This document shows, in pieces, positions 1-64,000 of a DNA stretch of 64,000 nt. Every line of letters begins with the position of its first letter. The first letter of the stretch is position 1. The position numbers and the translations under genes were made by a program. The DNA comes from Halichondria panicea. Taxonomy: Eukaryota; Porifera; Demospongiae; Suberitida; Halichondriidae. The stretch spans positions 620,001 to 684,000 of the forward strand of contig NC_087382.1 of NCBI RefSeq assembly GCF_963675165.1, read 5' to 3'. The notes under the pieces were generated by a model. It worked only from the letters and a program-made list of their open reading frames with translations, was not told the origin of the DNA and did no database searches.

Positions 1-1882
1 AAGATTTCCGACTTTGGCATGTCACGGCTTTACGATCCCTCCAAGCTTAGCTCCACCCTAACAGCCATTGGTCAGCGTAGAGGGTATCTACCTCCTGAGG
101 CCTATCGATTGGAAGAGGAGAATTACGATAATAGCCTGGATGTGTTTTCCTTTGGGGTGATTTTAACGCAGATTGTTTGCAAGTTAGAGACGATCAAATC
201 AGCCAAGGATCGATCATTCCATGTTGCCCAGATCCCTCGCACACACAGGTTGAGGAAGCTTATCGACAGTTGTTTGCAAGAAGACATGACGAGGAGACCA
301 TCTGCCAGGGACATCTGTGAGTCTATTAGATACGTAGTGCATGATAATTATGTGTTTACGCTTCCGAAAAATATGTCAAATTACTTTTTAATGTTTAATT
401 CTTACTTTTAGATGCTTCACTGACAAGAGACTCGGACCCAATGGAGGCAGCAAAGAGAGAGACGAAGGACACTCAACTAGTCAAGAAGGTGCGTACATGT
501 AGTGTGTGAATGAGATTCCTAATAACAATAGTACTGTACCCTAGGGTGCTGTTTCATTGTAAAAAGCATGTTAAGTTTTGTTACGTAATTCTTTAGAAAG
601 ATTACTATAGTACTGTAAATACTTGTACAATTGTGATATTCACGTCTTTTTCCTACCAGCGTTCCCCTGTACAGGCACACAGGGAACAGACTGAGCACAA
701 AGATGCTGAGCTGGTCAGGAGAGACGCCATCATTCAACAACAGAGACAGGTGATATGAAATGCAACACTCTAATTATTTTTGCAGAGCTATAGTAGAAGC
801 TTTGATCTGTTATAATCGTACTGTACATTCTAGTGGACTGGTGGGCGTCGCCTCTTAAGCTAATTAGAGAAAGTGATTTAGTGTGCATACAATTATTGCT
901 ACAAGTAACACTCGCTTGTTAGTAGACACTATCCTAATTACACTCATTCATTATTCAGGGTCCCCCTCCCAGAGAGTTGAGACCTCCACTCACTCTGAAA
1001 TGGAGAAGAGGAAAAAACATGCCAATCAAGATGGGCACCTCAGTACAGAGTGTTGTTATCGGTGACACGGCGTATGTTGGTGGAGGCAATGCAGACAATG
1101 ATCTTGACAAGTGTACAGTGATGAAGCTCGAGCAAGATCAATGGACTAAACTACCAGAGTACACTGCCAAGTGGTTCGCTGTGACATCATTCGCTAATCG
1201 ACTAGTGCTGGTGGGAGGACGTTATCAAAGAAACAACAAAGTCAGCAATCAACTTGCCGTCTTTAAGTCAGGGGAATGGACTCACCCGTACCCACCAATG
1301 AACATTGCTCGTAATTCTTCAACAGCTGTCTCCTTAAACAACTACATCATTGTAGCTGGTGGGGTTGATGATGAAGGACGTATCTCCTCCTCTGTGGAGG
1401 TGTTGGACGTGGCATCAAGAAGATGGTACATTGCTCAGTCACTACCTAACCCACGAGCAGTACGACAATCGACTCTCATAGGAAACACCCTCTACCTAAT
1501 GGGATGGTTCGATCACACTGGGGAACCAACCAAGACAGTGCACCACGTCGACCTCAATGAACTCATTGCAAAGGCCCTTTCCAACCTGGACACACCCACT
1601 CTCTGGCAGACCTTACAGGAAGTACCACTCGTGTTGTCAGCTCCTCTCAGTATTGGGAGGTTACTATTAGCTGTTGGTGGAGCAGACGACAGAGTCAACC
1701 CAAGTTCATCGATCCACCTCTACCAGCCTGACACCAGGAGGTGGGTGAAAGTGGGAGACCTGCCTACTGCACGATACCGCTGCACATGCTCAGTACTTCC
1801 TAGTGGAGAGGTCATTGTAGCTGGAGGAGAGACCAAAACTTTTTACGTTCAAACTGTGGACTTCTTCGCTATGAGTGCTTAG
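1..1882 (+). CDS. G1: TKL kinase (C-lobe only, 5' cut off) - coiled coil - kelch protein
   Basis: The 5' part is cut by the window edge. Exons: <1-316, 412-488, 675-749, 959-1882. The first exon opens in the kinase activation loop (KISDFGMSRL, the DFG motif), continues through the YLPPEAY segment (APE position) and ends at RRPSARDI; it is nearly identical to the G5 kinase, so G1 is probably a type-2 (Death-domain) unit. I end exon 1 at the strong GTGAGT donor (317) because it leaves phase 1, which joins in frame to the small exon at 412; reading through instead gives a stop at 409-411. Next come a charged linker (RDSDPMEAAKRETKD), a 25-residue coiled-coil exon ([16 protein letters not shown]) and a one-exon kelch domain of about 307 residues with repeated GG-doublet blades. 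Compared with G5 it lacks the heptad coiled-coil exons. Kinase substrate and ligand are unknown. Architecture is certain from the sequence; exact junctions are inferred. Confidence 0.8.
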
Positions 1883-2533
1883 TTGTTTTGTTACTAGCTA
1901 TTCACTACTAGCGTTCAATCGGAGACGGATCGGCCTGGGAACGAGGTTAACTACATGTATTCACTTGTTGTAATAGCATTAATTAGCAACGATCTTGATT
2001 ATTAATGTTTTTTCCTCTTGAAATAATAATAATTATTGTAACTATGATTATAAATGAGGAATGTAGTATGATCATGAGTTTGTACATAAGTACTTTAATT
2101 TGCATTGCCAGATCGATGCTTTTATAATTATAACAAATTATACACATAAATGTGTGTTTTATAGCTTGATAGATTAGCTTAAAAGATCAACATGTGGCAA
2201 ATTACATAACTCAAGACAACGTGCAGCATACCGCTCAGACCAAAGGAGTAACAACTAACATGACAATAATATGCATACTAGTTCAGAGTTCAGAGTTCTA
2301 GTCCTTACAATGTTTTATTACAAACTGAGTTCGTACGCATTGTCAGAATACTAACAACAAAACAGACAAAAATTAGGGTTAGGGTTAGGGTAACAATTTT
2401 GGTATACATTGTGCAACAGAATATATTGGGATTGTGTAGTTATCAAATTGTACAAATAATCAATGGCATGAGTTCGTACAAATTATTACATTGTCAGAAT
2501 AGACCACAAAAACAGACGAAATGTGTGACAGTT
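1883..2533. other. 3' flank of G1 kelch gene
   Basis: Non-coding AT-rich sequence after the kelch stop codon. It contains a short (TTAGGG)3 run at 2373-2390, too short for a telomere. The stretch from about 2400 matches the flank after the G6 kelch exon (61330-61450), so it belongs to the repeated unit. No other gene is seen. Confidence 0.6.
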
Positions 2534-2656
2534 TCATAACAAGTTCAGGTCCTTGGTTGGGGTCTTGTCCGAGGGTAAGGTGGACGCCTTTTCCCAGAAT
2601 CCAAAGTCTATCTCGATCCTCTTCTGAGTCAGACAGTGAGGGGTGGGGCTCGGGAA
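2534..2656 (-). pseudogene. N1: relic of the last exon of the minus-strand partner gene
   Basis: This matches the last exon of the minus-strand gene (best copy 35268-35386), which encodes a short acidic C-terminus (SDSEEEIDFGFWEK). Here a 4-base insertion (GATC, near 2613) shifts the frame, so this copy is broken. It lies convergent to G1, as the other copies lie to their kelch genes. Confidence 0.6.
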
Positions 2657-3267
2657 CTGAGGGGTTAAAAAGTCACATGGTCAAAGTCATACCGAGTGAA
2701 AGTTTGAAGACTTAGGAAGTAATGGGTGAGAAAATCACATGACAACAGAAATTATAGAGCACTGAAGTGCTAATCCTGCTATTGACATGAATAATAAAAT
2801 GGATCTATAGAAACTATGTCTTCAGACTGTCCCCCACTGCTTATACACAGAGAAAAGAGGTGTGCTGTTTTAGACCCTGAGCGTGTGCTATATTAGCACC
2901 GTGGTGTGCTAAACAGTGATTCAGCACACTACATGTGCTGTTTTGTAGGCATATAGCACAGCCTACGTGTTGTATTGGTGTGCTTTTTCATGGCTTGTGA
3001 TTTTGATGTTCGATTAATGTGCTAAATGGACTGTGCTAAATGTAATGGGTGTGCTGAAACAGGTAAACATGCTAATTCAGCACAGTGTGCTGTTTTCAGT
3101 ACCAAATAAGGGCATGCAGTACAACAGATGTGCAGCTGCAGCTGCATAGCAACAAAAATTTTTTTTTTATTTGCAAAGAAGAAAAGAAGTTGAGTTTAGA
3201 CATGGTTTGAGAGCTGTTTGACAAAACTGTGGAACTAGGTAAGTTTCCCTCAACATGCTGAACAATG

Positions 3268-3722
3268 CTGTACAATGTAATTGCACAGCTATTGTATTGT
3301 ACCAGGTGTCATACAGTACACAGGGGGAGCATCTGTACAATGTAATTGCACAGCTATTGTATTGTACCAGGTGTCATACAGTACACAGGGGAGCATCTGT
3401 ACAATGTAATTGCACAGCTATTGTATTGTACCAGGTGTCATACAGTACACAGGGGAGCATCTGTACAATGTAATTGCACAGCTATTGTATTGTGCCAGGT
3501 GTCGTACAGTACACAAGGGAGCATCTGTACAATGTAATTGCACAGCTATTGTATTGTACCAGGTGTCATACAGTACACAGGGGAGCATCTGTACAATGTA
3601 ATTGCACAGCTATTGTATTGTACCAGGTGTCGTACAGTACACAGGGGAGCACAGGGGAGCATCTGTACAATGTAATTGCACAGCTATTGTATTGTACCAG
3701 GTGTCGTACAGTACACAGGGGG
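3268..3722. repeat. 64-bp minisatellite, about 7 copies
   Basis: A 64-bp unit is repeated head to tail, with core words TGTACAATGTAATTGCACAG and TATTGTACCAGGTGTC. Copies differ at only a few bases. One unit contains a small internal duplication of aggggagcac (3640-3660). 64 is not a multiple of 3, so the open frames through it are an artefact of the repeat. Confidence 0.9.
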
Positions 3723-4078
3723 AGTATCCCCCCCTGGCTCCAACCCCCCCCCCCCCTAAAATTTGCACTCAGGTATTAGCAATGTTGTATGACTGAGTAT
3801 CCATAGCCTGTATAGTTACTAACCAGGGTATTGAAATAACATGCAGTTGACTTTTTTTTTTAAGAATGCCTTATATTTCCCCTCTCTACTTTAAAATCCT
3901 GTATGACACCCTGTAATAACTCTACCCTGTAATAACTCTACAATATAATAATTATGCAGAAAGGACAAGCTAGTAAAAGGTTGAATGGGGCTCAACAAAG
4001 TGGAGACCAATTGAAGCCTATATTGCCCAAGTTTCATAGCACAATAAGTGAGATATTTACTTCTTCTAATGAAAGCAC

Positions 4079-4532
4079 CGCGGCCTCGGTGGAGGTGCCA
4101 AAGCTACATAACATAAAACTACTAATAGCTAGCTTTTATACACACATTGATTGATGATAATTATTATTGCAATCACAGGGAAACTCGTAGTGATCGACCC
4201 ATGATTGTTGTTAAAAACGATTGATGCCTAATTAAAGTTCAAGTCTAAAATTAATGGCTGCAAGTCAGCAGAACCTTGCAGCTCTCTTCTCACTCTTGCA
4301 GCTAGTGTTCTAGTGCAGAACTAACTACTAAGTAGAGTAGCAACACTCGGTGAACGAGTTTTGCTACAGACTCTTCTGAAAAGGCTGCAATGGCATTCCA
4401 AGTAAGCAAAACCAGGCATAACTCGAGAACGAAGCTTTATTTAGCAAATCCACAAATAGCAATTAAGCCAAGAAAACATGACTAGAAGCCTATAGAAACT
4501 CTTACCTGCACTTCCTTGAGCAGCTGAAATAG

Positions 4533-4574
<42 letters not shown>

Positions 4575-4622
4575 AACACACTACCGTATACCTCGCTTGC
4601 GCATGCGCACCGCGAGGCATAA
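4079..4622. mobile_element. Family-M inverted-repeat element (MITE-like)
   Basis: It begins near gcctcggtggaggtgcc and ends near cttgcgcatgcgcaccgcgaggcat; the ends are a short imperfect inverted repeat (cctcggtg / caccgcgagg). The same sequence recurs at 14290-14460, 17545-18300, 19390-19970 and, inverted, at 30849-31385. It holds a (CA)n microsatellite at about 4535-4570 and no coding capacity. Confidence 0.6.
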
Positions 4623-6590
4623 TTACAGCGCCACTCTAATTGAAGGGCCAAATTCACAAAATAAATTATCCAATTAACCACGCCATTCGCAAAAATACGC
4701 CTAATTCCCTCTCCCGTCTAAAGTTCTTTCAAAATGGTGGTCGTACTTTTTTGAAGGTACTATATAATTAATTATTGTTGTAAGAATTGATGTGAAAAAC
4801 CGTATTGCAGGATGACGTTGAAAGTGACACGTGTTGGAGAGAGCATTATACTGGACACCCTTGTATGACTAGACCACTGTAAAGTATCGACACAATTGGA
4901 GGTATGTATTATTATTATGCTGCTGTATTGCCACAATGTTTTAGGTATAGTAGCTTCACCCAAAAAAACAATTGCAACAGTATACCATACTTATCTGACT
5001 TAGTTATCTGTCTATATACGTATACAGCGGTCAATATCCCATTCCGTTTGCGTAGTACGTTTAAAGTGTTTCCATTTTGATAAGTACTGTATTAAAAGCG
5101 TATTTTACTGTACCGTTGCTATATACCATTGCACTTTACAAATGCGGTGTGCTATGTTTTTGAATACAAAGCGACAATCCTCTAGTAACATAATATCTAG
5201 CTAAATTTTGCTTAGCTATAAGCCTATAGTTCTACATAGATCTAACAAGGAAATATAACGCACCATTCACCGCACTATTTTGATCTTAGCATAATTGCTA
5301 TAGCTATCTTACATGTAGCTATAATACAAAGCTAGCAAGCTGCAAAATTTCATGATAACTATAGCTGCATGGGGGTGACCAAAGTAATTTTACCAACAGA
5401 AAAAAGCTCTTATCTTGAGCGTCCTTTTTAGCGTTTAATTTGCGCTGTATCAGTGTATATTATGCACGTACTATGTAAACGTTTACCACTTTGTAAGTTC
5501 ATAATTGATAAAAATTGCTGCTACGGAAATCCCAAATTTCCTTGTGCGCAAAACGATTTTTGATTGCCACACACCCTCCTAATTAATGCAAATCTATACT
5601 GCCACCTGTAGCATATTGTCTGCCCGGCCTTGCAGCTGTAGCTGTTCCTCTTAAGCTAACAGTTCTATTGATATAATAATTTATAGGACAACGCAGTTTA
5701 ATTAAACTTTTATATCGTTTCGGATTAAGCTTTATATGCAGCTCTTTTCTGACAATTAAGGGAAGGCTTGTAGTGGATTATATTTGTTGTTTAGCCCTTA
5801 CAACGAGTATTGTCAGTGGAAGACAACTTCTCAATCTGCTTTCTGTACGAGATGAATTGATGGGCCCGAATATTGATGCTGCTCTATAATAGCACAACAA
5901 GAACTCATTTGCATTATCATAGTCTCGCAAACTTAATTGTACGTAAAAACGACTATAATGTCTTACTAAGAGTTCATTAGGAAGAGTACGCAACTCCACT
6001 AACCGTAGTAAGCATTCTGTCTAACCTACGTCACAATCACATGCTGTTGTATAAACTGTAAAATCTTGGCGATGATGGATGAATACGTTAGTGAGGTTAC
6101 CACTCATTGCTTTTCCTTATCAGCATTGTTATTGTTATTGTTGTATCTCAAGTGGCTGTGGTTACATGCAATAGTGAGTTTGCCTCCTGTGTACAGTCTA
6201 TTCGAGTAGCGTACCCTTCCTCTTGGTCTTATTTGTGTTATAGGACTCTTTCTGTAGCTACAATTTTTTGCTTTTGGTTCATGTACTTTTTCATGCACTC
6301 GGCATTTGTCATGGATCACAGCAAAGGCTTTTCTTATTTCGCCCTATAATAATTACAAGTTCCATTAGCATACTTTGTTCATGCATGCTATGACTGATGG
6401 TATGTACCTAATCTATACGCACTTTAATTATTCTTATACTTGGTTATGGCTTTATGTGACATATTTTTCTACTTCACGCATGCAGGTGATGCTGAGAAGT
6501 CAAAGGCAGTATCTTACAATTGCAGTGAACTGAGTGCAGACTTGCTATGGTTAACTAACTATGTTTACTTTCACTTTTATATCCTCATCG
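4623..6590. other. Unique AT-rich interior of the TA element
   Basis: No gene is recognised. A stretch near 5960-6060 matches the end of a MITE at 13880-14191. Open frames here are short and lack family motifs. Confidence 0.4.
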
Positions 6591-6848
6591 TGTTCAGAAA
6601 ACATTTAGCACAATACAATCAGCACATTAGAATTCAGCACATGTGCCGGTTTAGCACATCAGGTTGTTTAGCACATGTGCAAACGTGCTAAAACTGGAGA
6701 CATTTGTTTAGCACGGTTTTCTGTGCTAAATCAGCACGTCTTTTTTTCTCTGTGTAGGCTGCTCACCAGACTGGAGGTGGGCTGCATGTAAGGGCTGGGT
6801 GTCAGGGGAGTTTTTAGTCTCTGATGACATACCCTTTTCTATACTCAA

Positions 6849-7265
6849 CTGTAAGAGAGAGGAAGCCATTGAATGATATGAAAACACCACTCACATCAAC
6901 ACAGTGTAAAGCACAAACCAAACAGACACACTCAACCAGAATAACAGAAGCAGCTCGGAATTGTCACCAATGCTTACAAGACTCCATTGCAGTAGGCACT
7001 CACTCATCTCATGCTATAATGTACTGTACAACACACTGTACACTAACACAGGCTCAGAATTGTCATCTTCCTATGCAGTCTAGAGTCACTCATTGAGTTG
7101 CCTGCCCTTCTCGTACCTATACGACGTTGGCTTCCTCAGTGCTTGCACCGGTAGACTGTACATGGTCTTTCTCAGCTCCATGGTCCTGGCTATGTCACTG
7201 TGGCCCACAATAGGACTGGACAAAGCTTCCTACAAATCCAGACAGTGAATATTTGGCCATTGTTC
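6849..7265. repeat. Duplicated block (copy 1; copy 2 at 41753-42150)
   Basis: About 400 bp are almost identical to 41753-42150, starting at gagaggaagccattgaatga. The right end (about 7175-7265) is an antisense Death-domain exon relic (catggtcctggctatgtcac). The shared + strand open frame (about 70 codons) has no recognisable domain. Confidence 0.7.
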
Positions 7266-7376
7266 TATACTTCAATAGTCACTTCTTGTTTCAACTTCTG
7301 TTGTGTCTCTAAAATTATAAAAATGGGTAGATGGCAGAAGTAGAATATGGGAGGTGATTACCGCCAAAATTAGCAG

Positions 7377-7566
7377 TAAAAAAATGATACCGTTTTAAAA
7401 TGATGCTGTTTTTTTTACAGAGGGTTTAAAAAAAATGATGCTGTTTTAAAATGATGCTGTTTTTTTACAGAGGGTTTAAAGAAAATGGTGCTGTTTTTTT
7501 TACAGAGGGTTTAAAGAAAATGGTGCTGTTTTAAAATGATGCTGTTTTTTTTACAGAGGGTTTTAA
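7377..7566. repeat. Short tandem repeat of gatgctg-T(n)-acagagggttt
   Basis: Units of about 35-60 bp with the core gatgctgttttttt and acagagggtttaaa are repeated about five times with variable T-tract length. Non-coding. Confidence 0.75.
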
Positions 7567-7569
7567 AAA

Positions 7570-8053
7570 AAACTAAGACTCCAGGCTTCTTTGCTGTGAT
7601 CCCAGTCCACAGTGCATGTCTCATGAATAAAAGCTAAAATTGTGACTGGTTGCTGGATCCTATATACTCCAGCCTGGCAGGACTCTCTAAGCCTAAGACT
7701 CTAGGCTTCTTTGCTGTGATCCCAGTCCACAGTGCATGTCTCATGTGACATGTACCACTCAATGTTTCAGCCTCCAGTGTTTAGCTAATGAGTTGCTGTG
7801 CTGGTCATACATGCTACATTTATCTTTATTATCATGTCACCTGCCGAGGGTTTGCACTTTAGTGCTCTAGTTTGTTTGTTTGTCTGTTTGTAAGTTCAGG
7901 ATCTGCTCACCTGGCTGCCACAGCACTGCGTTTACAGCATGGATAGCCTTCACACAATAAGTTATTAGTTTTAACAATAGTAGATTTCGATGTTAGAGCT
8001 TTGTTGTCGAATAAAAGCGAGCATAAACTAAGAAACTTGAACTTGCACGTTGG
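7570..8053. repeat. Spacer repeat unit, copy 1
   Basis: The sequence around gactccaggcttctttgctg and ctcacctggctgccacagca recurs at 9485-10043, 10044-10450 and in the G3 second intron (30790-30848, continuing at 31395). Copies 1 and G3 are each interrupted by a different element, so the unit is older than those insertions. Confidence 0.65.
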
Positions 8054-9097
8054 TAGCCTCGATCCCAGGCCGAGTTTTCGCTTTTATAACGGTTAGGCGA
8101 ACAACTGGGCCTGGTACTAGTTGTCTGCGCATGCGTCAATCGTTCGTCAGATTCTGACGAATGGATATTCTCGTTCACTTTCGTGACATTTATATTCGTG
8201 TACTATCGTGTACTAGAAGTCAGTTCCCGTTTTATCATTATTGGAATCAATTGGAATGGCTCTTAGCTGAAGCTTCTCTCTTCTCTGAAGCTTATTCTGA
8301 AGACTGAACAACAAGGGAAGAGGTATAAAGCTTTGTCAAGCTTGTTAAGGTCAGATATTTTTGTGTGGGCCCTATGGCCGGCTATGCTATCAAGTCTTGT
8401 TCATGTTTGGCAAGAACGTAGGTAGACTATAGTTTCATATGGTGGATCAAGTGAAGAGTGTGAGCTAGAGAACTTGGTGCTGCCATCATCAGCTCGTCGA
8501 CAATGACACTATAACCGAGAAATTTAATATGTATAGATCTACACGTATTTAAAATATCTACTTCTCTGTACAGGAGCAATGGCTAATATCCAGCTATCCC
8601 AACAGTGCTCCTCTTGGCTATACTAACGGACGAGACTGGACAGTTTGAGGTAAGGGTTTAACCGTCTTTGGTTTCTTTTAATATTGTCCTATACTCACAG
8701 ACACAGGACTGGAGTATGACCTGCTCATTCGAGCGTTGCTGGGTAGCTCAGAGACATCAAGAGAATCTACGTTTTCTCAAGCAATGAGTTACGAGTTGGG
8801 GCCTAGAATCAGAGAAGTCCAGCAGCCTGCTAAATCTTTTTGAAACGTAATTTGAAGGCATTCAATCATCCTGAAATTGCCCTGGGTCACTGTAATTGTG
8901 CTGCAGCACAACTGGCAACTCCCCAGGCCTTTGTGAAGCAGCTCCCTATGTGCAAATTTCCATTATTGATTTATTAAATATTTTTGCCGACCACAAACAT
9001 ACAATGAAAATTTGACGCATGCGCAGACAACTAGTACCAGGCCCAGTTGTTCGCCTAACCGTTATAAAAGCGAAAACTCGGCCTGGGATCGAGGCTA
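8054..9097. mobile_element. Mutator-like non-autonomous element, 9-bp target duplication
   Basis: Inverted repeats of about 90 bp (tagcctcgatcccaggccga at the left, reverse complement at the right) flank 1,044 bp. A perfect 9-bp direct repeat GCACGTTGG lies at 8045-8053 and 9098-9106. Long terminal repeats with 9-bp duplications are typical of Mutator-like elements. No transposase is seen inside. Confidence 0.8.
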
Positions 9098-9113
9098 GCA
9101 CGTTGGCAGCTAG

Positions 9114-9465
9114 TAGTCGAGCGCCGCCCTCCTTGAAGGAGGTCGGGAATCAAGCCTATCCACAGTTTTGTTCTGGCCTGTTACGCAATAGTATCATGAA
9201 TATCATTCATTCTATGTGGGTGCTAACCAATAGCGATGAATATCATTTATTAAAGTGGGTGTTGGCCTCGCCTCTCAGTCAATCCAACGTGTGCAAAATT
9301 CACACGTGGTACAGTTGAGTGGGTGTGTGGTCACTCCCCTTGAGATACTGCAATCTGATTGGAGCTGGTGGAATTGTTGGATTTCCAACAACAGAACAAA
9401 ACTGTGGATAGGCTTGATTCCCGACCTCCTTCCTGGCAACCGTAGAGGGCGGCGGCGCCCGACTA
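9114..9465. mobile_element. Second Mutator-like MITE, 9-bp target duplication
   Basis: Ends tagtcgagcgccgcc... and ...ggcgcccgacta are inverted, with a second inverted block gtcgggaatcaagcctatcc. A perfect 9-bp repeat GGCAGCTAG lies at 9105-9113 and 9466-9474. It sits a few bases from the end of the previous element. Confidence 0.8.
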
Positions 9466-9484
9466 GGCAGCTAGCTAGCTAGCT

Positions 9485-10450
9485 AACACTACACGCGGCC
9501 TTTATTCGAGGCAACCTCCGTATTTACAGCTGAAGTGATCCCGTATCAAAAACAGTGGAAAAGGGTCACTACAATAGAAAGCTAGAATTGTGACTTGTTT
9601 GTTGCTCTGTTAGCTGTACTCCATCCAAGAGTCATACTTCTCTGAGACTCCAGGCTTCTTTGCTGTGATCCTAGACTAGGACCTAGTTCACCTCATGTAC
9701 TCTGTTCTCAATATTTCAGCATGTCTCCAATCTGGTTTAGTTTTATTGCTCCTGAGTTGCTGTGCTAGACAGCTCAGTCATACATCACTACATGCATATA
9801 TCACTCTTCTGGTTTCTTTATAATCATGTCACCAGCCGAGGGTTTGCACTTCAGTGCTCTAGTTTGGTTTGTCTGTAAGTTCAGGATCTGCTCACCTGGC
9901 TGCCACAGCACTGCGTTTACAGCATGGATAGCCTTCACACAATAAGTTATTAGTTTTAACAATAGTAGATTTCGATGTTAGAGCTTTGTTGTCGAATAAA
10001 AGCGAGCATAAACTAAGAAGCTTGAACTTGAACGTTGGCCACTATACACGCGGCCTTTATTCGAGGCACCCTCCGTATTTACAGCTGAAGTGATCCCATA
10101 CCAAAAACAGTGGAAAAGGGTCACTACAATAGAAAGCTAGAATTGTGACTTGTTTGTTGCTCTGTTAGCTGACTCTGGGATCCTACTCCATCCAAGAGTC
10201 ATGCTGCTCTGAGACTCCAGACTTCTTTGCTGTGATCCTAGACTAGGACCTAGTTCACCTCATGTACCACTAAAACTCTGTTCTCAATGTTTCAGCATGT
10301 CTCCAGTCTGGTTTAGTTTTATTGCTCCTGAGTTGCTGTGCTAGACAGCTCAGTCATACATCACTACATGCACTGCATTATATCACTCTTCTGGTTTCTT
10401 TATAATCATGTCACCAGCCGAGGGTTTGCACTTCAGTGCTCTATAGTTAT
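9485..10450. repeat. Two tandem spacer units, about 556 bp apart
   Basis: The block starting cacgcggcctttattcgagg at about 9490 repeats at about 10047, followed in both by the same sequence (gatccc, gtggaaaagggtcactac, gactccag). The second copy joins the upstream region of G2. Non-coding. Confidence 0.75.
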
Positions 10451-10451
10451 C

Positions 10452-10625
10452 CAGTGTGTCATTCGACTCTGGATCTTTACGAGCAGCTTTGTCGCGTCAT
10501 GTCTGATTAATTGGCCAGGAACTCGCTCTCCTCAGCAATGGTCCCTCTCCATGGTCCTGGCTATGTCACTGTGGTGGACTGAACAAAACTTCCACAAAAT
10601 ACAAGCAATAGTTAGGCCAACTAGC
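10452..10625 (-). pseudogene. Antisense relic of minus-gene first exon and Death-domain exon
   Basis: On the minus strand 10600 to 10540 matches the end of the Death-domain exon (SSPIVGH.DIARTMERDH) and 10540 to 10455 matches the first recognised exon of the minus-strand gene (AEESEFLANQ). Both are degraded by stops and shifts here. Confidence 0.5.
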
Positions 10626-10660
10626 TAGCTTGCGCTTCTACTTGTTGACTGTTCTCAAAA

Positions 10661-10766
10661 GCATGTGGTTTGCTGTTTCAGCAATATTTTGCAAACAGGA
10701 ATTCTGCATACAAAAGGGAAGGGAGTTCGAGGGAGTGTACAAAAGAATGCAGAGATAAGATTAAAA
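10661..10766 (+). promoter_or_regulatory. Putative G2 promoter region, degenerate Maf-like site
   Basis: gcatgtggtttgctgtttca begins a block conserved upstream of G3, G4 and G6. The palindromic site at 10671-10683 (TGCTGTTTCAGCA) has one half-site change from TGCTGATTCAGCA. The GGGCGTGTC box seen in the other units is not clearly preserved. Confidence 0.35.
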
Positions 10767-13700
10767 ATGGCTGCAATGTTTTCTCTTAGAGATGACGCTA
10801 ACTTGAGGGAGTTTGTGCTGGAGAATGTGGAGCACTTTGGAGAAGAGAGAGTTCTAGGAACTGGCTCCTATGGCTCTGTTCAAGAGGTCAGTCACTGCAT
10901 GCTCTGTTTCTGTGCACTGTCTCTAGTGTATCTGCTAGCTATTGAAGTGTGACTGCCTCCATGCACAGGTGATGATCAATGGTGAGGTGTATGCAGCCAA
11001 GAAGATCCACGAGGTTCTCCTGGAGACGGACAAGCGTGGTGGAGTGGCCAACATAGCTGGCAACTACCACCGAGAGTGTCGACTCATGGCTCGCATCCGT
11101 CACCCAAACATCACCCAGTTCATTGGGCTGTGTTTCGTGACTGGCTCTCGACTGCCCCTCCTGGTCATGGAGAGGCTGGACTCAAGTCTGGACGATCTCC
11201 TGGAGTCTACTCCCAACATCCCCCTCTCTGTCTGCCAGTACATTCTGGTCTGTGTGGCTCAAGGGCTGCTCCACCTGCATTGTGAGTCCGTGATCCATCG
11301 TGACCTCACTGCTAGGAACGTCCTGCTGACGGTATCTCTGAGAGCCAAGATCACAGACTTTGGTAACTCTCGTATCGTGAATCTGGAGCCTGGTCGACTG
11401 GCCAGGACTCTGACGAGGTTTCCTGGGACACTGGTGTACATGCCGCCCGAGGCCCTCTCTGACGGAGGCCACAGTGTGTACGGACCCAGTCTGGACGTCT
11501 TCTCTTTCGGAGTGCTGCAATTATTTGCACTCACACAAGTATGTTATTCGTTGGTAAATTCCTATAATTGTTGATGACCTTCACTCCTAATTACATATAC
11601 AGTATTGTGGCTTTGTATGTGTTGGGTAGATTCCCCTAAATGGTTGACCTTTATCTGTGTACTAATGGAATCATCTAGCCTCGATTCCAGGCCGCTAAGA
11701 GAGGGCCTGGTATCGACTGTTTGCGCATGCGCCACCTATTACCCAGAAAGTGGGTAATTCGGATACCATTGTATTTTGCTCAGTAAAACAATGACGTCAC
11801 AACAAACGGAAGTGGATTGAAGAAAGTGGATAGAAGTGTGATTGTAGCCCGTGTGATAGCATTCTAATAGCTACCCTTAGCCTACTATATTAACAAAGGA
11901 CTCACAGCCTGCAACCGTGTGGATAACAATCCTCTGAACGGAGGGGAAGGCTGACAATAGCCTATATGGATAGGCCACGCCCATCTGACACTAACCTTGG
12001 TGAAAGTCGACTCTATCAGAAAGAAATTGCTGCTGTAACCAATACAGCTCTGTCTCTAGCTAGCTAGCTATATAGCTCTGTGTCTGACTTTATGAAGAGT
12101 ATTCTTTGTCTGTATAATTATGTTATTCAGGATATAATTCGGGTAAAAATTCAGTTTAATGGAAACATTACGGGAATATTATCCAATAATTTGACGCATG
12201 CGCAAGCAGTCAGTAGCAGGCCTAATTGTTTAGGCCTTGAGAAGGAGGCTAGGAATCATCATGCTCTTCCACTCCAGGTGTAATGATTGTGACACATGTA
12301 CACTTCATACATACGTACATGTATACATGCAATCATGACACTCAGTATTGACATACTCTTCCACTCCAGGTGTTTCCAGGAGATCTCCTTGCCCCTACGT
12401 ACAGCGACCCCAACAACCCAGACCACCTTCTGGCTCGCTCAGAGTTTGAGCGTCGAGGTCCCTACACGGCTCTCCTTGAGAGGAGTTTGGCGGGTGGACG
12501 TGAGCACCCTCTGTTTGGTCTGGTGAGGGAGTGTCTGGCCAACACCCCAGAGAGAAGACCGGCCACCACTGACCTCCTCTCGTCTCTGGAGGAGGTGGGG
12601 AGGGAGATGGACGGAGGACTGCTCCAGCTGGACATTGCACGAGTGAAGACTGCCAGGACCCTCAGGGCAAAGGAGAAGAGGATAGAGGTTCTACAGGTGA
12701 GACCAGTCCAGTGAGCTAGTGGGTGCAAGGGTCTGACACTGCATGCTGTACTCTGTTCTCAGAGAGAGGTGGTCGAGAAGGACAGGATACTGGAGAGGAA
12801 AGATGAGCAACTGACTGAGAAAGACGCACTTCTGGCACAAAAAGATGAGGAAGTAGCAGACAAAGATACTCAGCTTGCTAGACAGCAACAGGTAAGTAAT
12901 TTTATTACTTCACTTTTACTAGCAATTTCGTATTATGCTGACCATGCAAGTTAATAACTTTTTCACTTTATACAGATATCGAATAGTGTCCGTGCTGATG
13001 CTGCCACCAAAGATGGTATGATTGCTGACAAAGACAGACAACTCAGTGAACTGGAGTCAACAATTATTTCCCAGAGAGAGGCTGCTCTAGTTGAGAGGGA
13101 CGCTCTCTTACAGGTATTATAGTAGTCACCAAATGCACACACTCTTATACTCCACCGTCTTTGTTCTGAATAACAATTAATTTGAATCTGGAAATGGTCT
13201 ACATTTGTAATGACAAAATAATTATCGAGAATTGGTTCTTAGAATAAGTGTGGAGGTAACAAGATATTCGCATTACAGTGACCTGGTTGCCACTGCTCAA
13301 TATTTTTAAGACCTTAAAACGTTTGTGATCCAGCTATATAATTATCTGCACTCAAAGTAGTTTTCCATGATGACTCGCTTTTTATACAATTTGAATGTAA
13401 ACCGCTGATGTGGCGTCTTAATAACTGAATTGCATGTCCTACCTGGACAAGATAGTCTCGTTGACCAGCCGATATATTATCGTCTGGCAAATTACACATG
13501 AGCTACTTGTGCAGCGGTCTAAGTGGCTGTTTACGTTGATAATTGGTTAGTGGTTAGAGGACGGATGTGTGAAACCACATAATTAGATTTGCCAAATCTA
13601 CTTTAGCTAGCGGTGCAGCTGTGCGGTTTCACAACTTACTACAAACACTTATCAGCCACTTAGAGCGCCACGATATTTGTGGCGCGGTCAACACAACTCT

Positions 13701-16700
13701 GTACGGTGAAATTGGCCAGACCCTTATTCAGGGTCTGGGTCCGCGAGACTATGGACAAGAGAAGGGGGAGGTGAACAAACCGAGGAGGTTCCCATTCCAT
13801 GGCAGAGTAGAGCAGCAAGTGCTTGGCAGTGGACAACAGCCATTCCTGTCAATATACTTATATTTGATGTGTATCAGCAAGAGTTCATTAGGAAGAGTAC
13901 GCAACTCCACTTAAAACCATAGTAGGCGTTCCTTCAGGCCTACATCACAACCACATATGCTGTTGTATAAACTGTGAAATCAAATTTGCAATGAATAACA
14001 TAGTGATGATTATCACTAATGTTTTCATTTACAACTGCGTAGGAAAGGCAATGAATAACAGCGTTACTAATTTTATTCATTGCCTTTCCTACTTGTTGCG
14101 GTTACAACAGCCAGTATCTGTGACGTAGGAGTGGAGGAATGCTTTTTGTGCACATCTATTGGAGTTGCGCACTCTTCCTAATGAACTCTTGGTATCAGCA
14201 ACAGCATGAGCTTACCGACTATATATGTGCTTGAAGCTATTAAACTGTAGGTTGTTGGTTATGGTCGTGCTAACTAATACATTCTAAGCTGCCTCGGTTG
14301 CGCATGCATGCACAGCGAGGTATACGGTAGTGTGTTTTGTGCGCGGCAAGGTATACGGTAGCAGTGTGTTTGTGTGTCTGCACTAGAACACTAGCTATTG
14401 GTAGCTGCAAGAGTATGAAAAGAGCTGCAAATTAGACACACTGTTTATCTAGCTTGCAGCCATTATATGGACTTTGAACTTTTGGCATCGATCTGGTCGA
14501 TCATTTCCCTTACATTCCTAGCCTCCTTCACTGGCCTCCCCTGAAGAGGAGGCCTGCTACTGACTGCTTGCGCATGCGTAAAATTATTAAATATTTTTTC
14601 CCGTAAAAACATGTCGTATAATACTAATTTATCGTGAAAATATCCTCACAAAGTATGAAAGTCATACACAGAGCTATTATAGCTAGCTAGAGACAGAGCT
14701 GTAGGTTTGTCGTATAGCTAGGTATTTTCTTTCTGATAGATTGATTGGACGATTGTCATCCAGTAATAATATAGTAGACTTTTCACCAAATTTAGTATTA
14801 GATGGGCGTGACCTGTCCATATAGGCTATTTTAAGCTTTTACTCTGTTTAGACGATTGTCATCCACACTGTTGCTGGCTGTGAGTCTTTTTACGCCTCGA
14901 GGCGTAGCCGCACGAGGGATACGGTAAAGCTGACTGTGGGTGTGTCTGTCTGTCTGTGTGTGTATTCCAGCTATAACTGCTCAACGGTTGCAATGCGACG
15001 AAAACTAACAGCTTCTATAGGCTTCTAGCCACGTTCTCTTGGATTTTGATTCGTGGATTAGCAAACTAAAGCTTCTTTCTCGAGTTATGGCTAGTTTGAC
15101 TCACATTGAAGGCTGTTGCAGTCTCTTCAGAATCTTTCATAGCATCATCTGTCCGCACAAACTTTCTATTCAACATATGAGTTAGCCTTGCACTAAAGCG
15201 CTAGCTTTTTGTTAGCTACAATACTCAGAAAATATCAGTTAAAACAGCTAGCTAGCAGTATAGCCATTTGTGAAATTGATCTCTGGACACACCCTTTAAT
15301 TATTCCTGTGGATGTAATGCGCATGCGCGCTCATTCCCCATGTGTGAGAAAATAATATCAGATCCAGATCCTCCTGGCAGAATCATCTTTGTCTTGAGGG
15401 CCTGGTAAGCCACAAAACACTACCATATAAAAATATAGATAACAATATGCATGTACACAGGTTTTTTCTTCTTAGATATTATATACACTGAACTACAGAT
15501 CCTGGAAGAATCAATTTTCTTCTTTCTTGAGGTCCTGGTAAGCCACATAATACAATAAATAACAACAATAGATGCATGTAAATAAGTCTTTTCTTCTCAG
15601 TGACTTTATATAGATAAGCTAACTTTAATATAAAATTCATTATAGAAACTAATATAACACTCTAATACTTTTGAGCGAAAGCAAAAATATGGCGAGAGGC
15701 ATTAGCACAGCGCCAGCTTGAACACTAGTTACTTTTGCAGTAACATTTTGCTGAGCTGGCACATTGAAGTCAATATAAAACCTAAACCCTGTACAGGCAC
15801 ACAGGGAACAGATTCAGCACAAAGATGCTGAGCTGGTCAGGAGAGACGCCATCATTCAACAGCAGAGACAGGTGAGACGAAATGCACTATTACATGTATA
15901 ATTTGCCCTTGTTTTTTTTATCGAGCAACTGCTACTATTTCACAATAAAAAAAATAGTTGAACTGTGTGTGTGTGTTCCAGTGCTTAACAGTTGCAATGC
16001 GGCGAAAACTAACTGTTTCTATAGCCACGTTCTCTTGTATTTTGATTCGTGGATTTGCAAATTAAAAGCTTCTTTCGAGTTGGGCCTGGTATCGACTGCT
16101 TGCGCATGCGCTAACCATTAGCCATGCAGATACCGGCTAACGCAGGATAACAACGTGTATGCTCAGTAAAACAATGACGTCACAACGAACAGAAGTGGAT
16201 TGAAGGAAAGTTCGATTGAAGGTTTCAGCCCGTCTGATAGCATTCTGATAGCTATAGCCTGCTATATGCTAACAAAAGACTGCAAAGCCTTGCAACAGTG
16301 TGGATGACAATCGTGTGGACGGAGTGAAAGCTGACAAGAGCCTACTACAATATGGACAGGCCATGCCCATCTAAAACTAACTTTGGTGAAAGTCTACTAT
16401 ACTACTGCTACTGACTCTATCAGCTGTACATCTCTGTCTCTAGCTATATAGCTATCTGCATGTGTATGTCTTTGTCAGGATTTGATAAACAGAAATTTTA
16501 TGGGAAAAAATAGCCAATAATTTTGCGCATGCGCAAGCAGTCAGTAGCAGGCCTTCTCTTCAGGGGAGGCCAGTGAAGGAGGCTAGCTATATAGCTCTGT
16601 GTATGTCTTTGTCAGAACTTTTTCTCTGATAAATTCAGTATTACAGGAAATGTTACGGGGAGAACTAGCCATGCGCATGCAAGCAGTCAGTAGCAGACCT

Positions 16701-19700
16701 TCTCTTCAGGGGAGGGCAGTGAAGGAGGCTAATGCGCATTGAGCTGTTCTTTTACGTGGTATTTTAAAAATGCTGCCTCGAGGTACGCTTCGTTCAGTAA
16801 TGTCGAAAAAAGTGACCATGCTTCAAGATTTTCGTACTACAACCTCAGTGAGGTTCTAGAGCAGCTATAGACAGTGAGAACATCGATGCTTATGGCCTTG
16901 TTGAGTGAGAGGACAGTGACTGGGATCATAGCTAGATAAGAAGCTACCTCAAGCTAGAAAATATAGAGCATGAAGAGCCTGAGGAAGAAGCTCTTGCGAT
17001 GGACCAAGTTCTTGGATCTGGTAAGTCTAGAGTAGTCTTGATAGCTTCAGTATAACTGTATTTAGGCTAGTTAGTATAGCAGTGGACATCATGAACCACC
17101 ATTGAACTTGTAAATCTGTGTGTAGGTGATTTCCCGGGAAAAGGGCGTTTGCTAATACGACCTCGCAGAGAAGTTTCTGCAGATCCTGATTGAACCATGT
17201 CACCATGAGAACATTGAGAGCACTTGTTAATGCAGATTTTTCTCTATTTTTAGGGTACTAATTTTGGCGAATTTAAAGTTTGGAGTCTGATACAGATGAA
17301 AAAAGGGCTAACTTGCATAGCATAATAATTATTATTATCAAAAGTACATTTTCATGAAAGAAAAAGTTTTTATTTTTGTTAATGAGTTCATTACATGCGT
17401 TTTATTATTAGTGGATACTTAATTAAGGAACAAGGGGTAGCACTATTAGTAACTATCGGATCCTGGCCTAGATCTTTCACTATAATTATTGTACTACGTA
17501 CGTAGCTATTATATAGCTATAGCTTAAGTTTTCAATGAAAGCACCACAGGTGCTAATGCCTCGGTGGAGGTGTCAAAGCTACATAACATATAAAGCTACT
17601 ATAGCTATAAGCAATAGCATGCACGCATTTTTATCATGATTGCATTAATAAAATTAATTTTGCTGCATGCAGAATCACAGAGGAACTCAAAGAGTGCGTA
17701 ATGATCGGTCATGATTGTTGTTGTAAACGATTCATGCCAAAAGTCTAAGTCTAAAATGAATGGTTGCATCCAGAGAAGGTACGACATCCGCGTGTCAAAG
17801 GAAGTTTTTTAAACTCACATTCCTTAGGTCAAAGTTCAATTGCGTATTACCTGCCAAACTTAAACATAAGCACTGGGCAATTTTTAGCTGCCAAGAGTCT
17901 GATTCGTGCACTGTTTGATCTAGGTTATAGCTATCAACCATCGTTTCGGCTTCAGAATCTTCAGGAGGGAGGCGGCCTGGAGTTGCTGTGAGTATCACTT
18001 TGTTTGATGTGCTATTGAACTTTGACCAGGATATAATAAGGAATGTGGGTCTTTAAGACACAGATGTCTTACCTCCTCTGGGTTGCATCAGCAGAGCCTT
18101 GCAACTCTCTTTTAGCTTGCAGCTATGGTACCAGTAGCTAGTGTTCTAGTGCAGAGCTAACTGTACTACGTATAGACTCCATGGACAAGCTTTTCTACGC
18201 ACTCTTCTGAAAAGACTGCCATGGCATTCCAAGTAAGCAAAACTCGAGAACGAAGCATTATTTTGCAAATCCACGAATTAAAATCCAACTAGAAGCCCAT
18301 TACAGACCTGCCAACCTCTAATACTAAATTTATTTGGTAAAATCAAAGATTGTGCTTGAAATTATATGTTTCTCTAAATAACTCTTCCAATATAAAACAA
18401 AATAGTCTGGTAGAGCTGACATCATTGTTTATTTTGTGGGTTTTGTGCACATCCTGCCACATGGCTCATTGGATTTTTCAATATTACTTCGGTTTGCACC
18501 TTTAATTGGAATGTTTACATGTGCAGTATTTAGAAATCAAACCGTGGCAAAAGTGTTTTGTGCTTGAAATTAGACCCCTTAGCCGGGATACCGGGAAGAG
18601 AGACAATTTTGAGGGATATTCCCGGTGGCAAGTATGCTATCAGGAGTGTATGAAGAGGAGTATCCAACTGTAGCAGTTGTAGTGTAAACCAGGTTTCGGT
18701 ATGAGTATGTCATACTACGTCACTATCAGACCGCATCTTAAGTGGGTGCGTAGGTGTATAGTGGTTAATTAATTTAAAATGAGCATACGTCTGCTGTCAG
18801 AGGAGGTTGACACGATCACGTACACCACTTTTTTTGCTGAGCTGGCACAAAAATTGACAATGAGTTCTATGTAAACTTCTAGCTGATGTTGTGCGGTCAT
18901 TAGAGACTGAAGGCAAACTTTATGTGCCTCTCTGGCTTCTTTTGATATAAAACTTTCATTAACCAACCCGATCCCCTCTATTCTGGCGAGTTATCAGTGC
19001 ATACAGTGTTTACTAGATTCTTGCCAGCCAGTACAATGCAAGCTATAGTCTAGCTAATCTTGGTCCAGCCAGACAACAGACACAGCTAGTCCGGTGTTAC
19101 AAGTCAGCAAAGCAAGAGTATCCATAACTTTTTTATTACAGTTATTTGGTATCTATGGTAACGTGAGCAGAGACCTTAGGAATGTCACATGATTGATGAC
19201 GCGTGGCCAACTTCCTCTGGTCTGCTGTGGTTTGTACCTCCAGCCCCTAATGCTATAGAAACTCTTACCTTCACTTCTTATCCTAGTCTACACAGACACA
19301 ACACACACACACAGACACACAAACACACGTATACCTCTCTTGCGCATGCGCACCGAGGCATAATTAAATAATAAAAGCACTGCGGGTGCTGATGCCTCGG
19401 TGAGGTGTGCCAAAGCTACATAACAAAGCTACTATACACACATTATAATTATCATGATGAACATTTTTGCATTAATTAATTTTACTGCATGCAGGCAGGA
19501 TCCAGAATCACAGGGAAAACTCGAAGAGTGGGTAATAATCGACCACGATTGTTATTAAAAACGATCGATGCCAAAAGGTCAAGTTCAAGTCTAAAATTGA
19601 TGGCTGCATCAACAAAGCCTTGTAGCTCTCTTCTCACTCTTGCAGCTACCAATAGCTAGCGTTCTAGTGCAGAGCTAACTGCTAAGTAGAGTAGCAACAC

Positions 19701-22700
19701 TCGGTGAACAAGTTTTGCTGAGCACTCTTGAAAAGGCTGCAATGGCATTCCAAGTAAGCAAAACTAGGCATAACTCGAGAACAAAGCATTATTTTGCAAA
19801 TCCCTGAATTAAAATCCAAGAAAACATAACTAGAAGCCTATAAAAACTCTTACTTGCACTTCATTAATCCTTGAGCAGCTGTAGCAGTCTACACAGACAG
19901 ACAGACAGACAGACATGCAGACACACAAACACCGTATACCTCGCTGCGCATGCACACCGAGGTATAATTATGCTGACATAGCAATAATTGCCTTCGTGTG
20001 TTTTGGCAAACAGCTACACACACCACGTGGATAAATGCGCATGCTCAATAGTATTGCCAATATCCATATAGCGGGTATATTTCGAAGGTATAAATTTTCG
20101 CGGATTTAATTTTCGTGGAATAACAGCCTTTTTGCAGCATGCATGCATGCGATATTAAATTTGCAATTAATTAGGCCCTGATAAAATTAATTATGCTTTT
20201 TTCACCCATTATTCTATTCTTTAATTCTTGAAAAATGTGCCTATTATTCTAATCCGATTATTCTCTGATTATTCTCATAAAAATGTATCCTAAAAAATGT
20301 GACATATAATCAGTAGACTCTCGTTAATCCGGTCACCCTTGGGACCATGCAGCTTGGCCGGAATAGCGAGGTGGCTGTATCTCAGGAAATAGCCGCGGCT
20401 TAAAAACGACCCTACCTCGAATCTAATGACTAATTTTGCGGTTCTTGTCTCGAGGATAATGTTATCTATTTAAGTGTAATCCAATTTTATTTGCTAAACC
20501 ACGGTAAACGGAATAGCGAGTGGCCGTACTTCAGGGTGAGTTTTGTGCAGTAAACATATAGCTATATAGCATTCCGTGCCAAGCCAAATGGCCGGTATAT
20601 CGAGGTGGCCGTACTTCAGAGAGCCGGAATAGCGAGAGTCTACTGTAGACATAAACACAACACACGACTGACACATGACATATTAATTAATATATCATGG
20701 TTCTCAGTGTTATCTTGCTGACTTGAACCAGGAGCCCATAAAGAGAAGGAGCGGCTAACTACGGGGATCACATCTCGTAATTGGTTATGACCGCATTTCC
20801 ATATATGCAGGGTCACTAAGTGGTTGAATCCCTACACGTGTTATACGCAATGCAGGGATGCGGTTTGCAAGCACTTAGTCGCTTCCATACAAGGAAGTGC
20901 GATTTCACCGGCAATTACGAGACGTGATCCCCGAGTGTACGTTGAAGTTAGCCGCTCCTTCTCTTTATGGGCTCCTGCTTGAACTGATCCACTAGAACAT
21001 CATTATGCAAAACTTAATGTAATGATCTTTACCAAAAATGAACATTGATGCCTATTATTCTTTAGTGCTGATCACATGATCTCCAGCCAATCAGCTTATC
21101 TGAAAGCAGTCAGGTAACCATGGATTAAATAACTTAATCCACACTTAAGTGTGCTTTAAGTTGGTTAAGTGTGCTTTAACCCTTTCCCGGCTTTAGCCGT
21201 CATATGACGGCAGCGGTAGTGATAATTTTCAAAAAATCATTGTGGGCGCTGTGTGGAGCTATGCTCACGCTGTAGGTACCAGCACATGCGCATTGGGCTG
21301 CTCTTTCACATGGTATCTTTAATATCTTGCCTCGAGGTACGCTTCATGCAGTACTGTCGAAAGAAAAGTGACCGTTTGATAATGGCTACAAGATCTTTGT
21401 AGTACAACCTCAGCGAGGTTCTAGGGCAGCTAGACAGTGAGAATAACGATGCTTATGGCCTTGTTGAGTAAGAGGACAGTGACTGGGATCATACCAAGAG
21501 AGGAAACTACTTTTCAGAGGTCAAGCTATAAATATAGAGCCTGAAGAACCAGAGGAAGAAGCTCCTGAGCATGAACCAAAGTCCTGGACCTTGTAAGTAA
21601 CTATGGAGTATCATAAATCCATATGTAGTCTGGATAGCTTCAGTATGGTATGCTTAGTCTAGTTAGTACACAAGTGGACATCATGAGCCACCATTGAACT
21701 TGTAAACCTGTGTGTAGGTGAAGAAAACATTTCCCGGGAAAAGAGCGTCTGCCGATACGACCTCGCAGAGAAGTTTCTGCTGATCCTGATTGAACCATGT
21801 CACCGTGAGAACATTGAGAACACTTATTTAGTGTCTTTAGTTACTTCATGCCTTCATACAATATTCATAATTGTGAAATGTGTAAAAAAATCGTTAATTA
21901 GTGGGGGGTGGTCAGTTGCTAGGTAACGATGATGATGTCATGGTACCCCCAGGATATGGGCTACCTGTAGGAAATAGTTGCAAGTGATTACAATGCATAG
22001 TTTACAATGCATAGTTCATGAGATATGTATTTTTAAAGAAAAATGTGTATTTATTCTGTATTTAAGTTTTTTTAATTAAAGCCGGGAAAGGGTTAAGTAG
22101 GTTTGTTAATGCACACTTTTTATCAAACAACCATAATACAAGCAGATTGAATCTGAATGTCATCATAATTATAATAATAATACAAGCAGATTGAATACGT
22201 ACACAGCAAAGCTGAAAAGTATTAGAAAGTTGAATGTTATCGTTTCGACTTGTTTCATGTGTAGTAAGTGTACCGAATTGCTGACTTGACCATAGCATCG
22301 CTTTTTCATCTGGAGAAATAGACTCAGCTTGCTTCGAAGATGTACGTACCTGTACCTAAGCCAGATCCATATAATCGTTTCATCAAAGGTGCTTCGAATA
22401 TCATAGCGTTCCAAAAGAGCAAACCAGATACTCATTGGCATATAGTTTGCGCACAAAGTTTCCCATCCAGTAAGCCAGATCAGCTGGAGGCATATCCAGT
22501 AGTGGGATCGGGACTGCACTGTTGGTCAGCAGGAGAAATAAGTCGAGAACATGCCCAGTCAGTCCAGATAGCTTTAGATAGTATCTCCTTCTCCTTTGCA
22601 TCAGTTACTGGATCTACAAACCTACTAAAACTTGCTATTACGCCTAGCTAGCTAGCTAGCCACCAGCAACTGATTTAAAATGTAGCTAGATCTAGCTGCC

Positions 22701-24595
22701 ACGAGGCTAGAGCTCACGTGACAGCACTAAATCCTTTAGAACACACCTAGCCAAGTCACGTGTTTTAATCTGGTGCACTCGGATGGCCTCTCGGTTACGT
22801 AATGCACTCGGCTGCGCCTCGAGCACCACGTTAACCTCGAGGCCATCCTCGGCACGCAGATTAAAACACTTAATCTTGGCTAGGTGTGTTCTAAATAATA
22901 CTTAGACACCTATTATATGCTAAAATTATTCCGAGCATAATTTATCAGGGCCTATGCTTAATCCGTGAAAACCACAAACATTTATACCCTCGAAATATAC
23001 CCGCTATACGGTACTTGAGCCGACAATAAACCGGATAAAAGCTTGGAAATAAAGCTATTTGTGCGGAATTGCGATGTCAGACTGTTATTTTGTGCACTGA
23101 ATGCATACAGACATGCACGTAGCCACACATGCAAGCGCACACTGCCTGTGATTTGCTTCATTATCGTCGTAATTATTATATCCGTTTACAATGTCTATTT
23201 GTATTATTTGTTGTTTAATGTTTAATTCAATTTATTCGTAAATATACAAAGAAACTTATTCCCTCCTCTATAACACTCTAAATCAAAAGCGCAGCTTGTT
23301 AATAGACACTATCCTCGTTCATTATTCAGGGTCCTCCTCTCAGAGAGTTGAGACCTCCACTCACTCTGAAAAGAGGAAAAGACATGCCAATCGAGATGGG
23401 CACTTCGGTACAGAATGGTGACACAGTGTATGTCGGTGGAGATAATGCAGACAATGATCGTGATGTTGCAGCTACGGATGCCATAAGCACTGATCAGAAC
23501 AGAGGACCCATCAACAATGACGACAAATACGAGGAAATTCGAAAAGCAGCAGCCTCTCTGACGCCAAAATCTATGCGAAAAATCGATGCAGTGCTGACTG
23601 AGGTAGAATCAACAACTCCAGCAAAATCAATTTCCATTCTTTTGACAGGAAAAACTTGTGTTGGAAAATCCACTCTAGCAAATGGAATCTTGGGATTGGA
23701 AGTTGACGATGATCGTGCAGCACAAGAGGGTGGAAGCATTAAGGCGAGGTGTACTACTGAAGTAAGAATGCATCAACAGAACAAAAATGGAGTCTTGATA
23801 ACTGTTTGGGACAGCCCTGGGCTACAAGATGGTACCGAGGACCAAGATCAATATCTTCAGCAGATCAAGCTCAAATGCTCACAACGTGATCTGACGATGT
23901 ATTGTATAAAAATGATTGAGACGAGGTTTTTTCGAGGCCATGACAATCCAGACGTGGTAGCAATGGAAAAGTTCACAAAAGCATTCGGCTACGAATTTTG
24001 GAAAAGTACCATCATTGTCCTGACGTATGCCAACACAATGGAAGCATTCAATGTAGAATGGGAGGATTTATCTAAGCTAGAAAAAGCCAAGGCATTTGAA
24101 GCGGAAGTACAAGAGTGGAAAGATAAGATCAGATTAATTTTGATTGATGATATCAAAGTACCACAGAAAATTGTGCACGGCATTAGGATAGTTCCAGCAG
24201 GGCACGCTAGGAGGCCAAATTTACCAGGAATTGAATACTGGCTTACGCATCTCTGGTTTCAATGCGTTTGGACAATGCCAACCGAGGGGGCACGAATCGC
24301 TATGGTGAAGATTAACGAGAAGCGAATGAAAAATGAAGACGATGTAAGAGAAGATGGTGTAACAAGATGGACATCAGCAGATCAACAGCCACTTGTAGTG
24401 GTGGGTGATAGTAGTGCAATAAAAGTTGTAGCAATCAGTGGAACAAGTGGAGGTGCAGCTGGTGCTACGGTTGGTGCTTTGATTGGGCTGATTGGCGGTC
24501 CGCCAGGTGCTGCTCTCGGTGCAACAATTGGTGGTTTAATTGGAGCGACGGTAGGTGGAGGTGCAGGAGGAATATACAAACACGTTACGAAGTGA
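10767..24595 (+). CDS. G2: TKL kinase - coiled coil - AIG1/Toc-like GTPase fusion
   Basis: Exons 10767-10886, 10969-11538, 12370-12696, 12763-12891, 12976-13113, 15797-15871, 23330-24595, all phase 0, giving about 874 residues. Kinase motifs in order: GTGSYGSV glycine loop, YAAKKI lysine, RECRLMARI helix C, HRDLTARN catalytic loop, TDFGNSR, MPPEAL. A coiled coil of KDxQL heptads follows. The last exon begins exactly like the kelch exons of the sister genes for about 45 codons, then becomes a GTPase: GKTCVGKS (P-loop), WDSPGLQDG (G3), VLTYAN (G4 position), and a C-terminal glycine-zipper stretch ([20 protein letters not shown]) that could insert in a membrane. The last intron is 7.5 kb and packed with transposons. 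The splice to the GTPase exon is inferred from acceptor and phase; the individual exons are clear. Confidence 0.75.
11676..12251. mobile_element. Mutator-like MITE in G2 intron 2, 9-bp target duplication
   Basis: 576 bp bounded by tagcctcgattcc... and ...ggaggcta. Perfect 9-bp repeat GGAATCATC at 11667-11675 and 12252-12260. Subterminal gcatgcgca motifs lie near both ends. Related truncated copies lie at 14519-14880 and 16084-16583. Confidence 0.8.
13114..13879. other. G2 intron 5, proximal part
   Basis: Intronic sequence without recognised genes. 13490-13680 contains a loose inverted repeat (agtggctg...cagccactta), which suggests an old MITE. Confidence 0.35.
13880..14191. mobile_element. 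MITE in G2 intron 5, about 8-bp target duplication
   Basis: Left end aagagttcattaggaagagt and right end actcttcctaatgaactctt are inverted. gtatcagc occurs on both sides (13871-13878, 14192-14199). A second inverted pair (ggaaaggcaatgaataa / ttattcattgcctttcc) lies inside. A partial copy is at 5960-6060. Confidence 0.7.
14285..14518. mobile_element. Family-M element fragment, inverted
   Basis: gcctcggttgcgcatgcatg... followed by acactagctattggtagctg and the cagccat end matches the right part of the element at 4079-4622 in inverted orientation. The other end is missing. Confidence 0.5.
14519..14892. mobile_element. Truncated Mutator-like MITE (relative of 11676-12251)
   Basis: tagcctccttcactggcc... 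with ctgcttgcgcatgcgt matches one end of the element at 16084-16583 in inverse. The other end is replaced by the neighbouring element. Confidence 0.5.
14893..15750. mobile_element. Family-M variant (about 860 bp); inverted copy at 46450-47310
   Basis: From cctcgaggcgtagccgcacg to gccagcttgaacactagtta the block is the reverse complement of 46450-47310, including an internal duplicated piece (cttgag..cctggtaagccaca). A third, damaged copy is at 55450-56830. Confidence 0.65.
16084..16583. mobile_element. Mutator-like MITE copy in G2 last intron
   Basis: gggcctggtatcgactgctt... and ...gccagtgaaggaggcta match the element at 11676-12251, including the shared interior cagtaaaacaatgacgtcac. The outermost left end is lost. 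A further right-end fragment lies at 16660-16730. Confidence 0.65.
16735..17235. mobile_element. Truncated copy of the piggyBac-like element
   Basis: tgcctcgaggtacgcttcgt and the stretch around ttcccgggaaaag match the interior of 21180-22092 and 48574-49469, but both TTAA ends are missing. Confidence 0.55.
17236..18300. mobile_element. AT-rich intron sequence and a family-M element
   Basis: tgcctcggtggaggtgtcaa at about 17557 starts a family-M copy; its interior (ctagtgttctagtgcagagc, ggcattccaagtaagc) resumes at 18105-18290 after unrelated sequence. No gene is recognised. Confidence 0.45.
18301..19389. other. G2 last intron, middle part
   Basis: No gene is recognised. A family-M right end (cttgcgcatgcgcaccgaggc) is at about 19340-19362 after a short (CA)n run. 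Confidence 0.35.
19390..19970. mobile_element. Family-M element, near full length
   Basis: Starts gatgcctcggtgaggtgtgc and ends cgcatgcacaccgaggtata; the interior matches 4079-4622. It holds a (GACA)n run at about 19898-19915. Confidence 0.6.
20311..20645. mobile_element. pogo/Tigger-like MITE
   Basis: 335 bp with inverted ends cagtagactctcg / cgagagtctactg. Internal motifs ccggaatagcgag and ggtggc.gta.ttcag are repeated. CAGTAG-type ends resemble pogo/Tigger elements; no transposase. Confidence 0.6.
20730..20976. mobile_element. Palindromic MITE, probable 9-bp target duplication
   Basis: Inverted repeats of about 60 bp with the words aggagcccataaagagaagg and cggggatcac. The flanks acttgaacc and gcttgaact agree at 7 of 9 bases, suggesting a decayed 9-bp duplication (Mutator-like). 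Confidence 0.65.
21180..22092. mobile_element. piggyBac-like non-autonomous element, TTAA duplication
   Basis: 913 bp, ends CCCTTTCCCGGCTTTA / reverse complement, TTAA at 21176-21179 and 22093-22096. The empty site is visible in the second copy of the host repeat (gtgctttaagttggtttg, about 58969). A second copy lies at 48574-49469. The interior has degraded protein-like stretches but no open transposase. Confidence 0.85.
22735..22896. repeat. Long palindrome
   Basis: tttagaacacacctagccaa pairs with ttggctaggtgtgttctaaa, and inside it cacgtgttttaatctg / cagattaaaacact and gaggcc / ggcctc continue the stem. Also present at 59647-59808. Confidence 0.8.
23330..24595 (+). other. G2 terminal exon: kelch start replaced by GTPase with glycine-zipper tail
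   Basis: The acceptor ttcattattcag and first codons ([14 protein letters not shown]) are those of a kelch exon. Homology stops near codon 45 (about 23466) and intronless GTPase coding sequence follows. From about 24995 the DNA again matches the kelch 3' flank seen at 35050-35180 (tgttgtgagaaatg...cttttctatcgtata). The GTPase cassette therefore sits in place of the kelch repeats. P-loop, DxPG and hydrophobic strands before G4 are all present. G4 is LTYAN rather than (N/T)KxD, as is common in AIG1/Toc-type GTPases. About 421 codons. Confidence 0.85.
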
Positions 24596-25194
24596 TATAT
24601 ATTTTGTAAGATTACTAAGTGTTGTTATTATTATGTGTATGTGTGTGCACTTGACTAATGTGTACATTGTTTACTTAGTTAATTTGTACTGTAGCTATGG
24701 TTTCTGTTATAGGTATGTTAATTACTTCCTGTGGAGCAGAGCCTCCTTTTGTGTTAACAATAGATTCTTTGTTGTAAAGAGGCCATGTGTGTCTCTCTTG
24801 TTTTTGGTGCATGTATGATCTCTGTTTTGTCAGTTGTTACTTTTGTCTATCTTGTTTAATGTTAAACCCTTGTCAAATCTTGAGCTGACTCCGCCGCTTA
24901 TAGCTAGTTCTAGCACTCAACTCTGCCAACACTAAGGCCATATATAGGGCCAGGCAAAGTAGATTAGCATCAAATGCATGGTTTTTGAAGTTGATGAGGT
25001 GATTATCATTATTTCATGTTGTGAGAAATGTGCTTTTCTATCGTATAAGATTACATCAGAGATTGAGAATTTCGTTAATGTTTGTTTGGATTGTAAAATT
25101 AAAAGAGAAAAATAAAGTAAAAACAATGGCAAGAGTTCGTACACATAATGTTTGATTTTACATATTACATTGTCGGTACAGAAATAGACAAGTC
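24596..25194. other. 3' flank of G2
   Basis: 24596-24990 has no recognised similarity within the window and probably came with the GTPase cassette. From about 24995 it matches the 3' flank of the kelch genes (35050-35180). Confidence 0.55.
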
Positions 25195-25881
25195 TCATAA
25201 CAAGTTCAGGTCCTTGGTTGGGGTCTTGTCCGAGGGTAGGGTGGATACCTTCTCCCAGAATCCAAAGTCTATCTCCTCTTCTGAGTCAGACAGAGAGGGG
25301 TGGGGCTCAGAAACTGAGGGGTTAAAGAGTGACATGGTCATAGTCATACTGAGTGGAAGTTTGAGGGCTTAGGAAGTAAGTGACAAGAAAATTGAATGAA
25401 AACTGGTTAAATGCAAAGTGGTTCAACAGTGATAAAAGGGACACCATACACACATGTACTGGTGTACAATAATGTGCAGAAGTATCAGTAGTTCGACACT
25501 CTTCTCTTCTTATGCACTCTTGATTGAAGCATACCTTGTATAATTGTATACATACAGACTAGTAAGCATGCTAGGTTCCCATTCTTTGTACTGTACATTC
25601 AATAGTACACAGTCGACTCATTGCACTGCATAACTACACATTATACACACGTACCTTGTTCTTGATAAAGGTTCCTCAGTAGCCCCTGTCCATGGACCTA
25701 TGTCTTCAGACTGTCCCTCACTGCTTAGGCTGCTCACCAGACTGGAGGTGGGCTGCATGTAAGGGCTGGGTGTCAGGGGAGTTTTTAGTCTCTGATGACA
25801 GACCCTTTCCATACTGCTGAGGTCTGTTAGCATCTGAATGGCCAGTTTACTTGAGGCCCCTCTCTTAGAAGCATAGTAGGC
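25195..25881 (-). pseudogene. N2a: two exons of the minus-strand partner gene
   Basis: Exon at 25655-25881 (AYYASKRG-like start, SSEGQSEDIGPWTG) and last exon at 25195-25313 (acidic EEIDFGF-type C-terminus, slightly altered). The linking 80-base exon found in N3 is absent, so joining these two would shift the frame and end early. Likely a partial duplicate. Confidence 0.55.
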
Positions 25882-26121
25882 CTAAAGGTGTGTGTGTGTG
25901 TGTGAGGGGGGGGGGGGGGGGTCATACAAGATTGTACATTGCACACCTTCAAATACATTACAGGGAAACACACATCAATCATACTGTACATTCTAGTGGA
26001 CTGGTGGGTGTCACCTCTTAAGCTAATTAGAGAAAGTGATTTAGTGTGCATACAATTATTGCTACAAGTAACACTCGCTTGTTAGTAGACACTATCCTAA
26101 TTACACTCATTCATTATTTAG

Positions 26122-26871
26122 GATCCCCCTCCCAGAGAGTTGAGACCTCCACTCACTCTGAAATGGAGAAGAGGAAAAGACATGCCAATCAAGATGGGTT
26201 GCTGCGTACAGAGTGTTGTTATCGGTGATGCAGACAATGAGCGTGACAGGTGTACAGTGATGAAGCTCGAGCAAGATCAATGGACCAAACTACCAGAGTA
26301 CACTGCCAGGTACTTCGCTATGACATCACTCGCTAATCGACTAGTGCTGGTGGGAGGACGTGATCCAAGAAACAACAAACAAACCAATCAACTTTCTATG
26401 TTTGAGTCAGGGGAATGGACTCACCCGTACCCACCAATGAACATTGCTCGCGTATCCTCAACAGCTGTCTCCTTCAACAACCACATCATTGTAGCTGGTG
26501 GGAATGATGATAAAGGACATATCTCCTCTGTGGAGGTGTTGGACGTGGCATCAAGAAGATGGTACATTGCTCAGTCACTACCTAACCCACGAACAATACT
26601 GAAATCAACTCTCATAGGAAACACCCTCTACCTAATGGGAGGGTACGATCACATGTGGTCAACCAAGATAGTGCACCACGTCGACCTCGATGAACTCATT
26701 GCGAAGGCCCATTCAAACCTGGACACACCCACTCTCTGGCAGACCTTACAGGAAGTACCACTCGAGTTGTCAGCTCTTCTCAGTATTGGGAGGTCACTAT
26801 TAGCCGTTGGTGGACGGGACGACAGAAACGAACCAAGTTCATCGATCCACCTTGGTTGGGGTCTTGTCTGA
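26122..26871 (+). pseudogene. Orphan kelch exon, C-terminally truncated
   Basis: It has a kelch-type acceptor (attcattatttag) and the DPPPRELRPP start in phase 0, with about 249 codons open. Four to five kelch blades are intact. After SSSIHL the sequence jumps into the minus-strand gene's last exon (ggttggggtcttgtc), so the last blade is lost and a stop follows five codons later. No kinase or coiled-coil exon of its own precedes it. It could be an alternative terminal exon of G2 or a non-functional duplicate. Confidence 0.6.
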
Positions 26872-28196
26872 GGGTAGGGTGGACGCCTTCTCCCAGAATC
26901 CAAAGTCTATCTCCTCTTCCGAGTCAGACAGTGAGGGGTGGGGCTCGGGAACTGAGGGGTTACAGAGTCACATGGTCATAGTCATACGTTGTGGTCATAG
27001 TCATACGAAGTTGGAGGGCTTATAGGAAGTAAGGGGTGAGAAAATCACATATGATAATAGTTCTAATGCAAATGCAAAATGGCTCAACAATTATACACCA
27101 CTATAGCTGTAAGCCAGGATAAACAACACATGGACACATTCAAACTGGTAGTGTGATGGGAAGGGTCTGGTACACGTACTGTACAATGTCATGTACAAAT
27201 ATTGTGAGCTAGTGTTCTCAATTGACACACGTTTCACTGTACACACCTAAACTGCATACATTGAAGCATACCTTGTATACAAGTGCATGTACATACAGAC
27301 TAGTAAAGCATGCTAGGTTCCCATTCTCTGTACTGTACATTCAATAGTACACAGTCGACTCATTGCACTGCATAACTACACATTATACACACGTACCTTG
27401 TTCTTGATGAAGGTTCCTCAGTAGCCCCTGTCTATGGACCCATGTCTTCAGACTGTCCCTCACTGCTTATAGGCTGCTCACCAGACTGGAGGTGGGCGTC
27501 ATGTAAGGGCTGGGTGTCAGGGGGGTTTTTAGTCTCTGATGACAGAACCTTTTCCATACTGCTGAGGTCTGTTAGCGTCTGAGTGGCCAGTTTACGTGAG
27601 GCCCCTCTCTTAGCAGCAAGGTAGGCCTAAAGGTGTGTGTGTGTGTGTGAGGGGGGGGTCATACAAGATTGTACATTGCACACCTTTAAATACATTACAG
27701 GGAAACACACATCATGTGCTGAATAGGACACACTATAGCTGACCTTGAATGACTTTAAGGGACTCTACAAAGTATGACACAAGTGCATTTTCCAGCTAAT
27801 GTACTCTGTACCTGTACCTCCATTCTCAGTGCCTCTTCTTGTCTCCTCAACAAAGCTTATCTCCAGACTCCATCTCTCCACATTTGGACGTGTTGAAAAT
27901 GGCCGCACTAACTGGGGGGGGGGGGGGGGGGCAAAGGTCAGGGGTGGAAAAATCAAACAATAGTACAGAAGATAATCAATCAGTTGATCTAGAATAAGCG
28001 TATAGACAATAATTATTAATAGGACATTTATTTTGTTCATGGTACTTTACTGCACTATAATTATACTTCAGTGAAGAATAAGAAAAGCTTCACTACACAC
28101 TAATTGATGTGACACAACTCACTAGTATAGAGCCATTTTTATTTATTTCCTGCCCTTGGATTTAAAGAGAGCCAACTCATCATGGTGCCCACTCAC

Positions 28197-28255
28197 TAGC
28201 CTCGATTCCAGGCCGCAGGGAAAAGCCCACTGTTGAAGGGGCTGGAGTCGAGGCT
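28197..28255. repeat. Short hairpin relic with MITE ends
   Basis: tagcctcgattccaggccgc and the inverted gtcgaggcta are the two ends of the Mutator-like family with almost nothing between them. A similar mini-relic is at 57491-57532. Confidence 0.5.
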
Positions 28256-28379
28256 ACCCACTCACTTTCCAACTTTCACTTTCCCCGCTTCACCCCGACC
28301 GGGGATCATTGTCGGGTCTGGCCGCAGCCAATGATAAGTCGAGAGTCCACACTCATCCTGGGCAACGGATCAACCAATT

Positions 28380-28940
28380 AAAGTTGTATAGTGCATGTAC
28401 CAACACCACTGTGACTGACTATAGGATTGCTATAACACGCCCACACACTGGTCGGTGGTGTTTGGTATAACCACCTCTAGACCAAAATAACCACCTCTTA
28501 GGCCTCGTTACTACACACACGCAAACAGAGGCATATGTGTGTGTTGAATTAGTTCTATAGTTACGCAAATTCCTGTGTTGAATTCTGTGATTGTGAGGAT
28601 AGATTCATCCACTGCTATAATACAAGCCTTCTAGAGTTTAGGGAACTGACAGAAGGAGTGTGTTATTAGGTGCTATTGGTTGATAAGTACCACTCACTGA
28701 TGAGTTTAGGTCCAGCTCCTGTCTCTTGTTACTCTGTGTTTAGCAATCAGCTCTAGCAATAGTATCTATCCTACAGCAGGTCTCCAAACTGATTTATCTT
28801 GTGTCCTCTAACAATGCTGTCAAAAGTGAAGGTAAGCTCAGCAGCTGCAAAAGAGCCATTGAGCACAAGTTCTGCGTTTCACTTGTTTTCTAAATGACGG
28901 ACACTAAAAGCTTTCTTATTAGGCACTCTTCAATTATAAG
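28380..28940. repeat. Unit segment also present at 63480-64000
   Basis: gtaccaacaccactgtgact through ttctgc.tttcacttgttttctaaatg is about 95 % identical by eye to the end of the window. It shows that another unit begins there. It contains the possible short minus-strand exon at 28706-28741. Confidence 0.7.
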
Positions 28941-29712
28941 CGCTCATATCGTTCTTGGGATTATAGGCACCTCCGCTTAATAACACACGTCTACGTGTAT
29001 ACAAGTCAACAAAGCTCTCAGAAAGAGACCTACAATGTGTATAGTTGTCTGACATGCTATCACTCACTTTTCCAGCATAAGTTTTTCATTGTCTATAATG
29101 ATCTGATCCACTCCGGGTGCGTTGCTACCGCTGGTTGCTAGGTGGAGGTCCGCTAGTAAGCCTTCCTCGTTGGGGTCAAAGTCCACCTCACCTGGTTGGT
29201 ACAAATCCTCAGGTCTGGTAGGGAGGGAAATACACGAACAGTAATAGTGTACGTGAATTCTGGCTAAAGCAATAATATTATTATAACTCTACAAACGTAA
29301 CACAAACACATCTTCAAAACTCTACATGTAGCAATTAAAGGCAATGGCTATAATAGTTTCAAGCAACTTCACCATAACACAAGCACTGGCAAAGGTCAAA
29401 TACTCGTGTCATTAGAGGCCATGACAGTGCTTGTAATACATGTACTCACGCACTCTTCAACATCATAACAATTTCAAACACATTTCTACTATTCCGGACC
29501 ATCCAAACAAATCAAAGCCCCCCATACATACAGTGTACATGTTGGGAGTACGTATATCCTATAGAGAAGCTCCCCCCTCCCTGGATAGAACCTGTTCGGC
29601 TAATAACAACACTACCACTCACTCATCATCCAGTGTTGTCATCCGACTCTGCATCTTTACTAGCAGCTTCATCATGTCCTGATTGGCCAGGAACTCGCTC
29701 TCCTCAGCAATG

Positions 29713-29815
29713 GTCCCTCTCCATGGTCCTGGCTATGTCACTGTGGTCCACTATAGGACTGGACAAAGCTTCCACCAAATACAGGCAATAGTTTGGCCAT
29801 GCTTTCAAAAGTGTC
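29713..29815 (-). pseudogene. Antisense Death-domain exon relic
   Basis: The minus strand reads a Death-domain C-terminal half (ALSSP.VDHSDIARTMERD) in a frame different from the adjoining AEESEF exon. Equivalent relics lie at 7175-7265, 10540-10620, 36640-36790, 42060-42160 and 54309-54415. Confidence 0.5.
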
Positions 29816-29840
29816 AGACTACATTTTCTTTTTCTTGAAA

Positions 29841-29941
29841 GCACGTGGTTTGCTGATTCAGCAATATTTTTGCAACAGGAGATTGGAATTCTTTATACAA
29901 AAGAGGGCGTGTCTTGTAGCTTTACAAAAGAATGCGAGATA
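29841..29941 (+). promoter_or_regulatory. G3 upstream region: E-box, Maf/Nrf-like palindrome, GGGCGTGTC box
   Basis: CACGTG at 29842-29847, TGCTGATTCAGCA at 29851-29863 (two perfect TGCTGA/TCAGCA half-sites, as in Maf recognition elements), and gagggcgtgtcttgtagc at 29903-29920. The same order is found before G6. This block lies between the minus-strand exons and the G3 start codon, so it may serve both genes. Confidence 0.5.
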
Positions 29942-32900
29942 ATGGCTGCAATGTTTTCAGCTCTACGAGATGACGCTAACTTGAGGGAGTTTGTGCTGGA
30001 GAATGTGGAGCACTTTGGAGAGGAGAGAGTTCTAGGAACTGGCTCCTATGGCTCTGTTCAAGAGGTCAGTCACTGCATGCTCTGTTTCTGTGCACTGTCT
30101 CTAGTGTATCTGCTTGCTATTCAAGTGTGACTTCCTCCATGCACAGGTGAAGATCAATGGTGAGGTGTATGCAGCCAAGAAGATCCACGAGGTTCTCCTG
30201 GAGACGGACGAGCGTGGTGGAGTGGCCAACATAGCTGGGAACTACCACCGAGAGTGTCGACTCATGGCTCGCATCCGTCACCCAAACATCACCCAGTTCA
30301 TTGGACTGTGCTTCGTGACTGGCTCTCGACTGCCCCTCCTGGTCATGGAGAGGCTGGACTCAAGTCTGGACGATCTCCTGGAGTCCACCCCCAACATCCC
30401 CCTCTCTGTCACCCAGTACATTCTGGTCTGTGTGGCTCGAGGGTTGCTCCACCTGCATCGTGAGTTCGTGATCCATCGTGACCTCACTGCCAGGAACGTC
30501 CTGCTGACGGCATCTCTGAGAGCCAAGATCACAGACTTTGGTAACTCTCGTATCGTGAATCTGGAGCCTGGTCGACTGGCCAGGACTCTGACGAGGTTTC
30601 CTGGGACACTGGTGTACATGCCGCCCGAGGCCCTCTCTGACAGAGGCCACAGTGTGTACGGACCCAGTCTGGACGTCTTCTCTTTCGGAGTGCTGCAATT
30701 GTTTGCGCTCACACAAGTATGTGTGTGGTTACTGATACTCATTTGTAGATTCCTCTGTACTTGATGGTTATTATTATACCTGTTAATACTCACCTGGCTG
30801 CCATACCACTGCGTTTACGGCATGTATAGCCTTTACACAACAAGTTATTATGCCTCGGTACGCATACGCAAGCGAGGTATACGGTAGTGTGTGTGTAGTC
30901 AGGTGTGTGTGTGTGTGTAGACTGCTACAGCTGCTCAAGGATCAACAAAGTGCAAGTAAGAGTTTCTATAGGTTTCTTGGATTTATTTCGTGGATTTGCA
31001 AAATAATGCTTCGTTCTCGAGTTATGCCTAGTTTTGCTTACTTGGATGCCATTGCAGCCTTTTCAGAAGAGTCCGTAGCAAAACTTGTTCACCGAGTGTT
31101 ACTACTCTACTTAGTAGTTAGCTCTGCACTAGAACGCTAGCTATTGGTATAGCAAGAGTGAGAAAAGAGCTGTAAGGCTCTGCTGACTTGCAGCTATTAA
31201 ATTTAAACTTGAAATTTTGGCATCGATCGTTTTTAACAACAATCATCGTCGATCATTACTCACTCTTTGAGTTTCCCTGTTATTCTGGATTCTGCATGCA
31301 TGCAGCAAAATTAAAATTTTGATCATGATCAATGTGTGTATTAAAGCTAGCTATTATGTAGCTTTGACACCTCCGCCGAGGCATCAGCACCCGCAGTGCT
31401 TTCAATTAATTTCAGATTTCAAGCTTTTTGTCGTATAAAAGCAGGCACTAAGAAGCTTGGACTTGCACGTTGGCTGGCTCTACACGCGACCTTTATTCGA
31501 GGTAAAGCACCAGCTAAAGTTATCGTTTACCGGTCTCTGTTAAAAGTAGTTTGTTGCTTCTATAAACTGAACAGTCCATAGATCTAGCTCTTACGTAGAT
31601 TCCTTTTGGGTAATGGAGCGTAACCTTATCTGTATTGTGGTATTGAATATGTTGGGTAGATCCCCTAAATGGTTGACCTTGGGCAGCTCTTTTTATACTA
31701 AGAATTCCGGAAGTGACTATAATCCGGTAATTAAAGCCAACATGCTCGTTTAAAGCCAACATGCTCGTTTAAGATGTAGCCTCGGTCCTAGGCCGGAAGG
31801 GGAAAAAGTACGGCCGGGTATATCTATTACATGAGTAATAGTGCGCTACTAATTTACTCTCCGTAATCTGGAGAATCCCCTTTGTCTTTCGTTGTAAAGC
31901 ACTTAGCCCTCTATTACGTTGGTCCAGCCTGCACACTAGTCTGAAGAGGCTCTCATCATTGTCATCAACTTCTATGATGGTTAATTGTATGGTCGGGATG
32001 TCTGATTCTGTACATGCAGGCTATAATTATGGTGTTTCCAACTGCTACTTGCGAACCATTATAGAGGTAGATGACATTCATGGCCACTGTTCCCTACGTG
32101 TGTCAGACAATCCTAGTATGAGTCCTGTGCATACTTACTACGTATAGTATAATGGAAGGAAGTATTTGTATAGCCTGTGTCTCCAGAGGATCCTTAAATT
32201 GGACGCGTGCATAGAGCATTTATATGTCCGGGAGGATCCTGCATTGGATGCCATACTCGCATCAGAAAAGTTGGATCAGGAACGAGGCTATACATATGAT
32301 ATTGTGATGCAGCGCCTGGGCAAATGAATTGTGTACATTTGCCTGGGCAATTAAATGACACATATACGTACATACATACAATCATGACACTCAGTATTGA
32401 CATGCTCTTCCACTCCAGGTGTTTCCAGGAGATCTCCTTGCCCCCACGTACAGCGACCCCAACAACCCAGACCACCTCCTGGCTCGCTCAGAGTTTGAGC
32501 GTCGAGGTCCCTACACGGCTCTCCTTAAGAGGAGTCTGGCGGGTGGACGTAAGCACCCTCTGTTTGGTCTGGTGAGGGAGTGTTTGGCCAACACCCCAGA
32601 GAGAAGACCGACCACCGCTGAGCTCCTCTCGTCTCTGGAGGAGGTGGGGAGAGAGATGGACGGAGAACTGCTCCAGCTGGACATTGCACGAGTGAAGACT
32701 GCCAGGACCCTCAGGGAAAAGGAGAAGAGGATAGAGGCTCTACAGGTGACTAGTGAGCTAGTGGGTGCAAGGGTCTAACACTGCATGCTGTACTCTGTTC
32801 TCAGAGAGAGGTGGTCGAGAAGGACAGGATATTGGAGAGGAAAGATGAGCAAATAGTACAAAAAGATGAGCAATTAACTGAGAAAGATGAACTTCTGGCA

Positions 32901-35021
32901 CAAAAAGATGACCAACTGGTGCAAAAAGACAACCAACTTGAACAGAAAGACGCACTTCTAGTAACAAAGGATGTTCAAGTAGCCGACAAAGATACTCAAC
33001 TTGCTAGACAGCAAGAGGTCAGCAGAACCTTATTACCAACTATTTTGTATGTTGATCCAACCATGCAATTTGAATACAGATATTGAATAGTGTCCGTGCC
33101 ACCAAAGATGGTATGATTGCTGACAAGAACAGACAACTCAGTGAACAAGAAGAGTCAAGGATCACTGATCTCATTTCCCAGAGAGAGGCTGCTCTAGTTG
33201 AGAGGGACGCTCTCTCACAGGTATTATAGTAGTCACCAAATGCACCCACTCTTATACTCTAGTACTGTAGTCTCTGAAGATTTCCACCAACGTTCCCCTG
33301 TACAGGCACACAGGGAACAGATTGAGCACAAAGATGCTGAGCTGGTCAGGAGAGACGCCATCATTCAACAGCAAAGACAGGTGACACGAAATGCACCATT
33401 ATAATTCGTTAATCAAGCATCTAGTGTACATGAGTCTACAATTGTCCACTGCTACAATAATGATATTTACGTCTGTGTTTGATTTGAAGATTTCTACCAA
33501 CGTTCCCCTGTTTTCACTTTATTCAGATATTGAATAGTGTCCGTGCTAATGCTGCCACCAAAGATGATGTGATTGCTGACAAGGACAGACAACTCAGTGA
33601 ACAAGAGTCAACGATCACTGATCTCATTTCCCAGAGAGAGGCTGCTCTAGTTGAGAGGGACGCTCTCTTACAGGTATTATAGTAGTCACCAAATGCACCC
33701 ACTCTTATACTCTAGTAATGTACATGAGTGTAGAATTGTCCACTGATACAATAATATTCACGTCTGTATTCTGAAGATTTCCAGCAACGTTCCCCTGTAC
33801 AGACACATAGGGAACAGATTGAGCACAAAGATGCTGAGCTGGTCAGGAGAGACGCCATCATTCAACAGCAGAGACAAGTGACACGAAACGCACCATTATA
33901 ATATTGCAGAGCTATAGTAGAAGCTTTGATCCGTTATAATCGTACTGTACATTCTAGTGGACTGGTGGGTGTCACCTCTTAAGCTAATTAGAGAAAGTGA
34001 TTTAGTGTGCATACAATTATTGCTACAAGTAACACTCGCTTGTTAGTAGACACTATCCTAATTACACTCATTCATTATTCAGGATCCTCCTCCCAGAGAG
34101 TTGAGAACTCCACTCACTCTGAAATGGAGAAGAGGGAAAAACATGCCAATCAAGATGGGCAGCTCGGTACAGAGTGTTGTTATCGGTGACATGGTGTATG
34201 TCGGTGGAGGCAATGCAGTCAGTGATCGTGACGGATGTACAGTGATGAAGCTCGAGCAAAATCAATGGACCAAACTACCAGAGTACACTGCCAAATGGTT
34301 TGCTATGACGTCACACGCTAATCGACTAGTGCTGGTGGGAGGACTTGACACACGAAACAACAAACGAACCAATCAATTTTCTATATTTGAGTCAGAGGAA
34401 TGGACTCATCCGTACCCACTAATGAACATTGCTCGTTATTCCTCAACAGCTGTCTCCTTCAACAACCACATCATTGTAGCTGGTGGGGTTGATGGTAAAG
34501 GACAAACCTCCTCTGTGGAAGTGTTGGACGTGGCATCAAGAAGATGGTACATTGCTCAGTCACTACCTAACCCACGAGCAGTACTGAAATCAACTGTCAT
34601 AGGAAACACCCTCTACCTAATGGGAGGGTTCGATCACACTAGGAGGGCAACCAAGACAGTGCACCACGTCGACCTCAATGAACTGATTGCAAAGGCCCTT
34701 TCCAACCTGGACACACCCACTCTCTGGCAAACCTTACAGGAAGTACCACTCGAGCGTTCAGCCCCTCTCAGTATTGGGAGGTCACTATTAACCGTTGGTG
34801 GAGCGAACGACAAAATCTTAACAAGTTCATCGATCCACCTCTACCAGCCTGACACCAGGAGGTGGGTGAAAGTGGGAGATCTGCCTACTGCACGATACTA
34901 CTCCACATGCTCAGCACTTCCTAATGGAGAGGTTATTGTAGCCGGAGGAGAGACAAACGCTGATTACATTCAAACTGTGAACTTCTTGTCAATAAGTTTA
35001 ATTGTTTTGTTTTGTACATAA
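29942..35021 (+). CDS. G3: TKL kinase - long coiled coil - kelch protein (reference copy)
   Basis: Nine phase-0 exons: 29942-30064, 30147-30716, 32419-32745, 32805-33017, 33080-33220, 33306-33380, 33527-33673, 33803-33877, 34083-35021; about 869 residues with no frame problem. Kinase: [51 protein letters not shown], and C-lobe RRPTTAELL; all catalytic residues are present, so probably active. The coiled coil is 71 codons of regular heptads ([21 protein letters not shown]), followed by a duplicated exon pair (33080/33306 and 33527/33803). The kelch domain is about 312 residues. No signal peptide or membrane span, so the protein is likely cytosolic. The start at 29942 lies on the ATG conserved with G2 and G6. 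Confidence 0.87.
30849..31385. mobile_element. Family-M element in G3 intron 2, inverted orientation
   Basis: atgcctcggtacgcatacgc... at the left and ...cctccgccgaggcatcag at the right form the inverted ends. It splits the spacer repeat whose halves are at 30790-30848 and 31395-31500. Confidence 0.65.
31395..32418. other. Remainder of G3 intron 2
   Basis: The first 110 bp are the second half of the spacer repeat. The rest is unique and contains a MITE-end relic (tagcctcggtcctaggccgg, about 31777). No gene is recognised. Confidence 0.4.
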
Positions 35022-35267
35022 TTTGTCATGTTAACAACAACAATAATTATACATGATGTTTTTTCATGTTGTGAGAAATGCTTTTCTATCGTATAATCAT
35101 TTTTCCAAAAAAGTTCACTGTTTGTTGGGATAGTAAATTCTGGAAAAAACAATGACATGCATGCATGAGTTCGTACACATAATGTTTGCCCTGGATTGTA
35201 AAAGTAGTCGTTAAGAATATGACAATGATAGAATAGGCCGCAAAAACAGACAAAATGTGTGACAGTG

Positions 35268-36226
35268 TCATAACAAGTTCAGGTTATTGGTTGGGGTCTT
35301 GTCCGAGGGTAGGGTGGACGCCTTCTCCCAGAATCCAAAGTCTATCTCCTCTTCCGAGTCAGACAGTAAGAGGTGGGGCTCAGAAACTGAGGGGTTAAAG
35401 AGTCACATGGTCATAGTCATACTGAGTGGAAGTTTGAGGGCTTAGGAAGTGGCGAGAAAGTTGAAAGTACTTGTAACACTACTATACTGGCTAAAAGAAG
35501 AAAAAAAATGTCTTACGATGAAAAGTACATTGTGACTACTAGAATAATCGTAAGGGTCAGCCTTTTGCCGTTGGATTAATTTTCACTGCACGCCATCATG
35601 TATTACTTACTTACATTATAGTAATACTAGAATAGAGTAAGTGATACCTTTTGTGGAGAGTGAGAGCTGCTGAGCTTTGACACTCTCCAGGAACTTGTCA
35701 AAGTCCTCCTCGTCCTGAGTCAGTGTTCTGTAGCCAGGATAAATAACACATGGACACATTCAAACTGGTAGTGTGATGAAGGGTCTGGTACACGTACTGT
35801 ACAATGTCATGTACAAATATTGTGAGCTAGTGTTCTCAATTGACACATGTTTCCCTGTACACACCTAAACTGCATACATTGAAGCATACCTTGTATACAA
35901 GTGCATGTACATACAGACTAGTAAGCATGCTAGGTTCCCATTCTTTGTACTGTACATTCAATAGTACGCAGTCGACTCATTGCACTGCATAACTACACAT
36001 TATACACACGTACCTTGTTCTTGATGAAGGTTCCTCAGTAGCCCCTGTCCATGGACCCATGTCTTCAGACTGTCCCTCACTGCTTGTAGGCTGCTCACCA
36101 GACTGGAGGTGGGCTGCATGTAAGGGCTGGGTGTCAGGGGAGTTTTTAGTCTCTGATGACAGACCCTTCTCCATACTGCTGAGGTCTGTTAGCGTCTGAG
36201 TGGCCAGTCTTAGCAGCATAGTAGGC
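35268..36226 (-). CDS. N3: C-terminal exons of minus-strand partner gene, consistent splice phases
   Basis: Exons (minus strand order): 36014-36226, 35648-35727, 35268-35386. The first ends with two codon bases (AG); the 80-base exon supplies the third and ends in phase 1; the last exon supplies two bases and ends at TGA. The joined protein reads ...EEPSSRTR, TLTQDEEDFDKFLESVKAQQ, then an acidic tail SDSEEEIDFGFWEK and a Ser/Thr/Lys end. A 17-base deletion near the start of 36014-36226 shifts the frame against the longer copies (for example 41288-41517), so the 5' part may be broken. The family is not recognised. It is convergent with G3 (stop at 35021). Confidence 0.55.
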
Positions 36227-36405
36227 CTAGAGGTGTGTGTGTGTGTGGGGGGGGGGGGGGTCGTACATTGCACACCTTTAAATACATTACAGGGAAACAC
36301 ACATCATGTGCTGAATAGGACACACTATAGCTGACCTTGAATAACTTTAAGGGACTCTACAAAGTATGACACAAATGCATTTTCCAGCTAATGTACTCTG
36401 TACCT

Positions 36406-36645
36406 GTACAGGTAGATGTTTCCTGATCCACGGGTCCCAGTGTACATTGTTGAGTTGAGCTTAAACTTGTTCGTCAGGTAGGGAGGGGCAAGGTTTAGCA
36501 GACATTTGTGCACTTGGGTGAGCATGAACCTTTGACGCCTTTCATGGAGTGTGGTCCAGCCAAGTTGGTCCCTGAGGGATGAGCTGCTGGTATGTGGAGG
36601 TTTTCCCAATATCACATGCATTCCATAGTTAGCAATTTTCCTCAG
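36406..36645 (-). mobile_element. LINE reverse-transcriptase C-terminal scrap
   Basis: Translation contains QLGWTTLHERRQRFMLTQVH and KCLLNLAPPYLTNKF, the pattern typical of the C-terminal end of CR1/L2-type LINE reverse transcriptases (LGW-L-RR...LAPPYL). About 80 residues remain. It lies directly beside the antisense Death-domain relic, where other units have the AEESEF exon. Confidence 0.7.
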
Positions 36646-36836
36646 CAATGGTCTCTCTCCATGGTCCTGGCTATGCCACAGTGACTGTGGTTCACAATAG
36701 GACTGGACAAAGCTTCCACCGAATACAGGCAATAGTTTGGCCAACTTCCTCCATGCTTCAAAAGTGTCAGACCTAAACCTTTTTTGACCAGATCTCAAGA
36801 AGCATGTGGTTTGCTGATACAGCAATATTTTTGCTC
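36646..36836 (-). pseudogene. Antisense Death-domain relic upstream of G4, with Maf-like site
   Basis: Minus strand matches the Death-domain C-terminal half. The end includes the conserved box gcatgtggtttgctgataca; its palindrome at 36812-36824 (TGCTGATACAGCA) has one mismatch. Confidence 0.45.
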
Positions 36837-37099
36837 AAAAGGGGGAGTATCTTGTAGCTCAGTAGCTGTTATAAGTACGCGAGGTTAAGTACATGTACAT
36901 GTGTTGTACATGTACGTAGACTACATGTACATGTGTATTAAATTTGAAGAAGATGTAGCCTCTGGATTATTATCAGTGAGTACAGACTAGACAGCACTGT
37001 ATACTGTAGATCTTTAGTGTAGTAATCATTGCACACTCCCAATATAAACTATGCTCATACATTTCACTGCAATATCTTATTCCACACTCTACAGAGAAG
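36837..37099 (+). promoter_or_regulatory. G4 upstream region
   Basis: A degenerate cttgtagc box (aaaagggggagtatcttgta) is at 36837-36856. Several tacatgta palindromes follow at about 36893-36935. Just before the ATG is a splice-acceptor-like cacactctacag, shared with G5, which suggests a non-coding 5' exon. Confidence 0.35.
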
Positions 37100-40000
37100 A
37101 TGTCTGACACTTACCTCACAATAGCAGATCTAGGAAAACTATACATAGCTACGTTTGATGCTCGAGTGAAGTGGCGAAACTTCTTGCTGGTTCTTGAGAT
37201 ATCCTCAGATACTATCGACAGTATAGGTACGAAATGGCGAGATGATCCTGATGACTGCTATCGTGAGGGTTTGAAAGAATGGCTGAAAGGTGGGGAGAGA
37301 AGCTGGGAAGATGTTGTCAAAGCATTGTCTAGTCCTATTGTGGGCCACGTTCACATAGCCAGGACCATCGAGAGAGATCATCTACAGTCTAGCAATCCTA
37401 CTGATGTGAAGTCAGAGGGTAAGTACCAATTATGCACCTATCAATGCAAACCCCCACCCCCCCCCTCCTGGGATAGGGTGGGGCATTTGTAAGTCATTTG
37501 ATTCCCCTGGGGTGGGGCTTTTGTAATTAAGTTTGTATACTCAGCAGCCACAAGTCAGTATACTATAATTTTAACTTCTAGTTCTTTTTTATAACCTCCC
37601 ACTGGCATGTGTACATGTAGCTCTTTGGAAGGAACAAACAGCCAGTATAGAAAGCTGGATCACTTGTGATTGCTGGAGCTGTGGTTTCATTGAGTTGAAG
37701 TAGAACCACAGACTTACTATTGTATACAGAGTGTACTCCATAATTATGTGCTATGTTGTTTATTCTTTGTGACTGTGTCAAATCCCGTGGGTTAGGGGAG
37801 GGGTATTTGTAGTGCTTTAGTACCGTAGAAACTGAATTATTAGCGCATGCGCTTTTGGGGTCAATAGCAGAGCTCTATACGCTTATATTCGAGAATGCGC
37901 CTATAATGCAGTCATTTCGAGCCCCACCCAGCAACCGGATGTCTCTGTGATGAGTGCTGACTCGCAAGCTAGCTAGAAAGTGAGCAAGCAAGGCAAGCAG
38001 GCAACCCAACTGGATCTATATCATACTATTATGTTACAGTTCATTTTACAGTTCATTTACATCATTTTAAATTGACCAGGAACTTGCATAATTGGAAAAG
38101 CGCTTCAATTCGAGTATAAAAAGCCTGCCGTTGAGCATGTGCTTAAAATAAAGATACGCTTATAGTCGAGTAAGCGCTAATAATCCAGTTTCTACGGTAG
38201 TGTATTTGTACTGAAAACTACCCCCCTGAAGAGGGGGGTTTGCAACTCCCAGTGTCAAATCCCCACCCTATCCAGGGAGGGGGGTGGGGATTTACATTGA
38301 TAGGTGCATTAATGCATCTATATATATGAACGATATGCCCCACCCCCCTCCCCCCCACCTAGGGTTATTAGTATCGCAACCTAGGGTTATTAGTATCGCA
38401 AGCCACACCCCTTCACTCGAAGAAGGGTCAGACAACAGTGTGATATTGACCATTCTACTATATTGACCATATTGACCATTCCACTACATTTCCCTCACGT
38501 GCTCCCCAGGTGGTGGGGTATATCATTGATAGGTGCATAACTTAATGATACGTAGTTTGTTAATTAGTATAATTATTTCACTACATTACCACTCCCCCAC
38601 CTACACACATTGTTCTGTACAGTTGACCAAAATTTAGCACTATAAAGTACCTAGTGCATGATAATTATGTGTTTTACGCTTCCGAATAATGTGTCGATTT
38701 TCCTTTTAACGTTTAATTAGATGCTTCACTGACAAGAGACTCGGACTCAATGGAGGCAACAAAGAGGGACACTCAACCAATCAAGAAGGTGCGTACATGT
38801 AGTGTGTGAATGAGATTCCTAACTGCAGCCACAAACAACAGCACTGTACCTCAGGGTGCTGTTTCATTATAGCTATAAATAAGTAACACTCGCTTGTTAT
38901 TAGATCCCACTTGTGTGTGTTTAGCAGGGAATTATGAGCCATAATCTCATAGTTTCCCAGGGAATTATAAGCTTGAGGGTATAAAGTACAAGTATAATTT
39001 TTTGAATGTACAGAAATGATAATAAAGCTGTAGCTGTATGATAATTAGCTATGGCTATTCAGTTTTTTCACTACCAGTTTCTATAGCGTTTGCTGGATTT
39101 ATGGTAGGGTTCACCAGTATCTTTTCTTGTCCGCCAGTCTACGAGGAACACTAAGAGCCAATGATTTTAACTGCATGTTCTGGGTCCATTGTCACAAGCA
39201 TGAAAGCATGTCTTCAACTAAGTAGCATTTGTCAACTTCGTCCTCCTGACTTCTGTTTCTAACAGCCATGTTTCAAAATAGGTAGACTCCTGGGAACGAT
39301 ATAGTGCACTGTAGCATTGTTGCAAGCTGTTCCTTGCTAGCTAGCGTACAGATCAGAACAGTTTACTGAGAAGCTTGAGCTGGGGTGGGGCTTGAGTGCA
39401 GAGAAAAGAGGAGGCTGGGCTCAATTGTTGCAGAGTGCTTCCTGCACAAGGTGGAGACACTAGTTTGTCCATTCCAATGTTGAAGCAAGGCCAATGCAAA
39501 GGTTTTTAGCAGAGAAGCAGAACTCATCTAGCTTGTCAGAACAGGAAATTTTCAAAACTAAAGCTGTTGCTAAGGCTCGCTGCTTTTATAGATACACTTC
39601 TTGCCTGAGGCAGCCAATGAAAAGTGGGATCTAAATTAGTTAGCACATGTGCATTCGGTATCTATGGTTATAGTGTCCCTCATCCCTCGGGCAAAGCCCT
39701 CGTGATATGGGACACTATAACACATAGATACCTCATGCCCATGTACTATCTATAACGTAGACACTATCCTCATTCATTATTCAGGGTCCCCCTCCCAGAG
39801 AGTTGCCACTCACTCTGAAATGGAGAAGAGGAAAAGATATGCCAATCAAGATGGGCTACACAGTACAGAGTGTTGTTATCGGTGACACGGCGTATGTTGG
39901 TGGAGGCAGTGCAGACAATTATCGTAACATGTGTACAGTGATGAAGCTCGAGCAAGATCAATGGACCAAACTACCAGAGTACACTGCCAAGTGGTTTGGT

Positions 40001-40699
40001 ATGACATCACTCGCTAATCGACTAGTGCTAGTGGGAGGACGTGATCCAAAAAAAAACACACCCAGCAATCAACTTTCAGTGCTCGAGTCAGGGGAATGGA
40101 CTCACCCGTACCCACCAATGAACATTGCTCGTCAATCCTCAACAGCTGTCTCCTTCAATAACCACATAATTGTAGCTGGTGGGCGTGATGGTGATGGTCG
40201 TATCTCCTCTGTGGAGGTGTTGGACGTGGTATCAAGAAGATGGTACATTGCTCAGTCACTACCTAACTCACGATCAGAACTGAAATCAACTCTCATAGGA
40301 AACACCCTCTACCTAATGGGAGGGTACGATCACACTGGGCCAACCAAGACAGTGCACCACGTTGACCTCAATGAACTCATTGCCAAAGCCCTTTCCAACT
40401 CGGACACACCCACTCTCTGGCAGACGTTAGAGGAAGTGCCGCTCGAGTTGTCAGCTCCTCTCAGTATTGGGAGGTCACTATTAGCCGTTGGTGGAGCGAA
40501 TGACAGAGTCAACCCAAGTTCATCGATCCACCTATACCAGCCTGACACCAGGAGGTGGTTGAAAGTAGGAGACCTGCCTACTGTACGATACTGCTGCACA
40601 TGCTCAGTACTTCCTAGTGGAGAGGTTATTGTAGCCGGAGGACAGATAGTAAATAAGATTAAAATCAAAACTGTGGATTTCTTCTCTATAAGTTCTTAG
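37100..40699 (+). CDS. G4: Death domain - kelch protein without kinase
   Basis: Exons 37100-37418, 38721-38788, 39785-40699; about 433 residues. The first exon is a Death-fold domain: LTIADLGKLY, WRNFLLVLEIS, IDSIGTKW, DPDDCYREGLKEWL, GERSWEDVVKAL, VGHVHIARTIE, about 106 codons. It ends in phase 1, and so does the type-2 kinase exon at its far end. With the kinase exon gone, the Death domain joins the linker exon in frame (G + AT = Asp). Then the phase-0 kelch exon follows, with a 6-base in-frame deletion near its start. There is no coiled-coil exon. The result is a kinase-less relative that could act as an adaptor or decoy toward G1/G5-type kinases (inference). Confidence 0.72.
37823..38197. 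mobile_element. TA-flanked MITE in G4 intron 1
   Basis: Inverted ends CCGTAGAAACTGAATTATTA / TAATCCAGTTTCTACGG, TA at both flanks (37821-37822, 38198-38199). 375 bp; the same family is at 46347-47776. Confidence 0.8.
38622..38718 (+). pseudogene. Stump of the deleted type-2 kinase exon
   Basis: After the acceptor tctgtacag the first bases ttgacca match the start of the G5 kinase exon (45362), then the sequence jumps to gtgcatgataattatgtgtt, which lies after the end of that exon in G1. The roughly 800 bases coding the kinase are missing. Using this acceptor gives a stop after seven codons, so skipping it is the likely splice. Confidence 0.75.
38789..39784. other. G4 intron 2
   Basis: Mostly unique. 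The relic aagtaacactcgcttgttat at about 38880 matches the usual sequence before kelch exons. A perfect hairpin lies at 39658-39731 (ggtatctatggttatagtgt pairs with acactataacacatagatac). No gene seen. Confidence 0.5.
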
Positions 40700-40893
40700 T
40701 TTTTTTCATGTCCTTCGTGTTATAATTATAAATTAATGATACTTTTCTAGCATAATAATTAAAGTTGCAACTGAATTTCGATTGGCAGCTATTAAAGATT
40801 ACGCAAAAACAATCAATGGCATTAGTTGGTACATAATTAAATTTCCCGAATAGACAAGAAACCGACAATAATTATACTAATTATGTGACAGTC

Positions 40894-41517
40894 TCATAAC
40901 AAGTTCAGGTCCTTCCTTGCATGGTTGGGGTCTTGTCCGAGGGTAGGGTGGACGCCTTCTCCCAGAATCCAAAGTCTATCTCCTCTTCCGAGTCAGACAG
41001 TAAGAGGTGGGGCTCAGGAACTGAGGGGTTAAAGAGTCACATGGTCATAGTCATACTGAGTGGAAAATTGAGGGCTTAGGAAGTAAGGGGTGAGAAAACT
41101 GAAAGCCAATTGACACACGTTTCCCTGTACACACCTAAACTGCATACATTGAAGCATACCTTGTATACAAGTGCATGTACATACAGACTAGTTAGTAAGC
41201 ATGCTAGGTTCCCATTCTCTGTACTGTACATTCAATAGTACACAGTCGACTCATTGCACTGCATAACTATACATTATACACACGTACCTTGTTCTTGATG
41301 AAGGTTCCTCAGTAGCCCCTGTCCATGGACCCATGTCTTCAGACTGTCCCTCACTGCTTATAGGCTGCTCACCAGACTGGAGGTGGGATGCATGTAAGGG
41401 CTGGGTGTCAGGGGAGTTTTTAGTCTCTGATGACATATCCTTTTCCATACTGCTGAGGTCTGTTAGCGTCTGAGTGGCCAGTTTACGTGAGGCCCCTCTC
41501 TTAGCAGCATAGTAGGC
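40894..41517 (-). pseudogene. N4: two exons of the minus-strand partner gene
   Basis: Exon 41288-41517 (230 bases) is fully open, with AKRGASRKL and SSEGQSEDMGPWTG. Last exon 40894-41020 has an insertion (ccttgcat) that replaces the end of the protein. The linking exon of N3 is absent, so the normal frame cannot be joined. Confidence 0.55.
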
Positions 41518-41752
41518 CTAAAGGTGTGTGTGCGGTGGGGGGGGAGGGGGTCGTACATGATTGTACATTGCACACCTTCAAATACATTACAGGGAAACAC
41601 ACATCATGTGCTGAATAGGACACACTATAGCTGACCTTGAATCACTTTAAGGGACTCTACAAAGTATGACACAAATGCATTTTCCAGCTAATGTACTCTG
41701 TACCTCTACCTCCATTCTCAGTGCCTTTTCTTGTCTCCTCAACTGTACAGTA

Positions 41753-42160
41753 GGAGAGAGGAAGCCATTGAATGACATGAAAACACCACTCACACCAACA
41801 CAGTGTAAAGCACAAACCAAACAGACACACTCAACCAGAATAACAGAAGCAGCTCGGAATTGTCACCAATGCTTACAAGACTCCATTGCAGTAGGCACTC
41901 ACTCATCTCATGCTATAATGTACTGTACAACACACTGTACACTAACACAGGCTCAGAATTGTCATCTTCCTATGCAGTCTAGAGTCACTCATTGAGTTGC
42001 CTGCCCTTCTCATACCTATACGACGTTGGCTTCCTCAGTGCTTGCACCAGTAGACTGTACATGGTCTCTCTCCATGGTCCTGGCTATGTCACTGTGGCCC
42101 ACAATAGGACTGGACAAAGCTTCCTACAAATCCAGACAGTGAAATGTTTGGCCACTGCAC
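41753..42160. repeat. Duplicated block, copy 2 (copy 1 at 6849-7265)
   Basis: Near-identical to 6849-7265, ending in an antisense Death-domain relic (42060-42160). A Maf-like palindrome TGCTGAATCAGCA (42264-42276) and a gggtgtgtcttgtagc box (42303-42318) follow, i.e. a displaced promoter block 2.2 kb upstream of G5. Confidence 0.7.
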
Positions 42161-42528
42161 TAGCTTGTTCCATCATAGACTATTAACAAGAGTTTATGAT
42201 AGACTCTTGCTATTAATTATGCTTCAACTCCTGTCATGTTCTGTCTCTAAAAATGTGCATGTTTGCTGAATCAGCAATGTTAATTGCATGTGACAAAGAA
42301 AAGGGTGTGTCTTGTAGCTAGCTGCAAAAGGATCTCCTCTAGTTGGGCGGAGCCCGACCGTCCCTCCTAGCTGTGATGAGAATGAAGATGCTGGAATATT
42401 ATCAATGAGTACAGACACCACTGTGTACTGTAGATACACAGACTAGACATTGATACTGTAGAGACACATTAATTGCTTGTGAGTTTCATTGATGGCATAA
42501 TTATATTATAATTATCACACACTAACAG

Positions 42529-42640
42529 ATCTTCTGCAAACAACTATCGATACGCTTCCTCAACCTGTGTGTACGTGTGTGAGGGATCTGGGCAACATGA
42601 AATGATGGATCCTTGGCTTATGTGATGATCTCCAACAGGT
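42529..42640 (-). pseudogene. Inverted fragment of a type-2 kinase exon
   Basis: The reverse complement matches G1 about 185-290: gttgcccagatccctc, caggttgaggaagc.tatcga, ttgtttgca. It carries insertions and a stop. It shows that a kinase exon was once present here in the opposite orientation. Confidence 0.7.
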
Positions 42641-43329
42641 GACACTGGACAGTACGAGAACATGGAACTGGACAAGGGGGTGTGGCAATGGGGGTGTGCT
42701 GCTCTAAACTATAACATTTGTGGACTCTGTCAAGAGTTGCTTTAAGGAAAAGATGTAGCTCTATGGAATGTGGTACGTGTTTGTTTAGCTAGTGGATCTG
42801 ATTTTAATCAAGACTTGCACAGTATGCATGTATACGTATGTGCTGTGTCAGCAGAAACCTTGAAGACCCATACGATAACTTGACTGACCAATTTCCAGTG
42901 TAAAAAATGTGTTCAGTAGCTTTTAGATTTATGGTGTGTTTAGCTTTAGCATCAAAATGACCAAACTAAAGGACTTAACTTAATACTGTTGTAGCTCCTC
43001 CTAAAATTGCTCGTATAATTATCGTGTTTGAAATGAAGAAGTCATCACACTTTGTGTCTACTACCGTATTACTACTGCAATGTTTTAATTGTGAGTTTCA
43101 AACATTTGAGAATTTCGTGAGTGCTTATGACATCGCTAAAATAAGATTGCAAATACCTATACCAGTACTTGTATGATAATAGCACGATCTTTCCTTATTG
43201 CAAAGTTTCAAATGTTTCCTCAATCGCATAAAGGCTGAATTTGAACTCTGTACCCAGGCACATTGTTACAGTAGCAGTACAGTATCTTAATGTACAGTGT
43301 GTATTCTTGTAGTACAATGTGTGTGTGCT
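42641..43329. other. Spacer without recognised genes
   Basis: Unique sequence, no family match to other parts of the window. Confidence 0.4.
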
Positions 43330-44081
43330 TCCAAGGGGTTTAATCAATATCTCCATTCCTCCAGTCTTATCCCCCCGCCCACACACTCTCCACAGAGTCC
43401 CTCCCAGAGTTCATAGTCCACCACACAATGGAAGAGCTGTGTATGCCTTGTTGACTGGTGCTCCCCCGAGACTCCGCCCCTTCCCCTGCCCAGCCCATCC
43501 CTCGGAGGAGACCAGCTGGTGTACAACAAGCACTGGAGCAGGTGGGTGGGGTTTGCAGTGTAGGAAGATTCCTAAGAACTGCTATATTATGTTACGTAGG
43601 TAGAGTACGTACGTTCAAAGTTTGTTAGAGAATCATCTTATTTGAAGCATGTCTGTAGTTTTTGGTTGGGTCAAAATGATCAGTTTGCACATTTAAAAAT
43701 TAAAGTTCATTGAAGGACCTTCTATATTGTTTAAAAAATATTCACAATAGCTTCATGTAATGGTGAAAAAACTTCAGAGAGGTCAGGGTTCACCCTTTAC
43801 CCCATTGCCTTATTACCGTACGTGCGTGTAGGTAGCTATACATGAACTTGGAACAAGCCATCACAATTATACACAGGTGTCAATAATTATTAGCAAAACA
43901 TTCCGCTCTCTGTGACTAATCCACAAATTCACAAAATATTCACGATTTTATATATACTATGTCCGTATTCCACACTACGCTAGTACACTATAATATTAAC
44001 CGTCACTCCCCATGCATGTACAGGTGCTTTGGTATTGTCTACCACCCCTGCCTGCACAAGATGCTCTCAGCTACTCTTGTC
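43330..44081 (+). other. Possible two-exon gene fragment
   Basis: A GC-richer stretch (43370-43542) contains a frame ending LGGDQLVYNKHWSR with a GT donor at 43541. An acceptor (catgtacag) at about 44023 continues in frame with CFGIVYHPCLHKM and a stop. GC content and the phase fit suggest old coding sequence, but the upstream part has a stop and I cannot name a family. Confidence 0.25.
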
Positions 44082-44269
44082 TGATGTTTTCCGATGTTAC
44101 ATTAAAAAGAAACTATACAAACTAGCTTGAAATAATCAAGTCTTGTGTGTTGCATAGGAGTGCATGAATGCATGGTGACAGTTGTATATTATATCTTCCC
44201 ACAATCATCTAAGTTGTGTCATGTTTGTTGTCTTGTAATCTCCGGCGCATGCGCAGTATACCAATGTGC

Positions 44270-44501
44270 AAGGAAAGAGGGCGTGTCTTGTAGTTCATGA
44301 GTGTTGTTTGGTTTGTCTGCTGTTCCCTGGCCCTACTAGCTGGTGAAATCAAAGGGAAGATACTGTAGCCTCGACATATTTCAGTGAGTGCAGACAGCAC
44401 TGCATGTGTACTGTATACGTACTGTACATGATTTACTTTAGAGCTGTGCACACCTATGTACTCCCTCCTATAAAGCATTCATTCCACACTCTACAGAGAA
44501 G
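44270..44501 (+). promoter_or_regulatory. G5 upstream region with GGGCGTGTC box
   Basis: aaagagggcgtgtcttgtag at 44274-44293 is identical to the box before G3 and G6. A splice-acceptor-like cacactctacag just before the ATG suggests a non-coding first exon. Confidence 0.45.
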
Positions 44502-47500
44502 ATGTCTGACTATCTCACAATAGCAGATCTAAACAAAGTGTACCTCGCTACGTTTGAAGCTCGAATCAAGTGGCGAAACATCTTGTTAATGCTCGAAGTC
44601 TCTGCAGCTACAATCAGAAGTATCAGCAAAGAATGGAACAATGATCCTGATGACTGCTATCGTGAGGGGCTGTTGGAATGGCTGAATGAAGGAGAGAGAA
44701 GCTGGCAATCTATGGTCAAAGCATTGTCCAGTCCTACTGTGGGCCACATTCACATAGCCAGGACTATCGAGAGAGATCATCTACAGTCTAGCAATCCTAC
44801 TGATGTGAAGTCGGAGGGTGAGTACCAATTAATTCACCTAGCTATATAAATGATATGCCCCACCTAGGGCGATTAGTCTTGCAAGCAAAGAAGGGTAGTG
44901 TCAAAATATTGACCATTCCACTACATTTCCCTAATGTGCTCCCCAGGTGGTGGGGGAGGAGACATATTATTGATAGGTGCATAATTATGTCTAAAAATAG
45001 TTTACATACCGTATAGCGGGTATATTTCGAGCGTATAAAAATGTTCGCGGTTTTCGCGGATTGAGCCTGTACCGCAAAAATTTATGAATAGTAGGCGTGT
45101 TCAGTATTATTGACCACACCTATGACAATAAGAGGTGCCTCACACAGGCTAGGCCTGGATTTGAGGCTAACGGTGTGGAGGTACAGCTGCATGTTGATGT
45201 GCGCATGCGCCAAAAGGCTGGAACCAGACCACGAAAATAAAATCCGCGAAATTCTTTGTAATGGTCCATCCGCGAAAATTTATACCCTCGAAATATACCC
45301 GCTATACGGTAGTCATTCCTTACTACCCACTCATCCCACCCACACACATTTTTTTGTACAGTTGACCATAATCGTCAAAAGATCAATAAAGATTTGACCG
45401 TTTTCTTAGACGGGCCACTCGGTAAAGGTGCATTTGGAGCAGTTTTCAAAGGCAGGTACAGGGGTGATCCTTGTGCAGTCAAAGTGCTGCTTCACGATGC
45501 TATGGAGATGCAGGCAAGTATTCCAGTTGGCAAAAATGAAGATGCTAGCAATGCAATTGATTGTGAGAGTGATTTTCTCAAGTCGTTCAAGCACCCAAAC
45601 GTTGTGAAGTTTTTGTCGACTGCTAAGCACCCCAAATCAGGTGGTACAATCCTCGTTGTTGAGCTGATGGATTGCAATCTGAGATCCTATTTCTTCAGCC
45701 TTGATGAAGTGTCCCTCACTAGCGAATGTGAAATTAGCCTATCCAAAGACATGGCTTGTGGTCTGGCCTACATTCACAGCAAGCAGATTATCCACCGTGA
45801 CCTCTGTGGCGATAACGTCCTACTGAAGCTTACACTGCCAGTGCCTGTCGCAAAGATTTCCGACTTTGGCATGTCACGGCTTTACGACCCCTCCAAGCTT
45901 AGCTCCACCCTCACAGCCATTGGTCACCGTAGAGGGTATCTACCTCCCGAGGCCTATCGATTGGAAGAGGAGAATTACGATAATAGCCTGGATGTGTTTT
46001 CCTTTGGGGTGATTTTGACGCAAATTGTTTGCAAGTTGGAGACAATCAAATCAACCAAGGATCGATTATTCCATGTTTCCCAGATCCCTCACACGCACAG
46101 GTTGAGGAAGCTTATCGACAGTTGTTTGCAAGAAGACATGAAGAGGAGACCATCTGCCAGGGACATCTGTGAGTCTATTAGATACACTACGCATGATAAT
46201 TATGTGTTTACGCTTCCGAAAAATGTGTCGATTTTTCATTTAATTCTTACTTTTAGATGCTTCACTGAAAAGAGACTCGGACCCAATGGAGGCAGCAAAG
46301 AGGGAGACGAAGGACACTCAACTAGTCAAGAAGGTGCGTACATGTACCGTAGAAACTGGATTATTAGCGCTTACTCGACTATAAACGTATCTTTATTTTA
46401 AGCGGATGCTCAACTGCAGGCTTTTTATACTCGAATTGAAGTGCTTTTCCAACTAGTGTTCAAGCTGGCGCTGTGCTAATGCCTCTCGCCATGTTTTTGC
46501 TTTCGCTGAAAAGTATTAGAGTGTTATATTAGTTTCTATAATGAATTTTATATTAAAGTTAGCTTATCTATATAAAGTCACTGAGAAGAAAAGACTTATT
46601 TACATGCATTTATTGTTGTATTATGTGGCTTACTAGGACCTCAAGAAAGAAGAAAATTGATTCTTCCAAGATCTGTAGTTCAGTGTATATAATATCTAAG
46701 AAGAAAAGACCTGTGTACATGCATATTGTTATCTATATTGTTATATGGTAGTGTTTTGTGGCTTACCAGGCCTTCAAGACAAAGATGATTCTGCCAGGAG
46801 GATCTGGATCTGGATCTTGGATATTATTATTTTCTCACACGTGGGGAATGAGCGCGCATGCGCATTACATACACAGGAATAATTAAAGGGTGTGTCCAAA
46901 GAGATCAATTTCACAAATGGCTACTGCTAGCTAGCTGTTTTAACAGATATTTTCTGAGTATTGTAGCTAACAAAAAGCTAGCGCTTTAGTGCAAGGCTAA
47001 CTTATATGTTGAATAGAAAGTTTGTGCGGACAGATGATGCTATGAAAGATTCTGAAGAGACTGCAACAGCCTTCAATGTGAGTCAAACTAGCCATAACTC
47101 GAGAAAGAAGCTTTAGTTTGCAAATCCACGAATCAAAATCCAAGAGAACGTGGCTAGAAGCCTATAGAAGCTGTTAGTTTTCGTCGCATTGCAACCGTTG
47201 AGCAGTTACAGCTGGAACAGACACACAGACACACAGACACACACACACACACACACACACACAGTCAGCTTTACCGTATCCCTCGTGCGGCTACGCCTCG
47301 AGGCATAATTATGCGAAGGTTATTAGTGAAATTTTAGAATTGATTCTTGTTTATCCGGGCTAGCTAGCTGAGCTAGTTAGCTTGTACTGTGCATGATAGC
47401 TATATAGCTTGTGATATCCATCTGGAAGGACTCTCTGGGCATGCTGTTCCCTTAATTGTCTGATCATGCTGAGAAAATGTGAGGCATGGATGAGGTCCTT

Positions 47501-50500
47501 TTATTCCAAGTTCCTGGTCAATATGATATAATAATTATGAATTTAAATGAATTGTAAAATGAATTTTAACATAATAGTATGATATAGATCCAGTTAGCTT
47601 GCCTTGCTTGCATGCTCACTTCTTAGCCAGCTTGCGAGTCAGCTCTCATCACAGAGACATCCGGTTGCTGGGTGGGGCTCGAAATGACTGCATTATAGGT
47701 GCATTCTTGAATATAAGTGTATAGAGCTCTGCTATTGACCCCAAAAGCGCATGCGCTAATAATCCAGTTTCTACGGTACTGTGTGATACAGAATGAGATT
47801 CCTAATTACAGCCACAAACAACAGTATAGGGTGCTGTTTCATTGTTAAGCATGTTAAGTTTCGTACGTAATTCAGGTTTTAAACTAACGAGCGCTAAGTC
47901 CCATAAATTAGAGCTAGCTAAATTACAATAAAAAACTGATAATAGCTGTAGTAAAGCCATAATACCATATATAACGAGTAATTTTCGGGGGGCAAAATAT
48001 TTGTGGTTGAGCAATATTTATATAGTCACTTTGTGGATAATATTTTCGTGGTTGCTGCTTGCACTGCAGGTAAAGATAGACAAGGTCGTTTCATTCGTGA
48101 GTATTCGTGGTTAGACCTTCAATCACAAAAGCCACGAAAATTACCCGCTATACGGTACCTTGACTAAAGGGGGGATCCGTGGCACCCTGGGATCTCCCCC
48201 TGGATCCGCCACTGTTTAGCGTAAATTTGTTCTGTAGTACTGTAAATAATAGTCCAATCTACAATTATAATGTTTACAAGAGGATAGAGGCTCTACTGGT
48301 GAGTCCAGTCCAGTGAGCTAGTGAGCTAGTGGGTGCAAGGGTCTGACACTGCATGCTGTACTCTGTTCTCAGAGAGAGGTGGTCGAGAAGGACAGGATAC
48401 TGGAGAGGAAAGATGAGCAACTTGTACAGAAAGACGATCAACTGGATCAGAAAAACGCACTTTTGGTACAAAAAGATGAGCAAGTAGCGGACAAAGATAC
48501 TCAACTTGCTAGGCAGCAACAGGTCAGTAGAATTTTTACTTCACTTTTTACACGCAATTTCGTATTATGTTAACCCTTTTCCCCGCTTTAACCGACTATA
48601 GTCGGCATGGCTACTGCTAATTTTCAAAAAATGATTGTGCGAGCTGTGTTGGAGCTATGCACACACTGTAAGTACCAGCACATGTGCATTGAGCTGCTCT
48701 TTCACATGGTATTTTCATTGTGCTGCCTCGAGGTACGCTTCATACAGTATTGTCAAAAGAAAAGTGACCAATTGATAATTGCTACAAGATCTTGGTAGGA
48801 TAATCTTAGTGAGGCTCTAGTGCAGCTAGACAGTGAGGATATAGATGCTTATGACCTTGTTGAGTCAGAGGGGAGTGATGACTGTGATCATAGCCATGCA
48901 GATAGGAAGCTACTCCTCAGAGTTCAAGCTAGAAATAAAAAGCCTGAAGAGCCAGAGGAAGAAGCTCGTGAATTTAGCTCTTGAGACTGACCAAGTTCCT
49001 GGACCTGGTAAGTAACTATAGAGTAGCATCTGTAGTCTTCCTAGCTTCAATATTACTTTGTTTAGGCAGCAGTGGACATCATGAGCCAACATTGAACTTG
49101 TAAACCTGTAGGTGAAGAAAACATTTCCCGGGAAAAGAGCGTCTGCCAATACGACCTCATAGACAAGTTTCTGCAGATTCTGATTGAACCATGTTGCCGT
49201 GAAAACATTGAGAACACTTATTTAGTGCCTTCATACAATAATTATTGTTTGTGTACATACTTGTGAATGTTTGTAAACAATTGCTAATTAGTTGGGGGTG
49301 GTCTGTTGCTAGGTAACGATGATGGTGTCAAGATGCCTCCGGGGTCTGGGCTACCTGTATAGGAAATAGTTACGAGTGATTTCAATGTATGGTTCATGAG
49401 ATACGAATTTTTAAAGAAAAATATGTATTTATTCTGTATTTTCTTGTTTTAATTAAAGCTGGGAAAGGGTTAACCATGCAAGTTAATAATTTCTCTTCAT
49501 ACAGATATTGAATAGTGTCCATGCTGATGCTGCCACCAAAGATGGTATGATTGCTGACAAGGACAGACAACTCAGTGAACAAGAGTCAAGGATCACTGAT
49601 CTCATTTCTCAGAGAGAGGCTGCTCTAGTTGAGAGGGACGCTCTCTCACAGGTATTATATAGTAGTCACCAAATGCACACACTCTTATACTCTAGTACAG
49701 TACAAGAGTGTAGAATTGTCCACTGATACAATAATAATATTCATGTCTGTGTTCTAATTAGAAGATTTCCACCAACGTTCCCCTGTACAGGTACACGGGG
49801 TACAGATGGAGCACAATACTGAGCTGGTCAGGAGAGACGCCATCATTCAACAGCAGAGACAGGTGAGATGAATCCATATTATTGCAGAGCTATAGTAGAA
49901 GCTTTGATGTTATAGTTTGTACATTCTAGTGGGCTGGTGGTCTTCACCTCTTAAGCTTCAGTATAGCGAGTAATTTTTAGGGGGAAAAATATTCGCGGTT
50001 CAGCCATTTTGAGACATTTCGTGGGTAATATTTTGAGACATTTCGTGGTTGCTGCTTGTACTGCTGGGAAGGGTAGGCAAGGTCGTTTCATTCGTGGGTA
50101 AAATATTCGTGGTCAGACCTTCAACTAGAAAACCACGAATATTTTGCCCCCCCGACATTACCCTTCATATGATAATTAGAAAAAGTGATTTAGTGTGCAT
50201 ACAATTATTGCTACAAGTAACACTCGCTTGTTAGTAGACACTATCCTAATTACACCTGCATTCATTATTCAGGATCCCCCTCCCAGAGAGTTGAGACCTC
50301 CACTCACTCTGAAATGGAGAAGAGGAAAAGACATGCCAATCAAGATGGGCTACACAGTACAGAGTGCTGTTATCGGTGACACGGTGTATGTTGGTGGAGG
50401 CAGTGCAGACAATGATCGTACAGTGATGAAGCTCGAGCAAGATCAATGGACGAAACTACCAAAGTACACTGCCAAGTGGTTTGGTATGACATCACTCGCT

Positions 50501-51187
50501 AATCGACTAGTGCTAGTGGGAGGACGTGATCCAAGAAACAACACACCCAGCAATCAACTTTCAGTGCTCGAGTCAGGGGAATGGACTCACCCGTACCCAC
50601 CAATGAACATTGCTCGTCAATCCTCAACAGCTGTCTCCTTCAACAACCACATAATTGTAGCTGGTGGGCGTGATGGTGATGGTCGTATCTCCTCCTCTGT
50701 GGAGGTGTTAGACGTGGCATCAAGAAGATGGTACATTGCTCAGTCACTACCTAACTCACGATCAGAACTGAAATCAACTCTCATAGGAAACACCCTCTAC
50801 CTAATGGGAGGGTACGATCACACTGGGCCAACCAAGACAGTGCACCACGTTGACTTCAATGAACTCATTGCCAAAGCCCTTTCCAACTCGGACACACCCA
50901 CTCTCTGGCAGACCTTAGAGGAAGTGCCGCTCGAGTTGTCAGCTCCTCTCAGTATTGGGAGGTCACTATTAGCCGTTGGTGGAGCGAATGACAGAGTCAA
51001 CCCAAGTTCATCGATCCACCTCTACCAGCCTGACACCAGGAGGTGGTTGAAAGTAGGAGACCTGCCTACTGTACGATACTGCTGCACATGCTCAGTACTT
51101 CCTAGTGGAGAGGTTATTGTAGCCGGAGGACAGATAGTAAATAAGATTAAAATCCAAACTGTGGATTTCTTCTCTATAAGTTCTTAG
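44502..51187 (+). CDS. G5: Death domain - TKL kinase - coiled coil - kelch protein
   Basis: Exons 44502-44817, 45362-46168, 46257-46333, 48373-48522, 49505-49651, 49791-49862, 50273-51187; about 827 residues. The Death domain (LTIADLNKVYL, DPDDCYREGLLEWL, SWQSMVKAL) ends in phase 1. The one-exon kinase (807 bases, phase 1-1) has GKGAFGAV, CAVKVL, IIHRDLCGDN, SDFGMSR and YLPPEAY. Death domain plus kinase is the Pelle/IRAK arrangement, although the kinase is only generally TKL-like. After the linker come heptad coiled-coil exons copied from a type-1 gene, then kelch. The kelch exon is nearly identical to that of G4. The intron 46334-48372 holds three transposons. The kinase ends at a strong GTGAGT donor (46169). 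Confidence 0.82.
45009..45309. mobile_element. TA-flanked MITE just before the G5 kinase exon
   Basis: Inverted ends CCGTATAGCGGGTATATTTC / GAAATATACCCGCTATACGG, TA on both sides, 301 bp. It ends 52 bases before the kinase exon. Confidence 0.85.
46347..47776. mobile_element. TA-flanked MITE with a nested family-M variant
   Basis: Ends CCGTAGAAACTGGATTATTA and its inverse, TA at 46345-46346 and 47777-47778. The empty site (acatgtagtgtgtgaatgag) is seen in G1 and G4. It lies 13 bases after the donor of the linker exon. Its interior was split by the element 46450-47310, the inverted copy of 14893-15750. Confidence 0.8.
47965..48155. mobile_element. TA-flanked MITE (CCGTATAGCGGG group)
   Basis: 191 bp, left end ccatatataacgagtaattt and right end aaaattacccgctatacgg, TA at both flanks. 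Confidence 0.7.
48277..48299 (+). pseudogene. Broken 3' end of a type-1 kinase exon inside G5
   Basis: aagaggatagaggctctact is the last 20 bases (KRIEAL) of type-1 exon 3, followed by its donor region (gtgagtccagtccagtgagc). Sequence upstream is unrelated. It marks where a type-1 gene tail was joined to the type-2 gene. Confidence 0.8.
48574..49469. mobile_element. piggyBac-like element in G5 coiled-coil intron
   Basis: 896 bp, inverted ends ccctttt.cccgcttta / taaagctgggaaaggg, TTAA at 48570-48573 and 49470-49473. G2 shows the unoccupied intron at 12936-12950 (tatgctgaccatgcaag). Confidence 0.85.
49960..50174. mobile_element. Degenerate MITE before G5 kelch exon
   Basis: gtatagcgagtaatttttag... 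and ...gcccccccgacattaccctt are imperfect inverted ends of the CCGTATAGCGGG group. It interrupts the stretch cctcttaagctaattagaga that is intact before the other kelch exons. Confidence 0.6.
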
Positions 51188-51552
51188 TTTTTTTCATGTC
51201 CTTCGTGTTATAATTATAAATTAATGATACTTTTCTAGCATAATAATTAAAGTTGCAACTGAATTTCGATTGGCAGCTATTAAAGATTATGCAAAAACAA
51301 TCAATGGCATTAGTTGGTACATAATTAAATTTCCCGAATAGACAAGAAACCGACAATAATTATACTAATTATGTGACAGTCTCATAACAAGTTCAGGTCC
51401 TTGCATGGTTGGGGTCTTGTCCGAGGGTAGGGTGGACACCTTCTCCCAGAATCCAAAGTCTATCTCCTCTTCCGAGTCAGACAGTGAGGGGTGGGGCTCG
51501 GGAACTGAGGGGTTAAAGAGTCACATGGTCATAGTCATACTGAATGGAAGAT

Positions 51553-51711
51553 TCCAGAGGAGGTACAACAACATCAATTCACGTGCAGTGGAATGTCAAC
51601 AGCATGCAGGGGCTGTTATCACGCAGACCATACCCATTCAACTTTTTGCTGCTGTTGGTTGAAAATTCCGTTGTCACGCACATGATGTTGTCGTATGTAC
51701 CTCCTCTGGGA
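51553..51711. mobile_element. Palindromic MITE
   Basis: tccagaggaggtacaacaac pairs with gtcgtatgtacctcctctgg; 159 bp. It sits in the spacer after the N5 last exon. Confidence 0.6.
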
Positions 51712-51829
51712 AGATTCATGTAACTTTAGCTGCATGCATGACTAAGAAAAATGTCTCAACGATAAAATAAGGGACGCCATACATGTACTGGTACAATAAT
51801 TATGTTAATAAGCACCTAAACTGCATACT

Positions 51830-52225
51830 GTATTTACTTGATTAAAAGCCGCCCTTGATTAAACGCCATCTCATTTAAATGCCCATCAGGCATGGTAAAA
51901 GCTCTGTCTTTGTCAATAAACGCCCATCTTAAATAATCGCCCATGTATACGCGTAGCGATGTGGGTGGAGCTGAATTAGCACGTGGAACCAGTTGCAAGC
52001 ATGGCAGTATAGAGTAATAGATCTTTTTATGATGGTAGAGAAGAGAGAGATACCAACACAAAGGTAGAATCACCACTTATGACTTAAGATTTAAGCTGAG
52101 AGCTGTGCAAGAGTTCGGAGTAGACATAACAATAAACACCCATTTCGAATAAGCACCCATCTCGTTTAAACGCCCCCTTTAAAGACTTCGATATGAAATA
52201 AACGCCCAGGCGTTTAATCAACATA
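51830..52225. repeat. Repeat with gcgtttaatcaagtaaatac-type ends
   Basis: ctgtatttacttgattaaaa at the left and cccaggcgtttaatcaa at the right form inverted ends, with several aaacgccca motifs inside. A related end is at 61255-61300. Confidence 0.5.
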
Positions 52226-53388
52226 CATTGAAGCATACCTTGTATACAAGTGCATGTACATACAGACTAGTAAGCATGCTAGGTTCCCATTCTCTGTACT
52301 GTACATTCAATAGTACACAGTGGACTCATTGCACTGCATAACTACACATTATACACACGTACCTTGTTCTTGATGAAGGTTCCTCAGTAGCCCCTGTCCA
52401 TGGACCCATGTCTTCAGACTGTCCCTCACTGCTTATAGGCTGCTCACCAGACTGGAGGTGGGCTGCATGTAAGGGCTGGGTGTCAGGGGAGTTTTTAGTC
52501 TCTGATGACAGACCCTTTTCCATACTGTTGAGGTCTGTTAGCGTCTGAGTGGTCAGTTTACGTGAGGCCCCTCTCTTAGCAGCATAGTAGGCCTAAAAGT
52601 GTGTGTGTGTGTGTGTGTGTGTGGGGGGGGGGTCGTATATGATTGTACATTGCACACCTTCAAATACATTACAGGGAAACACACATTGTGTGCTATAGCT
52701 CACGCTGTATGATGACAAATAAATTTTCCAGCTTTACCTCTTCTTCCACTCAGTGCTTCTTCTCTTCTCCTTAGCTGTACGAAAGAGACGTCATTGAAAT
52801 TCCAATGTTATGTTGTAACAGTACATCGTGCAACTTGTGCTACTGGTACATGTCAAAGTATATACCGTGGAGCATGTCTATTGTAGTCACCCTATAGCAG
52901 GCCACCCTCTATAATACAGCCAGGTTAATGGACTCCATAGTCTCTATAGCATGTGTTTGGACCTGTGTTAGCATGCAGGTCAGCCACTGTTGGTCTGCCC
53001 ACAGGGTGACCACTATAGACAGTTTACAACTAGAGAACTGGAGTGCTAACCCTCGGCTGGTTACCAATAAATTGGAAGCTGGCTAAGTAGCAAGTAACAT
53101 TTCCATCGTTCCTGGTGCAGGATCACTGCAGCTGTAAATACGTACCTCAGAAAAAGGACGCATGCAGCTAGCTAGAGGCCAACGTGCAAGTTAAAGCTTC
53201 TTCAATAACGTGCGTACATGCATGTATACTCAATATAAACAGTCTCCACTGCACCTCATTATCTCTCTCTCTGTCCATTCTCTTGTTCTGCCAACAGCTG
53301 ATCAAAGTTGCCACTCATCACATGTTCTCTCTCCTCTTCTGTCACCACCTGTGTACTCTCCCGGAGCTCGTTCTGTGAGGGGTGGAAG

Positions 53389-53419
<31 letters not shown>

Positions 53420-54308
53420 GGTTTGGATGTGTCGGGTGTGGGTGTGTACTAATTAAACTAGAATCCTTTGTGGACATAAAATGAATAATTATATAAGAGC
53501 TGCAGCATAGTAGGCCTAAAGGTGTGTGTGTGTGTGTGTGGGGGGGGGGGGGGGAGGGGGATCGTACATGATTGTACATTGCACACCTTTAAATACATTA
53601 CAGGGAAACACACATCATGTGTTGAATAGGACACACTATTATAGCTGACCTTGAATGACTTTAAGGGACTCTACAAAGTATGACACAAATGTCCACCTCA
53701 CCAGGTTAGTACAAACTCCGGGTGTGTTGCTACCGCTGGTTGCTAGGTGGAGCTCCGCTAGTAAGTTATCCTCATTGGGGTCAAAGTCCTCCTCACCAGG
53801 TTGGTACAAATCCTCAGGTCTGGTAGGGAGGGAAATACATGAACAGTAATAGTGTACGTGAATTCTGGCTAAAGCAATAATATTATTATAACTCTACAAA
53901 CACAAACACATCTTCAAAACTCTACATGTAGCAAAGGCAATGGCTATAATAGTTTCAAGCAACTCCACCATAACACAAGCACTGGCAAAGGTCAAATACT
54001 CGTGTCATTAGAGGTCATGACAGTGCTTGTAATACATTTACTCACGCACTCTTCAACATCACAACAATTTCAAACACATTTCTACTATTCCGGACCATCC
54101 AAACAAATCAAAGCCCCCTATACATACAGTGTAAATGTTGGCAGTACGTATATCCTATAAAGAAGCTCCCCCCTCACTGGATAGAACCTGTTAGGCTAAT
54201 AACAACACTACCACTCACTCATCATCCAGTGTGTCATCAGACTCTGCATCTTTATGAGCAGCTTTCGTCATGTCCTGATTGGCCAGGAACTCGCTCTCCT
54301 CAGCAATG

Positions 54309-54415
54309 GTCTCTCTCCATGGTCCTGACTATGTCACTGTGGTCCACAATAGGACTGGACAAAGCTTCCACCATATACAAGCAATAGTTTGGCCAACTTC
54401 CTCCATGCTTCTTTC
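54309..54415 (-). pseudogene. Antisense Death-domain relic upstream of G6
   Basis: The minus strand reads YMVEALSSPIVDHSDIVRT followed by MERDHC and a stop, clearly the C-terminal helices of the Death domain found in G4 and G5. It is in a different frame from the adjoining AEESEF exon. Confidence 0.6.
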
Positions 54416-54427
54416 TTGAACTTGAAA

Positions 54428-54532
54428 GCACGTGGTTTGCTGATTCAGCAATATTTTTGCGAGATTGGAATTCTTTATACAAAAGAGGGCGTGTCTTGTA
54501 GCTTTACAAAATAATGCAGAGATAAGATTAGA
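54428..54532 (+). promoter_or_regulatory. G6 upstream region: E-box, Maf/Nrf-like palindrome, GGGCGTGTC box
   Basis: CACGTG at 54429-54434, TGCTGATTCAGCA at 54438-54450, gagggcgtgtcttgtagc at 54485-54502, then the ATG at 54533. Same arrangement as before G3. Confidence 0.5.
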
Positions 54533-57500
54533 ATGGCTGCAATGTTTTCAGCTCTTCGAGATGACGCTAACTTGAGGGAGTTTGTGCTGGAGAATGTGGA
54601 GCACTTTGGAGAGGAGAGAGTTCTAGGAACTGGCTCCTATGGCTCTGTTCAAGAGGTCAGTCACTGCATGCTCTGTTTCTGTGCACTGTCTCTAGTGTAT
54701 CTGCTAGCTATTCAAGTGTGACTGCCTCCATGCACAGGTGAAGATCAATGGTGAGGTGTATGCAGCCAAGAAGATTCACGAGGTTCTCCTGGAGACGGAC
54801 GAGCGTGGTGGAGTGGCCAACATAGCTGGGAACTACCACCGAGAGTGTCGACTCATGGCTCGCATCCGTCACCCCAACATCACCCAGTTCATTGGGCTGT
54901 GTTTCGTGACTGGCTCTCGACTGCCCCTTCTGGTCATGGAGAGGCTGGACTCATGTCTGGACGATCTTCTAGAGTCCACCCCCAACATCCCCCTTTCTGT
55001 CTCCCAGTACATTCTGGTCTGTGTGGCTCGAGGGCTGCTCCACCTGCATCGTGAGTCCGTGGTCCATCGTGATCTCACTGCCAAGAATGTCCTGCTGACG
55101 GCATCTCTGAGAGCCAAGATCACAGACTTTGGTAACTCTCGTATCGTGAATCTGGAGCCTGGTCGACTGGCCAGGACTCTGACGAGGTTTCCTGGGACAC
55201 TGGTGTACATGCCGCCCGAGGCCCTCTCTGACAGAGGCCACAGTGTGTCCGTACCCAGTCTGGACGTCTTCTCTTTCGGAGTGCTGCAATTGTTTGCACT
55301 CACACAAGTATGTGTTTAGATCCTCTGCAGTATTGCAGTTTGCTTTGTGTAATGGGGTATTCTTATCTATACATGTACTGTGGTATTGTATGTGTTGGTA
55401 AGTGGTTGACTTTTGCCTGTATTACGCAAATGCAGTGTGTACTAATGGAACGAGTGCTGCGCTGTGCTAATGCCTCTCGCCATGTTTTGCTTTTGCTCAA
55501 AAACTATAGTTGTATCTCACCTTGGATCGATACAACTATATAGCTAACAGTCTCATAAACTATTAAAAACAAAACAAAAAGCTTTTCCGTATAGCTTGTA
55601 GCCAGTGCAAGCTTCTATAGCTCTTTGTACTGACCATGTCCAAGCAGTGAGCCCCACCTATATTCCAGCCTTCCCGAGCCCCATGCAGTCCTGCCCTTGT
55701 CAACATGTGTCTAGCTTCTTTTAGCTGTGTATAGATCTACTATAAAATCAGTGCGCCCTCAAGGCAAGGGAGTTTATGAGGAATGCGGGAGTTTATGGTA
55801 GTTAAATCCCACCCAGTTGCTATGCAAGACCCCAAGTGGGGTATATAGAATATGTTATTACTGAATTGAATTCCACACAGTCATTATTAGGAGCTTAATG
55901 AAACAGAAGCCTATCTGATGGCTTGATGAATAATCTTCAATACACATGTATATGGTCTGTAGCCAAAGTGTAGGCCTATATGACAATTATATTATACATT
56001 ATTCTATAACCATAGCATTTATTGTCGTGTTTTGTGGCTTACCAGGACCTCAAGAAAAAGAAGTAAATTTGATTCTGCCAGGATCTGGATTCTCTCACTC
56101 GTGGGGATGAGCGCGCATGCGCATTGCATCCACATTGCATCCACAGTACTACACAAATATATATAAATAAGGGGTGTGTATGCAAAGGGATCAAATTCAC
56201 AAATGGTTGCTTTAACAGCTCTTTTCTGACTCTTGTAGCTAACAAAAAGCTAGCGCTTTAGTGCAAGGCTAACTCATGTGTTGAATAGAAAGTTTGTGCA
56301 GACGGATGATACTATGAAAGATTCTGAAGAGACTTCACCAGCCGTCAATGTGAGTCAAAGTAGCCATAACTCGAGAAAGCTTTAGTTTGCTAATCCACGA
56401 ATCAAAATCCTACAACGTCCTACACTGAATTGTTCATCCATCCTACCCCATGCATCCTTCTTCGTCCTACACTGGATTGTTCAGCCATCCTACCTTATCG
56501 CACCCTTATCATACATCCTACCCTGTAGCAATATATGAGATGATGTGGAGAGCACTCACCCCACTGATTGTTCATCCATCCTACCTTCTGCTCCCCCGTC
56601 CTACCACAACCTTCTTTGTTCAACACTGGATTGTTAATACTGGATTGCATGTTCAGCCATCCTACCTTATCGTACCCTATCATATATACATCCTACCACG
56701 TCCTACAAAGAATTAGAAAATCGCTAGAAGTCTGTTAGTTTTCGTCGCATATTGCAACCGTTGAGCAGTTACAGCTGGAATACACACACACACACACACT
56801 CTTATGCGGCTACGCCTCGGGGCATAATAATTGTGACACATGTACACTTCATATATATACACGTACACTCAGTATTGACATGCTCTTCCACTCCAGGTGT
56901 TTCCAGGAGATCTCCTTGCCCCCACGTATAGCAACTCCAGCGACCTTGACCACCTCCTAGCTCGCTCAGAGTTTGAGCGTCGAGGTCCCTACACGGCTCT
57001 CCTTGAGAGGAATCTGGCGGGTGGACGTGAGCACCCTCTGTTTGGTCTGGTGAGGGAGTGTCTGACCAATACCCCAGAGAGAAGACCGACCACGGTTGAG
57101 CTCCTCTCGTCTCTGGAGGAGGTGGGGAGGGAGATGGACGGAGGACTGCTCCAGCTGGACATTGCACGAGTGAAGACTGCCAGGACCCTCAGGGCAAAGG
57201 AGAAGAGGATAGAGGCTCTACAGGTGAGTCCAGTCCAGTGAGCTAGTGGGTGCAAGGGTCTGACACTGCGTGCTGTACTCTGTTCTCAGAGAGAGGTGGT
57301 TGAGAAGGACAGGATACTGGAGAGGAAAGATGAGCAATTAACTGAGAAAGATGCACTTTTAGTGGAAAAAGACAATCAACTTGAACAACAAAGATACCAG
57401 AAAGATGCACAAGTAGATACTCAGCTTGCTAGACAGCAACAGGTGACTGGTCAGCAGAACATTTACTGTATACAAGTTAACCATACATGTAGCCTCGATT

Positions 57501-60500
57501 CCAGACCGCACTGAGGCCTTGTGAAGGAGGCTACCATACATGTTGATTATCTTTATTCACTTCACACAGATATTGAATAATGTCTGTGCCACCAAAGATG
57601 GCATGATTGCTAACAAGGACAGACAACTCAGTGAACAAGAGTCAAGGATCATTGATCTCATTTCCCAGAGAGAGGCTGCTCTAGTTGAGAGGGACGCTCT
57701 CTTACAGGTATTATAGTAGTCACCAAATGCACACACTCTTATACTCTAGTAATGTACATGAGTGTAGAATTGTCCATTGCTACAATAATAATATTCAAAT
57801 CTGTGTTTTGATTTACCAACGTTCCCCTGCACAGGCACACAGGGAACAGATTGAGCACAAAGATGCTGAGCTGGTCAGGAGAGACGCCATCATTCAACAG
57901 CAGAGACAGGTGAGATAAAATGAACCAGTAAGCTTTGATCGGTTATATCATAGATAGTAGAGTGGAAACATCACAGGTGACCAATGTATTGCCTTGGAGA
58001 ATTCCACTATGCGTGTTGCATTCCGCAAGTGTTGATTGCGATTGATTGCGAGCCAGATGCAAAGACAATAGAGAATAAAGTGAAGAAAACTGCAGTAAGC
58101 ACTGGCAAAGCTAGTCTGTATGTACATTATCCATATAGTAAATGTATGGTTTACATCATGTACCTAATTTATTTGATCATCAGAGGTCCATGTAGCACTG
58201 TTTTACATGTATTTAGCTGGGAAAATTGAAGGTATGAAACTTTGTGGGGGATATCTTGAGCTAGGAAGTAGTCATGATTGCTTGAGAGTGATCACAGTGT
58301 AGAGGGAGCATTGAAATATGCCTTAGGCATAGCCAAGTTGAGCATTGTGCTGTTTATTGTTGGATATTAACATAGAAGTGTGAAAAAAAGAATTCAAAAG
58401 TACATTTGTTTGCGGGGGAGTTGCTGGTTAACAATAGATTGTACATCACTATTGTTTAGGTCTACATATTTACATATTGCCTAATGATCCCGATGTGCCT
58501 TATAGCTAACCTGTATAGTTTTTGAAATATGCTAATTCAAACTTACCCGTAAATTGGGTACTCAGAACATTAGTTCTAAGGATCTGCCAATTAGACCCTT
58601 TGGAAAAGTTTGGCATGCCAATGACAGGGGGAAGGGACACATGATAACCCCACTTATTCATTACGATTGGTCAATTCTTTTGCAAAAGCTGTGTAGTGAC
58701 CTGATGACGGATACGTACACCACTATACCTAAACGTCAGACTTATGTTTTGTGTTTGTAAACATAATCATTTCTCCATGCATCCTTTGTGATTGTGTGAA
58801 TCATAATGTTAAAAATAAGTATGCATCTATATGAACTGTGCCTAGTACTATATACATTTAGTGCTGATCACATGATCTCCAGCCAATCAGCTTATCTGAA
58901 AGCAGTCAGGTGACCATGGATTAAATAACTTAATCCACACTTAAGTGTGCTCTAAGTTGGTTAAGTGTGCTTTAAGTTGGTTTGTTAATGCACACTTTTT
59001 ATCAAACAACCATAATACAAGCAGATTGAATCTGAATGTCATCATAATTATAATAATAATACAAGCACAAGCAGATTGAATACGTACACAAGCAAAGCTG
59101 AAAAGTATTAGAAAGTTGAATGTTATTGTTTCGACTTGTTTCATGTGTACCAAATTGCTGACTTGATCATAGCATCGTTTTTTCGTCTGAAGAAATAGGC
59201 CCAGCTTGCTTCGAAGATGTACATACCTGTACCTAATTAAGCCAGATCCATATAATCGTTTCATCAAAGGTGCTTCGAATATCATAGCTTTCCAAAAGAG
59301 CAAACCAGATACTCATTGCCATATAGTTTGCGCACAAAGTTTCCCATCCAGTAAGCCAGATCAGCTGGAGGCATATCCAGTAGTATAGTGGGATCGGGAC
59401 TGTTGGTCAGCAGGAGAAATAAGTCGAGAACATGCCCAGTCAGTCCAGATAGCTTTAGATAGTATCTCCTTCTCCATTGCATCAGTTACTGGATCTACAA
59501 ACCTACTAAAACTTGCTATTACGTCTAGCTAGCTAGCTAGCCACCAGCAACTGATTTAAAATGTAGCTAGATTTAGCTGCCACGAGGCTAGAGCTCACGT
59601 GACATAGCTGCCACGAGGCTAGAGCTCACGTGACAGCACTAAATCCTTTAGAACACACCTAGCCAAGTCACGTGTTTTAATCTGGTGCACTCGGATGGCC
59701 TCTCGGTTACGTAATGCTCTCGGCTGCGCCTCGAGCACCACGTTAACCTCGAGGCCATCCTCGGCACGCAGATTAAAACACTTAATCTTGGCTAGGTGTG
59801 TTCTAAATAATACATAGACTCTTGTGGGTGCATGCCTTCAATGTTCTTTGAAGGTTTGTTGAGGACATGTAATTTTTCAATGCAACACTCAGAGAAAAGT
59901 CTCATTCTGATGTAAGAACAACAAACAAACAAAGAAACTAGTTAAGATCTATGTATGTAGCTATGTTAGCTATGTATGTAGCTACTATCCGGCCAGAGAA
60001 GCTATAACTAGCTGTTCACTCTCTTTTGGCCCCAATTAAATTAACTTCCTGTCTATTTCCGGTGCGACACGCATGGGCCGCGTGAAATCCCTGTGTTTCC
60101 AATCCCTTCCCTCTACTGTCTATGGTTATATTCTTAAGACACTATCCTATAATTACGCTCATTCATTATTCAGGGTCCCCCTTCCAGAGAGTTGCTCACT
60201 CTGAAATGGAGAAGAGGAAAAGACATGCCAATCAAGATGAGTGGCTCGATACAGAGTGTTGTTATCGGTGACACGGTGTATGTTGGTGGAGGGCTTGCAG
60301 TCAATGATCATGATATGTGTACAGTGATGAAGCTCGAGCAAGATCAATGGACCAAACTACCAGAGTACACTTCCTATTGGTTCGCTATGACATCACTCGC
60401 TAATCGACTAGTGCTGGTGGGAGGACGTGATCCAAAATCCTGCAATCAACTTTCTATCTTTGAGTCAGGGGAATGGGCTTATCCGTACCCACCAATGAAC

Positions 60501-61077
60501 ATTGCTCGTTCTTCCTCAACAGCTGTCTCCTTCAACAACCACATCATTGTAGCTGGTGGGCGTGATGATAAAGACAAGCGTATCTCCTCTGTGGAGGTGT
60601 TGGATGTGGCATCAAGAAGATGGTACATAGCTCAGTCACTACCTCACCCACGATCAACACTGAAATCAACTCTCATAGGAAACACCCTCTACCTAATGGG
60701 AGGGAGCGATTACACTGAAAGGGCAACCAAGACAGTGCACCACGTCGACCTCAATGAACTGATTGCAAAGACCCTTTCCAACTTGGACACATCCACTCTC
60801 TGGCAGACCTTACAAGAAGTACCACTCAAGTTCTCAGCTCCTCTCAGTATTGGGAGATCACGATTAGCTGTTGGTGGACGGGACGGCCGAGGCAGCCCAA
60901 GTTCATCGATCCACCTCTACCATCCTGACAACCAGGAGGTGGGTGAAAGTGGGAGACCTGCCTACTGCACGATACAACTGCACATGCTCAGTACTTCCTA
61001 GTGGAGAGGTCATTGTAGCCGGAGGACACGCAAACACTGATTACATTGAAACTGTGAACTTTTTGTCAATAAGTTAA
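54533..61077 (+). CDS. G6: TKL kinase - coiled coil - kelch protein, frameshift in last kelch blade
   Basis: Exons 54533-54655, 54738-55307, 56897-57223, 57290-57442, 57570-57707, 57835-57909, 60174-61077, all phase 0. Kinase motifs are complete ([31 protein letters not shown]). The coiled-coil exon has 51 codons. In the kelch exon, one extra A near 60930 (gacaacc versus gacacc) moves the frame; translation then ends at 61001, giving about 737 residues, while the normal C-terminus (WVKVGDLPTARY...) continues in the next frame to 61077. This is either a real truncation or a sequence error. The kelch exon also has a 9-base in-frame deletion at its start. The last intron (57910-60173) carries the repeat 58860-59808. 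Confidence 0.78.
55450..56830. mobile_element. Damaged family-M variant in G6 intron 2
   Basis: Starts gcgctgtgctaatgcctctc and ends gcggctacgcctcggggcat as in 46450-47310, but is interrupted by unrelated sequence and by an imperfect tandem repeat (catcctacc, 56410-56710). Confidence 0.55.
57491..57532. repeat. Mini-hairpin with MITE ends in G6 intron
   Basis: tagcctcgattccagaccgc and tgaaggaggcta face each other over 42 bases. Probable internal-deletion relic. Confidence 0.5.
57960..58859. other. G6 last intron, unique part
   Basis: No similarity to other parts of the window and no recognised gene. Short open frames have no domain motifs. Confidence 0.4.
58860..59808. repeat. Interspersed repeat, copy 2 (copy 1 at 21055-22896)
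   Basis: Same sequence as copy 1 without the piggyBac insertion. It ends with the same long palindrome (59647-59808). Confidence 0.75.
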
Positions 61078-61464
61078 TTGGTTAGATTATAATTATTATA
61101 GTTCCGCCTTAAATTATTATGATAACATTGCCAAAATACCGGTATATAAATTATATATATATATAATTCGTGGTATATATAATTATACCCAAAATAGTCA
61201 AGAATTATGGCATGAACATATAACTACATCGACAAAATATAATTCCTACAATGGGGTGTTTAAACGAGATGGGCGTTTAATCAAGTAAATACGGTATACA
61301 TACGTATATGAATAACAATTGACAATCGTGATATGTTGCAACAGAATTTCATTGTTTGTTAGGATTGTGTAGTTAATCAAATTGTACAAAATAATCAATG
61401 GCACGAGTTCGTACAAATATTACATTATGAGAATATAGACCACAAAAACAGACAAAATGTGCGA
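61078..61464. other. 3' flank of G6
   Basis: AT-rich, with (TA)n at about 61157-61165. From 61330 it matches the flank after G1. No gene. Confidence 0.5.
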
Positions 61465-61500
61465 CAGTCTCAAAACAAGTTCAGGTCCTTGGTTGGGGAC
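61465..61500 (-). pseudogene. N6: stub of the minus-strand gene's last exon
   Basis: acaagttcaggtccttggtt matches the end of the last exon; the rest is replaced by unrelated sequence and a (GT)n microsatellite (61561-61600). Confidence 0.55.
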
Positions 61501-61619
61501 TTTTATGCTTGCAGAGCGGAAGCTGAGGACTCGACAGTTGCCTTGTCTCTGTGTGGCAGGGGAGTGTGTGTGTGTGCGTGTGTGTGTGTGTGTGTGTGTG
61601 CAGGAGGAGTGAGGGGGCA

Positions 61620-63069
61620 TGTGTGTGCAGAGAGAGGAGGGTAACTACGTCTATTTGTGTTGAGTTTGACCTTCTATTAATTTTGTCATACTTCACTGAA
61701 ATTCAAAGTTTCATATGGATTCCTTCTTAAAAGCACTTCTACTATATGCTGTAGAGCTGGTAAGCTCCAACTAGTTAAAAGTTAGCATTTTCCATGTAGA
61801 AATCCCGGCATACTTGTCCACCACATAAAGCATAAATGAAGCCATAATCGACCACATAACTTCCGGGGCCAAAATCAGACTTTAATGCCCAATAATATTT
61901 ATGACCATGAATTAGAGAAATGGAAGGAATACATATAACCAAAACCTCTTAATGGTGCTTCTGCCCAATGTTTGAAGTACACCTATCCCACAGGAGCAGC
62001 CATTCCCCTAAAGACAGATCACAATAGATAAAAGCCACTCACAATTCAAGTTCCCTAACTTGAGCCAGGAGATGGTCCATTTCCAGAGACAATTCACTCC
62101 TGAAAGCTGGAGAAAAATTATAGACAGTGAGATACAACATGTACCAACACCACTGTGACTGACTATAGGATTGCTATAACACGCCCACACACTGGTCGGT
62201 GGTTGGCTCTAGACCAAAATAACCATCAGTACTACATACACGTAAACAGAGGCAAATTTGTGTATTGTATGTATAACACGGGCACGAGGGATTGTATGGT
62301 GTATATTGTACTGAAGCACGAGGGCTGAGTGCAATATACACTAGCATCCCGAGTGCATGTGTTTAGTTTATATCCCTAGCAACACAAAATACACCACAGC
62401 TTCTACACAAATTACTAGTCCCAGCTACTTGCATCTCCACTCAAAGATACCATCTGACCATTCAAGGTTGCTGTCGATCATTGGCATGACGAGGCTTGAC
62501 TCACAAAACGTTGGGCTCCTCGCTCGATGCTAGACAAGAGTAAAGCAACCCCACCCCCCACAACGCTGCAAAACAGCCCTAACCCCAAAGGCAAAGCTGC
62601 AGAGCAACTCAAGCAGCCCCACTTCAAACTCTGCTGCAAAAAAGCCACTCCCCAACTGTGACGATGCCTCTAACCAGTGACCGTGTCCTAGGACTATGTT
62701 CAAGCAGACAGAAAAAAATGGACAAACCTAGATATGATTATTTATACTGTAAGCCTGTGCTACGCGGCATTTAATTTTTTGTAAAAATGCCATGCATATC
62801 ATTAAATCCCTCAAGGCTTTGTGGCCAGTGTATAGAATATGAGATTCAGTGCATTATGCTGCATATTGCACATAGCAACAGCATAGCAACGGGATATAAA
62901 ATATTTGTATGGTATTAATTGAGGATTGCCATCACTTCCAAAATTCTGGCAAATCTACTGCTATAAATACAGGCCAATGCAATGTACACAGGATTTGGGG
63001 GAAATAAAGCATGCTTCTGAAAAGTAACCAGACATTTTGCTAAAAAACTGTTATTTCAATACCCTGTTA
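61620..63069. other. Spacer without recognised genes
   Basis: 62030-62230 repeats, in weaker form, the segment at 63385-63600 (caattcaagttccctaactt, cacgcccacacactggtcgg). No coding region is recognised. Confidence 0.4.
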
Positions 63070-63264
63070 CCATATAGCTAGAAATTTCTGCGGCCAAAAA
63101 CTTCTGCGAATTCTGCAAATGAATGAGCAAACGCATGCAGTCCTCAAATGCTTATTAACCACGCCTAATTTAACAGTTGAAAATTTAATTCGCAGAAATA
63201 TTATCCGCAGACTGAAGGTATTTTTACAGCTATTCCCAGGCCGCAGAAATTTCTAGCTATACGG
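63070..63264. mobile_element. TA-flanked MITE
   Basis: 195 bp with inverted ends ccatatagctagaaatttct / agaaatttctagctatacgg and TA on both sides. The inner motif gcagaaat repeats in both orientations. Confidence 0.75.
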
Positions 63265-63479
63265 TAGTACGTATAGACACTCAATCAATACAACTAGTAG
63301 CTAGAGCAAATTTTAGGAGGGTAGGAATTGGAGCTAGAGGAGGGGATATCCCCCTTCCCCCCCACCCCTCTACCAAATAGATAAAGTCACTCACAATTCA
63401 AGTTCCCTCACTTGAGCCAGGAGATGGTACAGTTCCAGAGACAATTCACTCCTGAAGATGGAGGATATAGACAGTGAGT

Positions 63480-64000
63480 ACATGTACCAACACCACTGTG
63501 TCTGACTATAGGATTGCTATAACACGCCCACACACTGGTCGGTGGTGTTTGGTACTAACCACCTCTAGACCAAAATAACCACCTCTTAGGCCTAGTTACT
63601 ACACACACGCAAACAGAGGCATATGTGTGTGTTGAATTGAGATTGAGAGGATTGAAGATAACCATCACTTCCAACATTCTGGAACATCCACTGCTACAAT
63701 ACAAGCCAATGCAATGTCTACAGAACCATCTAGAGTTTAGGAAGTAACAGAAGGAGTGTGTTATTAGGTGCTATTGGTTGATAAGTACCACTCACTGATG
63801 AGCTTAGGTCCAGCTCCTGTCTCTTGTTACTCTGTGTTTAGCAATCAGCTCTAGCAGTAGTATCTATCCTACAGCAGCTAGGTCTCCAAACTGATTTATG
63901 TTGTGTCCTCTAACAATGCTGTCAAAAGTGAAGGTAAGCTCAGTAGCTGCAAAAGAGCCATTGAGCACAAGTTCTGCATTTCACTTGTTTTCTAAATGAC
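63480..64000. repeat. Start of the next unit's spacer (copy of 28380-28940)
   Basis: It matches 28380-28940 to the last base of the window, including the possible minus-strand micro-exon (NKRQELDL) at about 63800-63835. The array probably continues beyond the window. Confidence 0.7.

Follow-up and report, generated by a model that had tools for sequence, protein, structure and literature searches.

A candidate kelch-based recognition repertoire with kinase and Death-like modules in the sponge Halichondria panicea

Background

Sponges host dense microbial communities and reject grafts. The kelch fold is known mainly as a ubiquitin-ligase adaptor. For the Halichondria panicea family described here, in which kelch propellers are joined to kinases and Death-like domains, the closest precedent is fungal, namely the NLR-like HET-D/HET-E (HNWD) proteins of Podospora. 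In PMC1805685 these are described as an exchanging family, with positive diversifying selection acting on four residues of each repeat, at the interaction surface of the propeller. The sponge family likewise has a diversifying propeller surface in an apparently exchanging gene family. The HNWD proteins, however, are fungal, carry WD40 repeats and NACHT and number 10, whereas the sponge proteins combine kelch with kinase or Death-like modules and number over 100. Repeats shuffle within and between HNWD genes, whereas in the sponge whole terminal exons appear to move.

In sponges, a study of Dysidea avara reports 126 NACHT+LRR genes, part of them with Death-domain N-termini (PMC12909245). Like the present, apparently intracellular family they form an expanded sponge repertoire; kelch is not mentioned in the main text of that paper. 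No NACHT/NB-ARC, LRR or WD match was found in two joined H. panicea proteins (E<=0.01) or in the scanned module exons. A passage on Entamoeba describes kelch and a tyrosine kinase in one protein (PMC2939887), but these are a few genes of a protist, and that passage reports no Death domain, array or diversification. In a sponge paper, PMC6208332, kelch, Death and kinase genes are given as separate rows of a table. The open-licence literature of PubMed Central yielded no paper on sponge kelch with Death domain and TKL kinase, no report of a hypervariable kelch propeller under diversifying selection, none of a tandem kinase-kelch expansion in a sponge and no relevant Porifera IRAK-kelch paper; the repertoire appears to be undescribed.

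Results

Kelch terminal exons of this family number at least 128 in the H. panicea genome, and the 64-kb window (positions 620,001 to 684,000 of NC_087382.1) covers one part of the family. Most of these exons form arrays, at C1:15.5-17.4 Mb and at C6:0.4-0.8 Mb, with at least 100 kelch exons in a single array. A silicatein-like exon in the genome agrees with its sponge origin. Two unit types recur. In the first, a Death-like domain (DD) is followed by a one-exon TKL-like kinase (K2), a linker, a coiled coil and kelch; in the second, a three-exon kinase (K1) is followed by a coiled coil and kelch, and there is no Death domain. Genome-wide chaining with a 16-kb rule gave 68 DD-K2-kelch and 40 K1-kelch chains of the same module order, the K2-to-kelch gap being 500-1000 bases in 55 of 72 cases and the K1-to-kelch gap 1.4-2.1 kb in 32 of 40. 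Recurrence of this order and spacing goes beyond chance. An initial annotation of the window had described an array of Death-domain, TKL kinase, coiled-coil, kelch and GTPase modules, with units that differ in N-terminus between the two types; this observation is confirmed, and the family is larger than was first noted.

All window features described here lie on the + strand. The six tandem units of the initial annotation correspond to six module chains (U0 to U5), but there is in addition an orphan kelch exon, truncated to 249 aa (26122-26871), and the first chain begins upstream of the window, with a Death-like exon at C6:617539 and a kinase start at C6:619509. Inside the window, U0 consists of the 3' part of the K2 exon (1-369), the linker exon (412-488, aligned at 412-484, with the 3' end taken from a 77-base reference exon), the last coiled-coil exon, CC3 (675-749), and an intact kelch terminal exon of 307 aa (959-1882).

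U1 has a K1 kinase (10776-12696; exons 10776-10886, 10969-11538 and 12370-12696, all phase 0) and coiled-coil exons within 12763-15871 (CC1 12763-12891, CC2 12976-13113, CC3 15797-15871). In its terminal exon (23330-24595) about 45 codons of the kelch-exon start are fused in frame to an AIG1-type GTPase. The predicted K1-CC-GTPase frame of 871 aa spans a 7.5-kb last intron. Domain search confirmed the AIG1 module (E 3e-14, 53.3 bits against a cut-off of 27; a stand-alone relative scores 59.9 bits). This ending, present once in the window, had been listed among the output modules; it appears to be a single fusion, found as two near-copies, and not a regular alternative.

U2 is predicted to encode a K1-CC-kelch protein of 866 aa. 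Its kinase (29951-32745; exons 29951-30064, 30147-30716 and 32419-32745) is followed by coiled-coil exons within 32805-33877, where CC1 (32805-33017) precedes a duplicated CC2-CC3 pair (33080-33220 and 33306-33380; 33527-33673 and 33803-33877), and by a kelch terminal exon of 312 aa (34083-35021). U5 (734 aa) is built similarly, from a K1 kinase (54542-57223; exons 54542-54655, 54738-55307 and 56897-57223), coiled-coil exons within 57290-57909 (57290-57442, 57570-57707 and 57835-57909) and a kelch terminal exon shortened to 275 aa, with a divergent C-terminus (60174-61001).

The two remaining units are variants of the Death-like type. U3 (36.9-40.7 kb) has a Death-like exon (37100-37418; donor GTAAGT, phase 1), a 68-base linker exon (38721-38788) preceded by what remains of the 3' end of K2, and a kelch terminal exon of 304 aa (39785-40699). 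A module search of this span found the kinase body absent and placed no coiled-coil exon, so common coiled-coil exons, formerly ascribed to all six units, occur in five of the six chains. U4 consists of a Death-like exon (44502-44817, phase 1 donor), a K2 exon of phase 1-1 (45362-46168) containing GKGAFG, AVK, HRD and DFG, a linker exon (46257-46333), three coiled-coil exons of the K1 type within 48373-49862 (48373-48522, 49505-49651 and 49791-49862) and a kelch terminal exon of 304 aa (50273-51187); by its exon content it is a predicted chimera of both gene types.

The K1, coiled-coil and kelch exons are phase 0 and the K2 exon is phase 1-1, as the initial annotation had it, and U1 to U5 read through as predicted genes with a final stop only. 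Among these, the kinase-less U3 (DD-linker-kelch, 433 aa) and the mixed-type U4 (DD-K2-linker-CC-kelch, 827 aa) agree with the earlier proposal that exchange keeps the frame. Across the family, uninterrupted joined frames were obtained by predicted splicing for 32 of 37 DD units (with a limited search for the DD donor, for both ends of K2 and for the acceptor of CC3), the other five giving no full frame, and for 15 of 20 K1 units (GT/GC-AG junctions, CC3 acceptor searched). The highest 19-residue hydropathy had a median of 1.46 over 52 joined proteins, therefore a membrane span is not typical. Judged from the joined frames, to which an upstream signal-peptide exon might still be added, the protein is apparently intracellular and soluble.

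Both kinase types of the window match Pkinase, and two joined proteins from other units have complete Pkinase and kelch motifs, with no BTB or BACK domain at E<=0.01. The active-kinase motifs (beta-3 Lys, HRD....N, DFG) are kept in 20/20 K1 copies and in 34-35 of 35 K2 copies (HRD....N 34/35, DFG 35/35), thus K1 and K2 are predicted to be catalytically complete. The family resembles IRAK/Pelle and RIPK1 in having a Death-like domain with a TKL-like kinase, but its proteins end in kelch. The Pelle/IRAK arrangement that had been proposed fits poorly. In PDB match rankings, which give an order of similarity and not a phylogeny, the top matches of the DD-linked K2 include EGFR, roco4, CSK, CTR1 and B-RAF, and IRAK is absent from its best 60 of 2408, whereas plant receptor-like kinases, IRAK4 and RIPK1 are among the best matches of K1, the kinase without a Death domain. 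On these matches the Pelle/IRAK label was provisionally not adopted.

The Death domain itself is a putative assignment, made through the family. Against Pfam Death, one window copy gave E 0.086 and the other no match, both below the Pfam cut-off, and the joined L035 protein had no Death match at E<=0.01; across the family 17 of 36 copies matched at E<=10 (best 8e-4). A family profile searched against PDB gave 13 matches at E<=10, of which 11 were FADD (0.0019-0.054) and two were weak (PIDD and a death-domain protein; 1.4 and 1.6). Two relatives, with E values of 1e-15 and 3e-14, overlap with matches to Pfam Death that score 34.4 and 33.1 bits, beyond the cut-off of 22.6. When the profile was set against canonical Death domains from the genome, nine in all, the probability was 4%, which is near nil, and an AlphaFold2 prediction from 36 sequences reached a pLDDT of only 47.7 and was not used. 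The Death-like assignment is indirect: it comes from the family profile and the two relatives, and the window copies are weak when taken alone. Three full-length Death-like exons, one of them from the window, encode the same protein and are near-identical recent copies.

The kelch exons of the window match Kelch_1 (E 3e-20 to 2e-27), as expected from the initial annotation. A structure model of a kelch exon has six blades (pLDDT 87.8), with six double-glycine motifs and four-stranded blades predicted; the nearest folds are designed kelch proteins, KLHL12, KLHL3 and KLHL20, with Keap1 from rank 33. The variable face comprises the loop following each blade's double glycine and residues 14-16 before it, a wide set defined only after the variability profile had been seen. 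In a 47-row alignment 21/21 hypervariable residues fall on face registers (p 4e-15), and 14/21 on the ligand-contact registers of Keap1 (p 2e-11), for which a presumed numbering was used in part. In a 58-row alignment 26 columns pass as hypervariable, one of which (307) is off the face, and all 58 face haplotypes are distinct.

Selection was estimated from parsimony counts of nonsynonymous (N) and synonymous (S) changes. Presupposing, as these counts and their p values do, a single tree and independent changes, N/S is 1.11 for kelch overall, 2.42 on the face (N=1376, S=154), 0.50 off the face (N=470, S=310) and 2.22 at the Keap1-contact registers only; every one of the 14 kelch sites with an N excess (p<0.01 without correction) is on the face. 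Repeats with subsets (K1 units, DD units, both C1 arms) gave 2.10-2.21 for the face and 0.44-0.59 for the rest. The closely related kelch domains of L017 and L045, for example, are separated by 18.8 nonsynonymous differences on the face and 5 off it. N/S is 0.09 in K1 exon 2 (the core), 0.16 in whole K1, 0.37 in K2 and 0.44 in DD. In this one genome N/S is thus above 1 at sites of the putative ligand face and below 1 elsewhere: diversifying selection is confined to one kelch face, and the kinases are under purifying selection. The CC3 value (0.56) was set aside, as 5/57 rows have stops and some ends are misplaced, and the CC2 value (2.09) was not relied on, with only 49 codons.

Within kelch codons, diversity is higher at positions 1 and 2 than at position 3, and for the exon it is 3.7 times that of the intron before it. 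Synonymous diversity in kelch (0.076) exceeds the diversity of the adjacent intron (0.022), and CC3, some of whose ends are misplaced, is as diverse as kelch (0.092). Amino-acid selection on kelch alone explains neither of the latter two observations.

These values bear on the view that the locus is a neutral or decaying tandem array, in which recent segmental duplication was followed by relaxed constraint and drift of the kelch ends. There are indeed near-identical copies, such as the identical Death-like proteins, and broken units: 17/150 terminal-exon starts have frames shorter than 295 aa, and the five DD units mentioned above lack a full frame. But for 133/150 starts the open frame reaches 295 aa or more, the catalytic motifs are kept, the low N/S of K1 and of the kelch framework stands beside 2.4 on the face, and drift is unable to raise N above S at register-specific sites. 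We rejected decay, which is very improbable.

On the kelch tree N-terminal type changes 16 times, compared with 16.7 times in shuffles, and is thus randomly distributed; a single K1 clade is rejected (p 8e-39); this tree is poorly resolved, with 26/55 inner branches open and bootstrap not settled. There is no association of kelch lineage with N-terminal type. Together with the frame-keeping variants U3 and U4 this upholds the earlier description of a module-swapping, locally diversifying array. Exchange is not free, since kelch distances correlate with those of K2 (r 0.30, p 0.006) and DD (r 0.29, p 0.001). A PHI-like test for recombination was not significant inside kelch (p 0.24) or K1 (p 0.12) and was significant in K2 (p 0.002).

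Discussion

The initial annotation had read the locus as a recognition or signalling system, with kelch among the output modules. Face-limited selection, as estimated from the sequences, supports a recognition reading; with diversifying selection falling on one of its faces, kelch is better regarded as the recognition end than as an output. We consider it probable that the family is a cytosolic recognition repertoire in which a hypervariable kelch face is combined with exchangeable kinase and Death outputs. Its members would be soluble, receptor-like intracellular proteins, mostly of about 730-870 residues and recently amplified, with the C-terminal six-bladed propeller as the hypervariable recognition domain. 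Positive selection would keep the face diverse for binding a changing ligand, perhaps microbial or an allelic self protein; the coiled coil, variable in length, may assemble the protein; ligand-bound assembly would then switch on K1 or K2, and in the DD type the FADD-like Death domain may recruit adaptors. Each module has exons of its own, and their phases match; kelch cassettes could therefore move by unequal exchange from one N-terminal type to the other, and the kinase-less, double-Death and GTPase-ended variants could arise in the same way.

The same propellers might instead be diversified substrate adaptors, whose faces bind many host proteins that the kinases phosphorylate, with selection for paralogue-specific substrates and not for immunity. 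The six-blade fold shared with KLHL/Keap1, the nearest folds in the KLHL adaptors and kelch designs, and the agreement of the face with Keap1 contacts (numbering partly presumed) would suit such a role. Unlike KLHL/Keap1, the sponge propellers are fused to kinases and hypervariable. The Death-like domains, however, suggest immune or cell-death signalling. A face N/S above 2 with many distinct copies, here 58 of 58 faces and at least 100 kelch exons in one array, is usual in arms-race or self-recognition genes, not in housekeeping adaptors. We regard the adaptor role as unlikely.

The repertoire might also serve allorecognition between sponge individuals and not pathogen sensing, a role like that of HET-D/HET-E in fungi. 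It shares the signature of the HNWD genes (PMC1805685), with a few surface residues per blade diversifying in an exchanging family. The sponge protein, however, appears to be cytosolic, while sponge allorecognition is generally placed at the cell surface; this reading, too, has little probability.

Beyond the cytosolic recognition repertoire as such, there is perhaps an even chance that it constitutes a kelch-based intracellular receptor system of this sponge independent of NLR, TIR and LRR receptors. In it the hypervariable propeller would act as a variable domain, a cassette with at least 128 copies that two kinase chassis share through exon exchange and that has also passed to chassis with Death only or with a GTPase, with a logic comparable to that of fungal HNWD and vertebrate variable lymphocyte receptors. 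Since the variable kelch residues can now be named, ligands can be sought with matched kelch pairs that differ mainly on the face. If this is confirmed, a fold known mainly from ubiquitin-ligase adaptors would here underlie a large recognition repertoire, and animals as well as fungi would have evolved propellers whose diversified ligand face is wired to death and kinase signalling.

Gene structure and reading frames

The window, C6:620001-684000, carries six module chains, all on one strand, and one orphan kelch exon. In K1 genes three kinase exons are followed by three coiled-coil exons (CC1, CC2 and CC3) and a single terminal exon; DD genes run from a Death-like exon (DD) through a kinase encoded by one exon (K2), a linker exon (68-77 bases) and CC3 to the terminal exon. 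The junctions of the K1 and coiled-coil exons are in phase 0 and the K2 exon is phase 1-1, which agrees with the initial annotation, where phase 0 had been claimed nearly throughout and 1-1 for this kinase exon. In five window genes the joined frames are open up to the terminal stop: U1 (871 aa; K1 with a GTPase ending and a last intron of 7.5 kb), U2 (866 aa; K1 and kelch, with the CC2-CC3 pair duplicated), U5 (734 aa; K1 with a shortened kelch), U4 (827 aa; DD, K2, linker, K1-type CC1-CC2-CC3 and kelch) and U3 (433 aa; DD, linker and kelch).

Outside the window 56 DD and 33 K1 units were listed by full chain and a length limit, and 37 and 20 of these, respectively, were taken for frame joining; one further unit (L038) was also fetched. 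With GT-AG junctions, GC permitted after CC3, and the CC3 acceptor sought within 14 bases, 15 of the 20 K1 units gave continuous frames of 775-798 aa; four more were in frame with one coiled-coil exon unplaced, and L039 was out of frame. Frames of 726-745 aa were continuous in 32 of the 37 DD units (the exceptions being L002, L007, L020, L029 and L036), a count weaker than that for K1 because the DD donor, the CC3 acceptor and the two ends of K2 were located by searches of limited range and the donor of CC3 was left unchecked. Linker exons had AG before and GT after them in 38/38 cases, and AG stood directly 5' of the kelch exon in 58/58.

Copy number and architectures in the genome

Searches of the genome (131.5 Mb, 39 contigs) with five modules as queries, whose counts are lower bounds, yielded at least 151 Death-like, 128 kelch, 150 K1-like (48 of them at ≥84% identity), 136 K2-like and 44 GTPase-like matches. 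The terminal-exon start (25 residues) used as query gave at least 150 copies (179 candidates), and in 133 of the 150 the frame stays open for 295 aa or more. For chaining, 124 Death-like, 128 kelch, 48 K1, 118 K2 and 3 GTPase matches were entered, more distant ones being left out. Among the matches listed there were 68 DD-K2-kelch, 40 K1-kelch, 5 DD-kelch, 4 K2-kelch, 1 K1-GTPase, 1 DD-K2-GTPase and 3 DD-DD-K2 chains, 40 DD-K2 chains for which no kelch was listed, and 25 modules that stood alone. Many of the kelch-less DD-K2 chains may be an artefact of the kelch list being a lower bound.

The main array, at C1:15.48-17.39 Mb, is one big opposite-orientation pair; among the matches listed, the first 53 kelch exons are all on the minus strand and the next 47 all on the plus strand, with a median spacing of 9.2 kb.

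A silicatein-like exon was also noticed in the genome (best PDB match silicatein alpha, E 2e-12, then cathepsin S, 3e-10), with a motif that we take to be the silicatein serine active site. The motif pattern had 3 matches in the genome, 2 of them within Peptidase_C1 matches. To the extent that this one gene can tell, the sponge is a siliceous one.

The kelch propeller and its variable face

AlphaFold2 predicted a six-bladed propeller for the kelch module (47 sequences, pLDDT 87.8). The folds nearest to this model were designed kelch proteins, KLHL12, KLHL3 and KLHL20; Keap1 first appeared at rank 33. The ligand residues of Keap1 include Tyr334, Ser363, Asn414, Arg415, Arg483, Ser508, Tyr525, Ser555, Ala556, Tyr572, Phe577 and Ser602 (PMC6891428). 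When the family was aligned to the kelch designs and KLHL12, the variable residue after the arginine faced Ser or Gly, and residue +2 faced Tyr or Phe. In Keap1 numbering the ligand residues presumably fall at registers -15, -14, +2 and +7 relative to the double glycine; register +4 is taken to be a further contact, Asn382.

Blade-averaged entropy was highest at set registers relative to the double glycine, with 1.75 at -15, 1.90 at -14 and 0.88-2.05 from +2 to +10; register -16 had 0.63, and no other register exceeded 0.43. In the 47-row alignment 14 of the 21 hypervariable residues lay at the Keap1-contact registers, a narrow set taken from Keap1 by this presumed numbering (30 of 308 positions, p 2e-11), and all 21 lay on the wider face, i.e. 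the loop after each double glycine plus residues 14-16 before it, a set defined after the variability profile was seen (72 of 308 positions, p 4e-15). In the 58-row alignment 26 columns exceeded the same threshold, one of them (307) off the face.

Changes on the kelch tree, with an N/S ratio of 1.25 over all sites, were divided between the face (N 1376, S 154, ratio 2.42) and the remainder (N 470, S 310, ratio 0.50). All 14 sites with excess N (p<0.01, uncorrected) were on the face, as were 2 of the 17 with excess S. Face and other positions differed likewise in K1 units (2.10 versus 0.44) and DD units (2.16 versus 0.51), and the pattern repeated in both arms of the C1 array; rotated registers gave N/S of 0.43-1.68. 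The face was distinct in each of the 58 units, with a mean codon difference of 0.47 versus 0.11 in the framework. Differences were mainly on the face in 11 of the 12 closest kelch pairs, the exception being the closest pair, L022/L023 (2 on the face, 7 elsewhere).

Mean pairwise, uncorrected N/S was 1.11 for kelch (58/58 units), 0.44 for the Death-like exon and 0.37 for K2 (35/38 units each), and 0.16 for whole K1 (20 units; exon 2, 0.09; exon 3, 0.36). Over the 50 units (of 58) whose last intron is normal, diversity was 0.080 in kelch (0.084, 0.087 and 0.070 at codon positions 1, 2 and 3), against 0.022 for the intron and 0.092 for the CC3 exon, whose ends are misplaced in some units. Kelch synonymous diversity was about 3.5 times that of the intron, an excess compatible with homogenised flanks, with old kelch variants that have been maintained, or with a mutational process focused on exons.

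Kinases and Death-like domains

Catalytic motifs are conserved in K2 (HRD....N 34/35, DFG 35/35, AxK 35/35) and K1 (each 20/20). The best PDB matches of K1 exon 2 were an EGFR entry (9p9u), a lectin receptor kinase, IRAK4, other plant receptor-like kinases and RIPK1; those of K2 were EGFR, roco4, CSK, CTR1, B-RAF and LIMK, with IRAK absent from the best 60 of 2408. The Pelle/IRAK arrangement invoked in the initial annotation thus fits poorly: the Death and kinase pair resembles IRAK, but IRAK4 ranks near the top for K1, which has no Death domain.

Two further kinase arrays were observed. One, at C3:0.87-1.71 and 2.39-2.46 Mb, is large and consists of K1-like kinases (about 45-49% identity, frames mostly 380-590 aa); its example L068 has a kinase and then a coiled-coil-like stretch within one exon, with no kelch in the fetched piece. 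The other, at C15:0.68-0.77 Mb, is small, with K2-like kinases of 42-45% identity.

The Death-like copies of the window fall below the Pfam Death cut-off, and 17 of 36 family members matched Pfam Death at E≤10 (best 8e-4). A family profile retrieved 13 PDB sequences at E≤10, namely 11 FADD (0.0019-0.054) and two weak matches, one to PIDD and one to a death-domain protein. Two relatives on C3 were matched by the DD query and also, above cut-off, by Pfam Death. Upstream of K2, unit L036 has a canonical Death domain (64.9 bits) and a Death-like domain in a single open frame, and L038 has a canonical one (54.8 bits) directly upstream. The AlphaFold2 model of the Death-like fold was unusable, the family profile showed almost no similarity to that of nine Death domains from the same genome, and the joined L035 protein had no Death match at E≤0.01. 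The module is probably a FADD-like Death domain.

In L036 (C28) about 110 residues without a Pfam match precede the pair of canonical Death and Death-like domains. Distant Death-like domains, 38-48% identical to those of the window, form a tandem array at C12:5.90-6.14 Mb (example L070).

Proposed exchange between gene types

On the 58-row kelch tree, which is weakly resolved (26 of 55 inner branches open), the N-terminal type changed 16 times, versus a shuffled mean of 16.7 (207-210 of 500 shuffles were as low), and strong branches forced 7 changes. A single clade of K1 units was rejected (p 8e-39). Kelch distance did not differ within (0.0826) and between (0.0809) types, and the nearest kelch matched in type in 28 of 55 C1 units versus 29.1 expected. 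Residual distance linkage was found for DD-K2 (r 0.40), K2-kelch (r 0.30) and DD-kelch (r 0.29); correlations were weak for K1-kelch and for the two kelch halves (r 0.19-0.20, p 0.09-0.10), and a recombination test inside kelch was negative.

Within the window, K1-type CC1 and CC2 exons sit between K2 and CC3 in U4; the kinase body is gone from U3, a loss that kept the phase; and in U1 a GTPase is joined after about 45 kelch codons, a start that a stand-alone GTPase relative (85% identical) does not have.

Copies of a dispersed repeat, about 440 bases long and about 82% alike, lie at window positions 4187-4626, 19532-19970 and 30844-31259 (the last inverted) and may aid unequal exchange. Positions 3268-3721 hold a tandem repeat (unit 64 bases, 6.9 copies, 92% matches).

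Proposed working and precedents

In the open-licence literature searched we found no report of kelch, Death domain and kinase together in a sponge. In the fungal HET-D/HET-E family, diversifying selection acts on four interaction-surface residues in each WD40 repeat, and the genes exchange with one another (PMC1805685). This family is the closest precedent in evolutionary behaviour; its repeats are WD40, those here kelch.

A membrane span is not typical of the 52 joined proteins. The CC1 exon, placed in 19 of the 20 K1 units L039-L058, is 171-234 bases long (171, 192, 213, 234 and others), mostly in 21-base steps, i.e. one heptad. In the most likely working, a soluble protein displays the variable face, assembles through a coiled coil with a CC1 exon of variable length, and would signal via its kinase, alone or together with a Death domain; ligand class and signalling are inferred. 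The family probably represents an intracellular recognition repertoire of the sponge, in which a hypervariable kelch is joined to kinase and Death ends.
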